64,000 bases of DNA, from the NCBI GenBank assembly GCA_937625935.1, contig OW569374.1, forward strand, positions 124,001 to 188,000, written 5' to 3'. A program made the position numbers and the translations under genes. The stretch's first letter is position 1; every line of letters starts with the position of its first letter. The notes beneath the pieces were generated by a model. That model saw nothing but the letters and a program-made list of their open reading frames with translations. It was not told the origin of the DNA and made no database searches. Source of the stretch: Tetramitus jugosus (taxonomy: Eukaryota > Heterolobosea > Eutetramitea > Acrasida > Vahlkampfiidae). This document shows, piece after piece, positions 1 through 64,000 of this stretch.

Positions 1-2511
1 CGCGTTAAAGTATTGGATCCAGATAATGGAGACTTTGGCTCAGCTGAGCAGAAGATTATTGTGAAACCTGCTTTTGTTGCGGGTCTCTTATCACAGAAGT
101 TGGATGAGTCGATAGAGAGCGGCAATTATACAACCACACTAACGATAGCAAGTCAAATTAGAGGAGCAACCGTCGAAGAGATAGAGGCGAATTCTAGTGA
201 ACTCAAAGATGTTGTTCGTAGAATTCTTGATTATACAGCCACAAGAGTTGTACCTGACCCTGTCTCGATAGAGCAACAACTCCTTGTTGTTGATATGATA
301 ACCAAGAATCATATTATCATGTCGAATCAAGATAAGGGAACTGCTCTCGATATCGCTCTTAACATAATCAACATTGATCGAGCAAACATATCTATCTCAT
401 TTGTATCGAGCAGCGGATATCAGAAGGTTACAAATATCATTTCAAATGTTGCTCAAAATGGATTTACGAACAGAACTGTTGCAGAACAAGCAGTGCAAAC
501 AGGAGAAAACTTGGCCAAGTTAATTGCGTCTGGATTGTTCGTTGGCGAGTCTCCCTCTATGTTCGTTGCCACTAATTTCAAACTTACTGTGGTCGTTGAT
601 CAGACGTCGAGTATAGTTAACAAGTCGATTCAAACGAATGGTGGTACGATTGATTCGTTTTACATTCCGGTTCAGTTTACCGCTGATGTGGGTGAAGATG
701 CTGTGTCGTCCTCAATTTTGGTTTTTCAGGATAATCCTTATGAGATAAGGCCAGATGGTACTCCTTCTTCAGGTGTATCAAGCCCTGTAATTGATATCAA
801 ATTTAATAACTTGGATGGTGCTTTGCTTGCAGTGGCCAATCTGACCCAACCCCTACTCATCCATTTCAATAGAACAAAAGCCAAACAGCAAGGAGCTTGT
901 CCAGAGGCCACGTTCCAATGTCGATATTGGAGTGAGTTAGAACACAGCTGGAAAACAGATGGATGTTACTGGATAGATAACGAGAATGAAGACTACATAT
1001 CGTGTGCCTGCAACCATACGACCAGTTTCTCAGCCTTTGTACTCGAAAAAGGTGATTCTTGTGTCGCTTATGCAGGTATTAAGATAACTGGTATCGTGTT
1101 TAATTCCATGTACTTTATCACCTGCATACCTATTTTGATTGGATTGTTTTTAATAAGCCAGCAACAACCCATGAGATCCAGATTTATAGCTCCCTTTATC
1201 GGTATTAGTGCAATCATTGTTGATAGTGTTGTTCAGGGATTGATTCGTAATTCACTATCGTTGGCACGAAAACAAGACGCATCAGATGCATTCTCATATG
1301 TTATCATGTTGACCGCCAACCCATTATTCGTGACAGCTTTATTTGTGTTCTTATGGCAACAGGTGAGGTTTCTATTGATGCAAAACATCTATTACTTGAT
1401 GCCATCAGCAAACAATTCATTCCAAAAGAAATTCATTCGTTTGAATCGAATACTAGCATCAAAGGCACTATTTCTGATTGTGACCTTGTGTGTCGGATCA
1501 TTGGTGCTTGCTTGTTTTGCCGTTCTAGTGGGCTTCGCAGCTCACTACAATAATACTGGAGCTGTGGAGAAGAGGAACACCGTTGTAATAGTTCAGGCAG
1601 TGTCATTTGCTGCGATGTTAATCTTAGTGTCATTGGGAATACTTTTTACTCTCATTGTTGATATTGTCTACTCAGTCAAGCAAGAATCTGCTTCGAAGAA
1701 AACCTTTGAAGATCATGCAAGCGAGCACAATCAACAAGTTCATGTGAAGAAGACCAAAGGACTAGGTCTGATGAAGAAGCACTTTATCAATGATCCATTA
1801 CTCTTTAGGACTGAGTCAGTCATTATCGTGATCGCTGTATTCGTAATCATTGTTCTCTATTCGATTGGTATTGCAACCATTATCGAGATGTCCAGAGCAA
1901 AGTCGCCAATTATGATTGTTCGAACAGTCATTGAAATCATACTCATGTTCACTAGGATCTTTGCATTCGGAGGATTTATCTTTGTGGTCAGTGTCAAGAG
2001 TATGATCAGAGGAAGGCAGATTAACTCGCAATATGAACAACTGTCTACTTCAATGTCGTCAAAAGAAACGGTACAGGATCAAAAGGTGCTTGATATACTA
2101 AGGCATTCCTCTGGTTATCATCTTGTATTCGACTTTTGTAGAAAGGAATTCTCCCTCGAGAATATATTATTGTGGAAGGAACTCGAAAGCATCCGTTCTC
2201 GAAACCTATTGATGACCACCGAGGAAAGGCAAAAAGTTCTGAAAGAGATTCAAGAATTATACATTGACAACAACAGTGAAAGGCAATTGAACATCTCTAA
2301 TCAGCAAAGAAAAGGGTTCCTGCGAGTTGCCAAGATGTCAGAACCTTCGGCAGCAGATGCTGAAGAGGCATTCGCCAAACTATATGGTGCCTGCATGATG
2401 AACATTGCGGACACTCTGACTAGACTCAGCAGTACAGAGGCATACCAAACATATGAACTCGCAAAGGAAACTTCGAACGAGCTGAGAGATGACTTTTTCG
2501 GTGCAAACTAA
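1..2511 (+). CDS. GPS-7TM-RGS receptor (adhesion-GPCR-like), 5' truncated by window
   Basis: The reading frame is open from base 1; the codon at 13 is TTG, not a start, so the gene begins outside the window. The visible ~836 residues hold an extracellular, N-glycosylation-rich part, then a GPS/GAIN-type cysteine motif near nt 900-1035 (CRYW, GCYW, CACNHTTSF). Seven hydrophobic segments follow between about nt 1075 and 2010. A cytoplasmic RGS domain lies at nt ~2080-2480 (HLVFDFCRKEFSLENILLW, then a CMMNIADTLTRL stretch). By family knowledge the GPS marks an autoproteolysed adhesion-type receptor and RGS domains accelerate G-alpha GTP hydrolysis, so the protein is probably a plasma-membrane receptor that also turns off its own G protein. 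No intron is seen. It converges on the RhoGAP gene with 52 bp between stop codons. Confidence 0.85.
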   Translation, partial: RVKVLDPDNGDFGSAEQKIIVKPAFVAGLLSQKLDESIESGNYTTTLTIASQIRGATVEEIEANSSELKDVVRRILDYTATRVVPDPVSIEQQLLVVDMITKNHIIMSNQDKGTALDIALNIINIDRANISISFVSSSGYQKVTNIISNVAQNGFTNRTVAEQAVQTGENLAKLIASGLFVGESPSMFVATNFKLTVVVDQTSSIVNKSIQTNGGTIDSFYIPVQFTADVGEDAVSSSILVFQDNPYEIRPDGTPSSGVSSPVIDIKFNNLDGALLAVANLTQPLLIHFNRTKAKQQGACPEATFQCRYWSELEHSWKTDGCYWIDNENEDYISCACNHTTSFSAFVLEKGDSCVAYAGIKITGIVFNSMYFITCIPILIGLFLISQQQPMRSRFIAPFIGISAIIVDSVVQGLIRNSLSLARKQDASDAFSYVIMLTANPLFVTALFVFLWQQVRFLLMQNIYYLMPSANNSFQKKFIRLNRILASKALFLIVTLCVGSLVLACFAVLVGFAAHYNNTGAVEKRNTVVIVQAVSFAAMLILVSLGILFTLIVDIVYSVKQESASKKTFEDHASEHNQQVHVKKTKGLGLMKKHFINDPLLFRTESVIIVIAVFVIIVLYSIGIATIIEMSRAKSPIMIVRTVIEIILMFTRIFAFGGFIFVVSVKSMIRGRQINSQYEQLSTSMSSKETVQDQKVLDILRHSSGYHLVFDFCRKEFSLENILLWKELESIRSRNLLMTTEERQKVLKEIQELYIDNNSERQLNISNQQRKGFLRVAKMSEPSAADAEEAFAKLYGACMMNIADTLTRLSSTEAYQTYELAKETSNELRDDFFGAN

Positions 2512-2563
2512 CTTGATCATTATTAAGTTCTCTTATTGTTCATTGTTTACTCATTGATGAATC

Positions 2564-4006
2564 TTAGGCAATTGTAAATCTTCTGTTTGACAAATCAACG
2601 GCACTATGACCCAATTTCCTAGCAATTCTTTGCATTTGCAGTGTAATCTCTTGAACGCTTGATCCATTGATTTCATCTGCAATTGACACTATATTCTGTC
2701 TCTTTTTTCTCTCCACATTGACACTGTTATTCGTATTACTGACATCATTGTTATCATCGGACTGGACAGTATTTTCTGTTGAAGGATTCGTGACCAAAGA
2801 CACAGTTTCATCATTCACTTGTTCGTTATCTTCATGATTCTCAACATCTGGTCTAGTTGATTCCTCCAGTTTCAATCGATTAATGAGCAAACTGATTCTT
2901 CGACCTCTCTTGTTTGCCTTCTTCAAATGTGAAACTGCGTCATGTTCTGCGGTAGCAATGGTCGTCTCTTCACACGGAATCGTCGTCGGTGTCGTAGTCG
3001 TAATCGTGTTCGTTGTCATTGTGTCATCACTGTACGTGTTTTGATCCGAGTTTTCAATAAAACTATAATCATCGGTTCCTACAACATCATCCGCAGCACT
3101 CTCATTTTCATTCATATTTTCATTATCATCATTCTTATCATTCATATCATTCATATCATTCTTATCATTTTCACTTTCGTTTTCACTTGCATTTTCACTT
3201 TCTTCATCATCGACTTGTTCTTCTACTAGTTCTTCTTCTTCTTCTTCGTCTGCCGATGAACAATATAGACTATAGCTCTTATGACGACTCACAAAGAAGA
3301 AATCCGAGTGTTCAATAAAGGAACAAATGACTTTTTGAGCCGACACGAGTTCACTCATCATTGATTTTGGATCTCTCTTTTTTGTCATTGTCATGCCACC
3401 ACCACCTCCATTTGACGATGATTCACCTCCACCACCACCACCACCACCAGAAGAGACTGGTTTGGGAGCGACACTCGATTGATACGAAACCAACAAATTC
3501 GGTGTAAACACAATGGCCAAATTCTGCGGGGTCATTCGGTTGACATCCGAAAACTGCGACACTTCATTTAAAAATAGACATAATTTTGCCAAGAGCGCCA
3601 AATTATTCTCCGGTATAAAACTGAGCACTTTTTTGAGACAATCGAGTCGACAGTCCTCAATCGGCACACCATCAGCAATCACAAACATGTCATAGCACTC
3701 GAACGTGCACAACGGAATGGGCAACTCTCTAAAATAAAGCTTAATGAGTGATGCAATTGAATGAATGTTTGTACATTGAGCCAGACACAAGAATTGACCA
3801 TCGTTCAACTTTTGTCTCAACTCTTGAACTTCAGTGTTGGTGCCGGGCAAGCGAAACAGTCCTTCAGTCATCATGTGCTCTCGCGTTCTCAAATAATCGA
3901 ATGCAAATAGGACGAATTGTGGTACTGAACCGAGTTGTTGACCAAATTTAACACTGGCAATGTTGACTGCACCTCTTCTCTTTCTTAATTGTTGTTGTTG
4001 GTTCAT
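2564..4006 (-). CDS. RhoGAP domain protein with acidic/Asn-rich tail
   Basis: 480 residues from a true ATG (CAT at 4004-4006). A RhoGAP domain fills residues ~17-160: FGQQLGSVPQFVL, then EGLFRLPG with the arginine finger, then FRELPIPL and NRMTPQNLAIVFTPNLL. It should stimulate GTP hydrolysis on Rho/Rac proteins in the actin cytoskeleton. The C-terminal half is low-complexity: a poly-Gly block near residues 188-205, then Glu/Asp/Asn-rich repeats (residues ~255-320), and a basic Lys/Arg patch. A 104-bp piece of the RhoGAP-coding part (3598-3701) is repeated exactly upstream at 4179-4282. The domain call is firm; the specific target GTPase cannot be told. Confidence 0.9.
   Translation of the reverse strand: MNQQQQLRKRRGAVNIASVKFGQQLGSVPQFVLFAFDYLRTREHMMTEGLFRLPGTNTEVQELRQKLNDGQFLCLAQCTNIHSIASLIKLYFRELPIPLCTFECYDMFVIADGVPIEDCRLDCLKKVLSFIPENNLALLAKLCLFLNEVSQFSDVNRMTPQNLAIVFTPNLLVSYQSSVAPKPVSSGGGGGGGGESSSNGGGGGMTMTKKRDPKSMMSELVSAQKVICSFIEHSDFFFVSRHKSYSLYCSSADEEEEEELVEEQVDDEESENASENESENDKNDMNDMNDKNDDNENMNENESAADDVVGTDDYSFIENSDQNTYSDDTMTTNTITTTTPTTIPCEETTIATAEHDAVSHLKKANKRGRRISLLINRLKLEESTRPDVENHEDNEQVNDETVSLVTNPSTENTVQSDDNNDVSNTNNSVNVERKKRQNIVSIADEINGSSVQEITLQMQRIARKLGHSAVDLSNRRFTIA
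3598..3701. repeat. 104-bp perfect direct repeat, source copy inside RhoGAP gene
   Basis: Identical to 4179-4282 at every base (offset 581). This copy is in frame within the RhoGAP domain. One mismatch just outside the left end (3597 versus 4178) is followed by unrelated sequence. Confidence 0.95.
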
Positions 4007-4424
4007 GTTGTGTTTGGAAGAAGAGAGAAAATTTTGTTTTTTTTGGTGTTGAGTCGTGTGAAGATGTGTGGATGGTGTTGCGTGTGTTTGTTTGTGTGTG
4101 TTATTTATTTAGCTTTGTGACTTCTTTCGTGTGGTGTTCCTCTTCGGGAGTTGGACTGCCTATGTGATGGGTGACGCACCAAATTATTCTCCGGTATAAA
4201 ACTGAGCACTTTTTTGAGACAATCGAGTCGACAGTCCTCAATCGGCACACCATCAGCAATCACAAACATGTCATAGCACTCGTCTTGATGAATGTCATCT
4301 GTCAGATTTCTTTTGGTCTCCGACGGGTTCTGCCGCCAAAAAACCGCTGGTTGGTCTTACGGTGAGGAGAAACGAAGATCTTTCTGGAGGAAGAAATCGA
4401 TCACATCTTCTTTTTGTTAACCCA
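4007..4424. other. Divergent intergenic/promoter region with a gene-fragment repeat
   Basis: Spacer between the RhoGAP start (4006) and the RSPH9 start (4425). It contains an exact 104-bp copy of RhoGAP coding sequence (4179-4282) and an E2F-like TGCCGCCAAAA at 4331-4341, 82 bp upstream of the RSPH9 ATG. No other gene is visible. Confidence 0.6.
4179..4282. repeat. 104-bp perfect direct repeat, displaced RhoGAP gene fragment
   Basis: Second copy of 3598-3701, in the same orientation, sitting in the spacer upstream of RSPH9. It carries no start or stop context of its own, so it is a gene fragment rather than a gene. Confidence 0.95.
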
Positions 4425-5551
4425 ATGGAGCATTGTCACTTGTTTTCACACAGTTACTTGATGGGCTTGAATGGCCACGTGTTATCCACAGAAGAGAAAG
4501 CCAATTTGCAGAGCAGTCTCATGTTGTTGAAGAATGAGAGTCATTGCTATCGAGTTGTCTTCTGGGGAAAGATTTTTGGACTCAAGAATGATTACTTTAT
4601 TGCTCAAGGCTATAGAGAATCAATATTGGGTGAGAGATTGAGTTACTATAGGTAAGAATGCTGCAGTCTCAACAGAGAGGAATACTGATATGAGGAGTTT
4701 CTAACATCAATATTTCATTTTCTTGCTTTGATTGGGTGGTTTATTGTACGTTGAAGCATCAACAATGGTGTTACATGGCATCAATTGTCTCTTGATGTGA
4801 AATCCGAAGATGTTCCGTACTTGAAGTCGATTAAGGCTCCATTCATGGGTGATCCAACTCACTTTTATGTTTTTGAAAGAGCAGTGGAACTTTTTGCAGA
4901 AAAGAAGGAAGAACCAAAGAAAGATGAAGAGAAGAAGGACGATAAAGAAGAGGACGAGGACGAGGAAGACAACGAGGAAGAAGAAGAAGCAGAGATTGAA
5001 CTAACTGAAGAGGAGATAGCAGAGAAGAAGCGTAAGGAACTAGAAGCAACATGGTACAGAACTACCGAAGAAGCTCGACTAAAGTACTTTATTCAAAGCG
5101 CAGATCATGATTTGAGTGTTGTTCCCCGAGGAGCTTTTGTATTGAATGCAGCGGAGCACGTTGTTCCCAATCAAACTTTTGCAGGTTTGGACAGACATGC
5201 ATCATCTAAACTTATCAACTATGTTCATACCAGAGAACCCGAAAAGGTACCTCTGAAGAGTATTTTGGAAAAAGAACATTTGAGTAAGAGTATCGATTTT
5301 ATGGATACGATCGCCGAAGATGTTCCCAATAGTAAGTGACTTTCAACTTTAGTTTTTTGATAAGCTCTTTTCTAACATACTCGTTGTTAGGATGTTGGTC
5401 TTTGCAATACGATGACTCATATGGTGTTATCGTTGGAAGGAGTTTGCTTTGGCCAGGTTATGTATTCTATCATATCCCCAATTCTTCAACCTGGGGATCA
5501 TTTTACTTTGGCAACGGCCTGAAGAACACCGACCTGTGTTTCATGCTATAA
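4425..5551 (+). CDS. RSPH9: Radial spoke head protein 9 homologue (3 exons)
   Basis: Exons 4425-4651, 4757-5331 and 5391-5551, joined by GT-AG introns of 105 and 59 bp, give 320 residues. The joins restore family motifs. Exon 1 carries the YRVVFWGKIFGL-NDYFIAQG segment; the first join gives SYYSINNGVTWHQLSLDV; exon 2 has FMGDPTHFYVFE, VPRGAFVL and SIDFMDTIAEDVPN; exon 3 ends in GRSLLWPGYVFYH and LKNTDLCFML, matching the human C-terminus. An extra acidic Lys/Glu block (~4899-5036) makes it longer than the ~276-residue human protein. RSPH9 is part of the radial spoke head in motile 9+2 flagella. The ATG at 4425 is the first in frame and matches the family start. It converges on CFAP52 with 20 bp between stops. 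Confidence 0.93.
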
Positions 5552-5571
5552 AGAACAGTATTGCGTATCAT

Positions 5572-7549
5572 TTATTCAAACACGTTCCAAACAAACACGC
5601 ACCCGTCGTCCCCCACTGATACCAATTGCTTGCTGTCTGGAGAAAACTGGATCCTATTGATTACGCCACTGTGTCCTTTTCCGACAGCCAATTTCTTACC
5701 TGATTCAACTTCGAAAAAGTGGACATGTTCATCTGTTCCGCCCACGGCAAAGTATTTACTATCATGAGTTAATGCGATGCAAGTCGGTTCGAATGTCCTG
5801 CTCTGATGGTACTCGATAATAGACGTTGGTTCAGCCTGTCTGATATCCCAAAACATGATCTGTTTTCCAGCTCCTACACTAATGAATGTTTTTTGATCGT
5901 TGCATAGTACTACGGAATTCACACCGCCCATTCTCTGACTGTGTTCCGATATTCTTCTTTCTCTCTTGAGATCCCAGCAAAAGATAGATTTATCTTTGCT
6001 AGATGATATCATGTAGGCATCATCATTAAACATCAGTATGTCTGTGATAGCAGCTCGATGTTCCTTGAATGATTGAACCATACTTCTGTTCTTAACAGTC
6101 CAAACTCGTAGTTCTCCATTTTGATCTCCAGAAATGATAAATTTTTCGCTAGATGCAGCAGCGATGGCTGTAATAGGGTATCGATGAGCTTGATTAATCT
6201 CCCACAACATTTCTCCAGTAAGTGAATCCACACTCTTAATACTACCGTCGTTGAATCCAACAATAACAACATCCAGAATAAAACAAACGCACTGAGGCAC
6301 CACGGACTTAATTCTGTTTTCTGATATAACAGAATAATCAGTCGCATCCCAATATCTGATGATTCCATCCTTCGAAACTGTTGCAAATTTATCATTCACA
6401 TCTCGAGGATATGCAACCGATACAACTGCTCCGATTGGACTCTGTGAAAGAAGCACACTCTTAAGAGTACTTGATTGAACAATGTAAATATCACCTGCAG
6501 TTGTTCCTGCAATAATTCGGGTTTCTTCCATGTTTGTACTGAGTGAGGTTACTCCTCCCTCTTTCAATTGAATTCTTCTCTCGTCAACTAACTCCTTTCC
6601 ACTTCCATTGAAAAGAGTGATTGTTCCATCCCCTCCACCTACCATTATACTATTTCCAGTACTGAACACATACATAGATCTCACTCCTAAGGAACATACG
6701 TTCATTGTTGTCTGAAGTACAAAGGTTCTAACCGAAATGCATGAAAGATCCCCAGAGGATGACCCAGCGTACAAAAACTCGCCATTCGGAGAGAAACTTA
6801 AACATGTATAATCCCGTACAAATGATCCTGTATTTGCTTGTACCCTGTTGATTTCCCCCGTTTTAGGATCTAAATTCCAGATGAATATTTTGTTATTTGC
6901 AGCCGTTGCTAATTGGTAGTTCTGTGTTTCTCTTCTCTTAATGTCCCTTACGTGTCCTCCCCATGCTACGAGAGTTGATTGAGAAGCGGGAACAACGCTT
7001 GATGATACAATGCAACCAGTTGAAGTATCCCATATCAACATTCGTTTATCTATGTGGTCTCCAACACTGACCAATAATTTCTGAAAGAACTAGGTGAGCA
7101 AAATATTCTCCAGGAGTCAGACACTTACACCTAAATAAGAAACATACTTCATCATCAGTGAACAACACACTGCTGATACCGTGATCATGTTCATTCAATC
7201 TAAACAATAGTTTCTTTGTTTCAAAACTCCAAACACAGACATCAGCATTCTCACCTACTTGTCCGGAAGCAATTAGTTTACCCTATTGTTAAAAACTTAG
7301 TTAGTTACCACCATATGAGTGGACATGTACATGTTTTATACTCACACTTCTGGATAGCGCAATGCATGTGACGTTGTCATCATGACCTCTCAGAAATTGT
7401 TGGTTATGAGGATCTGTGACATTTGCAATGACAACACAACCTCCTGATATGTAAACATAGTCTTCTCCATTTGGGTGGAAAGCAACAGACGAAGGAATAG
7501 CTCCTGAGAATCCAATCGCATGTTCTAAGTCAATAATAGCTCCCTTCAT
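5572..7549 (-). CDS. CFAP52: CFAP52 (WDR16) WD-repeat flagellar protein (3 exons)
   Basis: Exons on the minus strand are 7549-7346, 7282-7148 and 7080-5572, with GT-AG introns of 63 and 67 bp, all phase 0. The product is 615 residues, against 620 in human. It starts MKGAIIDLEHAIGFSG; exon 1 has FLRGHDDNVTCIALSRS, continued in exon 2 by GKLIASGQVGENADVCVWSF, exactly as in the family. WD repeats fill the protein and the end is VGKGHSGVINRIQFSPD...VFVWNVFE. CFAP52 is a microtubule inner protein of axonemal doublets. An E2F-like TTTGGCGGCAAAA sits at 7578-7590, 29 bp upstream of the ATG. The ATG at 7549 was chosen because the longer frame upstream opens at a TTG. Confidence 0.93.
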
Positions 7550-7602
7550 TATCTTTCTTGTTTTTATTGTAGTTTGATTTGGCGGCAAAAGTTGCCGGAG
7601 TT

Positions 7603-8942
7603 CTAGAGGCGAATTCTATAGTTCAAGTGATCATGGAAAGAAAGTTTCTTGCCTCCATACTCGGAGAAGGTACCATCCATGACAAAGCTATGGAGTCTCT
7701 TTCCTTGGATCTCCTTGAGAGAAACAGGTTCCCTACACTCTCCCTCCAACATCTTCTGAGGGATTCTTCCTCGAAACAATACTCCTTCGTTTGAACCACA
7801 GAATAGGGTCATATCACAGGAGTTTTCATTTCTTGTGCACACTGAAGTAATAGATGTCAGAGCGCTAGATACACTCAAGTTACAGATGATCTTTTCCACC
7901 ATTAGTGACTGATTGTACTGCCTCACGAGTAAGATATGAGCTGCATTTTGACCTGCAATGAGTAGTGCATGTGTAAATGGATCTCTATGTTTTGCACCCA
8001 AATGAGGGATGTACCTGACAAGGTCAACAATTTTCATATCAAGAGACAATGGAGGAGCTCTATACTGGTAGATCTTTCTCAAGACGATTTCGTCCAAATA
8101 CCCTTCACCAATATCATATATTGTCATCTTGTCATCGGCAGTCAATACAGCTAGAGAAACTCTGCTCAACAGAGATGTCTTGTTGTTCATCAGGTCAGAG
8201 CTAAAGATTGAGTGATGATCTCCCAGTTTTCTTTCTTGCTCAAATTTTAAGACCTTTAACTTGAAGACCGAGGGGAAACGATTCTTGATGTCTACCTGGG
8301 CTGGGCCACATTCAATCTTGTCATCTCCAAATCCACCCAATCTTCGAACAGTTAGAAGTTCGTGTCTCAACCAAGATCCAAATTGAATCCTGAGAGCGCT
8401 TACTTGACCATTGAAATGCCCTATCATCAAAAAACAGGAGGATTCCTCCATGACACCACAGACACAAGTAATAACGCTGGAGCTCTTCAACCTAACGTTC
8501 ACTATTGGTTCTTCAAAAGGTTCCTTGTAAACACAACAAGAGTTTCCAGAACACAGTACTAACAACACACCAAAAGAAGTGTTGATGGATGTCGAAACAA
8601 AACAACAAGTTTGGACAGGTTTCGGAAATTTTCCAATCATCTTTGTCTCTATGATAAGACACTGGATCATAAGCTTGCACTATGATACATGAATTACTAA
8701 AACGAAACGAATACAAACAACCTACCTCCCGTGGAAATGTTTTCAATAGTAACTTCCCCGTCACTATAGCACCTACATTGATACTGTGGCCTCTGATGAC
8801 CAGACTGGTGAGCTAAGTTCATCAGAGAGTTATCATGAGCTGATTTGTATTGACTCGTGTTTGTAGTTCTTGATATGACATGGTCAACTTCCTCTCTCGA
8901 AAAAGCTATGCTCTGCAAGTAATGAATCTCCTTCTTTGACAT
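7603..8942 (-). CDS. Beta-propeller-like protein of unknown function (2 exons)
   Basis: Exon 1 is 8942-8726 and exon 2 is 8648-7603, giving 420 residues. The 77-bp intron runs from GTAGGT to an AG at 8650-8649; this join reads ENISTGE-TKMIGKFPKPVQTCCF, a natural WD-like blade, whereas the other nearby acceptors hit a stop or leave the long frame. Repeated strands such as SSVITCVCG...FLMIGHFNGQVSALRI and GVLLVLCSGNSCCVYKEPF suggest a propeller, but canonical GH...WD pairs are weak. I do not recognise an orthologue. It lies head-to-tail with CFAP52, 53 bp upstream of its ATG, so a ciliary role is possible but only inferred. An in-frame ATG at 9029 would extend the N-terminus by 29 residues, but the intervening bases look like a 5' UTR. 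Confidence 0.7.
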
Positions 8943-9029
8943 CTCAACAATGATTTTTGTATGCCTGTTTGTCCAACTTTTTTGTATTGAACAAAATTTT
9001 TTCCGCTTGAAGAACAAAAACAGTTGCAT

Positions 9030-9337
9030 TTACTCCAATTTTTGTTCCAGACATCCCTCATGTAAGAGATATTCCTGACAGAATTTAATAGGATGTTCTC
9101 GGTTGTTTGGTTGTTTCGAAGAATATTGGAACTCGAACTCTGATTAGGTCATGCAGCCTATAAATGACACGATCATGATTCATTTGTTTGGTATTCGTGT
9201 TGGAATCCACTTGCGAAAGTACAACTGGAATTCCAAGTGGATTGTTCATACGGATCTGCTGAACACGTTATCTCCCACTCTCCCTTACTCTGTCCATTTA
9301 AACCTAGTTGAGACAGAATACTCATTTTATTCTTCGA
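9030..9337. other. Spacer upstream of the tandem-repeat locus
   Basis: A divergent spacer. It holds an open frame 9151-9351 from an ATG, ending in ...SSNARP just before the adhesin frame opens at 9308. That ending recalls the N-x-A-P domain-boundary motif of the adhesin repeats in a different frame, so it may be decayed 5' sequence of the next locus. No signal peptide exon was found. Confidence 0.4.
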
Positions 9338-11620
9338 ATGCTCGACCCTAAACAATTCCTTTGGACAGAGTCCAATTATCCATTGAGTAATGACAAGGAT
9401 CCAAAGGGCTCTACACTCACTATTTCAAAGGTTACCCAACCTACTTATGGTACTGTTTCTATTAATTCTGATCTAGTTTCTCTGACCTATCGTAGCAATG
9501 GTGTCTATTCGGGTCAAGATATTTTCGAGTACACTGTTTCAAATGACAAGTTGTCCGCCACTAGCTATGTCAATGTTACCGTGATGAATCATGCCCCAGA
9601 GTGCGCTGACTTTGAGTTCTCTGTCTCTAGAAACTCTCAAGATAATTACTTCAAATTGTTTGACACTACTCAAGACGGTGTGTCCATTTCTGATGTGGAC
9701 AGTGATGAACTGTTTTTGTTCGACATTGATCAACCATCAGTCAGTGGATCGGCCAGCTTTGATAACAAGACTCTTTACTATACACCTGCTGAGCAGTTCG
9801 GTCTCAGTGAATTCTTGGCTTATTATGTTACTGATAGAAACAGCACCTGCAATGGTACTGTCACTTTCACATTGATAAATGATGCTCCAGTGGCTCAAGT
9901 GGACTCCTACCGTTTGAGAAAGAATTTGATCCATGAACTAGATGTATTGGTCAATGATTATGATGTCAACGGTGATGCGCTCACCCTTACATATGTTGGT
10001 TATTCCAAGGGTAATACCATGTTGAATGCAAATAGCACCAGAATCACCTATTGGGCATCTTCAAGCACCGATCCATACTATGACAGTATTGAATATCAGA
10101 TTAGTGATTTTGAGCCTTTAAACAGTACTTCTTATGCAACTATTGAAGTTTACAACACTGCTCCAGTTGCTGTCAACAAGACAGTCAATGTAGTCAAGAA
10201 CACTGTGGACAACAAAGTCGATCTTGAGTTTTCCGATATCGATGACCTTGATGTATTGACTGCTAAAATTATCAAGGATCCTAGTTATGGATATGCCACA
10301 TTAGTAGAAACCAAACAGACCAGAGAGGCTCTGTATGCTGATGAGACTTGGTTCGATCTTCCATTCTATGTCTACTCTGTTCTTTATACTCCTACTCATG
10401 GAAATGATGTTGATGATTATATCCAGTTCAGAGTCACTGATTCCTATGATGAAACAACTGGATTCATTAATTTTGTTATTTCTAATAGTGCTCCAGTTGC
10501 TCATAGTGATTCTGCCAACTGCAGCAGAAACACGTATGTTGATATTAACGTGATTGCTAATGATGTTGATGCCGATGGCGATGATATGGAAATTGTTCTT
10601 TCAGGCTTCATCACAACTACCAAAGGTGGAAAGGTAACATTGGTTTCCAACAAGGTCTTGAGATACACTACTCCTTCAACCTTTGTTGGTTCTGACAGCT
10701 TCACTTATACCATGAGAGATGTTGTTACCACTGCATCAAAGGCCAAAACCGCCAGTGCCACTGTATCTATCAACGTTTACAATGAGGCACCCATTCCAAG
10801 TGATGATACAGCAACTGTTGTCAAGAAAAACACTGTTACTATTAGTGTTTTGAGCAATGATGTAGACCCAAATAATGACACTATGACTGTCACTTCGGTC
10901 TCTGGTCCAAATGCAGGTTCCTCCGCGATTACTATCAGTTCTGATAAGAAAACCGTTCAATTCAAGGCTGATTCTACTGTTGGTAAGGTTAGTTTCACTT
11001 ACGTTGTCTCTGATGACCTTGGTTTGACTGGTACTGCTACTGTAGTCGTTGACATTAAGAACACTGTTCCTGTCGCTGTTAATGATGCTGTTTCTACTTT
11101 CTGGAATAGTTCTGTATCAATTGAACCACTACTCAATGATTATGATGCTGATGGAGATTCTATTCAAATCTCATCCTATACTCAACCCTCAAGTGGAACC
11201 TTGGCTTTGTCTGGAACCAAGTTCCTTTATGTCCCCACTAACGGTTTTGTTGGGACAGCTTCATTTACCTATCGTATTACCGATGGTGCTGACATCAGTA
11301 CTTCTGCTACCGTCACGATTTCTGTAACTAATACTGCCCCAGTTGCCAATGCAGATACAGCCACGCTTCACTGGAGTGTGACTGAAGGTGTAACAGTTGA
11401 TGTTTTGGCTAATGACTCTGATGCTGAAAGTGATACCTTGTATGTCAAATCAGTTACTTCACCCAAGAACGGAACTTCCAGCATTGTTACCCTATCTGAT
11501 GGAAGACATGGTGTACGGTATGTGCCCACTCAACCATTTGTGGGAACTGACAGCTTTAAATACACAGTTTCTGTTATAGTCACAGTGACGGTCCAATCAC
11601 TGATGGGACCGTCACTGTGA
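9338..11620 (+). CDS. Tandem cadherin/Big-like repeat adhesin, segment 1 of 3 (frame broken)
   Basis: First segment of a long repeat protein. The first in-frame ATG is at 9338; the frame opens at 9308 right after a TAG. There is no signal peptide, so the true 5' end is missing, spliced elsewhere or decayed. Seven ~90-residue beta-sandwich-type repeats are seen, each starting near N-x-APVA and carrying VLxNDxDxxGDxLTI and GxDSFTYTVSD motifs. These resemble bacterial cadherin-like/Ig-like tandem domains (for example Big_9 or VCBS types), which mediate calcium-dependent adhesion. The frame ends at 11620, just after a 23-bp inverted repeat (11572-11594/11606-11628) that interrupts a domain and shifts the frame into the next segment. 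Read together the locus would encode an extracellular adhesin of about 2,300 residues. Confidence 0.7.
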   Translation: MLDPKQFLWTESNYPLSNDKDPKGSTLTISKVTQPTYGTVSINSDLVSLTYRSNGVYSGQDIFEYTVSNDKLSATSYVNVTVMNHAPECADFEFSVSRNSQDNYFKLFDTTQDGVSISDVDSDELFLFDIDQPSVSGSASFDNKTLYYTPAEQFGLSEFLAYYVTDRNSTCNGTVTFTLINDAPVAQVDSYRLRKNLIHELDVLVNDYDVNGDALTLTYVGYSKGNTMLNANSTRITYWASSSTDPYYDSIEYQISDFEPLNSTSYATIEVYNTAPVAVNKTVNVVKNTVDNKVDLEFSDIDDLDVLTAKIIKDPSYGYATLVETKQTREALYADETWFDLPFYVYSVLYTPTHGNDVDDYIQFRVTDSYDETTGFINFVISNSAPVAHSDSANCSRNTYVDINVIANDVDADGDDMEIVLSGFITTTKGGKVTLVSNKVLRYTTPSTFVGSDSFTYTMRDVVTTASKAKTASATVSINVYNEAPIPSDDTATVVKKNTVTISVLSNDVDPNNDTMTVTSVSGPNAGSSAITISSDKKTVQFKADSTVGKVSFTYVVSDDLGLTGTATVVVDIKNTVPVAVNDAVSTFWNSSVSIEPLLNDYDADGDSIQISSYTQPSSGTLALSGTKFLYVPTNGFVGTASFTYRITDGADISTSATVTISVTNTAPVANADTATLHWSVTEGVTVDVLANDSDAESDTLYVKSVTSPKNGTSSIVTLSDGRHGVRYVPTQPFVGTDSFKYTVSVIVTVTVQSLMGPSL

Positions 11621-11628
11621 CTATAACA
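11572..11628. repeat. 23-bp perfect inverted repeat with 11-nt loop at a frame break
   Basis: Arms at 11572-11594 and 11606-11628 are exact reverse complements around AATCACTGATG. The right arm reads as normal domain sequence (TVTVTIT); the left arm replaces the expected residues after FKYTVS and shifts the frame. It looks like a fold-back copy of the right arm. Confidence 0.95.
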
Positions 11629-13608
11629 AACACTCGTCCTGTTGCAAATAGTGATACTTACAGCTTGCATTGGAGAACCGCAAGTTTGACATTCAACGTT
11701 CTCACGAATGACAAGGATGACGACAGTGACTCAATCAAGATTATATCATCCTCTTTGACTGTCACTCCTTCCTCTGTTGGAACTGCAACCATCGTTGATG
11801 CTGTTGCTGGAACCATCAAGTTTGATGTACCTACTACTTTGGTGTTAGGAACATGTACTTTCCCTTATAGCATCACCGACGGAGCTCAACAATCTGCAAA
11901 TTCTGCTTCAGTCTCTGTCACTGTTACCAATGCAAACAAACCATCAGCAACTGCACTCTCAAGAACAATTCATTGGAGAACGCTCCAAACTGCAGGATAC
12001 ACTGAATTCTCTCCTTACAGTTCTGTAAAAGACTTGGATGGAGATGACATGACCTTGACCTACACTACACCTACCTATGGTCAAGTAGTTAAGAACACAA
12101 TCTCAGGTTCACCTTCCACACTGAGATTTTCTAGCACCTCAGCTTGGAAGAAAGGAAGTTCTTCATTCACTTACACTTTGAGTGACGGTGCTTCGTCAAA
12201 CACGAGCTCAATCTCCGTTTCAGTGTACAATAACGCACCCGTAGCTGCCACCATTGAGTTAGAGTTGGATCCTCAGTATATTAACTCTGGTATAGATATC
12301 GATGTTATTGCGCAGGCCACTGACAAAGATTCTGAAGACTCTTCATACTTATCCGTAAAGAGTGTTCAAGCTTCAGGAACTGTCAACGGAACTGCTTCTA
12401 TTTTAGATGGTAATATTCATTATCAACCCAAGGTCAATAGTGTTGGAACAGATATTTTCACATACACAATCAACGACGGACTCGATGATGCCACTAACAC
12501 CATTGCGATTACTGTGCAGTACACTTCTGTCCAAGCCTCTCAGAAGTACTACACTTTCCATTGGAGAGACATTCAAAGTGGAGTTAGCTTGAATCTTACA
12601 GATGGTCTTGCTGGAGTGAATCCGCTCTCTTTGACGGGTGTAAAATCAAGTCCAGCTTATACAGGTACTGTGGTAATTCAATCCAACGAACAAAATGTTA
12701 CTTTCACACCTGTAGCGAAGATGATTGGAGTAGTGAAATTCGCAGTTTCTTACACTGATACCATCACGACAGAGACCATTACAGTGACCATCACAATCAC
12801 GAATACTGCGCCAACAGCTCCAAACAAAAAGTTTGAGGGACATTGGAGAAACCTTACCACTACTGTCTATGGTGGATTCGATGTTTTGTCCGATGCTACT
12901 GACGCCAATAGTGATTCTATCACTTTAGCTTCCACTCTTCTTGTTTCAGGTTCAGGAAGTGTTTCGCTTTCCTCCAACAAAGTTGTTTATACCTTGGGGT
13001 CTGCTATAAATGGTCTCTACTATGTCGGATCTGGAGATATTCAATTCTCATACACTATAACTGATCTAATTCAATCATACACAGCTTTAGCTGATGTCAA
13101 TGTAACTAACGATGCACCTGTCCCTGTAGCGCAGAACTATGACATTCATTGGTCCTCTTACAAGAGTGGATTACTTCTCGATGTAACAAGCGGAACCACT
13201 GATGCCAATAGCGATCCGGTGAGTCTTTATTCTTTGGGAACAGTTTCCCCATCCAATGCTGCTTCTTCTTTGGTGATTGAAAGTGGTAAAGCCAAGGTTA
13301 CTGGTACTCCGACTGCTAGCTTGGTTGGAAGCAGTTTCAGTTTTACTTACGTTGTATCTGATGGAGCCTCTGTTGCCCAACAAACAGCGACTGTTTCTAT
13401 CACCAATGAAGCACCTGTTGCCAAGTCTATCACTGATTCCGTTCATTGGAGACAAACAAATGTCGAATATGTCGTTGCACAAACTCCAACTGATTCTGAT
13501 ACGATTACCATTGCATCCATTACTTCCAATCAAGGCTCCATCACTGAAGAATCACTTCTTCCGGAAATATCATTACCTATAATCCTCCTTCGAGCTTCAC
13601 AGGAGTAG
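11617..13608 (+). CDS. Tandem-repeat adhesin, segment 2 of 3
   Basis: Continuation of the repeat protein in another frame. The first codons (...VTVTITNTRPVANSDTY) complete the domain cut off at the end of segment 1; there is no start codon of its own (GTG at 11617). It carries seven more repeats. Most repeats from about 11360 to 13740, spanning the end of segment 1 to the start of segment 3, have an HW(R/S) motif about 10 residues after the APVA boundary (SLHWRT, TIHWRT, TFHWRD, GHWRN, IHWSS, VHWRQ), a feature not seen in the earlier repeats. The frame ends at a TAG at 13606-13608 inside a domain, where the next frame continues with NPPSSFTGVEVLSYTISDG. Confidence 0.7.
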   Translation: MTITNTRPVANSDTYSLHWRTASLTFNVLTNDKDDDSDSIKIISSSLTVTPSSVGTATIVDAVAGTIKFDVPTTLVLGTCTFPYSITDGAQQSANSASVSVTVTNANKPSATALSRTIHWRTLQTAGYTEFSPYSSVKDLDGDDMTLTYTTPTYGQVVKNTISGSPSTLRFSSTSAWKKGSSSFTYTLSDGASSNTSSISVSVYNNAPVAATIELELDPQYINSGIDIDVIAQATDKDSEDSSYLSVKSVQASGTVNGTASILDGNIHYQPKVNSVGTDIFTYTINDGLDDATNTIAITVQYTSVQASQKYYTFHWRDIQSGVSLNLTDGLAGVNPLSLTGVKSSPAYTGTVVIQSNEQNVTFTPVAKMIGVVKFAVSYTDTITTETITVTITITNTAPTAPNKKFEGHWRNLTTTVYGGFDVLSDATDANSDSITLASTLLVSGSGSVSLSSNKVVYTLGSAINGLYYVGSGDIQFSYTITDLIQSYTALADVNVTNDAPVPVAQNYDIHWSSYKSGLLLDVTSGTTDANSDPVSLYSLGTVSPSNAASSLVIESGKAKVTGTPTASLVGSSFSFTYVVSDGASVAQQTATVSITNEAPVAKSITDSVHWRQTNVEYVVAQTPTDSDTITIASITSNQGSITEESLLPEISLPIILLRASQE

Positions 13609-16430
13609 AAGTGCTTTCCTACACCATCTCTGATGGTATTCAAACATCTGTTGGACAAGCTACTATTACAGTTTTCAACACTGCACCTGTCGCAAAGACC
13701 TACTCGACAAGCTCTCATTGGTCCACAAGCACTTCATACATATTTAACGCTAAAACTGATGCTACTGATACAGACTCTCTTGATACGAACTACTTGACTG
13801 TGCAAAGCACAATAGTGGGCTTGAGTTCGACAATGTACACTGTGTCAAATGGAGTCATTACCCTCACCCCAAGCAATACGATCAAGGCCACGGGTAGCCT
13901 TACTGTAACCTACACAATCACTGATGGTATTGCTGTTTCTCAAGGAACGATTACTCTCGCCTTCACCAACACTGCTCCTGTTGCTCCTAACAAGAGTATT
14001 ACTATCTCAAGAATTTATGGACAGAGCAGATACACATTGACCGGTTCAAATTCATTGCTAACAACAGGTACGGTTGATGACGACTCTGACTCTCTTACGC
14101 TCTCTATCATTTCTGGGGGCCAATTGACTGGTACTGGAAATGATGTTGATGTTGTCATTTCTGAATACTTTACCTCAAGTATACAGATTCAATATATGTA
14201 TAATGATGGACTTGTGAATTCCGCTACCGCAACTGCTACTATAACCTTCACGAACAGTGCTCCAGTTTGTCAACCGGCATCAATCTCTGTCGCTAAGGGA
14301 ACAACAAAGAGTGTAACTGTTGATTGCACAGACGCAAACAATGATCCTCTTACGATCTCTGCTAGCAGCCTTCCATCAGGTTTGACTCTGTCAGGAAGCA
14401 CCTTTATCTTTGTTGCTCCAACTGGGGTTAAAGTTTCGTATAGTGTTCTCTTTACTGGAACGGATGGAGTTGGTGCTACAGGAAGCAATACATTAACAAT
14501 AACAGTTACAAGTCAACCTCCAACTGCCAACGATTACACTTGGAATTTGGTGGCCAGAAGAGACTCTCGAACACATACCCTGAACTATTTAACGTCATCT
14601 GGTGCTTCTGATCCTGATGGAGACGCGCTTACTTTCAGTATTGTATCACATACTTGCACAGGTGCTGACTCCATAACTATCAGCGGAAATACTATTTCCT
14701 TCGTTCGTCAATACACCTACTCCACAGCCACTTGTCAGATAATGGTGGCGACCTCCGATCCAGATTTGTCAAGTGTCACCAACACTGTGACTGTTGTCAT
14801 TACGACATCTGGACTGGATGCTGTAGGTAGAAGTATCACGGTTGATCATCAAGAAGGATCTTACTTTACCTTGACTGTTGCAGAAATTATGGTGAATGAT
14901 AATGACCCACTGGGTGGTACTATAACATTCGATGGTTTCTATGTTAGTGATTCTGACGGTTGCTCTGCTACTCCAGTTCCAACCACTGGTTTCTGCGGAA
15001 ATGTGAGTCCAACCTCTCCCACTTCAGGAACATGGAAGTTGAGTCAAACTTCGGACGAGTGTCAAACTCAGCGTTTCAGATACAAAATTCGCTCCGTCCA
15101 AGATTCTTCACAGGTTGGATACGCCATTCTTGATGTCAGATTCCAAAATTGCCAGTGTGTCAAACCTCTGGATATTGTGTTTGTCCTTGATGGATCTGGT
15201 TCTGTTGGTTCCTCAAACTTTGCTTTGATGAAAAGCTTTATTCAACAGATTATCGACCCTCTCGATATTGGTAGTGGAGACACCCAAACCCAAGTTGGTA
15301 TTGTTGTGTTCGATAACCGTATATTCGAAATTCTTCCACTGTCGTCATCCAAGACAACTATCGTTAATGCGATGAGCAGCTTGTCTTATCCTCAAGGCTC
15401 CACCAACATTAGAAGTGCTGTTCTCAGTGCGGAAAAATTGTTGACAGGTACCAATAGCAGAGGCTCAACTGTCTCAAAGATGATTATCACCATTTTCGAT
15501 GGTGAACCAAACATGCCTTGCTCTTGTTCTCAATGTTCGAGTGCCACATATTTGAGCACTAGCCTTTGTGTGAGTTCTCGTTATCCAGCGAGAGATTGCA
15601 ATCATTGCATCTCGAGCGGTCCGTTGAAGTGCAACCCTTGTGGCGATGTGCTGTCTGAAGCAAGAAGAATTAACGCCAAGAAACCTGGAAACGCTGATGG
15701 ATACTGGAGAATTATGTCGATTGGTGTTGGACCGTACTTGAGCAACCAGTCTGCCAAGGATCTCATCCGTGATTTGTCCTACAACAAGGAATTATCCTTG
15801 TCTGTCGATTGGGACCAGCTCAGTACTGTTGTCTCCACAATTCAATCCCAGAGTTGCGATTTGGTGGATACATCAGTGGCCAGTGATACATACACTGAAG
15901 GAACAGATATATTTGCCTACTGCGGTCAAATAGTTGGTATCTCCACAGGTACTTATCAGTGGTATGTGACTGATTCATCCACTGCCATGAAGTACGTCTC
16001 CAACAGCTTCAACTCAACTGACACTCGAGCAACTCTGTTCCAAGTTGTGTGTAGTAACTTTGGTACAAAGGTTAGCTTCTCAAGTGCTGCCGCCTCATCT
16101 TTCGCTCTGTGGAGTTTGCAAACAGAAAAGTACGTCGTTCGTTCATCCACCAAGTTTTATGCGAATGGAGCATCAGCACAGTATTTTAGTCTAAGAACTT
16201 CAGTATCTGCTCTCGTCAGCCAACCAGTGCCAACCTTTGTCGCACTAAATGTTCAAACAAGCGATGGCTATTACGCCTACTCCAGTTCACTCACAGCATC
16301 AAAGACATCTGCCACAACTTTCATGCTCTACTCCGTGTCGTATGACGATATTGCCTACAGAACTGGATTAATCGCTGCTTCTGCATTCCCAGTACCAATC
16401 ACTGATACTGCCAAGTACGGAGCTGTGTAA
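13563..16430 (+). CDS. Tandem-repeat adhesin, segment 3 of 3, with VWA domain
   Basis: Third frame of the locus. It holds five more repeats and then a von Willebrand factor A domain at ~15165-15870, with the MIDAS motif DGSGSVGS and the G-S-T-N-I and I-F-D-G-E segments. A cysteine cluster interrupts the VWA (about nt 15520-15645: CSCSQCSS, CNHC, CNPCGD). The C-terminal ~190 residues form an uncharacterised domain ending ...ITDTAKYGAV, with no transmembrane or GPI-anchor signal. The VWA suggests metal-dependent ligand binding, fitting a surface or secreted adhesin. Whether the locus is a functional gene with two sequence errors or a decaying pseudogene cannot be settled here. Confidence 0.75.
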   Translation, partial: GNIITYNPPSSFTGVEVLSYTISDGIQTSVGQATITVFNTAPVAKTYSTSSHWSTSTSYIFNAKTDATDTDSLDTNYLTVQSTIVGLSSTMYTVSNGVITLTPSNTIKATGSLTVTYTITDGIAVSQGTITLAFTNTAPVAPNKSITISRIYGQSRYTLTGSNSLLTTGTVDDDSDSLTLSIISGGQLTGTGNDVDVVISEYFTSSIQIQYMYNDGLVNSATATATITFTNSAPVCQPASISVAKGTTKSVTVDCTDANNDPLTISASSLPSGLTLSGSTFIFVAPTGVKVSYSVLFTGTDGVGATGSNTLTITVTSQPPTANDYTWNLVARRDSRTHTLNYLTSSGASDPDGDALTFSIVSHTCTGADSITISGNTISFVRQYTYSTATCQIMVATSDPDLSSVTNTVTVVITTSGLDAVGRSITVDHQEGSYFTLTVAEIMVNDNDPLGGTITFDGFYVSDSDGCSATPVPTTGFCGNVSPTSPTSGTWKLSQTSDECQTQRFRYKIRSVQDSSQVGYAILDVRFQNCQCVKPLDIVFVLDGSGSVGSSNFALMKSFIQQIIDPLDIGSGDTQTQVGIVVFDNRIFEILPLSSSKTTIVNAMSSLSYPQGSTNIRSAVLSAEKLLTGTNSRGSTVSKMIITIFDGEPNMPCSCSQCSSATYLSTSLCVSSRYPARDCNHCISSGPLKCNPCGDVLSEARRINAKKPGNADGYWRIMSIGVGPYLSNQSAKDLIRDLSYNKELSLSVDWDQLSTVVSTIQSQSCDLVDTSVASDTYTEGTDIFAYCGQIVGISTGTYQWYVTDSSTAMKYVSNSFNSTDTRATLFQVVCSNFGTKVSFSSAAASSFALWSLQTEKYVVRSSTKFYANGASAQYFSLRTSVSALVSQPVPTFVALNVQTSDGYYAYSSSLTASKTSATTFMLYSVSYDDIAYRTGLIAASAFPVPITDTAKYGAV

Positions 16431-16537
16431 CATTCCACAATCAAATTAAAAAAAATCATTTCCTTCACAAACTGACAGCAGAAATTTTGTCCCTGTTCCT
16501 CAGTTCTCTTGCAATCGAATTCTGCGAAAAAACAACG

Positions 16538-17464
16538 ATGAACAACATTATCGATCAAAAACAACAACAATACCAGCACAACAACAACAACAACAACAAC
16601 AAATGGTCATTCACCACATTTCGATCACAACAACTACAACAACAACAACATGAACAACAACCATCATTCATCCTCAAACCCATCAATGAACAAAATTTAT
16701 CCGACCTCGAACAAATTGTCTCCGCCACACTTGCTGTTCAATACAAGAATCCACGCATCTTTCAACAAATGCTTCGACTAGGTAAGAGACTCAGTTGCGT
16801 AGTCTACAATCAACACAATGGACAAGCAATTGGTGCCATGGGATGTCGTGTCGAAGTCATCAAAAATATCAACAACAATAACAATAATAACAACAATATC
16901 AATAACAATAACACTGATGATGATGATGACAATCAAAAAAATAAAACTAACAATAGTGCTCCTCAAGTTCGATCCGCTATTGATGATGCCATTTCTCACA
17001 TGAAAATGAACACTTTATACAGTACGAACAGTAATCATAATCATAATAATAATAATAGTAATAGTAATAATAATAATAGTGATCATACATTGATAAATGA
17101 TACAACAATGATTGAACAATCGGACAAGAAACATGAAGAACAGATTATTCATGTCAAAATCTATGTAATGACACTGTCGGTGCTTGCTCCCTATCGAAAT
17201 TTGGGTATCGGTGCAATGATGATTCAATACTTGTTGTCTGGTGTGACCCGAGTAGAAAATGCAAATCCGAATCGTATCATTAAGGTCAATAGTATTTATT
17301 TGCATGTGCAGGAGGGAAATGAAGGAGCTCTACGGTTCTATTCGAGGTACGGGTTCAAAGAAGAACGATTTATTGAAAAGTATTATAGGAGTGTGTTGCC
17401 TTCTGGTGCCCACGTGTTGCATATTGAGTTTCCTAGTTCTTCTTCTGAAGTTTCTTCTTGCTGA
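16538..17464 (+). CDS. NAA50: NAA50-like N-terminal acetyltransferase with poly-Asn/Gln insertions
   Basis: The true ATG is at 16538; the longer frame opens at a TTG. About 308 residues carry a GNAT fold split by low-complexity sequence. The first half is SFILKPINEQNLSDLEQIV...RLSCVVYNQ-GQAIGAMGCRVE. After a ~100-residue Asn-rich insert the second half is IYVMTLSVLAPYRNLGIGAMMIQ, with the acetyl-CoA motif RxxGxG, then IYLHVQEGNEGALRFYSRYGF and EKYYRSVLPSGAHVLHIEF. These match NAA50, which acetylates Met-starting N-termini and associates with NatA. Both halves contain all expected motifs, so the insert is probably tolerated in a surface loop. The N-terminal ~50 residues are Gln/Asn-rich. Confidence 0.88.
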   Translation: MNNIIDQKQQQYQHNNNNNNNKWSFTTFRSQQLQQQQHEQQPSFILKPINEQNLSDLEQIVSATLAVQYKNPRIFQQMLRLGKRLSCVVYNQHNGQAIGAMGCRVEVIKNINNNNNNNNNINNNNTDDDDDNQKNKTNNSAPQVRSAIDDAISHMKMNTLYSTNSNHNHNNNNSNSNNNNSDHTLINDTTMIEQSDKKHEEQIIHVKIYVMTLSVLAPYRNLGIGAMMIQYLLSGVTRVENANPNRIIKVNSIYLHVQEGNEGALRFYSRYGFKEERFIEKYYRSVLPSGAHVLHIEFPSSSSEVSSC

Positions 17465-17704
17465 ATATGAAATTTCAGATATCGGAATAATGGAAAAAAT
17501 GGATTAATAGGTTCAATGATTGAATTCCGGGGAGATAATGATGTCGCAGTGTGATTTGGTGGACAGAGATGAACTACTGGAGGTTATTGTTGGTTAGGTC
17601 ATGTGTGTGTGTGTTGTGGCATTGGACAACAGTCATGTCACAGTTTGCATAAACAGAAACAATAAAGAGTATCATTGCATGTTGTTAACTGTTAGGTAAT
17701 AATT

Positions 17705-18298
17705 TTATTCTAGGTCATTTGCAGCTTCTTTCATTAGATGGATGACAATGTTCTTGCCTTCCTCTAGCATAAAGAATGATCTATTATTCAAGTGTATATT
17801 CTTTCCTTCTACTTTGGATGAGTTGGCCCTCAGCCACTTGTAAGCTGGCGAAGAATCTTCACAATACCAGAGATTGTCTTCTCCAAGTTCAAACCCTGTG
17901 CTTTCCCATCGAATTCGATCAGTCACTTTATCGAGTTTGAATCCGTACCTAGCTTTCATCTCATGTGCCAGCTTCACCTTCTCCTTGTCTGTCTGCGTAA
18001 TGATACAGTAATATTGTAGATCTCTCTTCAGTGACTCAATCTTGTGCTCTAAAACGAGTTGTTCACAGTTGGATTGAATATCATCTCTCAATATTGTCAA
18101 TATGGCGTTGAATACCTCAGGATCACTATCCAACAAGAAATGACCATCATCGTCCAAGTCTGACGAATACAAGTCAGAATTGAGAACAATGGATTTCAAT
18201 AGACATGGGTGCCAGTTGTTAATTGTGGCCATAGGAACTGCAAATACGCTATCCATTCTTCTCACTCTGAAAGTGACATACTTTCTTGTTGTGTCCAT
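17705..18298 (-). CDS. BTB/K-tetramerisation (KCTD-like) domain protein
   Basis: 197 residues from an ATG at 18298. The N-terminal ~90 residues look like a K_tetra-type BTB: VTFRVRRMDSVFAVPMATI, then HFLLDSDPEVFNAILTILR. The C-terminal half (KVKLAHEMKARYGFKL...NLWYCEDSS) has no domain I recognise. KCTD-type BTB domains form oligomers and often act as Cullin-3 adaptors, so that is a possible but unproven role. It diverges from the Yip1 gene with only 83 bp between the two ATGs, implying a shared bidirectional promoter. Confidence 0.7.
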   Translation of the reverse strand: MDTTRKYVTFRVRRMDSVFAVPMATINNWHPCLLKSIVLNSDLYSSDLDDDGHFLLDSDPEVFNAILTILRDDIQSNCEQLVLEHKIESLKRDLQYYCIITQTDKEKVKLAHEMKARYGFKLDKVTDRIRWESTGFELGEDNLWYCEDSSPAYKWLRANSSKVEGKNIHLNNRSFFMLEEGKNIVIHLMKEAANDLE

Positions 18299-18381
18299 CC
18301 TGACGACGGGTTTGGTGGTTTTATTGAAGTTGGTATTTTCTCCGCTACTTGAAAACTTAAAATCGAATCGAAAAAAAAAAC

Positions 18382-19448
18382 ATGTCCAAGCTCAAAAACG
18401 ATGATTGGTTTGCATCTGTAGAACTAGAAATGGAGCAACACAAAGCTCCCATTGCTCAACCCATTGGTGATGACACTGACGATATTTTTACCAAATCAAA
18501 ACCAAAATTGATGAGAAAACCAGTGATTCAAAAGCACAGTGAAGTGTTCAACAAGACACAACAATTTTTGACGTCAAAAGGTGTGGGTTGGTTGATGGAA
18601 ACAGAGGAAGTCAAACCTCTGGCAACATCACGAGAGAATTTGCTAGGTGGAGCTACTGCAGCAGAGGACTCATCTGCTCAACAGCCATCTATACTGGAAG
18701 AATTGGACATTGACTTGCAGGATATCTTGTGGAGAGTCAAGCAAGTGTTGGTGCCCTTCAAGGAGTATGATCAAGCGACACGCAGAAAGCTATTGTTGCA
18801 AGATGAAGCCGATTTCTGGGGACCCTTTTTTATCGTATGTGATGTTTTTGGCGCCAAAAATATTTTACGTTTTGTCGGAACAATTTTTTTAAAGAACTCA
18901 TGTGTCGTTATTGTTGGCAATAATAGGTGTTAATGTATGCTCTGGTCAATGTGGCATTCTCTCAGTTGAAGCTTATTACTTGGGTTTTTGTCATTTGGAT
19001 TATTGGTTCATCGTTGTTATGGTTCCTCACTACATTGATTGTAGATCCTTCCAATACTGCAATCAGCACTGTTTCATCAAGTGAAAACTCTACTGCGGCA
19101 AGCACTACAGCTGACACAGACTCGAGCAATGCGCAATCCCAGGAATCAGATAGCAACAAGGACGGAGGTTATCTGTACTTTAGTCAGACAATTGCGTTTG
19201 TTGGTTATGGTCTCATACCAATCGTGCTGGCTCATGCCTTGCACATTTTGTTCCTACTGGTGTCATCAAAACATTTGCGGTTGTTGGGCGTTGCGGACAT
19301 GGTTTTAGGCTTTGTGACACTGATTTGGAGCACTTACTCTTGCAGCAAGCTCGTTTGCTCTTCTTCCAGTGCTCTCCACGAAAAAAGAAGATTTATTTGG
19401 TGGCCCGTATGTCTACTGTATCTGTACTTCTTGGCCATGCACAAGTGA
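18382..19448 (+). CDS. Yip1-domain membrane protein, YIPF4-like (2 exons)
   Basis: Exons 18382-18834 and 18927-19448, with a 92-bp GTATGT...AG intron in phase 0, give 324 residues. The cytosolic N-terminus leads to ELDIDLQDILWRVKQVLVPF and DEADFWGPFFI, then exon 2 supplies VLMYALVNVAFSQLKLITWVFVIWIIGSSL and four more hydrophobic segments, ending FIWWPVCLLYLYFLAMHK. This is the Yip1 layout: DLxD(I/L), DFWGP and five TMs. Yip1-family proteins act in ER-Golgi vesicle traffic. A Ser/Thr-rich luminal loop (about 19060-19165) is unusually long. The intron contains a perfect palindrome TTTTTGGCGCCAAAAA at 18846-18860 and flank. Confidence 0.88.
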
Positions 19449-20092
19449 AGGTCTGAACACGACCTGTAAATTGTCGGATCCGTTCAATGCGGATAAACAC
19501 GAATATCTGAAACGGATATTGGACGGATATTCCAATGGCGCGTTTCATTATGTAAAAATTCCGTGTCTCCCGAAATAAATCCTCAAGTGGCGGTTCGCCA
19601 AAACAGCCGTTTTTGTATTCACGCGGATACTTTGGAGGTCAAAATTATCGTGCGCAAGATTCCGTGAGTCTATTTCAACTTTGTCACCTCTAAATATTAT
19701 TTGAATGAATCACAGGAATAGAGAGCACTTTTTCAGCAACGTTTTTCCAGTGAAAAGTAATCAAGAGCACTCCTTACTCACTTTATCATCAACCACTCTT
19801 CCGTTTTTATTGTGAAGCGTTTCGGTTGTTGTATTGGATAAACTTTCTCCTTTTTTCGCCTGAATACCCCCTGTACCCCATTTGCGCCGTTTAGGAAACA
19901 GCGTCGACACCCTGCGCACATTTCGCACTCTCTCTAAGAAACGTTAGGCAGATAAGACCTTTAAGCTTTTAACCTGTTAGATATTTTGCTCCAATTCACC
20001 ACTGAAGGAAACGGCATCACAACTCCTCTCGCAATCTATAATAACCAAACACTCCCAATTACAACAATTAATTGGTTTAATCTCGAAACAAC
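19449..20092. other. Intergenic region, no gene supported
   Basis: 644 bp between the Yip1 gene and the PAP2 gene. Short open frames exist (19369-19578 runs out of the Yip1 gene in another frame; about 19511-19666 is open without an ATG), but none has a start, domain or homologue I recognise. It presumably holds the 3' UTR of Yip1 and the promoter of the next gene. Confidence 0.5.
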
Positions 20093-21661
20093 ATGACTTC
20101 TTCAAACTCACATTCCAACATGTCACAGCAACCTTCACCCAACAATATCCAGACTGCGGACATTTCACCTATCCCTCCTACAGCGGCCGCCTCGACTACG
20201 ACAACGGGCTCTCATTACAATAACAATAACCACCACATACACCACTACATCAACGATCGAGGTCACCACCACTCACACTACTACATCAATCGTGATGGAT
20301 CCACGACCTCTAGCTTTGAAGATGACAACCAACAAGAACAAGATGAATACAACAACAACAACACCCACCATCAAGACGAGGAAGAAGAAGAAGAGTACTA
20401 TGACGATGAAGAGACCACTGCAAGCTACACCTCTTCAGACTCTGAACATCACTCTCATCACCACCATCACAACCACCTCAAACCACTCTTTACAACATCC
20501 AAGCACAGCTCTCAACCAAAAGCTTCAACATCGACATCAACCGTAGCTAACAACACCAAAAATAACGCTCGGTATTACGTCTCAAGAGACGAAGACGGAA
20601 CGAACACACCTACCAAGAGACAAAACAGCACTGGACAAGAAGAAGAAGAAGATGATGACTCATCGTACACCATTACGATACACACTGAAGATCAACCACC
20701 CAATGCCAACATTCAAGTCAAGATTGCCTCACTGGGCACCTCTGGAGAAGAAAAAGCTTTCCTGGTCACGAGAGAAACTACCTCGCCAACATCCGTCTCA
20801 GCCATAGCAGCTCATTCTGATGATTTAGCAGACTATGAAAGTGGAAAGCTTTCATCATCATCCTCCACAGCTGCTGAAGAAGGAAGTGAAGCTACGGTTC
20901 AAGTCGTTACACACTCTCTTCGTTATCAAATTCTGGGAACAGCTGCTGCAGCTGCTTACTTTATGGCTTGCTCCACTGTGCTGTTGTTTGTCATGAATTT
21001 TGTGCATGCTCGCGTGCCAAAAGTCGAACCTTTGCCTGATATTGGACACGATATCATTACTCACTTGCAACCTGAATTCCTGGGTGATATTGTCATGATT
21101 ACCATGTATGTCATGCTCGGTGGTTGCTTGTTGTTGAGTGGGAATAGGCGGTGGAAGATGGCTACTCGTTTCTTGTTTGCGTATGGTACGTTGTACTTGA
21201 TACGGACAACGACCATTTCGGCCACTTCGATGCCAGCCACCAAAAATCACTGTTACTACAATCCTGAGCCTATTGAGAACATTTGGTGGAATACGTTCAT
21301 TGGATTGGTGACGATGGGAGCGTTGAACAAGCATTGTGGTGATTTGTTGTTCTCTGGTCACACTTGTTCCATTACGTTGATCTTGCTCGTCTTTTGGTGC
21401 TATCACTCGAGACATGTCTTGCTCAATCTGGTGTTGACTCTGGTGGGTGTCACTGGTTTCGTCTTTATCATTGGAACGAGGTCTCACTACACTGTTGATG
21501 TTCTGGTCGCACTGTACTTGACAGTATTCGTGTGGGGAGTGTGTCCTGAGAGTTGGGACAAGCCTCTTTTCCAAATGAAGAAGGGAAAGAACCAGATCGT
21601 AAATGTTTATCGAAAGTTGTCTGGTTACGTCTTACCAAGCAGACGACACATTAGAATATAA
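20093..21661 (+). CDS. Sphingomyelin-synthase-like (PAP2_C family) phosphotransferase
   Basis: 522 residues from an ATG at 20093. The first ~270 residues are low-complexity (His, Asn, Glu, Ser, Thr-rich). From residue ~280 there are about six TM segments with family signatures: RTTTISATSMP, then HCGDLLFSGHT with the first catalytic His, then IGTRSHYTVDVLVALYLT with the second His and Asp. This is the SMS/inositol-phosphorylceramide-synthase triad, which transfers a phosphobase head group onto ceramide in Golgi or plasma membrane. The donor (choline, ethanolamine or inositol) cannot be told from motifs. The end is polar and cytosolic. Confidence 0.87.
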   Translation: MTSSNSHSNMSQQPSPNNIQTADISPIPPTAAASTTTTGSHYNNNNHHIHHYINDRGHHHSHYYINRDGSTTSSFEDDNQQEQDEYNNNNTHHQDEEEEEEYYDDEETTASYTSSDSEHHSHHHHHNHLKPLFTTSKHSSQPKASTSTSTVANNTKNNARYYVSRDEDGTNTPTKRQNSTGQEEEEDDDSSYTITIHTEDQPPNANIQVKIASLGTSGEEKAFLVTRETTSPTSVSAIAAHSDDLADYESGKLSSSSSTAAEEGSEATVQVVTHSLRYQILGTAAAAAYFMACSTVLLFVMNFVHARVPKVEPLPDIGHDIITHLQPEFLGDIVMITMYVMLGGCLLLSGNRRWKMATRFLFAYGTLYLIRTTTISATSMPATKNHCYYNPEPIENIWWNTFIGLVTMGALNKHCGDLLFSGHTCSITLILLVFWCYHSRHVLLNLVLTLVGVTGFVFIIGTRSHYTVDVLVALYLTVFVWGVCPESWDKPLFQMKKGKNQIVNVYRKLSGYVLPSRRHIRI

Positions 21662-21844
21662 AACCTTGTTAATATTTGCAAAATTGTGTTTTCTTTACTT
21701 TTGTTAATTAGTGATTTTGGTGAGAGACAAGGAATAAGCACAATGGAATGCATCTTTGCGTATGCCTAAGAATAAAATATCGTTGGACGAGATCATTCAT
21801 GTTAAAATTTGGAGATGTCTTGCTCGGGCTTTACAATCACAAGT

Positions 21845-23436
21845 TTATTTGATGGTTAACAAGTATGGCATCTTATCGCCGGCATTAATAAGGGCATCTC
21901 TTGCCTTTCTTGCGGCATTTCTCACCAACTCTGAGAGAGCTGGATGGACGTGAATAGAGTACAAAATGTCATCCAATGTACCGTTCTTTTTGATCAAAAC
22001 AGTAATTTCATGCAACAAGACCGATGCTTCATGACCAACAATGTGACATCCCAAAATCTTTCTCGTTCCTCTCTCAATCAACAACTTGACAAAGCCGTGA
22101 TCAGATCTCAGAGCCATACCCATAGCAGAGTTAATGTAGTTGTTCACACCCTTCACATAGGAGATGCCCTTCTCAATCACTTCTTCCTCAGTCATACCAA
22201 CACCTGCAACTTGAGGATAAGTGAACACAGCATGTGGCATACCAGTGTAGTCAATTGGATACTTTACACCGTGATCCGTCTTGTCCAAATGCAACACAAC
22301 TTCATTCAAGTATTCACCTTCCATATTGGCACAGTGTCTGAATTGATAGTTGCCTGCAATGTCACCGAGTGCCCACACGTTCTTTGCCGTTGTTTCCAAG
22401 TATTCATTGACCTTGATGAAACCACCTTTACGCACTTCGACACCAGTCTTCTCCACTTGCAATGTATCCGAGTTTGGCACAATTCCAATTGCAATCAACA
22501 AGGCGTCACCTGATAGCTCCACATCTTGATTGTCATCATTCTTGTAAGTGACAGTAAAGGTCTTTGAGTCTTCATCATACTTGACCTTGTGGAACATCTT
22601 CTTCATGTACACATTAATGTTCTTTCTCTCAGAAAAAACGCGAGTGAACTCTGCTCTGACTTCATTGTCCTCTGCATTCAAGAACTGAGATCGAACAAAC
22701 ATGTGAACTTCTGTGCCCAATGAGGCATAGAAATGAGACAATTCACAACTAATGTAACCACCACCAAGAACAATGAGCTTTTTTGGTTGTTTTGGATTCC
22801 TGAGAGCTTCAGTCGATGTCATGTATGGAGTGCCTTCCAGTCCTTGAACTTCATCCTCTGATGGGATCTTGCTTCTTCCTCCTGCAGCAATAAAGATGCG
22901 ATCAGCAGTGATCACAGTCTTTTCTTCATCATCAATCTCCAACGTTCTCTCACCAATAAACTTTGCTGGCTGTCGATACCAATCCATAAGCTTATTTCTC
23001 TCTACAGCGGGGATAATACTGTCGGCATCGGCATCAATTGTCTCCGACACGCGGTTGACCAAATTGGAAAATTGAATTTCGTATGTGCCATTGACCTGGA
23101 GATCGATTCTGGGCGCATCATCAATCTGAGTAGCGAGATCAGCAGGATGAATCAACATTTTACTGGGGATACAACCACGATTGAGACAAGTACCACCGAG
23201 TGGACCCTTCTCACAGAGAGCAACCTTGAGGCCGAGTGTTGTGGCAGGTCGGGCAAGCTTTGGCAAACCTTTGAGATGAAGTTTGGGCGTGTGAATCAAG
23301 CAATGCTAACAAAGAAGAACTTTTTGCACAAAAAAAACACAATGTGAAAAAACGTACCTGCTCCTGCACCGATAACGATCACATCATAATGTTTAGCTGC
23401 TGTTTGGGACATGGTAGAAAATGCTCTTTTGATCAT
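21845..23436 (-). CDS. Flavin disulfide reductase: dihydrolipoamide dehydrogenase/mycothione reductase-like (2 exons)
   Basis: Exon 1 is 23436-23358 and exon 2 is 23268-21845, with an 89-bp GTACGT...AAAG intron; the product is 500 residues. The acceptor at 23270-23269 was chosen because it alone completes the FAD motif VIVIGAGAG-LPKLARPATTLGLKVALCE; the earlier AG (after TTTGTT) breaks the frame. Other motifs: GGTCLNRGCIPSKML with the redox disulfide, ATP-type NAD(P) motif VLGGGYISCELSHFYASLG, VWALGDIAG, and C-terminal HPALSELVRNA with the catalytic His-Glu. The N-terminus MIKRAFSTM looks mitochondrial (alternative start 23412). The C-terminal half resembles bacterial mycothione reductase and archaeal DLD-like proteins more than mitochondrial E3, so the substrate is uncertain. 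Confidence 0.85.
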
Positions 23437-23612
23437 ATAGAGTTGGTGTTTGTTGTTCGTTTTGTTTGTGCGTGTTTTCGTGTGAGCTTTTTGAAGAACA
23501 AAATTTGAATTGGTTCGGGAAATCTGCGGGTTCAAATGCGGAGTATAAACTCCGCAAGAACTTCAGCAAGGATACAACAGAACGGGGTACTTGGGGGATC
23601 GACTCTAAAGTT

Positions 23613-24854
23613 TTATAGTTGGTCAAGTTGACCAAGCATTTGACATGACACAGTTTCATTGGTTGTGAACAGGATTCCATAATCATTCTCACCACTCATG
23701 CCAAACCCATGGGCATTTTCATTCCAGGACACAACAGCATCCTCGAATCCACGAACGAGCACACAACTCCAATCTTCCTTGTTGTTTGATGTTCTCGTTT
23801 GGTACGAGTGTTGAATTTGAGAGACAAGATCATGTACGAGATGAGGTGGTATGAAACCTGTCATCTTGTACGCAACAACAGTCCTTGTTTGATCAACATC
23901 ATCACCACTATTCTCATCATCTTGCTCTACTTGTCTTTCCATATCGGCAAAGGATTCCATCTCGTTCAATGACACTCCAGTAAACGCACATCCCACAATT
24001 GTAATCATTTGTCGTATCCGCTCCAAATTCAGCTTACTCTTGTCCCCGTCTTCATGATCCACTCGCTCTGTCACATATCGAGGTATCTGATATTCAAATG
24101 TCTGTAACTCTGATCCAAGACCTGCCATTTTCTTGTACCTCAACTCTTCAATTGCTCCAACAGTTGTTTCTTTCGATTTCTTCAAGTGATCAAACAAAGA
24201 ACTGATATCAATGGATGTTCGAGCCCCATCATTTTTCGAGTACACTGAACACAAGACAAACGCAGAGCTTAACCTCCGAAACGCCCAAATCACTCTCTCC
24301 TTCATTGCCAATGATTCAATGGGCCACATCACAGATACTCTATACTGTGATTTGTAGAGTCTATCATGATGATTGTGATGCGTGTACGTTTCCACCAATT
24401 TTCCCTCTAGTCCCAACTGCTCATATGTGTCCTTGTCCACTTGTAAATGAATCACATGTTGATTTTTTGATGATGATGATGATGATGATGACTTGTCATT
24501 CTTTTTGTTCGGGTAGATGGCTATTTGATTGGTACTCTCTGATTTTGCATCAATCGAATGAACAAAAAATTCAAATTCATTATTTGATTGTTGTTGTTGT
24601 TGTTGAGTCAAATCTAGCAAGGATAGGAGATCAAGGGGTGATGCGTGACACATGTAATAGTGAAAATGTTGGTCATTGGTTCTCATCTTGTGTGACAAAT
24701 GTTTCAACAATTCGTCTTGTTTTTGGTCAATGAGCATCAATAGCTCAAAGTTGAAGGGATGGGTCAGTATGAGCCGATCTAGCTGAGGTTGTGTATGACT
24801 CTCATGAACAATGATGCGTGAGCGTGGTGGACTGAAGTTGAATGCAGTGTTCAT
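23613..24854 (-). CDS. RPP40: RNase P/MRP subunit p40 homologue
   Basis: 413 residues from the ATG at 24854; the frame extends upstream only from a TTG. Family segments are visible: RSRIIVHESH near the start, HLQVDKDTYEQLGLEGK in the middle, YQIPRYV, a C-terminal MTGFIPPHLVHDLVSQI, and the strong signature WSCVLVRGFEDAVVSWNENAHGF followed by SGENDYGILFTTNE. RPP40 is a protein subunit of the nuclear RNase P and MRP ribonucleoproteins that process tRNA 5' ends and rRNA. Poly-Gln and poly-Ser tracts are inserted. An E2F-like TTTTTGCCGCCAA lies 22 bp upstream of the ATG. Confidence 0.88.
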   Translation of the reverse strand: MNTAFNFSPPRSRIIVHESHTQPQLDRLILTHPFNFELLMLIDQKQDELLKHLSHKMRTNDQHFHYYMCHASPLDLLSLLDLTQQQQQQSNNEFEFFVHSIDAKSESTNQIAIYPNKKNDKSSSSSSSSKNQHVIHLQVDKDTYEQLGLEGKLVETYTHHNHHDRLYKSQYRVSVMWPIESLAMKERVIWAFRRLSSAFVLCSVYSKNDGARTSIDISSLFDHLKKSKETTVGAIEELRYKKMAGLGSELQTFEYQIPRYVTERVDHEDGDKSKLNLERIRQMITIVGCAFTGVSLNEMESFADMERQVEQDDENSGDDVDQTRTVVAYKMTGFIPPHLVHDLVSQIQHSYQTRTSNNKEDWSCVLVRGFEDAVVSWNENAHGFGMSGENDYGILFTTNETVSCQMLGQLDQL

Positions 24855-25237
24855 GCCGTTGTTGGTCTTTTTGTGTTTTTGCCGCCAATTTCTCACGCGG
24901 AGTCGGTGTTTTTTGAATGAAATTGCACTTGAAGTTCCCAATGTGAACAAGGAAAAATCATAAAACCCAAACCCATACTTGCTTTGTGGGGGAAGTTGGT
25001 GTTTGTTTAGGATTTAAGATGTTGTGAATGGAGCAAAAATTTTATTCTAAACACTTCCAAGCATATCGTTTTAAGCCCTCACAGTTCAGAGTCACAAAGT
25101 GGCTCGTGGGATTACACTCTATTCCGAGTTGTGATCCCATTTTCTTGCCCAAACAACAGAAGTGACACACTCTGAGCAAGCATTTGAAACATTGGATTCC
25201 TAGTGTGTGTTTATTACATATTTACAAGTTAAAATGT
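24855..25237. other. Intergenic region containing structured-RNA candidate copy 1
   Basis: No protein gene is visible. It includes the RPP40 promoter and a conserved double hairpin at about 25087-25165 (listed separately). Confidence 0.5.
25087..25165 (+). ncRNA. Candidate structured RNA, copy 1 (double hairpin + Sm-like tract)
   Basis: On the plus strand: hairpin GAGTCAC-AAA-GTGGCTC (25089-25105), at once followed by GGGATTACA-CTC-TATTCC-GAG-T-TGTGATCCC (25108-25138), then ATTTTCTTGCC...AACAGAAG. The same architecture recurs at 25795-25869 with compensatory base changes. Odd pairs are all G-U wobbles on the plus strand (they would be A-C mismatches on the minus strand), which points to a plus-strand RNA. 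The ATTTTCTTG run resembles an Sm site. No known family is recognised. Confidence 0.45.
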
Positions 25238-25468
25238 TCAGTGGGAAGCAGTTCGTTTTTCGAGAGTATTCTTCGAGTTGTTTCTTCCCTTCTTCTTGCT
25301 CATCACACCAGATAGAGCTGCTCTTGACAATGCAGTTTCATTGTAATTGATATTTCTTCGTGTTCTTGTTCCCTTTGCAATAATATTCTTTGGCGAGAGG
25401 GTGCTTGGTTCCTTGAGGGAGCACTTCTTAATTAAGGTTCTTCTAGAGGAGGTATTTGAGCTGGCCAT
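25238..25468 (-). CDS. Small basic hypothetical protein
   Basis: 76 residues from an ATG at 25468. The composition is strongly basic and Ser/Thr/Asn-rich (for example SKKKGRNNSKNTLEKR near the end), with no domain. The 5' flank is T/G-rich, like those of other genes here. It could be a small nuclear protein, or a chance ORF; there is no homologue I recognise. Confidence 0.4.
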   Translation of the reverse strand: MASSNTSSRRTLIKKCSLKEPSTLSPKNIIAKGTRTRRNINYNETALSRAALSGVMSKKKGRNNSKNTLEKRTASH

Positions 25469-25794
25469 TGTGTTTTTGGATTGTATTTTGTGAGTTGGGT
25501 TTTGTTGGTTGTTTGTTACTTAAGTATGTTTTTTCTTGTTAACAACAGATTCACTTGGTCGATCGACATAAATGTTCATTTTTCATTTCCAGACAATTTT
25601 TTCCTTTCCATTCTTTTGTAGATCAGGAACTTTCGCAGAGGAACTTTTTTTTGAAGCGGACACACAAACCACATTGATCTGGTGGTCTTTGTCAGACTTC
25701 TTTCGTGTTTTAATCTCCAAGCGATCGAGGTACCAATAGGGTTTGAGCACCAATCCAACTCAGATAACACACCAGTTTGAAGACCTCATAGTGC

Positions 25795-25869
25795 ACGGTG
25801 GCAAAGCCACTGGTGGATCAGAGCTCTATTCCGAGTTTCTGATCCATTTTCTTACCAATAAAACAGAAG
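25795..25869 (+). ncRNA. Candidate structured RNA, copy 2 (double hairpin + Sm-like tract)
   Basis: Paralogue of 25087-25165: CGGTGGC-AAA-GCCACTG (25796-25812), then GGATCAG-AG-CTC-TATTCC-GAG-TTT-CTGATCC (25815-25845), then ATTTTCTTACC...AACAGAAG. The hairpin loops (AAA, TATTCC) and the 3' single-stranded tract are conserved while the stem bases differ by compensatory changes. Confidence 0.45.
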
Positions 25870-26141
25870 CAATTAATTCAAGGCACATTTGCCTCTTCTG
25901 ATTCATGTTGCCACAACAACAGTGCAACGCTGATCTGTACAATCCATCGTATAATTGTCTTGATGGCATCCGAAGACAATGGATGTCGAGGTTCGGGAAA
26001 TCATGAAGTTATTGGAAGTTTCAAAAGAACCATACATTCATAAATTAAACTCTTTTAACACTAGTAAGTACTATTTTGTCTTCAGTAATACTCAGAGCAA
26101 CATTGAGAGGACATCCAGCAACTTAACATCAAGCTGAACGA

Positions 26142-26204
26142 CTCACTCCTTCCAACCAGGCGAAGTCTTCTGCCGTTGCCCTGGTCAGGTTGAGCGGGCG
26201 TGAG
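26142..26204 (+). other. Predicted long hairpin, possible structured RNA
   Basis: CTCAC-TCC-...-CAACC-AGGC pairs with GCC-CT...GGTTG-...-GGG-C-GTGAG around an internal GAAG/CTTC hairpin. It is a single copy, so there is no comparative support. It could be a GC-rich ncRNA or chance. Confidence 0.25.
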
Positions 26205-26615
26205 TTTTAAATCCTTTGGGAAAGGTTTCACGGGGAATCCGCACAAAAATGATGACCAGATTAGATAGTCTATCCTTTGGTTGCTCCATTTTACTTCTGA
26301 TTCTTTACAAAAAAAAGGAAACGTCCTTCGAGAAAAAAGGAGTGATGAGTAATTTGACCTGGCAGTATGATGAAATGTATATTAACTGTGGTGCTGCGCC
26401 GGAGAACATTCTGAATCTGTTGGTGGAGTTTGAGGAAATGGTCCCCAATTGCTGTTTCTCTTTCGTTGTCGTTAATAGGTGGCGGAGAGTCGTGAGACTA
26501 TCTATATGTTTTAGCTTCTGCCTGAACTGCTCTAGGACACCGAATTAAACAGGAGCCGCTGATTGCACTGCACCCATTTGGTGGGATTTTTGCCTGTGAT
26601 GTAGAGGACTCTGCC

Positions 26616-26692
26616 TTTTTTAATACAACCATTTCGGTTGCTCCGATTTTATTTTCTGACTATTTACACTGGAAAACGCTCGAAGAGCGTTA
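26616..26692 (-). mobile_element. Retroelement 3'-end relic (copy C)
   Basis: On the minus strand: a small hairpin AACGCTC-TTC-GAGCGTT, then AATAAA, AGCAAC, GGTTGTAT and a short poly(A) (T run at 26616-26621). The order AATAAA...AGCAA...GTTGTAT...An is shared with the other three copies. No ORF and no clear TSD; probably a severely 5'-truncated copy. Confidence 0.6.
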
Positions 26693-26738
26693 TCTCCTCC
26701 GTTACTTTTCATTTCTAGGTGGGCCTCCGCCTTTGGCG

Positions 26739-27706
26739 CCTTTTTTTTGATACAACGAGCAGTTGCTCACTTTATTGTTTATCATTCTTTCCATTAGTTT
26801 CACTTATATTCATTGTGCCGCTCGAAGAGCGGCACTTGTATTACCTTTCAGTAACGCTCGGAGAGCGTTACTTCTGTTTGTAGTCTTTTGATTGCTGGTA
26901 AAGTGTGTGCAAAGTAACGGTGCAGCGACTCTTTACCCAACTGACAAAGCTACGTGCCTTGCGAAGGGCTAATTCTAACTTCATTCCATTCTTCACCAGT
27001 GCATCCATAACCTCATCAAGAGCTTCACTTTCAACGCCCATCATTCCCGAGAGGTACTCCAGTCCCATTACATCGGATTATGTGCATAAACCCCTTTGGG
27101 TGGTGTAAATCCTTGCTCATACATTCTGGCATTGCCTTGACAGTGAGTATCAACTCTTGATAAGTTTTTAGACCAAATCCTCTGCCAATCTCAGTTTTCA
27201 GTGCCTCGAAACTTCTGACTTCGCCCTCTTGCAACAGTTGTTGCTTCTGATAGATTCCCGCTCTACTCAGTAACCTCAATTGCAACGACTGTATGAGTCG
27301 TCAGTGATGATAATTCCTCTCTCGTGCAATCTCGAAGCACACCTCTTCATGAAGGAGTGTTTGACGCTGTTGATTCTGTGGTCCGATTGGAAGACGTTCT
27401 CCAGTTGGAACGTGTTTTGTGTCTTGATATACTCAAGTGAGTCGTACCACAGAACCCTAGCATCCTCATCTCTCTTCCCTCTCATCATAGCCTTCACAAA
27501 CAGGGCAGTGCGAATCGTCACTGCTTCAGTGAAGTTCTCAAGTCCGAAAGAACCCCACTCTGGGCCTACATAGAGTAACTCACTAGGGTATCGCTTCATT
27601 GCGACTGATCCGTTCACGAGTCTCTTTCCAATGCTCGAGACCTCATCCAGTTGTTTCATAGTCCACTTGGTGAACTCACATGCATATAGGAAGATGGATG
27701 GATGCA
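26739..27706 (-). mobile_element. 5'-truncated non-LTR retrotransposon with RT-3' region (copy A), TSD-flanked
   Basis: Inserted on the minus strand between 13-bp TSDs TCCGCCTTTGGCG (26726-26738 and 27707-27719). Its poly(A) tail is the T run at 26741-26748. The 3' UTR (26749-26867) holds two GC hairpins (GTGCCGCTC-GAA-GAGCGGCAC at ~26817-26837) and AATAAA. Upstream is a broken ORF like the C-terminal part of a LINE reverse transcriptase. The 5' end stops 41 bp before the 5S gene. Confidence 0.75.
26868..27706 (-). pseudogene. Reverse-transcriptase C-terminal region, frame-broken
   Basis: Three overlapping minus-strand frames continue one another: about 27706-27276 (…FTKWTMKQLDEVSSIGKRL…YPSELLYVGPEWGSFGLENF…), 27285-27031 (MQLRLLSRAGIYQKQQ…), and 27068-26868 (MGLEYLSGMMGVESEALDE…KDYKQK). 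At least two frameshifts separate them. The P-x-E-L-x-x-x-G-x-x-x-G-S-F-G-L pattern with a following helical part is like the region after the RT domain in LINEs, but the catalytic YADD part is absent, so the assignment rests on this pattern plus the poly(A)/TSD structure. Confidence 0.6.
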
Positions 27707-27747
27707 TCCGCCTTTGGCGGCAAAAACCATGACATGCAGAAACCAAT

Positions 27748-27866
27748 GTCTACGTTCATACAATGGTGGAACCACCTCTTCCCATTTCGAATCGAGAAGT
27801 TAAGCACCATCTGGCTGAGTTAGTATTGAGATAGGAGACTACTCGAGAACCCTCAGTAATGTAGGC
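27748..27866 (+). rRNA. 5S ribosomal RNA, copy 1
   Basis: 119 nt. The 5' GTCTAC pairs with 3' GTAGGC (stem I). It carries ACCACCTCTTCCCATTTCGA and GAAGTTAAGC, the universal 5S loop B/C segments, and the internal promoter region GAGTTAGTATTGAGATAGGAGAC. A T run follows at 27867-27870 (Pol III terminator). It differs from copy 2 by one base at position 46 (C at 27793). Confidence 0.95.
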
Positions 27867-27969
27867 TTTTAGTTTTTGTTGCGGCCAGAAGTTGTGCCAT
27901 TATCATGAAATCAACAAAAACCCATTGCGCGAAAAACAAACAAGTTCTGCTGCAACGGAACAAAACAAA

Positions 27970-28965
27970 ATGGCACCAAAACACCTGGAGAAGGGCAACT
28001 CGTTGTGCTTGTTGCCCGATGATGTTTCACTTGTGATTCTATCCTTTTTGGAGGTGAGTGACTGGAGTAACATGAGACTTGCTCAAAAGTCATGGAGCAT
28101 ATTTGAACTCACACGACATAATCTCTTGTGGGCACCAGTGTTTCAATCGATTGTCGATCGCCCTCTCTTTGAAACGATTAAATCAAGTGTTCTCTCTAGA
28201 GTTCAATCGGTTGACAACTACAGAGACAAAGTCCTAGCACTGAAACAAGTCGTGTCAGAGATTGTCGATATAAGAAAGGCAGATATTCTTACTGTGCCTC
28301 CCATTTTGAATCGTTCTTATCATAAATATCTGGGTTTTGCCGGATTAGACAAGTTCTCTGCCAAGAAGATACAAGCCACGAACTATCACCTGAACACGAT
28401 TAAGGTGAGTGTCGTAGGAGATCAATTAGTCGGAAAGACCTCTATGATTATCAGGACTGCTCAAAACTGTTTCCAACAGGTCTATCATTCATCAATGCTA
28501 GACAACTTTTGTGTCGATACGGCATGGGGTAGATGGAAAAGAACAATTACATTTTGGGATATTCCTGGATCAGACGTGTATGACCATTTGAGACCACTGG
28601 CTTATCCATCAACCGATCTTTTCCTAGTTTGCTTCTCTGTTGTAAATCCTTCGAGCTTTCAAAATGTGGCAAAAAAGTGGTTGGTGGAAATCATGCATCA
28701 CTGGCCTGACGCAATCGTGATGTTGGTGGGAACAAAAATCGATCTGAGAGATAATCTTACTCCTCTGATATCGAATACTTTGACTATCACCCCAGAAGAA
28801 GGAGAGTACATGGCTAAACATCATAATTGTATATTGTATGTTGAAACTAGTGTACTCACTGGACAGAATCTTCGTTTAGAGTTCCATTCCACTCTAGCCA
28901 GATGTGCTCTCATTGGACACTATTTGCGCAGAAAAGGGAGTTCTGATAAGTGTATCCTGTGTTAA
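27970..28965 (+). CDS. F-box / Rho-family GTPase fusion protein
   Basis: 331 residues from the ATG at 27970 (the longer frame opens at a TTG). The N-terminus is an F-box (CLLPDDVSLVILSFLEVSDWSNMRLAQKSW). From residue ~145 comes a Rho-like GTPase: P-loop GDQLVGKTSM, switch II WDIPGSDVYDHLRPLAYPS, GTKIDLRDN, ETSVLTG, and a C-terminal CILC prenylation box. F-boxes recruit SKP1-Cullin-1 ubiquitin ligases; prenylated Rho proteins sit on membranes. The switch II catalytic glutamine of Rho proteins (AGQ) is replaced (PGS), so intrinsic GTP hydrolysis is probably weak. The gene starts 104 bp after the first 5S gene. Confidence 0.88.
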   Translation: MAPKHLEKGNSLCLLPDDVSLVILSFLEVSDWSNMRLAQKSWSIFELTRHNLLWAPVFQSIVDRPLFETIKSSVLSRVQSVDNYRDKVLALKQVVSEIVDIRKADILTVPPILNRSYHKYLGFAGLDKFSAKKIQATNYHLNTIKVSVVGDQLVGKTSMIIRTAQNCFQQVYHSSMLDNFCVDTAWGRWKRTITFWDIPGSDVYDHLRPLAYPSTDLFLVCFSVVNPSSFQNVAKKWLVEIMHHWPDAIVMLVGTKIDLRDNLTPLISNTLTITPEEGEYMAKHHNCILYVETSVLTGQNLRLEFHSTLARCALIGHYLRRKGSSDKCILC

Positions 28966-29038
28966 TGCACATGCTCAAAAGTTCGAAGTATCACATCGAT
29001 AAAAACACTTTGAGTGGTTTATTATGTAAAAATATTAT

Positions 29039-32000
29039 CTAAATATCGATGGTACACACAGGGATAGTGGATTGGTTGGTTTGCAATCGAATGGTTACAA
29101 TTTCACTCTTTTCTTCAGGTCTCATGTAGTTGGTGAAGAATGTGCACAAGACGGTTGTTCCTCCTGTCAATGATTGCTGATGATTTGCAAAGTAGTTTGT
29201 GGTTACCTTGAATTGACCGTGAGGGGCTTTTCGGAGCATGTATTCCTCTGGGCCATATCCTTGACGGAAGTCTCTGCTCACATAGCCTCCAATCTTTGTT
29301 CTTGGATAAGCATAGTAGCAATGTTCACCTCCAGCACAATCTTCATGAACATGAAGATCAATGTCAATATCATTCACATCCCAGGCCATACTAATTCTCA
29401 AATCGAGATCCATCTTGTATCGGAAGCCATCGTGACATGGTTTAAGATCTGGGTTCTTGAGCAAGCAGTGATTCAATTCGATGGCAGCAGTTTGTTCAAT
29501 CTCGTCAAATCTCAAGTCCCATTTACCTGTAATCACCTTGTTGAACAGTTCGACAGCTTCTTCGAGCTTGCCCAACTTTTCTTTGACCAACGCAAGGTCT
29601 CGATAGCTCTGTGGCTCATCAGGATTCATTTTCTTCACCTTTTCGAACACCATTTCAGCCAGTTCATACTGTTTGGCTTGATCAAGACGATAACCCACGA
29701 TTCTGAACAATTGAGCATTTTCTAATTCTAGTTCGAGAATGTTGGTCAAGATGGCAACACCGTCATTCAAGTTCTTGAGTTTTGTGAGCCAAAAGTCAGC
29801 AACATCCAAGAAGAATGCAGGAGAGCTACCCAAGTTCTTTCTCTCCTGGAGATAGGCCTGATAAGGATTGCTTGATTTGCTTATAGTAGCCATGTATGCT
29901 GCATCCGATTTCCATTCTTGAATGTTGATGGATGCAGTCACTGCGTTGGAGGACTCTTCTTCCTCTTGTTTTTCCTTTTTCAATTCAGCTGAATTGTTCA
30001 TCTCGAGTGAACGTGCGAGGGCTGGTGAAGAGCCACCTCGAGCAGAGCTATTCTTGCATTTCTTTCGTTTCAGACCGGACGAAGAGGATTGAGACGAAAA
30101 AGATGCCAGTGGAGCAGGTGCAGCTTCACATCTTGCAGATGATGATCTATGCATGGATAAGGAGGGACTTGGAGGAGGAGCAGAAGCAGTTGTCCTCTGG
30201 TCACATTTGTCGTTTACTTGTTTCTCTGGAACCTGGAATACAGTCCGATGCCATCTCTTTCTTTCCTCCCATTTTGTCAGTACACTTTGAATTTTGTTTG
30301 CTTCTCTCTTCTTCTCATCGTCTTCTTTCTGTCGGACAAGTTTCTGGTACGATTCTCTTACTGATTTCAAGCTGGCAGGAGGTGTGATTTGATGCTTAAT
30401 ATATTGATCTAAAGTTTCCAACACAATTAAAGAGGTTGTTGGAGTGACAATAGACCATTCTCGACCCAAGTGTTTCAACTCCTTCTCAAACAAGTGGGGG
30501 AACACAGATAGGGAGTTCATCTTTTGTTTTGCCCAGAGCATTGGAATAATTCTATCTGATCTCTCTTGGGCTGTTGATGCTGTAGTAGCAGATGGTTCAA
30601 TGTCATAAACTCTTGTATCGATAATATCACCGCCATATCGGAAGGCAATTGACATTTGACCCCCTTGCTTTACCTTTCCATACAAGTGGAAGTGACCACT
30701 AGGCTCCAATATGGTTGGTTCATTTGGATACACCTCTTCAAACTCCTCTGTCTCATAATCGGCAACCAAAAAGTACAAAACTGGTTTTCCTACTTGCTCT
30801 ACAATTTGTTCAACACGAAGTTTGTTTGCGTTCAAAAGCATTCCACCACTCTTTGTTGCTACGTGGGAAAGCAATTGATGATTAGCCGACATACTCGTTG
30901 AGACAATGTACAATGGGATTGAGTAAGTCGTGTAAGGTGTTGTTTCTTGACCAATGGTGTGAATACCATCAGTAAACACAATACAGAACGAAGCGGACTC
31001 GTCCAACTCAGACTCGAGCAATGATAAATTAGTAGCGCCATCGTAATCCACCTTCTTGACATGATTTAACAATGATTGAGCGTCTCCAAAAGTTGCTCTA
31101 TTTCTCTCCTGCACTGAGTTACAGAATGGAGTAAAAACAACCTGTTTTGGCTTCAACTCCTTCATGATAGCGCTCAACAGCTCCAAATCCTTTTCAATCA
31201 TCTTTGTATTGCGACTACGGCTGTAGGAGCAATCCCAAAGAACTTGAACCTTATCAGTTTTCATTCTGCTATCACTCATTGGTTTTTCAACTTTGATACG
31301 AGCACAGAAGTAATTGTCTTCAGTAATGACACAGTTGTCTTCGAGTGTTTGACTACAACGAACAGTGAGGCTGTCCACGGACTCATCCAATTGAGAATTC
31401 TCAATAGTTGCGGTCATGTACTTGCCAGATGCCTGGCGAGGTTGATTGTCAGTAATTTTACGATCAGAGTTCAATAAAAGCTCCAATGATTCTTTGTCAC
31501 TCTCACCGTACCATTCGATATTAGCCTTAACAGTACTGTTATTTCCTGGCAATCCATACGGTATTATCACCTCTGAACAAGGTACATCTGCAACAGCAGA
31601 AGTAGAAACAGGCATCGTATACACCACTCTTATCACCTTTGGCTTTTGTGGCACCAATGGATACACACGCGTTCTAAAGCTATTGCTCTGATGAGTGGCC
31701 ATCTCTACAATAGCAACTCCCTTGCCTCTATCTCTCACCTCCTGCTCAAAAATCATCTTGGCCTTCTCTTTCTCAACGGGAACAGCATCAATTAGCTCTG
31801 TGCTTCCATCCACATTCATTGCATAAGCAATGAGAGTAGCATCGTCAGGCAGTGGAAAAACAAGCTCTCCTTCCAATGTTCTATTGTGAGGATTGACAAA
31901 AGTGAACACAGAGGTAATTTTAGCGATAGGCAAGTTGACTTGAATGTGAACATCGAGGGATTGGACGTCCAGTGGAGAGCTTGCTTGATCAGAAAAGGTG

Positions 32001-32194
32001 ATCTGAGGGAGATTGTTCCTTTGATTCTTGACATCCTTGTCTTCGTTTGAAGTTGGTTGTCGTTTTTCTTGGACATCTGTTGTAGCCGCTGTAGTTGGGC
32101 ATAGTGGTTCATTATCTTTGTTGGTTTGGACTTGAAAATCGGAAACATCCTTGGAGGCGTCCGTGGCTCTCAATCGACTGAATGCAGAAAACAT
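29039..32194 (-). CDS. VIT-VWA-TPR-DUF2135 protein
   Basis: 1051 residues from an ATG at 32194. Domains in order: VIT (~residues 70-195: LDVHIQVNLPIAKITSVFTFVNPHN, LEGELVFPLPDDA, REVRDRGKGVA-like IFEQEVRDRGKG), VWA (~310-470, MIDAS DCSYSRS, DGATNL, FTDGIHTIG), a basic Ser-rich linker, TPR-like helices (~800-900: YELAEMVFEKVKKMNPDEPQ), and a C-terminal DUF2135 (~935-1040: WDVNDIDIDLHVHEDCAGG, YVSRDFRQGYGPEEYMLRKAP). The VIT+VWA+DUF2135 layout is common in bacteria; in eukaryotes VIT/VWA occurs in inter-alpha-trypsin-inhibitor and PARP4-type proteins. No signal peptide is evident. The molecular role is unknown. Confidence 0.85.
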   Translation of the reverse strand: MFSAFSRLRATDASKDVSDFQVQTNKDNEPLCPTTAATTDVQEKRQPTSNEDKDVKNQRNNLPQITFSDQASSPLDVQSLDVHIQVNLPIAKITSVFTFVNPHNRTLEGELVFPLPDDATLIAYAMNVDGSTELIDAVPVEKEKAKMIFEQEVRDRGKGVAIVEMATHQSNSFRTRVYPLVPQKPKVIRVVYTMPVSTSAVADVPCSEVIIPYGLPGNNSTVKANIEWYGESDKESLELLLNSDRKITDNQPRQASGKYMTATIENSQLDESVDSLTVRCSQTLEDNCVITEDNYFCARIKVEKPMSDSRMKTDKVQVLWDCSYSRSRNTKMIEKDLELLSAIMKELKPKQVVFTPFCNSVQERNRATFGDAQSLLNHVKKVDYDGATNLSLLESELDESASFCIVFTDGIHTIGQETTPYTTYSIPLYIVSTSMSANHQLLSHVATKSGGMLLNANKLRVEQIVEQVGKPVLYFLVADYETEEFEEVYPNEPTILEPSGHFHLYGKVKQGGQMSIAFRYGGDIIDTRVYDIEPSATTASTAQERSDRIIPMLWAKQKMNSLSVFPHLFEKELKHLGREWSIVTPTTSLIVLETLDQYIKHQITPPASLKSVRESYQKLVRQKEDDEKKREANKIQSVLTKWEERKRWHRTVFQVPEKQVNDKCDQRTTASAPPPSPSLSMHRSSSARCEAAPAPLASFSSQSSSSGLKRKKCKNSSARGGSSPALARSLEMNNSAELKKEKQEEEESSNAVTASINIQEWKSDAAYMATISKSSNPYQAYLQERKNLGSSPAFFLDVADFWLTKLKNLNDGVAILTNILELELENAQLFRIVGYRLDQAKQYELAEMVFEKVKKMNPDEPQSYRDLALVKEKLGKLEEAVELFNKVITGKWDLRFDEIEQTAAIELNHCLLKNPDLKPCHDGFRYKMDLDLRISMAWDVNDIDIDLHVHEDCAGGEHCYYAYPRTKIGGYVSRDFRQGYGPEEYMLRKAPHGQFKVTTNYFANHQQSLTGGTTVLCTFFTNYMRPEEKSEIVTIRLQTNQSTIPVCTIDI

Positions 32195-32354
32195 GATTCG
32201 TAGTTGTGGTTGTGTTAATGGTACAGTTGTTTTGTTTGTGCTTGAGTGAAAATCAGAATGACGAGTTGAACTCGCGGCTGAAAAAGCTCCACTCGGGCTC
32301 CTTGGAACTCTTGCGGAGATTTGTTGTTCTTCACCTCAAATGTCACTCTGGCGC

Positions 32355-33674
32355 TTATTTGTTAACAACAATCACCACATCACCTAAAATTGAGCATGAC
32401 ACTAAGCGTTTCAGGTTGGATACGAAGAAATTCAAGCTCGTTTTTGATGATGCGGATCTCAGCAACACCATGTTAATGAAGTACCCAGAGGCGTAGCTAG
32501 CCACTTGATAGTGAGGATCATCCAACAGTTGACAGTATTCCGGGCTTGTCTTTTGTTCTTCAAGTTTTAGCAAAGACGTATTGTGATCATTGAGGTGAAG
32601 GTCGAACAAGCGCCCAGTACTTGTATCTACAACATGAAAGGTTTTCGCTCGTCCAGTGACCATAGGATGCGCTATTGTTGATGCATCAATGCTCCAAAGT
32701 GTTTGATCAGTGGCGTAAAGACTTGAAGAAGTAAAGACACGCTTCATTGAGTCCACAAAAACAGCATCATACCACGAGCATGAAAAGTCTTTGATTATTG
32801 CAGTTCCAAGACGACTCAGATCTAGCCTTATAAAACCTTTGCTAGCAAGAGCACTATGTGGAACGAGCTCATGGATATCGCCAGCTAAGTATATATCCCC
32901 CTGGCATAATACAACCATAAATTTGCTTCCACCCTTAACCTTTGTCAGGCGACCGAAATTGAATGGTTGTCGTGAGTTACTCAATGTATCAATGAAATGT
33001 GTTTCGGTTGCACTGGGGACATAAACAATGCCCCTGACTCCCAATTGACCATGCCTGTTTGATCCGACGGAATACACTTGATCTCCGTGTATTGGGTCGT
33101 ATTGAAACAAAAGATGTTCATTTCCGACTCCGAAAATGGAAACGGACCACCGGTGCCTTGACCTGAGAACAGGTTCGTTCGAACTATAGTTTGATCCAAA
33201 ACGCCCTACAGTGTACAACTCACCGTCTGTCGTAACAAATGCAGAGAACCACCCAGCGCAGGCAATATCTCGGATGCGAATGTTGCGTTCCACAAACCAG
33301 AGCATCAATGTCGGTACAGACACATTTTCTCTATGTAGTGCATGATTCTGATCATAGCACAACAATTGACCAGATGAATTAGGGCCTACACCATAAACAA
33401 AGCCATCTTCTGTCAAAAACAAGCAATGAATACTACCAATCTCAATCTTCTTTAACTGAACATTGGACAGTTTCTTGTCCAATGTATAGGGTATCTGGAG
33501 CTTCGAAAATCCAGGACAATGCTCTTCAATGTCATCCATTGTCATTGATATTGGACCAGGCGATAGCATCACTCCCAAGACTTGTTCTGCTTGCTGAGTG
33601 TTCGCTTGTGCATCCCACAGTTCTTGGCTGTCCAAATGTTGACCACTCACCAATAAAATATTATCTTGATCCAT
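32355..33674 (-). CDS. RCC1-like repeat protein
   Basis: 439 residues from an ATG at 33674. It contains RCC1-type blades: [47 protein letters not shown], and weaker blades to ~residue 380. RCC1-like beta-propellers act as guanine-exchange factors or binding platforms. The blades are divergent and only about four to five are clear, so a Ran-GEF role cannot be claimed. The C-terminal ~40 residues are unlike the repeats. Confidence 0.7.
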
Positions 33675-33774
33675 TTCTGAGCAGATTTTTCTTTTGTTGG
33701 TTGTTTTCTGGAAGTGCTCCGACTCAAATCTGATAGTTAGATATCTATTACTCCCAGATAAAATTGATAACTCG

Positions 33775-33894
33775 GAGAGACAACAAAAATTTGGTCAACA
33801 CATGTCTCAGCTCATGAAGTTGGCTGAAGAGTTCAATGTGGCAGTGTTTATTACCAATCAAGTTCAAGCGGATCCTAGCGGTGGTAGCATGTTT
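33775..33894 (+). pseudogene. DMC1/RAD51-like recombinase exon fragment
   Basis: Forty codons read [20 protein letters not shown] and [20 protein letters not shown], the well-known RecA-fold segment of DMC1/RAD51 with the VFxTNQ motif. The homology starts and stops abruptly, with no ATP-binding Walker motifs nearby, so this is a displaced exon fragment rather than a gene. It lies between the RCC1-like gene and the ORF1 retroelement. The ADP after NQV suggests DMC1 rather than RAD51. Confidence 0.75.
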
Positions 33895-34020
33895 GCTCTG
33901 ATGATGGTTTCATTGAAGCTAAGGAATAGCGTTGTTTTTCGGTAACAAGCCAATACAGACAAACAATCAATTTATTCAAATTAAAACTTGGATTTGGGCG
34001 CGAGGCCAAGGGCGCGAACT

Positions 34021-35341
34021 TTTTTTTTTTTTTTTTTTTTGTTCCATACAACCAAGTGTGCGCAAGCACACGATTGCTCATTTATTGACTTGTTTTGTGA
34101 GTGACGACCCGTAGGGCGTCGCTCACTCTTCTTCTCTTGTTGTCCCCGACGGTGCACCTACAGGTTGGAAGAATCACTCAAGTGAGTGTTTTGATTGATG
34201 CCCTTCATCAAAGAGCGTAACCTTGTAGTAGGACCGCCGATGGACACAGAGCCATCTGTTGTTGTTTTCTTGTTTTGGGCCTTGTTGCTCCTCAGATCAC
34301 CCAGTGTGATCCTAGCACTCCTCTTCTTGTTGTCATTGAGTTGTGGACTTTGAATCTCCTTTTCGGAGTCGTCGTCCACATCCACAATGACTGGTTCGTC
34401 CTCAGTCAAACCATACCTTTTGCGTGCACTGGCCAGTGCCAATGCAGCAATTTCCTTCTTCGCTCTAGCAAACACTGGAGAAGTAACATTCACTTGCTCC
34501 AGGATTTGCTGATTTTCAGCGCTGAGCTGTGCAACAGGCACTGTTGGCAGTGGTGTTGCACTCCTTTGTTCTTCTGTCTCCATCAGACCAGGAGCAGTTC
34601 TTTGTGCAACTTCTTGTTCCGGTATCGGAACCGGTTTGTTGCCCTCTTGGCCCTTTGTCTTTGCCAATTCCTTGGTGAGTTCTGTGACCTGTCGACGCAG
34701 TGCGTCAACCACCGTCAGCAGCTCCTCGTACATCTTTGTCAACCTCTTGTTGACGGCCTTGAGAGGATCATGTGGCCTCTCGACGTATCGAGTGACCGTG
34801 GCCTTTACCTTGTTCTCTCCGGTGAGCACTGCTTGTGCATAGGTTTCATCACCCATGACCACGAAAGCAGTGTCACGCTTCTTGAGCACACTGGCGACCT
34901 TTTCAGGTCCCAGTAGCTTCTTGATGTCGTCCACTGACATGTTCTTCATGCCATGGACGACCACCTTTCTTGTGCAATCAACACTGCGCTTGGGTGCAGC
35001 AGTGCTATTGCCAATCCTCCTTTGCTTGTTGAACAAATCAACAAAGTCATAGATGCGGTCACCCTTGACCGTCACCCATGCAACAAAGCGTTGCTGGCCT
35101 TTCCTTTTGATGACTTGGACTCGGTTGAGCCAGTCACCAAACTCCTCTCCAATCTTTCTTGCCAAAGATGACTGAGAGACGCCATTACCGTTGCCAGTAA
35201 TGACGACCTCTCTGTCACTTGGCCTCGTGCCTTTCCGTGCAGTGGTCCACACTGCATAACGGCTGTTGCCGTATTCCTTCACCAAATTTGTTGAATCACC
35301 AGACATGTGATTCCGTTTTTTTCTGCGTTTTTTTTTTTTTT
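34021..35341 (-). mobile_element. ORF1-only non-LTR retroelement (copy B), TSD-flanked
   Basis: About 1.3 kb on the minus strand, flanked by direct repeats GCCAAGGGCGCGAACT (34005-34020 and 35342-35357; a 17th T matches too). The 3' poly(A) is the ~20-nt T run from 34021. A 35-nt A-rich leader precedes an intact ORF1. The 3' UTR has two hairpins (GACGACCC-GTA-GGGCGTC region and GTGTGC-GCAA-GCACAC), AATAAA, AGCAA and GTTGTAT before the tail, as in copies A, C and D. There is no reverse transcriptase. It ends 22 bp upstream of 5S copy 2. Confidence 0.8.
34158..35306 (-). CDS. LINE ORF1-like RNA-binding protein
   Basis: 382 residues from an ATG at 35306. Two RRM-like folds can be read: residues ~30-95 (REVVITGNGNGVSQSSLARKI … RFVAWVTVKG) and ~110-165 (RKVVVHGMKNMSVDDIKKLL … DTAFVVMGDETYAQAVL). 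A coiled coil follows at ~180-215 (LTKMYEELLTVVDALRRQV), then an acidic/basic C-terminal tail. RRM plus coiled coil is the plan of L1-type ORF1 proteins, which coat element RNA as a trimer. The ORF is intact, so the copy is recent or still selected. The N-terminal SRYAVWTTARKG segment recurs in two decayed copies near 48.1-48.4 kb. Confidence 0.75.
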   Translation of the reverse strand: MSGDSTNLVKEYGNSRYAVWTTARKGTRPSDREVVITGNGNGVSQSSLARKIGEEFGDWLNRVQVIKRKGQQRFVAWVTVKGDRIYDFVDLFNKQRRIGNSTAAPKRSVDCTRKVVVHGMKNMSVDDIKKLLGPEKVASVLKKRDTAFVVMGDETYAQAVLTGENKVKATVTRYVERPHDPLKAVNKRLTKMYEELLTVVDALRRQVTELTKELAKTKGQEGNKPVPIPEQEVAQRTAPGLMETEEQRSATPLPTVPVAQLSAENQQILEQVNVTSPVFARAKKEIAALALASARKRYGLTEDEPVIVDVDDDSEKEIQSPQLNDNKKRSARITLGDLRSNKAQNKKTTTDGSVSIGGPTTRLRSLMKGINQNTHLSDSSNL

Positions 35342-35379
35342 GCCAAGGGCGCGAACTTCAATGATCAACATAACCAAAT

Positions 35380-35498
35380 GTCTACGTTCATACAATGGTG
35401 GAACCACCTCTTCCCATTTCGAATAGAGAAGTTAAGCACCATCTGGCTGAGTTAGTATTGAGATAGGAGACTACTCGAGAACCCTCAGTAATGTAGGC
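35380..35498 (+). rRNA. 5S ribosomal RNA, copy 2
   Basis: 119 nt, identical to copy 1 except A at 35425. The stem I pair GTCTAC/GTAGGC is intact and a T-rich terminator follows (from 35499). It is an isolated single gene, not in an array. Confidence 0.95.
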
Positions 35499-35654
35499 TT
35501 TTGCCTTTTTTGGTTTGGACACGCGTAGAAGCTGTCACTTTCCGATGTTTATTGATGGGAGTCGGCCTCATTCTTACGTATTTTTGAAACAGAAAAGTGG
35601 AGCTGAACTTTGTGAATCAAGTTCTATTCATGTGAGTCCATCTGATCTTCTGAA

Positions 35655-35714
35655 CCATGGTGTGAATGTTTGGGAGTAGGTTTGCCGTTCAGTGGTGGTA
35701 GGTTTTTAGAGCTT
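35655..35714. repeat. ~60-bp imperfect repeat, copy 1
   Basis: About 75-80% identical to 35883-35946 by eye, including TGTTTGGGAGT and TTCAG(T/C)GGT. It could be duplicated exon ends on the minus strand (frame PL(N/K)GK(P/S)TPKH) or part of an RNA. Confidence 0.6.
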
Positions 35715-35882
35715 TTTGGTCTTCAATATTGTATGAATACAAAATTTGTGTGTATTCAGATATTGAAAAGTTAGATTATCCTCACAGAGGTAGTGGTCTC
35801 ATCAGATTTTCTTGAGACATCTACAAGTAGTTGTCATTTCGTCGTTCCATACCTCTGAGCCTTTTAGTTTTGTTTTGACGAT

Positions 35883-35946
35883 GGCCGTTGTGTGATATGT
35901 TTGGGAGTTGATTTGCCTTTCAGCGGTCGTATTATCTTTGAGAGCT
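35883..35946. repeat. ~60-bp imperfect repeat, copy 2
   Basis: Partner of 35655-35714. The ATGAATACAAA following each copy (at ~35733 and ~35991) is conserved as well. Confidence 0.6.
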
Positions 35947-36400
35947 ATTCAGCTGCTCTTGTTTGCTTGTGTTCGTTCTTTTATCTGGAAATGAATACAA
36001 ATTAAGTTGTGGTGGGGTCTGTGCTCTGAGAAGAAAAGAAATGATGAGCTCATTGAACTTCTTCGCAAGGGGAACAAAAATTGAGAATTTTTGTATGAAC
36101 ATACTTGTTGTTGGTTATTAATTGGTAGAGTGATGTGATTTCGTTTCGAAAGTGAATGGATTTCGTTGCGAAGAACCAACAACAAACCTCAATGTTACCA
36201 TTACAACGTGTTGGGGTGCGATGTTGTGACAGATGAGGACTGTGCAGAAATCTCTTTTTCCTCGATTTGAAGTAGATATGCGAATGGAGGTTTCAACCAT
36301 TCTTAGAAGTCTGGCTCCCCATGAGGAAATAAAACTCCGCTCGATCATCTACGACTGCTTGATTTACTGGACCAAAGTCGGGAAAAACAAGTTTTGAGGA

Positions 36401-36849
36401 ATGATGCAATCAGCTGTAATGAACCGATTAGGTATTGGATGGGGATTACTCATCTTTTTCATTTCACTTGCGATCGCTTCCATAGCTATTGCATTGGCTT
36501 GTTTCTTCAATTCCAAACGAAAGAAAGTGTAAGTACACCTCCAGGTTTGCCTTCCAAGATATTTTCTTAAATAATTAACTCATTCTCGGACATGTGTTCT
36601 TCAGTTGTTGCGGCATCTTTGGCTTTCTTCTACCTCTGATTGTCCTCTCGTTCTTCTTGCTTGCTCCTAAAGCGCCACTCACTCCGGCAACAGTTGACAT
36701 GACATTCAGCGAGAATGAGAATATGGTATGTCTCTTTTTGGAATACTAAGATATGTTTGTCCATGAATTACTTACAGATTGACCTCTCGTTTCCTCGGGA
36801 AAACAGCCAAGAGACAATCACTTCTTCTTTAGACTCTTCCTCGTCCTGA
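36401..36849 (+). CDS. Small two-TM protein (3 exons)
   Basis: Exons 36401-36528, 36605-36725 and 36778-36849, with introns of 76 bp (GTAAGT...TTCAG) and 52 bp (GTATGT...TACAG), give 106 residues. All joins keep frame (phases 2 and 0) and the last exon ends at a TGA. Residues ~13-37 (LGIGWGLLIFFISLAIASIAI…) and ~44-62 (VCCGIFGFLLPLIVLSFFLL) are hydrophobic, with a short basic loop NSKRKK between, then a Ser-rich polar tail. No known family is recognised. The two consensus introns, both needed to keep the frame open, support a real gene. Confidence 0.65.
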
Positions 36850-37330
36850 TACTGTTGTTGGCGGTGTTGATCAATTTCATCATTTTTATCAAAAATGTAG
36901 TATTTGCTCCAAACCATGCCAGACCGTTGGTTGCCTTTATTAACAAGGAGGACTAACGGGAAGGCCCATTTCTTTTGTGGTTCAATCCCGCAAAAAAGGA
37001 CGAATCATCAATGTGACGGGTTGAAGCAACACTCCAGAAAAAGTTTTCGACCAAAACTCCGTTCAGACAGTGAGCCACAACGCTTCCACAAACACACATT
37101 AGCTTTTGTGACATCCTTTGCTGCTGTTGTTTGTCACTGACGATACCCAACAAAAAAAAACAAGCCCACTTCCCATCAAAGAAGAACTCAACAACGCACT
37201 CTACTCTCTCCCTATTGAGTGACTCACATCAATAACAACAGCGCCACGACCAACACAAACAACAGCCGGTAGTCACTCCTTCCTATACCATTGCAAACAA
37301 TACCACCATCACCACCAAGAGCTGTTTACA
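36850..37330. other. Intergenic region, nothing recognised
   Basis: 481 bp with an A/C-rich 5'-UTR-like stretch just before the next ATG (CAAACAATACCACCATCACC). Open frames on both strands here are short and domain-free. Confidence 0.5.
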
Positions 37331-39970
37331 ATGGACAAACTGAAGCGCTTTTTCGGCGGTTATAAGAAGGATAATCAACAACAAACAGCACCATCGCGAC
37401 CCAAGGAAGAAAAATCACTGCGTCCATTCAACAGCTTACCCAATTTGCGTATCAATTTGGATGATGTCATGGAACAAATAGTTCAAGAGCCAGAAAAGTT
37501 TATCACCACCATCCAAACACCACACGGCAGTCATGAAGGTGATGTGGCCTTGTGTGCTGTAGCCGAGAATAATGTACAAACCAATGACACATCTCTGTGT
37601 TACACTCCCATGGAGGACATTGAACTTGTAAATACACCTGTAGAAGATCCGCATTCCGTATCTGTTTTGACGAACAGGTCTAGGAGAGACAGCACGAAGA
37701 AGAGGAGTTATTCCTTCAATGGAAAATTGGGTTCTCGCTTCAAGACGTTAATGCGCGATTCAGAAGATGGAGGGATGTCTCGGTCCATGGCAACACTACA
37801 AGTTGTGCAAGCTTCAGATTATCAGTTCAATTTTCATTTAATTCTGCAGAATAGAGAGACATGTCACGAGTTTCAAACGTATTTGAAGCGTACAGGGTGT
37901 TCAGAAGGTCTAGAATTCATGGCTGCGTGCGATGACCTGGCGAAAAGAGTGACGCATCTCAATGTCAGAAATCAAATGAAACATGCGTCTCATAATGTAG
38001 TGGATGGTAGTGAAGACTACAGTAACTCATCGAGAAAGAGTGTGGAGTCAATGCGCATGTCATTCTCTGATTCGTCCGCCACTACTCCAGAAGAAGATTT
38101 GAAACAATTATACACTATAGCAACTGAGATTTATAACACGTATATTGAGCCCAAGAGCTTCAAGGAAGTGAATATTAGCGGTGAGATTCGAAATTGGATC
38201 TACCTCGAAATGCAACAACTTCAGTTGTTTTTCCAGCATGAGGAAACACAAGAAGCTTTAGCAAAGCAGAACGCTAACATAAATACGCCACGGTCGATTG
38301 CTATGAGAAGACCACACTTTATGCCTCTTGTGGTCACAACTGCGAACACGGCAACTCAAGAGATACCAGAAGTAGATTTGGAAACATTTAGAGGATTATT
38401 TAAAATGGCATACAACTCTGTTAGAGTTAATCTCGAATCTGATTCGTTCCAGAGATTTGTGCGGTCTGATGCTTGGAACACATATTTTAGCAAAAATTTA
38501 ATTCGTTTGTTCTCAATGAATAAGGGTATGGCTGTGCATAAGAGTAAGATCCAAATCAGGCAACTCAATAGGACCGACTTTGTCCGTGAATTTATAACAG
38601 AGAGGGATCTGGAATTTGTATCATCGCTCATGAGCTCATCACAGTTTTGGACGGTTGTTTATGAAAAATCATCATTGAATGAATTGAAAGTATCTCACAG
38701 TGGTAATGAAACTATACTTGACCGGAAAGCAGAGGAAATATACGGGAAAATGCCTGTAATTAAACAAGAGGCCGTATATAAATGCTCATACCATGAGTTG
38801 ATCAAATTGATAACCAGCCAGGAGTATGGTATTATGATTGGATTCCTTGGAACTGATATCACAAACTGTGTAAGTGGCAAGCGGCCCATTGGGTATTCCA
38901 AGATCGAATATAAGAGATCACATGAGAGACAAGAGCTGATTAAACAACTGTCGACCACACCTCGGGGTAATTTAACACCAATAGGTGTTTTGATAACACC
39001 GAGAAGTGGGGCAGCAACACCTCGTAGTCCTATCACACCATCTCCAAGGACACCAAGTCAGCCATCATCAGACGGAATGAAAACGACCTCTTGGAATATT
39101 GTACTAGATCAATCGGGTGATAGAGTGTTCAATAGTGCCTCATTCATATGTGAAGTACCTTCCAATAATTTGTTGGAAAAGAAAAAACAATTAACGTTTT
39201 GCTCTTCGACGATATACGATCCAGAAAGGAAGTGCTATTACCACATTCTGAAGCCTATACCAATACTCGACACTGATAGAAATTCCAAATGCACCATGGT
39301 TCATGCTTTCATATGTACAATTGTACAGCAGATTGAGGAAAATGTGTGCAGATTCATCCAGTTTGTAAGTAGCAATGGTAGGGCTGCTACTTCATACACT
39401 AGGCAGACCAGTGAGTCAAATGCAACTGCCGATGATAATATCGATGAAGCAGAAGATGAGGATGAGCGAGTACATGTGGAGAAGGTTGCCTCTAAGGTGA
39501 AGCATGGAGCCAAGAAACAATGCTACATGCTACTCAGCGCTCTGTCTGATTGGGAACGTAGACCTAAGCTGACTGACTTGTGCTTTGCCAATCAAACATT
39601 AAGAGACAACTCGAGAGAGGAGGAAGAAGAAAAGATTAGAAAACAGAAGCAAAGAGAAGATCAAAGAAAGCTAAGTACAGTGTTCTTCCAATCATTGAGG
39701 CGAAAGATATCGATTAGCGAAGCAGATAGCTCGTACAAGCCCAGTCCAAGTCTCGTCGAATCCCCCACACCAACAAACTACCACAGCAGTCAAGTGCTAG
39801 AGTCAAAGGAAACAACGCCCAAGGGTCTCTCATTAGCTCACACCCACTTCTTCCAAGCACTCGTCAACAAAAACAGACAGTCCCAGAAACTGAACTCCCC
39901 TCTTTCATCCGTGACCACTCCCCCAGAAACTGTCTTTGGGAAAGATCAACCAATAAATTTCGGCGCTTGA
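37331..39970 (+). CDS. RGS domain + START-like lipid-binding protein
   Basis: 879 residues from an ATG at 37331. An RGS domain starts near residue 170 (FNFHLILQNRETCHEFQTYLKRTGCSEGLEFMAACDDL), is interrupted by a Ser-rich insert, and resumes with EIYNTYIEPKSFKEVNISGEIR and FRGLFKMAYNSVRVNLESDSFQRFVRS. The second half (about 420-720) has START-like features: FWTVVYEKSS, YKCSYHELIKLITSQEYG, SARKRP-like GKRPIGYSKIEYKR, CSSTIYDPERKCYYHILKPI. RGS acts on G-alpha subunits and START domains bind lipids, so a lipid-linked G-protein regulator is inferred. The C-terminus is a basic, Glu/Lys-rich tail. The RGS call is firmer than the START call. Confidence 0.75.
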   Translation: MDKLKRFFGGYKKDNQQQTAPSRPKEEKSLRPFNSLPNLRINLDDVMEQIVQEPEKFITTIQTPHGSHEGDVALCAVAENNVQTNDTSLCYTPMEDIELVNTPVEDPHSVSVLTNRSRRDSTKKRSYSFNGKLGSRFKTLMRDSEDGGMSRSMATLQVVQASDYQFNFHLILQNRETCHEFQTYLKRTGCSEGLEFMAACDDLAKRVTHLNVRNQMKHASHNVVDGSEDYSNSSRKSVESMRMSFSDSSATTPEEDLKQLYTIATEIYNTYIEPKSFKEVNISGEIRNWIYLEMQQLQLFFQHEETQEALAKQNANINTPRSIAMRRPHFMPLVVTTANTATQEIPEVDLETFRGLFKMAYNSVRVNLESDSFQRFVRSDAWNTYFSKNLIRLFSMNKGMAVHKSKIQIRQLNRTDFVREFITERDLEFVSSLMSSSQFWTVVYEKSSLNELKVSHSGNETILDRKAEEIYGKMPVIKQEAVYKCSYHELIKLITSQEYGIMIGFLGTDITNCVSGKRPIGYSKIEYKRSHERQELIKQLSTTPRGNLTPIGVLITPRSGAATPRSPITPSPRTPSQPSSDGMKTTSWNIVLDQSGDRVFNSASFICEVPSNNLLEKKKQLTFCSSTIYDPERKCYYHILKPIPILDTDRNSKCTMVHAFICTIVQQIEENVCRFIQFVSSNGRAATSYTRQTSESNATADDNIDEAEDEDERVHVEKVASKVKHGAKKQCYMLLSALSDWERRPKLTDLCFANQTLRDNSREEEEEKIRKQKQREDQRKLSTVFFQSLRRKISISEADSSYKPSPSLVESPTPTNYHSSQVLESKETTPKGLSLAHTHFFQALVNKNRQSQKLNSPLSSVTTPPETVFGKDQPINFGA

Positions 39971-39997
39971 GATCAGAAGAGAACATCAAAAAACGAA

Positions 39998-41062
39998 ATG
40001 ACATCAATTGATTTTATGGCCCTGCTGAAAGCAGAGAAAAGCAACAAGAGCAACCAACAACAAGCATCGCATCATCATGGTAGTGCACATCATTTATTTT
40101 CTGAATCATTGAACAGTCCAATGTCGTCTCTGCGAGCATACAGTCTGAGCGATCCTCCAAATGATGACCCTCGGAACTTCCTTTACTATATTCCAAATTT
40201 CATTACCGAATCAGAGGAACAAGCACTCATGAAGCAAATTTATGATGAGACAGGACCGGATCATGATCCGCCACCTGTTGTCAAAAAGACGCCTGCTTGG
40301 ATGAAAAATTTAACCACGACAGCGAACGCGAATAAACTTATGAGCACAACTGCGAATACAAGTGTAAAAAATGATCGTTGGATATCGTTGTCAAACAGAA
40401 GATTGAAGAATCTGGGTGGTGTTCCTCATTCGAATGGATTGATTCAGGTACCATTGCCGTCCTATGTACAAGAACTGAAACAATTGTTAAGCACACGGCA
40501 GTTGAATGTTGATCAGTTGTTAAATGCCAACAGTTTAGAACGAGCTGAAGATGAAGAGAAGCAACAACAGGAATCACTTTGGGAGTACAATCAAGTGCTG
40601 TTAAATGAGTACAGTAATGGAAAGGGCATTGGATATCATTCTGATGGTCCTCTGTATCACCCACTCGCACTGGTATTGAGTCTGGAGAGTGGTGCCATGA
40701 TTCATTTTGTGGAAACTGTGCGGAATGATAGCGAGACAAAAGAACGTTTGGTTCACTCAGTGTACCTGGAACCTAGGAGTTTGCTCATATTTGGTGGCCC
40801 ATACTATTACACAGAGCTAAAGCATGGGATAAAAGATGGAATGCAGGATGAAATTACAGATCAATGCCTGAATCGTGAAGCAATCGGCAAATCTGTTGGA
40901 GAGCAAGTGGAGCGAGGTTCCAAGCGTCTCTCACTCACCATACGAAGCTGTGCCCAGATTGAGAAGAAACTTGAAGAGAGAACGTATTCTGCCACCGAAA
41001 CGAACGAAATTAATCGGCGAGCAAATTGGTGGTATAACTCAATTAACGAAAAAGAGCAATGA
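39998..41062 (+). CDS. ALKBH6: ALKBH6-like Fe(II)/2-oxoglutarate dioxygenase
   Basis: 354 residues from an ATG at 39998, only 27 bp after the RGS gene stop. Motifs: FLYYIPNFITESEEQAL, RLKNLGGVPHSNGLI, NQVLLNEYSNGKGIGYHSDGPLYHP with the HxD iron ligands, LEPRSLLIFGGPYYYTELKHGI with the distal His, and RLSLTIRSC with the 2-oxoglutarate Arg. This arrangement (HxDGPLY, LHGI) is that of ALKBH6, an AlkB-family nucleic-acid demethylase-like enzyme. The N-terminal ~45 residues are low-complexity, and two inserts (Thr/Asn-rich; Glu-rich) lengthen it compared with the ~240-residue human protein. Confidence 0.9.
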   Translation: MTSIDFMALLKAEKSNKSNQQQASHHHGSAHHLFSESLNSPMSSLRAYSLSDPPNDDPRNFLYYIPNFITESEEQALMKQIYDETGPDHDPPPVVKKTPAWMKNLTTTANANKLMSTTANTSVKNDRWISLSNRRLKNLGGVPHSNGLIQVPLPSYVQELKQLLSTRQLNVDQLLNANSLERAEDEEKQQQESLWEYNQVLLNEYSNGKGIGYHSDGPLYHPLALVLSLESGAMIHFVETVRNDSETKERLVHSVYLEPRSLLIFGGPYYYTELKHGIKDGMQDEITDQCLNREAIGKSVGEQVERGSKRLSLTIRSCAQIEKKLEERTYSATETNEINRRANWWYNSINEKEQ

Positions 41063-41269
41063 AATCTCAAAGGAAATATAAATATCAAGGTTGACGACAG
41101 GTTCAGTTCATCAAAAGTGAAACAACACGTCAAACACCAAAAAGTCCTAATGGGCAAGAATGAATGGCCCGGGCTAACGATTTTCCGTCGGAGTTCCCTA
41201 ATTCCCCAACACCGACAACAACAAAAAAAAACAAAAGGACAACAACAAACAACGAACGACGGAAACAGA

Positions 41270-42316
41270 ATGGGTAACTTATTTGCATCACTCCTATCAC
41301 GAATCAAAAAACGAGACACTCGTGTTCTATTGCTCGGATTAGACCATGCCGGAAAAACAACGGGTAAATGATCAAACTGCGTTTTTTATGTTGTTTTGTG
41401 TGTATTGCTGTTCATCATCATCATCATCATCAGACAAAAAAGTTGATATTGACTCTATATCATACATATCACGCACTAGTTCTGACTCAAATGGGACTCA
41501 AGGACATGTACACCAAACAACAGCGAACAAAAGATGAACAAGATGGATTAGAAGAAGCTGATGTGAATAATATTGTACCAACTGTTGGATTCAACGTCAA
41601 GGAAGTTGTTTTTGGAAAACTGCAGTTTGTGTTGTGGGATTTGGGTGGTCAAGTCAATGTATGTCATTTCATGATTTTGCCATTTTGCTATTTTGTTATT
41701 TTGATAAGCTTGTTTGTTGTATTGAACAACCATATTTAACTCATTCATCAAATTTATTTGCTTGATTGATTGTTGATCTTGATGGATTTGTTGTTGTTGT
41801 TGTTATGATGATGTGATGTGATGATGATGTGATTTTGGATGGTGTTAGATTCGTCAAATGTGGAAACATTATTACAAGGGAACAGATGGTATTATTTATG
41901 TGATTGATTCGAGTGATACAACGAGAATACAGGAGAATAAGAAGGAAATTGAAAATTTGTTGACTCAAGAGGAGCTCAAGAATTGTTGTTTGTTGATTAT
42001 TGCAAACAAGATGGATAAACGTATGGATGGATTATTGTCGATTGTTTTTTTATTAGAATAGTTGGGGTGAGAGAACAAAGTCATTGTAACAACTCTTTGT
42101 ATTTTTGTGTTTTTGTGTGTTTATTGTTGTATCTGTGCAGCAAATGCCATGTCATCGACAGAGCTGATTGCAAAGCTTGAATTGGAGGACAATATTGGAA
42201 AGAGTCGGCCGTGGTTCGTTCAGAGCACTTGTGCTCTCTCTGGTGAAGGTTTAACGCGCGCACTGGAATGGTTTGTTGAAAAGATACAGCAACAGCAGCA
42301 GCAGCAGCAACAGTAA
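41270..42316 (+). CDS. ARF-like small GTPase with polyQ tail (4 exons)
   Basis: Exons 41270-41363, 41480-41658, 41849-42020 and 42141-42316, with introns of 116, 190 and 120 bp, give 206 residues. Joins restore family motifs: LLLGLDHAGKTT-VLTQ, LWDLGGQVN-IRQMWKHYYKGTDGIIYVIDSSD, and NKMDK-PNAMSS. MGN at the start predicts myristoylation. ARF/ARL proteins recruit effectors to Golgi and endosomal membranes; ARL1/ARL5-type is likely. Oddities: a ~20-residue charged insert between the P-loop and switch I (TKQQRTKDEQDGLEEADVNN), His replacing the usual Asn/Ala in GLDxAGKT, and a C-terminal run of ~9 Gln from CAG/CAA repeats. Confidence 0.88.
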
Positions 42317-42686
42317 CACTCTTAAAGGCAGCAAATGGAGTTGTGTGAGATGAATTGACCTCTTGCACGATTCGCTCCCTTTTTTTGTCTTGTAATTTAT
42401 TTTCCCTATGAAGCTTGCCATGATACTTCTCAGCAGTTTGTTCTTGCTACGCAAGCAAGGATATCAATCAACAACAACAACGTCGAACAACAACCATAAC
42501 AGCAGCAAATGTCTCTGGAAATTGTAAATTTGTTGTAGATGGCAGATGAGCAAAACAACCACCCCAAACCAAAATAAATGTTGATCACTGAAATGCATGC
42601 TTGCTTCAAGCGGCCAATTAGCGCACCAAAATGTGTGTTTTCTTCACAAGTTTTTTATCTCAAGAAAAAAGCAACAACAAAGAACA
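42317..42686. other. Intergenic region, nothing recognised
   Basis: 370 bp between the ARL gene and the SRRM1-like gene; A/C-rich toward the downstream ATG. No gene or repeat is visible. Confidence 0.5.
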
Positions 42687-43946
42687 ATGAACTTTAGAGG
42701 CGTGTCCATTGATCAAGATTCTCGATTCTCCAGGAAAGACACCAAACTGCGCAACAGCATTCCCTGTCCCTCCATTTTCTCCCAATCGGTCAATCTCAAG
42801 CACGTGAACATGAATGCAATGAGACCGTGGATCAAATCTCGTTTGACAGAGTTGGCCGGATACGAAGACGAAATTCTTACAAATTATGCAATTGAAATGT
42901 TGGAGACTGCGATTCAATCCAATGAAAGCAATAGTGATGTCGATCCAAGAGAAATGCAAGTCAATTTAACTGCATTGACCTATCAAGAAAAGGCGTTTCA
43001 GTTCATGGAGGAATTGTGGACTCATTTGGTGTCGGCTACGAATACGCCCAGTGGAATACCAGAGGAATTTTTGGCTCGTGAGAGAGAAAAGGTCATGGAA
43101 GCACGGAGGCAACAAGAACAGATTAGAAGTCAGATTGAACGAAGAAGTACGAGCTCGAGAAAACCAGTGATACGTGATAGTTCGAGCCGAGGTGCTGCGA
43201 ACGAGGATGCTCGCTATTCGCAGCAGAGGAGAAGAAGAGATGTTGTTGTGAAGCGAGAAGAGCAGGAGGAAGCAGGAGAGCAGGTAGCGGCGACAGAGCC
43301 AGCACGAATTGGTCAAAACACATTGATGAAAGATGAACGCAACAGACAATACAGAGATGATCATGATTATCGATCAAACAAGCGATATCGAAGTGAGAGT
43401 AGTGGTGGTGGTAGTAATTATCAATCCAGAAGAAGCAACGAGCGAGCTGTGAGTGATGACTCATCGGATGATGACGAAACTAAGAATAATAGTGATTCTG
43501 ATGGATACATTAGGAGAAGACGAGACAGAAAGGATGAAAATGAGAGACGTGATCGGCATGCAACTGAAAGTAGTCGAAGTAGCTCTCGATACAGTCATGG
43601 CGATAGTAGTAGTCGTAGAGATCGCAGTAATAGAGATAGGAGAGAGGATTACGAATATAGAAATCAGCGATATTCGAACAGTGATAGAGAAAGGCACAGA
43701 TATGACAGGAGAGACGATAATAGGAGAGGTGAATATGATAGTTACGACTATAGGAGCAGACGAGGAGTAGATGATAGAGCGGAACATGCAAGATATCAAG
43801 TACCATCTCAGCGTGAGACAAAGCCCAGAAAATCACCTCTTGATGCACCACCAAGCGCGAGTCCGTCTTCTTCGACGAACACATTGTCAGCAGCGGAAAT
43901 TGCTGAGAAACTGAGAGCAAGGATCAAGACCGAACAAGTGCAATAA
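42687..43946 (+). CDS. SRRM1: SRRM1-like PWI-domain splicing factor
   Basis: 419 residues from the ATG at 42687, chosen because MNFRGVSIDQDSRFS matches the family start (an in-frame ATG at 42597 would add 30 residues). The PWI domain (residues ~30-130) has NMNAMRPWIKSRLTEL, DEILTNYAIEMLE, MQVNLTALT and FMEELWTHLVSA, then GIPEEFLAREREKV. The rest is an Arg/Ser/Asp-rich RS-like tail with many RD, SR and YR dipeptides. SRRM1 (SRm160) binds nucleic acid through the PWI domain and bridges spliceosome components, consistent with the intron-bearing genes in this window. Confidence 0.9.
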   Translation: MNFRGVSIDQDSRFSRKDTKLRNSIPCPSIFSQSVNLKHVNMNAMRPWIKSRLTELAGYEDEILTNYAIEMLETAIQSNESNSDVDPREMQVNLTALTYQEKAFQFMEELWTHLVSATNTPSGIPEEFLAREREKVMEARRQQEQIRSQIERRSTSSRKPVIRDSSSRGAANEDARYSQQRRRRDVVVKREEQEEAGEQVAATEPARIGQNTLMKDERNRQYRDDHDYRSNKRYRSESSGGGSNYQSRRSNERAVSDDSSDDDETKNNSDSDGYIRRRRDRKDENERRDRHATESSRSSSRYSHGDSSSRRDRSNRDRREDYEYRNQRYSNSDRERHRYDRRDDNRRGEYDSYDYRSRRGVDDRAEHARYQVPSQRETKPRKSPLDAPPSASPSSSTNTLSAAEIAEKLRARIKTEQVQ

Positions 43947-43991
43947 TCTGTGAATACAATGCCTCTCAAATTGAACCCTTACGTCTATTAT

Positions 43992-44993
43992 TTATTCTTT
44001 GTGTTTGTAGATAAATTCACCAGTTTCATAATCGAAGAATCGATTGGTTCTCGAGTGGTAAGTGGCAAATCGATACAGGATTGAGATTGGAGTTAGGAAC
44101 GCTATTCTCGATCCACTACCCTTAATATTTCGTATCCTGTCATAAATGTAGGAAGCCACAGTCGAAGGTTCCTCAGCCAAAATATTGAACAGGCGTTTGG
44201 AGCGCAATGGAGTGCCCTTCTTGACCAATAGATCAGTGATCACCATTCCGGGAGATAATCGATGGATACCAATTCGATCATTGGCTAACTCTTTTTGCAC
44301 TGACAGAGTAAACTGTGAGACAGCTGCTTTGGTGCAACCATAGACTGACATGTTGGCTGTTGCACCGCCTCTCGATCCAGCTCCTTCCATATTGAATACG
44401 TGACCTCCCTTCTTTTGACTTAACATCAATTTTATCGCAGCTCTCGTGCAAATAATGGAACCAAACATGTTTACACTGACAATACGATCAATTTGCTCCA
44501 CATCTAGCTCGTGCAAGGGTTTGTTCACCACTGTGGACACACCAGCATTGTTGATCCAGACATGGATGAGCCCATCAGGTCCAATCGTCTTCTGAATATA
44601 TGAAACAAATTGATTCATACTGGCTTCACTCGAAACATCACACACGACACCATGAATGCATGGTTCATCGTCTTCCTGCGATGTTTTACCCAGGTAAAGC
44701 TTATTGTTTTTCACTTGTTGTTGAATGGTTGACACAGCCTTCTGGAGTCTTTGTTCATTGGTTGCACAAATGATAACACTGTGACCGTTTAGACAAAATT
44801 GCTTGGCCAAGGCATAACCAATTCCTCTGGAGCCACCAGTAATCACAACATTTAGCTTTTTCACCTTGGTCAAGTTCATTCCGCCAGATGGTGGCGCCAA
44901 AATTCGCATGAAAAAGATCGCCGTAGCCAGCACAATCACGCCAACGGCGACAAAAACTGGGTGAGAAGAAAGAAGCCAAATGATGTTCAACAT
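43992..44993 (-). CDS. NYC1/NOL (chlorophyll b reductase)-like SDR, membrane-anchored
   Basis: 333 residues from an ATG at 44993. A TM anchor (residues ~10-30) precedes a Rossmann SDR: VVITGGSRGIGYALAKQF, CDVSS, WINNAGVS, FNMEGAGSRGG, YGCTKAAVSQF (YxxxK) and RLSPGMVITDLLV, with a C-terminal RFFDYETGEFIYK. The FNM(D/E)GAGS and SPGMVxTDLL motifs and the extended C-terminus are those of the NYC1/NOL chlorophyll b reductase group rather than generic SDRs. With no plastid expected in this lineage, the substrate is probably something else. All SDR catalytic residues are present. Confidence 0.85.
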   Translation of the reverse strand: MLNIIWLLSSHPVFVAVGVIVLATAIFFMRILAPPSGGMNLTKVKKLNVVITGGSRGIGYALAKQFCLNGHSVIICATNEQRLQKAVSTIQQQVKNNKLYLGKTSQEDDEPCIHGVVCDVSSEASMNQFVSYIQKTIGPDGLIHVWINNAGVSTVVNKPLHELDVEQIDRIVSVNMFGSIICTRAAIKLMLSQKKGGHVFNMEGAGSRGGATANMSVYGCTKAAVSQFTLSVQKELANDRIGIHRLSPGMVITDLLVKKGTPLRSKRLFNILAEEPSTVASYIYDRIRNIKGSGSRIAFLTPISILYRFATYHSRTNRFFDYETGEFIYKHKE

Positions 44994-45149
44994 GTTTTTG
45001 TGATCAAATTTTAAGGTTGTTCTGCGATACCTGCACAGTACGTACGATACGGCCGTATTTCTTGCTTTTGGTTTTGAGCTGCTCCGTAGGAGAATTTATT
45101 TCTCTGAGATGGAAATTAAAATAGAATCTTCAGGAGCCAAAAACAAGAC

Positions 45150-48110
45150 ATGAAAAAGAAATTCCAGTCCAGTGGTGGTGATGATCGAGATGATGTTGTT
45201 GAAGGTGGTATTTCACTTTGGCTGACAGCACTACTGATTGTTCACATGATTGGTATTCATTTCTTTACAAGTGGATTCCTGTTAACTCGGGTGCAGTTGG
45301 ATTCCAAGAGTCAGTGCACCGTGCTGCCAGCATCGCTACAACAAACTGTGAATGGCTCAAAAACGATGGACGATAAGAATTGTTGGATTCCACTGGCATC
45401 AAGTGCTCAAATGAAGCATAAGCGAGTGATTTTGTTTATTATTGATGCATTTCGGTTCGATTTTGTGTTTAAACAGGATTCGATGCCATTTCTGAATGGA
45501 TTGCTGTCGAAGCGGAGAGAAAGCCAACGTGAACAGTCCAATGCATATCCTTTATTATTCAAATTTGTGGCTGATGCGCCCACGACGACAAGCCAAAGAC
45601 TGAAAGCTTTAACAACTGGTAGTTTGCCCACTTTTATTGACGCAGGTAAAAACTTTGACTCGGATGCTGTTCAGGAAGACAATTGGGTTTATCAAATGGC
45701 GAAAAATAAGAGAAAGGTTGTTGCATTGGGTGATGATACTTGGAAGCACTTGTTTCCAACAGTAGACGCGTCGAGCCCGCTGTTTACGAGGGAGAGACTA
45801 TTTCCGTCATTTGATGTGTGGGATTTACACACTTTGGATGATTCAATATTACGATATTTGGGCGCTGAGTTGAATACGACAATGAGCGATGATGAACTAC
45901 AACAATTGTACCGATCATATGAGAGTATTGATAGAGGAGCACATGACTTTAATGAAACGGATTTCGGGAAATGGGACGTGCTAATTGCACACTTTTTAGG
46001 AGTTGATCATGCGGGTCATAGATATGGCGTTCATCACCAGGAGATGCACAATAAGTTAAAGCACATGGACTCCTTACTTCAAAATATTATTGAGAATCTG
46101 CCCGAAGACACTCTGTTGATGATGTTTGGTGATCATGGTATGGATGAAAATGGTGATCATGGAGGCGGAACTGACCAAGAGGTAAATTCTGCACTGTTCG
46201 TATACAGTAAACATGCAAGCCAGACAGCTGTAGATAATACGATTAAGGTATTCGACTCTTCCACAAACGAACAACTGAAGTACGTGGAGGAGCATGATAT
46301 TTCATTTCGAACAATCTCCCAGATTGACTTAGTACCAACACTCTCGTTTTTATTGGATGTTCCAATACCTTTCGGTAATCTAGGAACCATTATTCCAGAA
46401 GTATTTCAAAGCATATATGGAGAAAGGAACTCAATGACCTTCAATTTAGATCTAATCAGGACGAATAGCCACCAAGTTTGGTCGTATCTCACTGAGTATG
46501 CCACTACCGATTCAAGTTTATTGTCACTCGATCAAATATCTCAACTAAGAAGCCAACGAGAATCTGCCGATCAAGCATTCTCTCAAATAACTGAGCAGTC
46601 CTCCCCTTCAGAAGTATTCAACGCATTCAACAAGTATCATGATTTTTTACAAGAAGCATCACGCATATGCAGAGAACGGTGGGCTAGCTTTGATATGATG
46701 AATATGGCGCTAGGTATTGGATTGAGCTCATGTTCCACCATTGCAATCATTCTGCTTGCAATTGGAGTGAATGCAAAGCCGGCACAATTTTATGTTTATT
46801 TTTTCATATTTGAATCGATGATCTATTTTGCGATTAAGTTTGTAATCCAACCGAATAATTTAGTAACGTGGATTGGAACGTCTGGTGTATTCTTGCTCAA
46901 CAATATTGACATGATCAAGTCGTTCACGACCTTTAGTTACTTAACACTACATTTTTGGTCAATGAGCAAGAATCGAGATAATAGCCGAGAAACCGAACAT
47001 CGTTACAACCTCGTTCAAAGTGTGCAAATCTATTTGTCAATAATTATGGTTGTAGCTCTACTGGGATCAATATTTTCCAATAGTTATATTGTTTATGAGG
47101 ATCGAATAATTTTGTACTGCCTCCTGACGCAAGCCATTCTCTTTTTCATTGGAGAGAGAAGCAAGTACAAGCATCTACCATATCATATAATGTACATGTT
47201 AGCGATGAGGTATTCCTATCAGAAACTTCGTCTTCGAATTCATGGAACGCATCAAATTTTATCAGCAGTACCACAACCTTTCTCTATTAGTTCGACTGTT
47301 GTTGTTTCAATTGGAATTATTGGATGTGTTGGGTTTTCCGCCAGGAAGATGTCAACCACGATTAGAAAACTACTGGTGATGTATTATGTGGTATTGCTAG
47401 GAATCATCAGTAGTTACTGGTACTTAAATTACTATGACATAAGAACCGAAGGTGTGAACTTGCACTTGTTGCTCCCTCGTACGGTTTATTTATTGTCGTT
47501 CATATCGATATGCATCGGTTTGGTTATGGATGCAAAGCATGACACAGATATTTTGTTTCTGGTGGCCTCTATTCCATTCATTTTACTCAAGGGCCACTCG
47601 TACTTGGTAATTTGGTTGGCATTGTTTATTCAGATTAGTTGCTTTTCTGTGATCACAGAGCAGAGTCTTCGAGGTAGATCACTAGGAAGTACATGGCTGC
47701 GCATATTTCACTTGGCATTCTTCAGTCTACAGTACTTTTTTGCTCTAGGACAGCAGAACTCATTGAATACTATTCAATGGACAAGTGCCTTCGTGGGGAT
47801 CGATAATGCCCAATTATTCTTCTCGGGATTCCTAGTCATCCTTAATACCTTTAATACCAAAATTCTATTTACATTATCTCTGGCATCATTAACAAGAAAG
47901 GCAAGAAATGTGTTCGCGTTGTTCAGCGCATTGTTTTGTGCTATAGGCACTTTCACAATGTTTTGTGCATTCATTCAAAGGAGGCACCTTATGGTTTGGG
48001 CCATATTTGCTCCAAAGTTCATTTTTGATAACATCAGCACTGTGGTCATGTCCGTCATAACGATAGCAGTACTTCTGATTAAGAACAAAACAAAAAAGAA
48101 GATTGAATGA
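45150..48110 (+). CDS. PIGO: GPI ethanolamine phosphate transferase 3 (PIG-O)
   Basis: 986 residues from an ATG at 45150. An N-terminal TM is followed by FLLTRVQLDSKSQC and the alkaline-phosphatase-like catalytic domain: VILFIIDAFRFDFVF, TTTSQRLKALTTGSLPTFID, HFLGVDHAGHRYG, and MMFGDHGMDENGDHGGGTDQE with metal-binding Asp/His. From residue ~515 come about a dozen TM segments. PIG-O adds ethanolamine phosphate to the third mannose of GPI precursors in the ER. The full length matches the family (human ~1,089). Retroelement relics begin directly after the stop. Confidence 0.92.
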   Translation: MKKKFQSSGGDDRDDVVEGGISLWLTALLIVHMIGIHFFTSGFLLTRVQLDSKSQCTVLPASLQQTVNGSKTMDDKNCWIPLASSAQMKHKRVILFIIDAFRFDFVFKQDSMPFLNGLLSKRRESQREQSNAYPLLFKFVADAPTTTSQRLKALTTGSLPTFIDAGKNFDSDAVQEDNWVYQMAKNKRKVVALGDDTWKHLFPTVDASSPLFTRERLFPSFDVWDLHTLDDSILRYLGAELNTTMSDDELQQLYRSYESIDRGAHDFNETDFGKWDVLIAHFLGVDHAGHRYGVHHQEMHNKLKHMDSLLQNIIENLPEDTLLMMFGDHGMDENGDHGGGTDQEVNSALFVYSKHASQTAVDNTIKVFDSSTNEQLKYVEEHDISFRTISQIDLVPTLSFLLDVPIPFGNLGTIIPEVFQSIYGERNSMTFNLDLIRTNSHQVWSYLTEYATTDSSLLSLDQISQLRSQRESADQAFSQITEQSSPSEVFNAFNKYHDFLQEASRICRERWASFDMMNMALGIGLSSCSTIAIILLAIGVNAKPAQFYVYFFIFESMIYFAIKFVIQPNNLVTWIGTSGVFLLNNIDMIKSFTTFSYLTLHFWSMSKNRDNSRETEHRYNLVQSVQIYLSIIMVVALLGSIFSNSYIVYEDRIILYCLLTQAILFFIGERSKYKHLPYHIMYMLAMRYSYQKLRLRIHGTHQILSAVPQPFSISSTVVVSIGIIGCVGFSARKMSTTIRKLLVMYYVVLLGIISSYWYLNYYDIRTEGVNLHLLLPRTVYLLSFISICIGLVMDAKHDTDILFLVASIPFILLKGHSYLVIWLALFIQISCFSVITEQSLRGRSLGSTWLRIFHLAFFSLQYFFALGQQNSLNTIQWTSAFVGIDNAQLFFSGFLVILNTFNTKILFTLSLASLTRKARNVFALFSALFCAIGTFTMFCAFIQRRHLMVWAIFAPKFIFDNISTVVMSVITIAVLLIKNKTKKKIE

Positions 48111-48111
48111 A

Positions 48112-48365
48112 GGAAGCCAGACACACGTTTTCGGCTTGTCAGCTTCCCGTGTAGCGGCACACACTGCATAATGGCACGAAATTTTCAGCTTTTAAATTTA
48201 ACAACAACAAATAGTGCTCCGTTTCCGCAAACTTTTATTTTTCTTTTGTGTGAGAGCAGGCTTGCTCAATTGCCTTACATGATGTGGTGCTTGTCCAGTG
48301 GAGTCCCTCTTGCGAGTGTGGTCCACACAGCATAGCGTGGGTTCTCATACTCTCGAACATTTTTG
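48112..48365 (-). mobile_element. Two decayed ORF1 fragments of the retroelement family
   Basis: On the minus strand 48283-48365 reads EYENPRYAVWTTLARGTPLDK, against EYGNSRYAVWTTARKGTRPS in the intact ORF1 of copy B. 48120-48178 reads HYAVCAATREADKP, and its bases TTATGCAGTGTG...CACGG track the same ORF1 codons. Both are short and stop-terminated. Confidence 0.6.
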
Positions 48366-48384
48366 GGATTTCGCCTCATCTGGT

Positions 48385-48511
48385 TGTTTTTTTTTGATAC
48401 AACGCGCAGTTTCTCACTTTATTGTTTATCATTCTTTCCATTAGTTTCACTTAGCCATTGTGCCGCTCGAAGAGCGTCACTTGTCTTACCTTTCAGTAAC
48501 GCTCGAAGAGC
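48385..48511 (-). mobile_element. Solo 3' end of the retroelement (copy D), TSD-flanked
   Basis: 127 bp on the minus strand between 18-bp direct repeats GATTTCGCCTCATCTGGT (48367-48384, 48512-48529). It holds the two GCTC-GAA-GAGC hairpins, AATAAA, GTTGTATC and a poly(A) tail (T run at ~48386-48395). It is ~85% like 26741-26868 of copy A by eye. Its 5' end is 50 bp upstream of tRNA-Asn and the TSD ends 32 bp upstream. Confidence 0.8.
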
Positions 48512-48561
48512 GATTTCGCCTCATCTGGTAAAAAATACTGGATATGATCTAAAAATGTAAT

Positions 48562-48634
48562 CCTCCATGGCTCAGTTGGTAGAGCGTCAGGCTGTTAACC
48601 TGCAGGTCGTTGGTTCGAGCCCAACTGGAGGAGA
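48562..48634 (+). tRNA. tRNA-Asn (GTT)
   Basis: Acceptor TCCTCCA pairs with TGGAGGA, discriminator G at 48634. D arm GCTC-AGTTGGTA-GAGC, anticodon loop CTGTTAA (anticodon GTT), T arm GTTGG-TTCGAGC-CCAAC. A and B boxes (TGGCTCAGTTGG; GGTTCGAGCCC) are intact and no intron is present. The outermost anticodon-stem pair is a T-C mismatch. A TTTT terminator is at 48641-48644. Confidence 0.97.
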
Positions 48635-48648
48635 TCACCTTTTGGAGT

Positions 48649-49611
48649 TTACAAGAACTGTTGCAATAACTTTACTGTTTGGCAGTGGGCATCGATTACC
48701 TGATCCATGGTGTTTCGCTTTGGATAACCGCCACCCATGGTGACAACAATTGGTACTTGATTGGTCTTGGCGAATTGATACACCATCATATCTCTTTGTT
48801 TCAATCCCTCGAGCGTCAACTTGAGCCTACCTAATCGGTCATTCTGCAACGGATCCACTCCTGCTTGATAGAAGATGACGTCAGGATAGGAGAATCCAGT
48901 CCTTTGCTGAAATCGTCCAAGTAACATTTGTAATGAAGATCTCAATTGTTCGAGATACTCCACATCCTCCATACCATCTGCCAGAGAGATATCCATAGAG
49001 CTGGAAGGTTTGAACAATGGAAAGTTTGTTGCACTGTGCATGGAGAATGTAAAAGCATGATCTTCTAACCGACCATTGTTCGAGTTCAGATATTGGCAAA
49101 TTGTGGCAGTTCCATCTCCCTGATGAACATCTAGATCTATGACCAAGTAGTTACGAACTAGTCCCTCTCTGCAAAGTGTTTCCGCAGCAATGACAATATC
49201 ATTGAAGACACAGTATCCACTACCATAGTTGAAATGGGCATGGTGACTCCCACCAGCCAAGCAAGCACTCTGTTTTGGTTCATCTTCTTCAAACAACGAT
49301 AGAGCAGCATCGACCGTAGCTCCATTGAACATCAGGGTGCTCTCCACTAAGGTTCTACTCCATTGTAGGCCAATCCTTCGCATAATCTTTTCATCCAGTG
49401 TACCATCCAGAAATTGGTTCACGTAGATCTCATCATGTGCATAGCACAGGCGAGTGTGAGAAACAGGGGTTGGACATCTGAAATCGAACATGACCTCACC
49501 TGGATCTATCTGACGCAAACGATCTGGGATCAGTGACCATTTCTCGTACTTACCTGCGGTTTCAGGAACTACAAACAAGGGAGATGTGAAGCATGACAGT
49601 CTTCTCTTCAT
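48649..49611 (-). CDS. Class IV histone deacetylase-like (HDAC11-type)
   Basis: 320 residues from the ATG at 49611, the first in this frame (the frame opens upstream only at TTG after a TAA). Deacetylase motifs: CYAHDEIYVNQFL, LAGGSHHAHFNYGSGYCVFND, LVIDLDVHQGDGTATI with the zinc Asp/His ligands, FYQAGVDPLQNDRLGRLKLT, and VVTMGGGYPK. The lack of the class I C-terminal tail and the HQGDGT-AGVDPLxxDRLGxLxLT pattern point to class IV/HDAC11-like enzymes, now known to act on acyl-lysine including long-chain acyl groups. The stop lies only ~15 bp from the 3' end of the tRNA gene. Confidence 0.88.
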   Translation of the reverse strand: MKRRLSCFTSPLFVVPETAGKYEKWSLIPDRLRQIDPGEVMFDFRCPTPVSHTRLCYAHDEIYVNQFLDGTLDEKIMRRIGLQWSRTLVESTLMFNGATVDAALSLFEEDEPKQSACLAGGSHHAHFNYGSGYCVFNDIVIAAETLCREGLVRNYLVIDLDVHQGDGTATICQYLNSNNGRLEDHAFTFSMHSATNFPLFKPSSSMDISLADGMEDVEYLEQLRSSLQMLLGRFQQRTGFSYPDVIFYQAGVDPLQNDRLGRLKLTLEGLKQRDMMVYQFAKTNQVPIVVTMGGGYPKRNTMDQVIDAHCQTVKLLQQFL

Positions 49612-49710
49612 ATATGATGATGCAGATGGGAATAATCGCAAGATGGAAATGATTTTGTTGTTGTCTGTTGAACAGTGCAGGAACAATTCCGTTTTGTGGC
49701 ATTTTTAGAT

Positions 49711-51903
49711 TTATGAGTCTTGTTGGAACTTGGACACTAAGAAGCGCATGGAAATGGCATCTAGAGGAGACTTCAATTCACGCCACAACGCTTCCATTCT
49801 CTTCAGGTTATCCTTATTCCTCTCACTCTCAATATCTCGGCCTGATATGCACTGTTTTGCGTTGGGTCCACTTCGGAACGTCCATATGAGAGAGGACATT
49901 TTGTCAGAAACATCTTGCTCGTAAGCCAGCACTTGTGTCATATCGCCTCTGGATTTGTCTGTTAGAGTAATATTGAAGTGATCTCGCATGAATTCTTGGC
50001 ACTTGTCATGAATGAACCAATCACTGGCAAATAATTTAGTAACGATTGGAAAACAGTGCATGTCGACAGCTTTCAGTAACAAATCACTCTTCTGTAAGCT
50101 ACCAACTGATTCGAAAGATAAAACAGGTTTGGAGTGTCTACTGTATGCATGTAGTAAAAATCTCATCCATGGAGAAAGTCTATCGAAAGAAGCTTGGGGA
50201 ATCATATTGCTAATATCGATACCACATATGTGGGGAAGAGTGTCCATATTGGGATAAAATTCTGAGAGCCCTTCTGGCATTTGGAACATCTTGTGATTAA
50301 TGAAACGACGAGCCCAGATATTAGCATGATTGCGAAGCATGACTGCATCTACTGGCATTCCTCCAAAAGCTAGTCTCGAAAGAAGAGCTTTAATAAGGGA
50401 GGCTTCGAGAGGATGAAGGTTCGACAATGTTTGTTGGTTGATGACTTTCGATACATCTTGTTCTTTCAGTTCTCTTCTTTCCTTCCATTCGAAATCTCTC
50501 CATTCGCAAGAAGCAATTTCATACACAAACTGAAGACAGTAGTTAACATCATTTAACGAAGGCTTATATCCTTTTGAACAAGCCATCATCAACCATATGA
50601 TTACAGGATAACCAGGATGCAATAAACTATCTTCGCACATAACTACAGGTATTCTTCGAATGAATTCAGTGAAATCAGATAGCATCAGTTCCTTCGCAGC
50701 TCGGACAGCCGAATCAGGTCTACACATACGAACACTCTTTTGGATCAAACTTTTCAGAAATGATGCTGAAAATGTCGTAGAGGGACCCTCTGATGCCCAA
50801 GAGACAACCCTGTTCGGAGATGATGAACTAAGATCCAAGTGTATGGGAAACTTGATTTTGGTGTCATTGTTTTTAAGTCGAACAGGACAATCAGCATTCC
50901 ACTGGTATTGATTTAGAAGTGGATCAATCTGATCCGAAGAAACATCTTCTGCATCCCCCATCAAACATTGATCCAATACAGAGGCAATTGTTTGCTTGTC
51001 ATTGTCAACAATGTTTGCACCCAACAAATGTTGCTTTGCAGTTTTGAATGACGATAAACTGAAATCGGAATCCATGGTGTCGTTAGTGTTCTGAGTGTTC
51101 ATTCGCATCTTACTCATATCGACCCTAATCTTCTCGAAGGAATCTATTGTATGACCTGAGAACTCTTGAGCATCTTTCATCACCTTATCAAATCCATAAT
51201 ACTGTACATCACCATGTCGGATCAGTCCTTCACTTTCAATCTTGCTTGATTTCACACTCATATCCGTAAGTTTCTTTTGTACAACACGCTTCACAAAGAA
51301 AGAAGTGAGAGCTTGTTCATTGTGCCAATTCCACGAATAAATGCCTGTATTGACATGACAAAGGTCATGCGAACGATCCACAAACGAAAACTGCAACAAA
51401 AATTGTTCATCTGCAGCTTTGTTCACGGAACACGGAAAACTTGAAGGAATGGAGCTCATAATCCGTTCATTCGTCTCTTCACTCTTCAGCTTCCCACCTT
51501 CTTGCTTGACACCACAAGAAGAAGCATCATCAGACACCAAAGAGTTAAGCTCAACAAATGATTGTGCTTGACTCAACAGCTCACACTCCTCAAAATGCAC
51601 ATCAAATGTTTGCAAGTAAACACTCTTGGCGCACAGTGGACATTGCACGTAGTTAGAACCGCTCTCGGTTACACTCGGATAGATGGAGTTCTTCTTTGTT
51701 TCTTTCCTCCTTTTGGTTGGAGTGGTTGTTTGCTTAGTAGTCTTGACTTTCTTCGAAACAGGTTGACCAGTGAGTGTCTGTTGTCTCTTCATTTTTCCTA
51801 GTCCTGCGTGTGCACTGTTGTCTGAACATTGCTTGAAGAAACATATTTTGACGCTTCCAGAATTTTGGTGAACTGTAACGGACACTTCAAATAGTCCATT
51901 CAT
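49711..51903 (-). CDS. UBZ4-type zinc-finger protein with clamp-loader-collar-like region
   Basis: 730 residues from the ATG at 51903 (TTG upstream). A Lys-rich nuclear-type N-terminus leads to a UBZ4 finger at residues ~85-108: CPLCAKSVYLQTFDVHFEEC (C-x2-C...H-x3-C). A middle part (about 50,780-50,560 on the map) reads FLKSLIQKSVRMCRPDSAVR and FTEFIRRIPVVMCEDSLLHP, like the helical collar after the AAA domain in MgsA/WRNIP1, but no Walker ATPase motifs are present. UBZ4 domains bind ubiquitin in DNA-repair proteins (RAD18, WRNIP1). A repair role is inferred; no orthologue is recognised. Confidence 0.65.
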   Translation of the reverse strand: MNGLFEVSVTVHQNSGSVKICFFKQCSDNSAHAGLGKMKRQQTLTGQPVSKKVKTTKQTTTPTKRRKETKKNSIYPSVTESGSNYVQCPLCAKSVYLQTFDVHFEECELLSQAQSFVELNSLVSDDASSCGVKQEGGKLKSEETNERIMSSIPSSFPCSVNKAADEQFLLQFSFVDRSHDLCHVNTGIYSWNWHNEQALTSFFVKRVVQKKLTDMSVKSSKIESEGLIRHGDVQYYGFDKVMKDAQEFSGHTIDSFEKIRVDMSKMRMNTQNTNDTMDSDFSLSSFKTAKQHLLGANIVDNDKQTIASVLDQCLMGDAEDVSSDQIDPLLNQYQWNADCPVRLKNNDTKIKFPIHLDLSSSSPNRVVSWASEGPSTTFSASFLKSLIQKSVRMCRPDSAVRAAKELMLSDFTEFIRRIPVVMCEDSLLHPGYPVIIWLMMACSKGYKPSLNDVNYCLQFVYEIASCEWRDFEWKERRELKEQDVSKVINQQTLSNLHPLEASLIKALLSRLAFGGMPVDAVMLRNHANIWARRFINHKMFQMPEGLSEFYPNMDTLPHICGIDISNMIPQASFDRLSPWMRFLLHAYSRHSKPVLSFESVGSLQKSDLLLKAVDMHCFPIVTKLFASDWFIHDKCQEFMRDHFNITLTDKSRGDMTQVLAYEQDVSDKMSSLIWTFRSGPNAKQCISGRDIESERNKDNLKRMEALWRELKSPLDAISMRFLVSKFQQDS

Positions 51904-51964
51904 TGAATCCGTCAACGCCAAATACAGGTGGTTTACGATTAAGTTATTACAAGCTCCAGTTTTA

Positions 51965-53494
51965 TTAAGCAGATGTTGCTGCGTGCTTTTTAAGAAGCAA
52001 ATATTCTTTCTTAATCTTGGTTGTTACTAAGGTTTCCACAATAGGTTCATGTGTCTGTGGGTTGATATGAGATGGGAATTCGAATCGATAGGTCTGCAAG
52101 ATCCTGGACACAACAGCCATGATCTCCATCATAGCAAATTGTTTTCCAACACAGGTTCTAGCACCATAGCTGAATGTTAGGAAAGTAGAAGGGTCATATT
52201 TCTCATTGAAACGCTCTGGCTTGAAAATGTGAGGTTCCTTCCAGTCCTCCTCATTCATGTGAGCAATATATGTATTCACCAATATGTTTGTTCCTTTAGG
52301 AATTTTGTAGCCCCCCAACTTATCTGCCACTGCTGCTACCTTTGGTACTGCAACTATAGGACTATGCATCCTTAAGCACTCATAAATGCAGTTATGAAGA
52401 TATGGCAACGAAGCACGATCATCATATGTGAAGCTTCTTCCCTTTAGTACCCTATCAAGTTCCTCGATACACTTCATCTGAACATCAGGATTCTTCGCCA
52501 GGTCACAGAATAGATGTCCCATGACAGTTGCTGATGTCTCATGACCTGCAAACAAAAATATGAAGGCATCCGCTAACATCTCTTGGTCTGTCAGTTTGGA
52601 TTTTCCTTCACCCAATTCATTTGACTTCAATAAAAGACTGATCAGATCTGATCGCTCTTCATAACCATATGTCTTTCTTTGATTCAAGAGTTCGAGGAGA
52701 TAGTTCTCAACTGCTGTCTTCGCACTCCAAATTGGAGGACACCAGCTGATCACGGAAGGAGGAAGGATTGACCACAACACCACTGCCCAGGTGCTGGTGG
52801 TTGCTAGAGCGCGGTAAAAGGACATGGCTTGCTTTGACTCATCCAATTTAATCAGGTTGAGGTCCTTTGTTGGACCGTCTTTAAACACACCCAAATCAAC
52901 ACCAAAGTTTGATTTGCCAATAATGTCCATTGTCACATCAGTTAGATCGCTGTTCACCTCCATAGCTTTGTTATCATCTTTGTTAAATATTCGTTCCAAC
53001 AAAAGATCAGCGGATTGAATAGAGACCGACACTAAGTATTTCAACATATTGGGAAGGAAAGCTGGCTCGACAACCTTGTGATGTCTTTGATGCTCGTATC
53101 CACCAGCTACAGTCACAATGTTAGGGCCATACATAGTGAGACCGGAATACAAAGTAGTTGGCTTGTAGTAGTTCTCCTTGTTATGGATCATGACCTTCTT
53201 GGCTACTTCCTTGCTGTTGACAAATACATATGTTGACAACCCAGAAGTGACTTTGAACACTTTTTCTTTTCTGAATAGAGAGCTCAATTCAACCATGGTC
53301 TTAAAGTTTCCTCGAAAGAGATAAGGGCCAAAGAATGGAATAGGGAAAGCAAAAGGTGATTCAGGAAGAATTTGGCAGACACCAGGAATGTGCTTATATT
53401 TGGCACATTGCTTATAGTACTTGTAGAAGTACGGCAAAAGGCTGATTGCTATGACTACAGCAGCTTTGAGTATCAGTTCAATAATATCACTCAT
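51965..53494 (-). CDS. Cytochrome P450
   Basis: 509 residues from an ATG at 53494. An N-terminal TM anchor precedes a Pro-rich hinge. P450 hallmarks: I-helix FLFAGHETSATVMG, ExxR in YECLRMHSP, PERF in FKPERFNE, and the heme loop FSYGARTCVGKQFA with the thiolate Cys. It is a typical microsomal class monooxygenase, full length. The C-terminal AATSA tail carries no known signal. The substrate and CYP family cannot be assigned from the motifs. Confidence 0.95.
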   Translation of the reverse strand: MSDIIELILKAAVVIAISLLPYFYKYYKQCAKYKHIPGVCQILPESPFAFPIPFFGPYLFRGNFKTMVELSSLFRKEKVFKVTSGLSTYVFVNSKEVAKKVMIHNKENYYKPTTLYSGLTMYGPNIVTVAGGYEHQRHHKVVEPAFLPNMLKYLVSVSIQSADLLLERIFNKDDNKAMEVNSDLTDVTMDIIGKSNFGVDLGVFKDGPTKDLNLIKLDESKQAMSFYRALATTSTWAVVLWSILPPSVISWCPPIWSAKTAVENYLLELLNQRKTYGYEERSDLISLLLKSNELGEGKSKLTDQEMLADAFIFLFAGHETSATVMGHLFCDLAKNPDVQMKCIEELDRVLKGRSFTYDDRASLPYLHNCIYECLRMHSPIVAVPKVAAVADKLGGYKIPKGTNILVNTYIAHMNEEDWKEPHIFKPERFNEKYDPSTFLTFSYGARTCVGKQFAMMEIMAVVSRILQTYRFEFPSHINPQTHEPIVETLVTTKIKKEYLLLKKHAATSA

Positions 53495-53906
53495 GTTCTT
53501 TGTTGTTATAGTAGATTACAGTTGTTATGGTTTGTTGTTGTCCTTTGATTGTTTAGAAATAATTGACTAAAATTCACTCAATTTTAAATGTCTCGTGAGC
53601 TTTGCGGGATCCTTCCTGAATTGAAGGATGTCTTCCTGCATTTCGTGAAAACCGAAGCGGAATATTTTTCGTTTCCGTAAATTTCTCGAGTTCGCTGTGT
53701 ATCCTGAAGTTCCATTTTTTTCTGGTAGACTGAAAGGCGGGAGCGATCGACTGTAGTTTGATATGTTGAGTGATGGTTTGTTCTTCATTCTGCATGGTGA
53801 TGGGTTTTGTTGTTGTGGCCATCTCGTTCGATTTTGATCCAAATCCCAAACTCGAAACTGGTGATCAACATCAAAAAAAATACAGGAAACAACAACAAAC
53901 AAAATC
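53495..53906. promoter_or_regulatory. Divergent spacer between P450 and cupin genes
   Basis: 412 bp separating two divergent ATGs (53494 and 53907). Minus-strand open frames here lack domains. No specific motif is recognised. Confidence 0.4.
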
Positions 53907-54326
53907 ATGTCTTCTACATTGCCTCACAGACGTATTATTCGATTGCCTTACACGCACAGCACTGCTGGTGAATACACACCATCCAACATTGTTCAAGGAA
54001 CACCAAAAGCAATGACAAACAACATGCACACGGATCCTTTCTCTGGCAGGTTCCATACTGGTGTTTGGGCAAGCTCTCCTGGTAAATGGAGCTTTGAACA
54101 AACTGACTCTGAAGAGTTTTGCATTTTGGTCGAGGGAAAGGCACGGTTGACTGGAATCGACGGAGTTTCTGAGACTTTTCAAGCAGGAGATGCTCTGATC
54201 ATTCCATTGGGCTTTAAGGGCACGTGGGAAACTTTGGAGCCATTGAGAAAGTTTTATGCTGTTTGTGAGCGCAGAGAAGAAGACACCAAGACAAATGACA
54301 AGCAACAACTGAACTCAAAATTGTAA
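53907..54326 (+). CDS. Cupin-domain protein (cupin_3/DUF861-like)
   Basis: 139 residues from an ATG at 53907. A single small cupin: FHTGVWASSPGKWSFEQTDSEEFCILVEGKARLTG, then FQAGDALIIPLGFKGTWETLEPLRKFYAVCE. The pattern W-x5-(E)EFC-x-ILxG and GDxxxIPxGFxGTWxxxExxRKxY is that of the (S)-ureidoglycine/EutQ-like cupin_3 group. The function is unknown. It diverges from the P450 gene across ~410 bp (53495-53906), where no other gene is supported although two minus-strand frames (53567-53908) are open. Confidence 0.8.
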   Translation: MSSTLPHRRIIRLPYTHSTAGEYTPSNIVQGTPKAMTNNMHTDPFSGRFHTGVWASSPGKWSFEQTDSEEFCILVEGKARLTGIDGVSETFQAGDALIIPLGFKGTWETLEPLRKFYAVCERREEDTKTNDKQQLNSKL

Positions 54327-54497
54327 ATTAAAACACTCAATTTGCTGTCTCCATGCACGTTATCTTTCGCTCGGGTCCAATCCTAAACTCGCTTGCAAGC
54401 AGAAGTGGAAGATTGAACCTTGTCAAGGATTGTTGTTTATTCCTATTTTTAGAGTGGAGATTCTTGCACAAAAAGCACAACCAAAAAACAACAACAA

Positions 54498-54527
54498 ATG
54501 CTTCTGAAGCATGGACAATGTGAGTGA
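54498..54527 (+). promoter_or_regulatory. Upstream ORF overlapping the F-box/TM start
   Basis: ATG at 54498 opens nine codons ending in TGA at 54525-54527, in a different frame and overlapping the main ATG at 54511. An uORF of this kind usually reduces initiation at the main start. Confidence 0.4.
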
Positions 54528-56133
54528 TCCATATCATGATGAAGAAACAACTGTTGATCGATCACCAGTATTCTTATCCAACAACCACCACAACAATAAC
54601 AACACAATTATTGAACTACATGACTTTGATCATCATGGAATCCATGTGCTCCATGAACGAGTTCATATCATTGATCATGAAGAAGATTTTGAAGATTCCG
54701 ATTGTACGCATCAGCTATTAACGATTCCCGCGTCACCTTCACTGACTTGTCTCCATAACACCACCTCTGATGCCACCATGATGATTGAATTTCCCAGTGA
54801 TTGCATGGATCATTTGAGTGACGATGTGTTGTTTCACATTTTTTCGTTTCTAGCTGTTCGTAGTGACCTATTGTCTCTCTCAAGGGTCAATCATCGATTT
54901 TATCAAGTGTCGAGTCACCCTTCGCTGTGGAAGCTCTGTTTGTCCGTTCCCGCCGAAAAACATAAGCTAAAGAATTTTAATATGCTGTATTCGGAGACGA
55001 CGCGGTTCGATAGCGCGAATCAATTGCCCGTGCTCAACTCGTTGAATAGCAAGAGAGAGTTGATAGAGTACAAGAGGAGACGGTGGAGACATATGGATGG
55101 TATAGAGTATGCGTATAGGGCGCATGATGAGATTAGAGGTCTGACAAAGGGTGCCAATTCACTGTCTCAGACATTGATTTGGATCGTGACTTGCTTGTTG
55201 CCTTGTATGCTGGCGTTGGTGTTTGTGCTGTATGGTCTGTTGTGGGATCACAGAATTAGCAATGGATTCTGGTTTGGGATGATGTTGATTGTGTTGTGTG
55301 TGGCAGTGGTGTTGAATGCAGTCACTGTGGTTTTGTGTGCATTGCACTTTGGTTACGTTCCCTGTTGTGGCTCCTTTCTGCTGCGCTATTCGCTCCGGAA
55401 TCACTCTCGTAGCTTGAATTTTGAGAGGTTTCGTGCCATATTTTTTCGCGAGGGTGTAGATCCATTGTCAAACATTCATTGCTTGTTCTTTGAGCCGTTG
55501 ACTGCATGGATATGGGTTCTGTTGCTTATCATTGTGTTCAAGAGTCATTTTCTAGGGGAACAATATGTTTGGAGTTATGTTGTCATACCGGTTTATATTA
55601 CGATGGCGATCGGTCTGATGGAGCCATGTTTTCGATCGATTCACTATCATCAAGATCGGCGGCATTATCCATATTGCGATCCCTTCCATTCATTCTATCA
55701 CATGCTGATTATTGCAACTCTGTGGGTTTGCATCTCGATTAGTATTGCTCTTATTACAGCAAAGCTGGATAATCCACTGCTGTACTCGTGGAGTGTAGTT
55801 CTATCGGCCATTTATGTTCCATTAATGTGCATTACGCTGCTATCGATTATTCTGATGATTGTAACTCTCAAGAGAAAGTATTTTCCGAATCAGGAAGGCA
55901 TTATTTTGCTGCTTCAGCCCTTTGCATGTGTTGTGTGCACATCTTCCACCTTCTGCTTCGTCATTACAATTTTGTTATGTCTGCGATTGAATGGATCAAT
56001 CGCACTCAGCTTCTTTAGTATACTTGCATCGCTAGGTCTAGGAATCTGCTGTTGCTCGACGATTGTTTGCTTAGGTTCCTCCATTGCATTCAGATCCAGC
56101 ACAGGATCACGCATTGTGCGTCAATATGTGTAA
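54511..56133 (+). CDS. F-box protein with multiple transmembrane segments
   Basis: 540 residues from the ATG at 54511. A His/Asn-rich acidic N-terminus is followed by an F-box at residues ~100-145 (MDHLSDDVLFHIFSFLAVRSDLLSLSRVNHRF … HPSLWKLCLSV). From residue ~220 there are about eight TM segments, with CCGSFLLRYSLRNH and FREGVDPLSNIHCLFFEPL loops. It may be a membrane-embedded SCF ubiquitin-ligase adaptor. A 10-codon upstream ORF (ATG at 54498, stop TGA at 54525-54527) overlaps the main start, suggesting low or regulated translation. It converges on the amine oxidase with 21 bp between stops. Confidence 0.8.
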   Translation: MDNVSDPYHDEETTVDRSPVFLSNNHHNNNNTIIELHDFDHHGIHVLHERVHIIDHEEDFEDSDCTHQLLTIPASPSLTCLHNTTSDATMMIEFPSDCMDHLSDDVLFHIFSFLAVRSDLLSLSRVNHRFYQVSSHPSLWKLCLSVPAEKHKLKNFNMLYSETTRFDSANQLPVLNSLNSKRELIEYKRRRWRHMDGIEYAYRAHDEIRGLTKGANSLSQTLIWIVTCLLPCMLALVFVLYGLLWDHRISNGFWFGMMLIVLCVAVVLNAVTVVLCALHFGYVPCCGSFLLRYSLRNHSRSLNFERFRAIFFREGVDPLSNIHCLFFEPLTAWIWVLLLIIVFKSHFLGEQYVWSYVVIPVYITMAIGLMEPCFRSIHYHQDRRHYPYCDPFHSFYHMLIIATLWVCISISIALITAKLDNPLLYSWSVVLSAIYVPLMCITLLSIILMIVTLKRKYFPNQEGIILLLQPFACVVCTSSTFCFVITILLCLRLNGSIALSFFSILASLGLGICCCSTIVCLGSSIAFRSSTGSRIVRQYV

Positions 56134-56154
56134 AATAAATTATTTCTATCTTTA

Positions 56155-57609
56155 TTAGAGCTTAGATGGTTGTATTCTTGACGAATAACAGTCCTTCAAC
56201 TCTGACACAACTCTTTCAGCACTTTGCACAGCTCCTTCCATGTATCCAACGAAATAGGTTGCGGTCTCTGTTCCAGCAAAATGAACTCGACCAACATTCT
56301 CGCGAATCACATGCTCCCCACCAATTCTAGTCAAAATAGTTGGAGGCAAATGACCAACATAAGCTCCTCCGGAATACTTCTCCTTTGACCAGTCCAATTC
56401 AGCATAATCTAACACCTTTGATCTCTGTGCTTCCTTCTCATTGCTGAAAAAGTATCCAAAACAGTCACAAATATGTGATAATCGCTCCTCTTCGGTCTTG
56501 TCAGACCACTGTTTAGCACCATTACCCAAGAAGAAAGCAACCAATGCGTACTGGGTGTTCTCTGGGAATTCTAGAGATGCATCATATGTCAAACGGACAC
56601 CGTACTTTTCATTGTTAGTCAATGAGATTCCAGAATAGTTTGCTTCTCTCCACCATGGTCTATCATAGAATACCAGACATTTGATCACACGTCCCATTGG
56701 AAAATTGCCATACAGGATTTGTTTCTCTCTAGGCAGATCAGGCGTGAAGTGAATGTTAGCAACGAGCATAGGAGGGATCGTAACAACCACTCTCGAAGAA
56801 TCAAACACCTTCCCGTTGTTGGTAGTAACTCGAACAAGGTTCATATGATCCAACACTTGCTGATCAATGCTCTGCACCGGGCTAGAGAACATGAAGTGGC
56901 AATGCTTACCCTTGACTAACTCCTCGTACATTTTCAATGAGAAGAGATATGAACCGCCCTTGATACGATGGTGTTGACCTCCTTCGTTAGTCTCACTCAA
57001 GAAAACCAAACCTTGTCCATATCGAACATACATCAACCAATACAAGAAGGAAACTTCCTTTGGGTCAATAGAAACAAGTCCTTGCACTGTGTTCAGATTG
57101 TTTGCAATCTCCAGACCATATTTCATCTTCTTCCACTCAAAGGCACTCATACTGTCATACTCTCTTCTCTTTTCCTCACTTACTTCAATCTCCTTAACAC
57201 ATTCTTCAATGTCCTTCATATATTGATCCACATACGATGGATAAACAGATGAAACAGAAGATGTTGAGACATCACCACCATTTCCAGTAGTTGCGGCACT
57301 CTCTTCTCCAAACACTTCCAACGGTTCCTTGTCACAAAATGGCGCCGAAACTACTTTTCCTTCATAATATTGGTCAAAAGTCCGAAGTCCGTAACGCTCG
57401 CACAGTGCATACATGCGGTGTTGCTTGACACCCAACCATTGTCCACCCAAATCCCACATGTAACCTCCGACGTCCTTGGCAAATGTTCGTCCACCAACTC
57501 TGTCTCTTGCTTCGATCACCAGTACCTTATGATTGGGAAATTGCTTCAAAAATAAGGAGGCAGTCCATAGGCCAGAAATACCAGCACCCACAACAATCAA
57601 ATCATACAT
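56155..57609 (-). CDS. Flavin-containing amine oxidase (MAO-like)
   Basis: 484 residues from an ATG at 57609. N-terminal FAD motif LIVVGAGISGLWTASLFLKQF, then VIEARDRVGGRTF, GGYMWDLGGQWLG, and the C-terminal GRVHFAGTETATYFVGYMEGAVQSAERVV, the usual ends of the family. The substrate could be a primary or polyamine; there is no C-terminal membrane tail as in human MAO. The Cys that binds FAD covalently in MAO (SGGCY region) is not visible, the site reading KEKYSGGAYVGH, so the flavin is probably non-covalent. It diverges from the BTB gene with 172 bp between starts. Confidence 0.93.
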   Translation of the reverse strand: MYDLIVVGAGISGLWTASLFLKQFPNHKVLVIEARDRVGGRTFAKDVGGYMWDLGGQWLGVKQHRMYALCERYGLRTFDQYYEGKVVSAPFCDKEPLEVFGEESAATTGNGGDVSTSSVSSVYPSYVDQYMKDIEECVKEIEVSEEKRREYDSMSAFEWKKMKYGLEIANNLNTVQGLVSIDPKEVSFLYWLMYVRYGQGLVFLSETNEGGQHHRIKGGSYLFSLKMYEELVKGKHCHFMFSSPVQSIDQQVLDHMNLVRVTTNNGKVFDSSRVVVTIPPMLVANIHFTPDLPREKQILYGNFPMGRVIKCLVFYDRPWWREANYSGISLTNNEKYGVRLTYDASLEFPENTQYALVAFFLGNGAKQWSDKTEEERLSHICDCFGYFFSNEKEAQRSKVLDYAELDWSKEKYSGGAYVGHLPPTILTRIGGEHVIRENVGRVHFAGTETATYFVGYMEGAVQSAERVVSELKDCYSSRIQPSKL

Positions 57610-57781
57610 GTAATCTCAATCTCTAATCTTCTGTTTGTTTCCAAAGTGAAATCTGGTTTTGGACGACGAAAATTATTCCGATGATCATAGCAGGAGTTTC
57701 CCTCATCAAAAATCGATTTCAGCAGATTCGGGCAATCAGTTTGCCCCAAAAAAACAAAAGTCTTTTTGATAGATTGGACAA

Positions 57782-59287
57782 ATGACAGTGGCCAGTAGCT
57801 CTTCACCAACATCCTCATCATTGGCGAGAGATTTTGGTGCCTTATTCAATGACCCTCTCACGAGTGATATCAAGATACGAATTCCCTTCCTCAATGCCCA
57901 AGATGAAGAAAAAGTTGAAGAACAGCAACAAGATTACAGCCATTCAATGACTCCAGCTGTTTTTCACTTGCACAAGATTGTTCTTGCCAGTCGAAGTGAC
58001 TACTTTTACAACATGTTTTACTCTGAGGCCAATTGGCAAGAGAGCAATCAGAATGAGATTGAACTGTTGACATTGATTGACAATCTACCACCTTCTCCAA
58101 GGAGTATGAATACGAGTAATCTTGGTCGTAGTAGTACTGGTAGTAGTAGTAGTAGCAGCAGCAGTAGTAATGGTAATGGCAGTGGAAATGCAGTCATGAG
58201 CTTAACGTATTGGGAGCAACTGTTTCGATATTTTTATACGAATCATATTGTGATTCATGAGGAGAATGCGGTAGAATTGTTGGTGAAAGCTGATGAATAT
58301 CAATTGGATGAGCTAAAATCGTGGATTGAAGAGTTTTTGGTGAGTAAGGTGCCAGTGATGACATCTGGATGGAGTCTTTTGTTTGATTTGGCGCACACGT
58401 ATCGATTACCGACACTATCTCAGCACTGCTACTCATTCTTGTGCAATAATTTGCAGACGATTGTTTCAAACGAACAGTTTTATATGCAAACATCGCGTCA
58501 GACATTGCTCACGATATTAAAGTCGGAACATTTGGCGGACGAGTATGTTTTGTTCAAGATGGTTGAAAGGTGGACATTGACGCATCCAGAGGAGGGAGAT
58601 TGCGAAGAATTGTTGCAATATGTTAGACTGCCTGTTTTGAAGCCGATTGATCTGATTACAGGTGTTAAACACTCGCCACTGCTGCGTGATCGGAGTGAGT
58701 TGTACGTACGTTGCTTGGAGTATAAGCTGTGCCCGGAACTGTTTCTTGATGAGGTGCGAAATAGACAACACTATTTCTTACCGAGAGCTGCACAGTTGAA
58801 ATGGACTCTGTCGAGTCCGAGTGTCAGTACAGGACCGAATCGGGTCGTGCTCGAAGATGACTCTATGACTGCAAAGCGTGTTGTTGGAAATGGATGGGAC
58901 TTGCTCGTGTTGTCTGATCAGCCAATTGCACCAGGCTCTCGTGTACTTCTGAGGATAAATCACACAGATGGCGATCAATCTGGATTCAGTCTAGGTCTGG
59001 TACCGGATCACAACTTTTCACACTCTAACTTTTCGGGTGTCATTGGGTTTGGATTAACAGGAAGCAAATATCACACAAAGAGTGTGAACACTAGCGTCGT
59101 GATCACTAGCGGCTCAAAAATTGAAATTGTTTTGTCTGCTGCTAAGGATGTCATTGAGTTCTATGTCGACAGTGTTCTGTACGCTGTTTCAGAACAAAAG
59201 CTTTCTTGTTTCGCAGAACTGTATCTAGCAGCCTTCTTGTTCTACACGAATAATTCAATTAGTATCATTGGATATTGTAGTGAGTAA
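57782..59287 (+). CDS. BTB-BACK-SPRY-like protein
   Basis: 501 residues from an ATG at 57782. A BTB domain is split by a Ser/Gly-rich insert: DPLTSDIKIRIPF, FHLHKIVLASRSDYFYNMFYS, then LFRYFYTNHIVIHEENAVELLVKADEYQLDELK. A BACK-like helical part follows (~residues 190-300). The last ~150 residues look SPRY/B30.2-like (VGNGWDLLVLSDQPI, GFSLGLVPDHNF, GVIGFGLTG, IEFYVDSVLYAV). BTB-BACK proteins are commonly substrate receptors for Cullin-3 ubiquitin ligases, with the C-terminal domain binding the target. It converges on the exonuclease with 20 bp between stops. Confidence 0.82.
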   Translation: MTVASSSSPTSSSLARDFGALFNDPLTSDIKIRIPFLNAQDEEKVEEQQQDYSHSMTPAVFHLHKIVLASRSDYFYNMFYSEANWQESNQNEIELLTLIDNLPPSPRSMNTSNLGRSSTGSSSSSSSSSNGNGSGNAVMSLTYWEQLFRYFYTNHIVIHEENAVELLVKADEYQLDELKSWIEEFLVSKVPVMTSGWSLLFDLAHTYRLPTLSQHCYSFLCNNLQTIVSNEQFYMQTSRQTLLTILKSEHLADEYVLFKMVERWTLTHPEEGDCEELLQYVRLPVLKPIDLITGVKHSPLLRDRSELYVRCLEYKLCPELFLDEVRNRQHYFLPRAAQLKWTLSSPSVSTGPNRVVLEDDSMTAKRVVGNGWDLLVLSDQPIAPGSRVLLRINHTDGDQSGFSLGLVPDHNFSHSNFSGVIGFGLTGSKYHTKSVNTSVVITSGSKIEIVLSAAKDVIEFYVDSVLYAVSEQKLSCFAELYLAAFLFYTNNSISIIGYCSE

Positions 59288-59307
59288 ATATGCTCCCAAG
59301 CTGTTTT

Positions 59308-60228
59308 TTACTTCTTCTCGTTCAGGGCTTTGTAATTTTTAATAAATAGGTCAACCTGAGACGACTTGACCAAAGTCAATTGCTTATAGAACTCCATGGG
59401 TGGATAGAAGCCTAACCGTGAATAAATTGTTCGTTCAAAATATCGCCACAGGTACATGGTCATCTGAGTGTCTGGCAAAGCTCGATGTGCAGTGTGCTGA
59501 GGTTTACCAATATGTGCCAACAAATCACTCAACTTGTGAGATGACAACTCAGGCATCAATCTCCTCGATAATAATAAAGTACAAATGAATCCAATTTGTT
59601 CCGCTTCTCGTTTCACTCGATCATCAGACAATGCAGCATTGCTATTGTTGCTACTATCACTCGTTGCAACAACCATAAACTCCATTTCACTCTCATCAAC
59701 CTCTACACTATTCTCACCACTACTGCCCTTGCTGTTCGCACCACTACTACCACTGCTACTCAGCATGGCACCATGCTGTTGCGAAAAACAAGGCGGCAAA
59801 TCAATTCCATGTCGCACCAATTCATGATAAATAATCTTGGAGTCAAACGATGCATTGTGAGCCATCATGACTGAGTCACCCACAAAGTTCACAAACTGAT
59901 TCAACACAAAAGGGGCACTCGGAGCTTTCCGTAGCATGTCTTCTGTGATGTTGGTTGTCTTTTTGACATCACTTGTGAGTTGTCCAGGGAAGTGAACAAG
60001 AGAGCTAAAGGAACCAATGTAATGTCCATCGATCATCTTTGACGCTGCAATTTCAATGATTTTGTCATTTGAAGTCGAAAGACCAGTTGTTTCCACATCA
60101 ACGATCACTAGATTGTACCTGGGAGTGATCAATGTCGATTGAGACCTGAGACAACTGGTTGGTAACTGCAGGGAATTGAGTGAAAGTTTGTTCTTTCTGA
60201 ACCACAGAGCGGATGAACGTTGCAGCAT
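59308..60228 (-). CDS. DEDDh 3'-5' exonuclease, probably mitochondrial
   Basis: 306 residues from the ATG at 60228 (the upstream frame opens at TTG). Exo I is VIVDVETTGLSTSNDKIIEIA with Asp/Glu, Exo II VMMAHNASFDSKII, and Exo III-epsilon AHRALPDTQMTMYLW with His and Asp. This is the DnaQ/pol III epsilon type. A Ser/Gly-rich insert separates Exo II and III. The N-terminus MLQRSSALWFRKNKLSLNS is basic and hydroxylated, like a mitochondrial presequence, so a role in organelle DNA or RNA trimming or proofreading is inferred. An E2F-like TGGCGCCAAAA is 31 bp upstream. Confidence 0.88.
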   Translation of the reverse strand: MLQRSSALWFRKNKLSLNSLQLPTSCLRSQSTLITPRYNLVIVDVETTGLSTSNDKIIEIAASKMIDGHYIGSFSSLVHFPGQLTSDVKKTTNITEDMLRKAPSAPFVLNQFVNFVGDSVMMAHNASFDSKIIYHELVRHGIDLPPCFSQQHGAMLSSSGSSGANSKGSSGENSVEVDESEMEFMVVATSDSSNNSNAALSDDRVKREAEQIGFICTLLLSRRLMPELSSHKLSDLLAHIGKPQHTAHRALPDTQMTMYLWRYFERTIYSRLGFYPPMEFYKQLTLVKSSQVDLFIKNYKALNEKK

Positions 60229-60523
60229 TTTAATTTGTTGTTTGAAATTGGTAAAAAATGGCGCCAAAATCTCAGAATGAAAATCTGAACGTTCAGATTA
60301 CTGAACAATACTTGAATTTGTTCGGTTCTCCTTTCCTATTGTATCCCTGAGTAAGAGCCACAAGTTCACTGATTTCGAATTTGTAGTTGGATTCTCGCGA
60401 CTTCCGATAGTTCAATCCGTCAGTTCAAAGTTCAGAAAGTTCTCTCAACAAAACGCCGCCAAACAAAACAAACACCAGATATCATTCGTTGCAACAGAAG
60501 AGACAAGTCGTACACTTTAACAA

Positions 60524-61132
60524 ATGGGCAAATCCTCCTCTTGGTCTTACATCATTAGTGCCATTGTTGCCGTAACTTTAATCTTACCTGTTGGTATCCT
60601 TCTCATTATCATTGGATTTTCTCTCCGAGCCAAGTCCATCAGAGAAACGACACTGACGCCCATAAAGAACGGTTATGGCTATACGAATCCTGTGGGAGTA
60701 CAAGCGCACAAGATTGTTTTTAGTCAGTGTTTAGTATTGGAGCCAAGAGTCAACTGTACGATGAAATCAACGAGGACATCGAAAAACAAGAAATATGTTT
60801 CGAGAGAGTACTGCTATGCTCGATTACAGTACGAGTCAGAGTACACGGGACCGACCGGTCAAATCAAGCACACACTGGCGAATGAAACCACAGTGTCTGA
60901 CTTTTCTGAAACAACAGAGTACTATTCGTTTTTCAAGGGACAGACTGTGCCTTGCTTCACAGATGCACACAGACCAGATATTGTATCACTGTACAGGTAC
61001 AAGTTCCCTACTCCTACCACCTATGTATCATTGATTACTGTTGGGTTTACTCTCATTGGTTCGGGACTCTTCTTTATGGTCATGACAGGTCTCATCATTG
61101 GAGTCATTTTTGCAATTGTAGGATCTTCATAA
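60524..61132 (+). CDS. Two-TM protein of unknown function
   Basis: 202 residues from an ATG at 60524. MGK at the start allows myristoylation. TM1 is at residues ~8-35 (YIISAIVAVTLILPVGILL) and TM2 at ~170-198; the ~130 residues between have four or five Cys (CLVLEPRVNC, REYCYARL, TVPCFTD) and N-glycosylation sites, so this loop is likely extracellular or luminal. The topology recalls DUF3592-type proteins, but I cannot confirm that. An ACGCCGCCAAA motif lies ~60 bp upstream of the ATG. Confidence 0.65.
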   Translation: MGKSSSWSYIISAIVAVTLILPVGILLIIIGFSLRAKSIRETTLTPIKNGYGYTNPVGVQAHKIVFSQCLVLEPRVNCTMKSTRTSKNKKYVSREYCYARLQYESEYTGPTGQIKHTLANETTVSDFSETTEYYSFFKGQTVPCFTDAHRPDIVSLYRYKFPTPTTYVSLITVGFTLIGSGLFFMVMTGLIIGVIFAIVGSS

Positions 61133-61163
61133 ACGTTATTTATTCTCATTTAGCTGTTGTCTG

Positions 61164-62063
61164 TTAATACCTTGTGCTCCATCGACACTTTGGATACTTG
61201 TTGTAGTTGTTGCCTACGGTTGGTAGAATGGCAAGAGAAACCTTCTCTCTGTTGAACATTACATTGAAAAGAATATTACAGATGGCTAGAAAGTTTTGTC
61301 TGTGGTAGCTTGTGTCCTCTAAGCCGATCCTTGGCAGGACATACTCTGAAAAATTCGACAACCCAGTAAATTGATCTTCGAATAGCTTGTCCATAGTGTG
61401 TTCACTCTCTTGACCAAGCACTTGATACTGCCCACATCGGATTAAGAACACACTCTTCATTTCAACCTCTATCCATTTGGTAGTGTGGGAGTCAATGCCC
61501 GGCAAAACAATATCTAATACAGTATTGTTTCTTCTTCTCAAGATTTGAATGGAAGAACAGAGTTTACTGTACATGGCACATGTATCTGGATTTCTCAGAG
61601 CTAGTACCCACCCTAAATTCGCTCTCAACCTCTCCTGATAGTGAAAACTCGTAGGTAATCGCCAAGCTCTAAGTTCAGAATCAACGATAACGGGACAAAC
61701 ATCTAGCACGTTCTCAACCAGTAATTTCTTGTAGGAAGAACTCGCTTTTTCCATCTCTTCAAACCTCTCCCTCCTACTCATTCGATTGATAACTTCGTTC
61801 CACTTGGAGCGCCAAACAGAATTGCTAGAAGCTTCGTGATTCCACTTCTTGCAAACTCGATTAATTGTTACACAAACTTCTTTTATGGACAAGAACTGAA
61901 GTATGTAACAAAAGATGGTAGTTTCCATGATCAAATGAACGGAATTAATTGGAAAACGAGCGGGAGCAACAATGTGATCCTGGCGTTCTTCATCTCGAAT
62001 CTTGAATGCCAATCTTCTCTTTTTGCTCAAATCCAAACTGATTTCCCCACTATTGTCATCCAT
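61164..62063 (-). CDS. F-box-like protein
   Basis: 299 residues from the ATG at 62063 (a longer frame begins only at GTG, 62153). An F-box-like helix lies at residues ~45-90 (METTIFCYILQFLSIKEVCVTINRVCKKWNHEASSNSVWRSKW). The rest has no known repeat; YHRQNFLAICNILFNVMFN near the C-terminus is helical. It is probably an SCF adaptor with an unknown substrate. It shares a 98-bp divergent promoter with the NADH pyrophosphatase gene. Confidence 0.65.
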   Translation of the reverse strand: MDDNSGEISLDLSKKRRLAFKIRDEERQDHIVAPARFPINSVHLIMETTIFCYILQFLSIKEVCVTINRVCKKWNHEASSNSVWRSKWNEVINRMSRRERFEEMEKASSSYKKLLVENVLDVCPVIVDSELRAWRLPTSFHYQERLRANLGWVLALRNPDTCAMYSKLCSSIQILRRRNNTVLDIVLPGIDSHTTKWIEVEMKSVFLIRCGQYQVLGQESEHTMDKLFEDQFTGLSNFSEYVLPRIGLEDTSYHRQNFLAICNILFNVMFNREKVSLAILPTVGNNYNKYPKCRWSTRY

Positions 62064-62161
62064 GATGTTCTCAATTCGTAGATGCTTTTCGCCAGCAACC
62101 CCAATTCTCCGCAGCAGTTTTCGAAAGCACAGAAAAAAGAACTTCCTGCGCACAAAATAAA

Positions 62162-63484
62162 ATGAAAAAGCTTTTGACTCGATCGAGCACCTCTTTTATC
62201 CACCGTCATAGTTGTTGCTCAAACAAATCTCGCTTTGCACTTGACTCCGCACATCTTTGTCTCTTACACACAACAACAACAACAACCAAGATTGACAACG
62301 CCTTTGCAATGCAAGAAGCTCAAATCATGCGTAAAAGCAGAAAAGACCTATTGAGACAAAACATGTTCTCTGGGAATCCATTGGATCGTTTACATGAACT
62401 GAGAGCCGATGGTGCCTCTCATGCCAAACTGGATCTGCTGATATCCAATCTGTTGTTGCTCAACAGCAATCACAACCCAACTGACAGCGAAGAAGGAGAA
62501 GCTCTGATTTTACCCTTTCTCAACTATTCTCCATTGTTGAACAAGAGGGGACACTTGAGCAGCTCTGGTCAGAATTCCAACAAGAGAAGGCCCTTGTGGA
62601 AGAGTGCACAAAGCCTCAAATCACTCATCACTGCTGATCAAAAGCTGGACAGTTTGATACTGTTGGGCAAGTGGGGACAAAAGTATTACTTTGCTCTGAA
62701 TTTGGATCGTCTTGCTCAATTACAAGAACAGCAACGCTCCAAGGAGTCACTCTTGAAGGAAATTGTAGGAGAGGATGGTGAATTTGTTGGATTGAGAGAA
62801 TCAGCAATGTTTTTGGAAAAGGAAGAAGATGCAGCCATTCTTGCACAGGCCAGAGCATTGTTGGAATGGAGTGATAATCATCGATTCTGTGGTTGTTGTG
62901 GTTCAATCACCGTACCAAAGAATGGTGGTGTGCAGAGACAGTGTTCTCATGTGGCTCCTTCAAGTAAAGATGGTTCAACATTTGATTCGGATGTCAAGTA
63001 CTGTGGAAGAACCATATACCCAAGAACGGATCCTGTGGCAATTATGCTTGTGATTCATGGGGATAAGTGCCTATTGGGAAGGCAAGCCAAGTGGCCACCC
63101 GGTACATACAGTTGTTTGGCGGGTTTCATCGATGCTGGTGAGAGTATTGAAGAGGCTGTCAAAAGAGAAGTTTCAGAAGAAGTTGGGGTTGATTTGTCAA
63201 TTGAAAATGTACATTACTTTTCTTCACAGCCATGGCCATTCCTTGGCGGACAAATGATGATTGGGTGCCACGCGTATGCCAACAGCGATCAGATCCGAGT
63301 GAATCACTCCGAAATTGAGGATGCCCAATGGTTTACTGTGGAACAAGTGAAACAAGGTTTGGCAAACAGCACGAATATTACTTCTCCTGATTTCAAACTT
63401 CCGCCAAAGGTCGCCATCGCTCACAAACTGTGCTTGGCCTGGGTGGAACAGCATCATCATCGCTTGCAAGACAGCAAACTGTAG
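62162..63484 (+). CDS. NADH pyrophosphatase (NUDT12/NudC-like Nudix hydrolase)
   Basis: 440 residues from an ATG at 62162. The N-terminus MKKLLTRSSTSFIHRH is basic and may target mitochondria. Next come LDSLILLGKW, a zinc ribbon (HRFCGCCGS … RQCSH … KYCGRTIYPRTDPVAIMLV), the Nudix box GFIDAGESIEEAVKREVSEEVGV (GX5EX7REUXEEXGU complete), and SQPWPFLGGQMMIG, the NADH-pyrophosphatase signature. The enzyme hydrolyses NAD(H) to NMN(H) and AMP, or de-caps NAD-capped RNA in NudC-type members. Confidence 0.92.
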   Translation: MKKLLTRSSTSFIHRHSCCSNKSRFALDSAHLCLLHTTTTTTKIDNAFAMQEAQIMRKSRKDLLRQNMFSGNPLDRLHELRADGASHAKLDLLISNLLLLNSNHNPTDSEEGEALILPFLNYSPLLNKRGHLSSSGQNSNKRRPLWKSAQSLKSLITADQKLDSLILLGKWGQKYYFALNLDRLAQLQEQQRSKESLLKEIVGEDGEFVGLRESAMFLEKEEDAAILAQARALLEWSDNHRFCGCCGSITVPKNGGVQRQCSHVAPSSKDGSTFDSDVKYCGRTIYPRTDPVAIMLVIHGDKCLLGRQAKWPPGTYSCLAGFIDAGESIEEAVKREVSEEVGVDLSIENVHYFSSQPWPFLGGQMMIGCHAYANSDQIRVNHSEIEDAQWFTVEQVKQGLANSTNITSPDFKLPPKVAIAHKLCLAWVEQHHHRLQDSKL

Positions 63485-63935
63485 TTCCGACACACCCTTT
63501 CGGTGCAAGCGACTCTGTTTTGGACAATACAAACAAGTTAACTCACCGAGCGACGTGAAATTTTTTTATGTGGCACGTCGTCAAGCTGTCGGATTAGTGA
63601 TGTTGGCGGGACAGTTGATGTGGGCGGAGATTCAAAACGCCTCGAACTCTTTTGCCTAAAATCGAAACGGAGTCCATTCGGTAATATCACAAGGGGGAAA
63701 AAGGTGGCTGCGCTCCAAGGACTGGACCAGTGCCACGACACCACCGAACATAAAAAACTCTCCACAGCAACACAACCAGAGCACCTCATCATAACACAAC
63801 ATCCATTGCCTTCTTCCCGTTATTGAGTTCCCATCTGTTGCACACACTGAGAAAAAACTAGAAAACTTTTACCAAACGCAACAACAGAATTATTATTCCA
63901 CCACCACTCCAACAACTTTGACAAACACCTTACAC
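63485..63935. other. Intergenic region upstream of the right-end gene
   Basis: 451 bp. It contains an E2F-like GTTGGCGGGA at 63602-63611; short open frames on both strands (63538-63847) have no domain. Confidence 0.4.
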
Positions 63936-64000
63936 ATGACAGTTCCTCTCAAAAATTTTCACAATCGATCCTTGAACATTGGTTTGTTGGGGTCAGACAG
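63936..64000 (+). CDS. Start of a CDS cut by the right window end
   Basis: An ATG at 63936 follows an A/C-rich leader typical of starts in this window and opens 21 codons with no stop: MTVPLKNFHNRSLNIGLLGS, then D. Too short to identify. Confidence 0.5.
   Translation, partial: MTVPLKNFHNRSLNIGLLGSD

What the first reader, a model, noticed from the sequence alone, without database searches (positions are those of the whole stretch)
26726..48634. A non-LTR retroelement family that inserts 22-33 bp upstream of Pol III genes
Three independent insertions have clear TSDs and poly(A) tails. Copy A: 13-bp TSD ending at 27719, 5S start 27748 (28 bp between). Copy B: 16-17-bp TSD ending at 35357/35358, 5S start 35380 (about 22 bp). 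Copy D: 18-bp TSD ending at 48529, tRNA-Asn start 48562 (32 bp). All three lie on the minus strand, antisense to the Pol III gene. Finding both 5S genes and the only tRNA marked this way is unlikely by chance. It recalls Dictyostelium TRE elements near tRNA genes and yeast Ty3/Ty1, all of which target Pol III transcription complexes in gene-dense genomes. To my knowledge this is not described for heteroloboseans.
Basis: partly seen in the sequence, partly recalled or inferred. Interest (0 to 1): 0.88.

Follow-up and report, generated by a model that had tools for sequence, protein, structure and literature searches.

The report
Jumping genes homing on Pol III genes
In the genome of a likely heterolobosean amoeba, copies of a diverse group of retrotransposons lie within 150 bases upstream of half of the tRNA and 5S rRNA genes sampled, pointing away from them and, where it could be measured, at near-fixed distances, most likely because their proteins dock on the RNA polymerase III start complex; one lineage sits one turn of the DNA helix further out than the others.

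Summary
All three window copies have TSDs (13, 17, 18 bp) and lie antisense, upstream of the two 5S genes and the tRNA-Asn. Of 56 sampled nuclear Pol III loci (30 5S, 26 tRNA), 28 carry an antisense element within 150 bp upstream and none within 150 bp downstream. Of the 40 scored copies of the copy-B family (167 candidates), 27 abut a Pol III gene, 12 sit in same-sense tandems of such elements and 1 does neither. It is not one family: there are two-ORF elements (ORF1, then APE endonuclease and RT) and at least two ORF1-only families, with a common 3' module. The TSD ends that would mark the first-strand nick are precise: mean -29.9 (tRNA) and -23.8 (5S) for two lineages, -40.4 and -34.8 for a third, a shift of 10.5-11.0 bp, one helical turn (9 of 9 against 0 of 18). 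Tandems suggest that distance, not sequence, is read. It works like Dictyostelium TRE5; my searches found no report outside dictyostelids. Docking on TFIIIB is inferred. RT clade and species are unresolved.

The parts
26739..27706 (-). Copy A: 5'-truncated, internally deleted copy of the RT-coding lineage (C-terminal ORF2 plus 3' UTR, tail to the left, T-run from 26741)
   Evidence: the 3' UTR part and the ORF2 part are 424 bp apart in C38 but adjacent here; best protein match RT_L002
26726..26738 (+). Left TSD of copy A
27707..27719 (+). Right TSD of copy A, 28 bp before the 5S gene
27748..27867 (+). 5S rRNA gene (target of copy A)
   Evidence: RF00001, 95.3 bits
34022..35341 (-). Copy B: full-length ORF1-only element, poly(A) tail to the left
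   Evidence: 40 scored copies; 17-bp TSD
34158..35306 (-). ORF1 of copy B, 382 aa, predicted tandem RRM-like domains plus coiled coil
   Evidence: (mean pLDDT 54.6; block means 64-84 over residues 11-100)
34005..34021 (+). Left TSD of copy B
35342..35358 (+). Right TSD of copy B, 21 bp before the 5S gene
35380..35499 (+). 5S rRNA gene (target of copy B)
   Evidence: RF00001, 100.4 bits
48385..48511 (-). Copy D: 5'-truncated 3' end (125 bp from the T-run at 48387) of the copy-A lineage
48367..48384 (+). Left TSD of copy D, inside the 5' end of an older element relic
48512..48529 (+). Right TSD of copy D, 31 bp before the tRNA
48561..48633 (+). tRNA-Asn(GTT) gene (target of copy D)
48395..48453 (-). 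3' module of copy D (AATAAA, then GTTGTAT and A-run), shared with the other lineages; here the first stem arm reads GAAAC

Best explanation
This is a group of non-LTR retrotransposons whose copies sit, at near-fixed distances, upstream of tRNA and 5S genes with their 5' ends facing the gene, likely because the element's protein-RNA complex docks on the Pol III initiation complex and its endonuclease nicks the DNA at a set distance from it. Shown: two-ORF elements carry ORF1, then ORF2 with APE endonuclease and RT and a cysteine-rich tail; ORF1-only families keep ORF1 open; both kinds end in one 3' module. Shown: TSDs of 11-18 bp, whose gene-proximal end lies 27-31 (tRNA) or 21-28 bp (5S) upstream in two lineages, and 39-42 or 34-36 bp in a third. 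Inferred: that end marks the first-strand nick, on the Pol III sense strand, which primes reverse transcription from the poly(A) tail; the ORF2 protein serves ORF1-only RNAs in trans through the 3' module; ORF1p, a predicted tandem-RRM and coiled-coil protein, or ORF2p contacts TFIIIB. Inferred from tandems: a later element uses the same distance, so it lands between the older element and the gene, and tandems grow from the gene side.
For: Position and side: 28 of 56 loci upstream antisense, 0 of 56 downstream. Copies: 27 of 40 B copies directly next to Pol III genes. Many tRNA types (Val, Asp, Lys, Met, Gln, Arg, Gly, Asn, Thr, Ser) and 5S, with unlike TSD sequences. Precision: sd of the TSD end 1.0-2.1 bp within each group. 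Ruler, not sequence: in L079, L082 and C49 (L108/L118) the younger element's TSD contains bases of the 5' end of the older one, so the second nick would have fallen inside the older element, yet the distance to the tRNA is kept. Anatomy: ORF1, endonuclease and RT in line on one strand, e.g. C18 and C23 next to tRNA genes. The tRNA-5S shift of 5.6-6.1 bp in both registers fits a ruler set on the transcription start, which lies upstream of the mature tRNA end. In the closest known case, TRE5-A, the ORF1 protein binds TFIIIB proteins (PMC5911963, passages).
Against: No contact between an element protein and TFIIIB or Pol III was tested. One of 40 B copies (C25, L114) has no Pol III gene in the 150 bp read. 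Of the 12 tandem B copies only 3 were followed to a tRNA gene and 4 rest on coordinates alone. Of 30 copy-A-lineage pieces (several overlapping) 12 show no tRNA or 5S gene within the piece held; in L002, L005 and L021 the element runs off the piece, the rest was not followed. Half of the sampled Pol III loci show no element. One fragment (L077) lies 332 bp downstream of a tRNA. ORF1 model confidence is low (mean pLDDT 54.6). The 3' hairpin folds clearly better than shuffles in 2 of 6 cases only (z -3.28 and -2.43; the other four -1.24 to +0.61).
Confidence: 0.86

Rival explanations
1. Insertion is random and only copies beside Pol III genes survive selection, because these are safe places in a compact genome.
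For: The genome is compact (26.3 Mb) and open reading frames are dense in the window.
Against: Selection alone would hardly give one orientation (28 to 1), one side (28 to 0) or a TSD end with sd 1-2 bp, nor a lineage-specific shift of one helical turn.
Confidence: 0.05
2. The endonuclease recognises a DNA sequence that happens to lie upstream of Pol III genes.
For: A sequence-specific nick is common in target-specific non-LTR elements (R2, R1; recalled).
Against: The 27 TSDs share no common word by eye (no motif search was run); in three tandems the second nick would have fallen in the 5' end of an older element instead of native flank, with the distance kept.
Confidence: 0.05
3. Few insertions occurred, and gene-plus-element cassettes were copied around the genome.
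For: 5S genes are dispersed (116 pattern matches), and the two window 5S copies share 162 bp at 90% with some flank.
Against: TSDs and flanks differ from locus to locus, many tRNA types are hit, and truncation points differ.
Confidence: 0.03
4. These elements are true members of the dictyostelid TRE5 family, by deep descent or horizontal transfer, rather than a convergent case.
For: Same distances, orientation, 5S use, tandems and ORF1-only partners.
Against: One paper calls TRE targeting unique to dictyostelids. No TRE5 sequence was compared.
Confidence: 0.12

Closest known systems
TRE5 (TRE5-A) non-LTR retrotransposons of Dictyostelium discoideum (PMC5911963, PMC5391098, PMC5006619; passages seen)
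   Different: Here a second lineage sits one helical turn further out; dispersed chromosomal 5S genes are a major target (the reported Dictyostelium 5S target is extrachromosomal); ORF2 in the one copy read has its own ATG overlapping the ORF1 stop; ORF1 has no named relative; the host is not a dictyostelid by the PIG-O tree.
NLTR-B of Polysphondylium pallidum (PMC5006619, PMC5911963, passages seen)
   Same: Reported 39-64 bp upstream of tRNA genes, taken there as independently evolved.
   Different: RNase H in place of the zinc finger; [quoted passage not shown]
Ty1 and Ty3 of yeast (PMC5911963, passages seen)
   Same: Use of the Pol III machinery for targeting.
   Different: LTR elements with integrase, not target-primed reverse transcription; other distances.
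Mutsu and Dewa non-LTR elements of zebrafish (one passage of PMC3706591)
   Same: Non-LTR elements tied to 5S genes (Mutsu) or a tRNA-Leu spacer (Dewa).
   Different: Listed there as specific for one gene type each, not for Pol III genes in general at a set distance.

Membership tests
TRE5 | Insertion 40-54 bp upstream of tRNA, 37-41 bp upstream of 5S | tested here: met
   Element 5' junctions of two lineages: tRNA 42-49 (9 loci), 5S 35-41 (9 loci), 14 further B copies 39-48; the third lineage, 54-56 and 50-51, lies slightly outside
TRE5 | Opposite orientation, 5' end facing the Pol III gene | tested here: met
   28 antisense; 1 sense hit that belongs to a second, divergent 5S
TRE5 | ORF1 followed by ORF2 with APE, RT and zinc finger | tested here: met
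   ORF1, endonuclease and RT in line at 13 places or more; C-rich CPRCG..HCLVRC tail read by eye, but no zinc-finger model matched
TRE5 | -1 frameshift for ORF2 | tested here: inconclusive
   In L066 ORF2 is in the -1 frame but has an ATG overlapping the ORF1 stop
TRE5 | Non-autonomous ORF1-only partner | tested here: met
   B and B2 families (complete elements of 1.3-1.4 kb bounded by TSDs, with only ORF1)
TRE5 | RT groups with TRE5/TRE3 (L1 group) | not tested
   No labelled TRE5 sequence was at hand; RT relatives do not resolve it
TRE5 | ORF1p binds TFIIIB | not testable with these tools
   needs a binding assay
TRE5 | Modular A/B/C untranslated regions | not tested
   UTRs were not compared
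Non-LTR retrotransposon (LINE) | APE and RT, poly(A) tail, variable TSD, 5' truncation | tested here: met

The most novel reading that the evidence does not exclude
The insertion distance is a lineage-encoded molecular ruler: one clade nicks exactly one helical turn further from the Pol III initiation complex than its relatives, on the same face of the DNA, and its ORF1-only partner family has the same shift. Each element therefore carries its own docking geometry on one shared Pol III surface, in a eukaryotic supergroup where such targeting was not known.
Probability: 0.6. Interest if true: 0.82.

Novelty: new variant of a known kind. Interest (0 to 1): 0.74.

Why it matters
It puts Pol III-guided target-primed retrotransposition in a lineage far from dictyostelids, so the strategy either evolved again with nearly the same numbers or is very old. 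The two registers give a natural experiment: related elements differ by one helical turn and use the same targets, so swapping ORF1 or ORF2 between them would show which protein holds the ruler. If the mechanism is right, the insertions are fossil footprints of Pol III initiation complexes at half of the Pol III loci sampled.

Full report
Host and targets. The window is G000:C31:124001-188000 of a 26.35-Mb, 56-contig assembly. It holds two 5S genes and one tRNA-Asn, all on the + strand. Its PIG-O protein groups with Naegleria in a 36-row tree but is only 40% identical to the Naegleria proteins, so it is best called heterolobosean-like. A 30-base 5S core with up to 3 mismatches matches 116 places (100 listed). 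A B-box pattern gives 534 matches (100 listed) against 86 for its reversed control, so several hundred tRNA genes are likely.

The three copies. A is a 5'-truncated and internally deleted copy of an RT-coding lineage, B is a full-length 1.3-kb element with one 382-aa ORF, and D is a 125-bp 3' end of the A lineage. All are on the minus strand, with TSDs of 13, 17 and 18 bp.

Pol III side of the test. Thirty 5S loci (the first 30 of 47 listed) and 26 nuclear tRNA loci (30 cut out of 63 listed, four on contigs C54/C56, probably mitochondrial, dropped) were scanned with element proteins and DNA. They were picked by gene score, not by the presence of an element, but are not a random sample (tRNA-Ile is over-represented). 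28 of 56 (15 5S, 13 tRNA) have an antisense element within 150 bp upstream. One has a sense hit (L045), which is antisense and upstream to a second, divergent 5S gene. None has a hit within 150 bp downstream; one fragment lies 332 bp downstream (L077). In L039 and L056 the protein alignments run about 50 bp into the 5S gene; their TSDs put the junctions at -40 and -51.

Element side of the test. Of 167 first-look candidates for copy B, 40 were scored. Direct Pol III neighbours: 15 of 20 fetched 5' flanks (L098 has a 5'-deleted tRNA); window B and L060; six by coordinates (C34 and C20; C48 and C35; C1 and C8, B-box only); and four of seven later flanks L111-L117 (L112, L113, L116, and L115 with a 5'-deleted tRNA-Lys read by eye). 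That is 27 of 40. Twelve lie in same-sense tandems: L097, L099, L105, L108, L110, L111, L117, C18 (L079), and by coordinates only C15, C37 and two on C7. Of these, C18 (L079), C20:181847 (tRNA by coordinates) and C49 (L118, start of a tRNA-Ser read by eye) were followed to a tRNA gene. One, C25 (L114), a fragment lacking its 5' end, shows no Pol III gene in 150 bp. For the copy-A lineage, 18 of 30 fetched pieces (several overlapping) hold a tRNA or 5S gene and 12 do not; in L002, L005 and L021 the element runs off the piece, the others were not followed.

Anatomy. RT matches number 73 and endonuclease-family matches 42, many of them outside these elements. At 13 places or more ORF1, endonuclease and RT follow each other on one strand, for example C18 (tRNA-Lys from 90744; ORF1 90680-89376; endonuclease 89367-88927; RT 87783-87121) and C23 (tRNA to 91592; ORF1 from 91644; endonuclease from 92951; RT from 94535). 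In L066 the ORF1 stop and the ORF2 ATG overlap (ATGTTGA), ORF2 being in the -1 frame. ORF1-only families are B (the 40 scored copies are 90-100% identical; 34 of the first 35 matches span all but at most one residue of ORF1 without a stop) and B2 (about 50% identical to B in ORF1). One search lists 112 ORF1 matches in all. B ORF1 has five database relatives, none with an organism name. The B ORF1 model shows two RRM-like folds and a coiled coil at low overall confidence.

Shared 3' module. A scan for GTTGTAT followed by an A-run found 61 distinct ends in the loci held, nearly all of the form AATAAA, GCAAC, loop, GTTGTAT, A-run; at least two (L065, L089) look like chance. ORF1-only and RT-coding elements share it, which suggests that the RT recognises it in trans. 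The hairpin itself is only weakly supported.

Two registers. With a slightly looser TSD rule (T-run of 6, one mismatch allowed from 13 bp; no swap control was run for it), 27 of 74 gene flanks gave a TSD. Elements whose 3' end reads TG- or TT-GTTGTATT (B2 and the L022, L006b and L051a RT lineages) have the TSD end at 39-42 bp (tRNA, 5 loci) and 34-36 bp (5S, 4 loci). The others (the A lineage and the GTTGTATGG lineages including B) have 27-31 (tRNA, 9) and 21-28 (5S, 9). The means differ by 10.5 bp at tRNA and 11.0 bp at 5S genes; the tRNA-5S shift is 5.6 and 6.1 bp. The split is 9 of 9 against 0 of 18 (P = 2.1e-7, post hoc). Copies outside this set agree: 14 B copies at tRNA genes have 5' junctions at 39-48 bp, counting the terminal T-run as element, and two B2 copies lie at 54 bp (the latter read by hand).

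Distance, not sequence. In L079 and L082 the TSD of the gene-proximal element contains the last bases of the 5' end of the older B copy, once on each side. The C49 array (L108, L118) shows the same, and in the window D's TSD lies in the 5' end of an older relic (read by eye). The younger element thus seems to have nicked partly inside the older one at the usual distance from the tRNA.

Comparison. Passages of PMC5911963, PMC5391098 and PMC5006619 report for TRE5: 40-54 bp upstream of tRNA, 37-41 bp upstream of 5S, opposite orientation, tandems without integration into each other, ORF1-only TRE5-A.2 mobilised in trans, 24% of tRNA genes associated with a TRE5-A, and ORF1 binding to TFIIIB proteins. 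The match in behaviour is close; membership was not tested by phylogeny. Searches for Naegleria or heterolobosean retrotransposons with tRNA genes, 5S, non-LTR or genome assembly and for other non-LTR Pol III targeting showed no such report in the listings seen. In the N. lovaniensis genome paper the passages found mention repeat classes only, not insertion near tRNA genes. The library lacks most subscription journals.

Noticed in passing
window 48240-48366: An older relic between the GPI-transferase gene and copy D: the ORF1 start of a B2-like element fused to its 3' UTR, so an internally deleted copy (read by eye); its start codon lay only about 38 bp from the tRNA, nearer than in other B2 copies.
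   Followed up: partly
window 26621-26679: 3' end module of a third-lineage (GGTTGTATT) element just distal to copy A, so A is also part of a tandem.
   Followed up: no
L091-L109, L063, L078: B and B2 copies start with an A-run of variable length (2-9 in the 14 B copies measured) before CGCAG or CGCCG at the 5' end; origin unexplained (untemplated, microhomology or transcript start).
   Followed up: no
L098, L115: tRNA genes next to B copies that have lost part of their 5' half, perhaps deletions made at insertion.
   Followed up: no
L036/L037, L044, L045: Paired 5S genes about 0.46-1.0 kb apart (divergent in L036/L037 and L045, convergent in L044), with element remnants antisense to the nearer 5S gene.
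   Followed up: partly
G000 contigs C54 and C56: The same tRNA genes at identical coordinates on two contigs, probably two copies of the mitochondrial genome.
   Followed up: no
window 35666-35942: A 46-nt direct repeat (78% identical, start to start 231 bp) just downstream of the second 5S gene, nature unknown.
   Followed up: no
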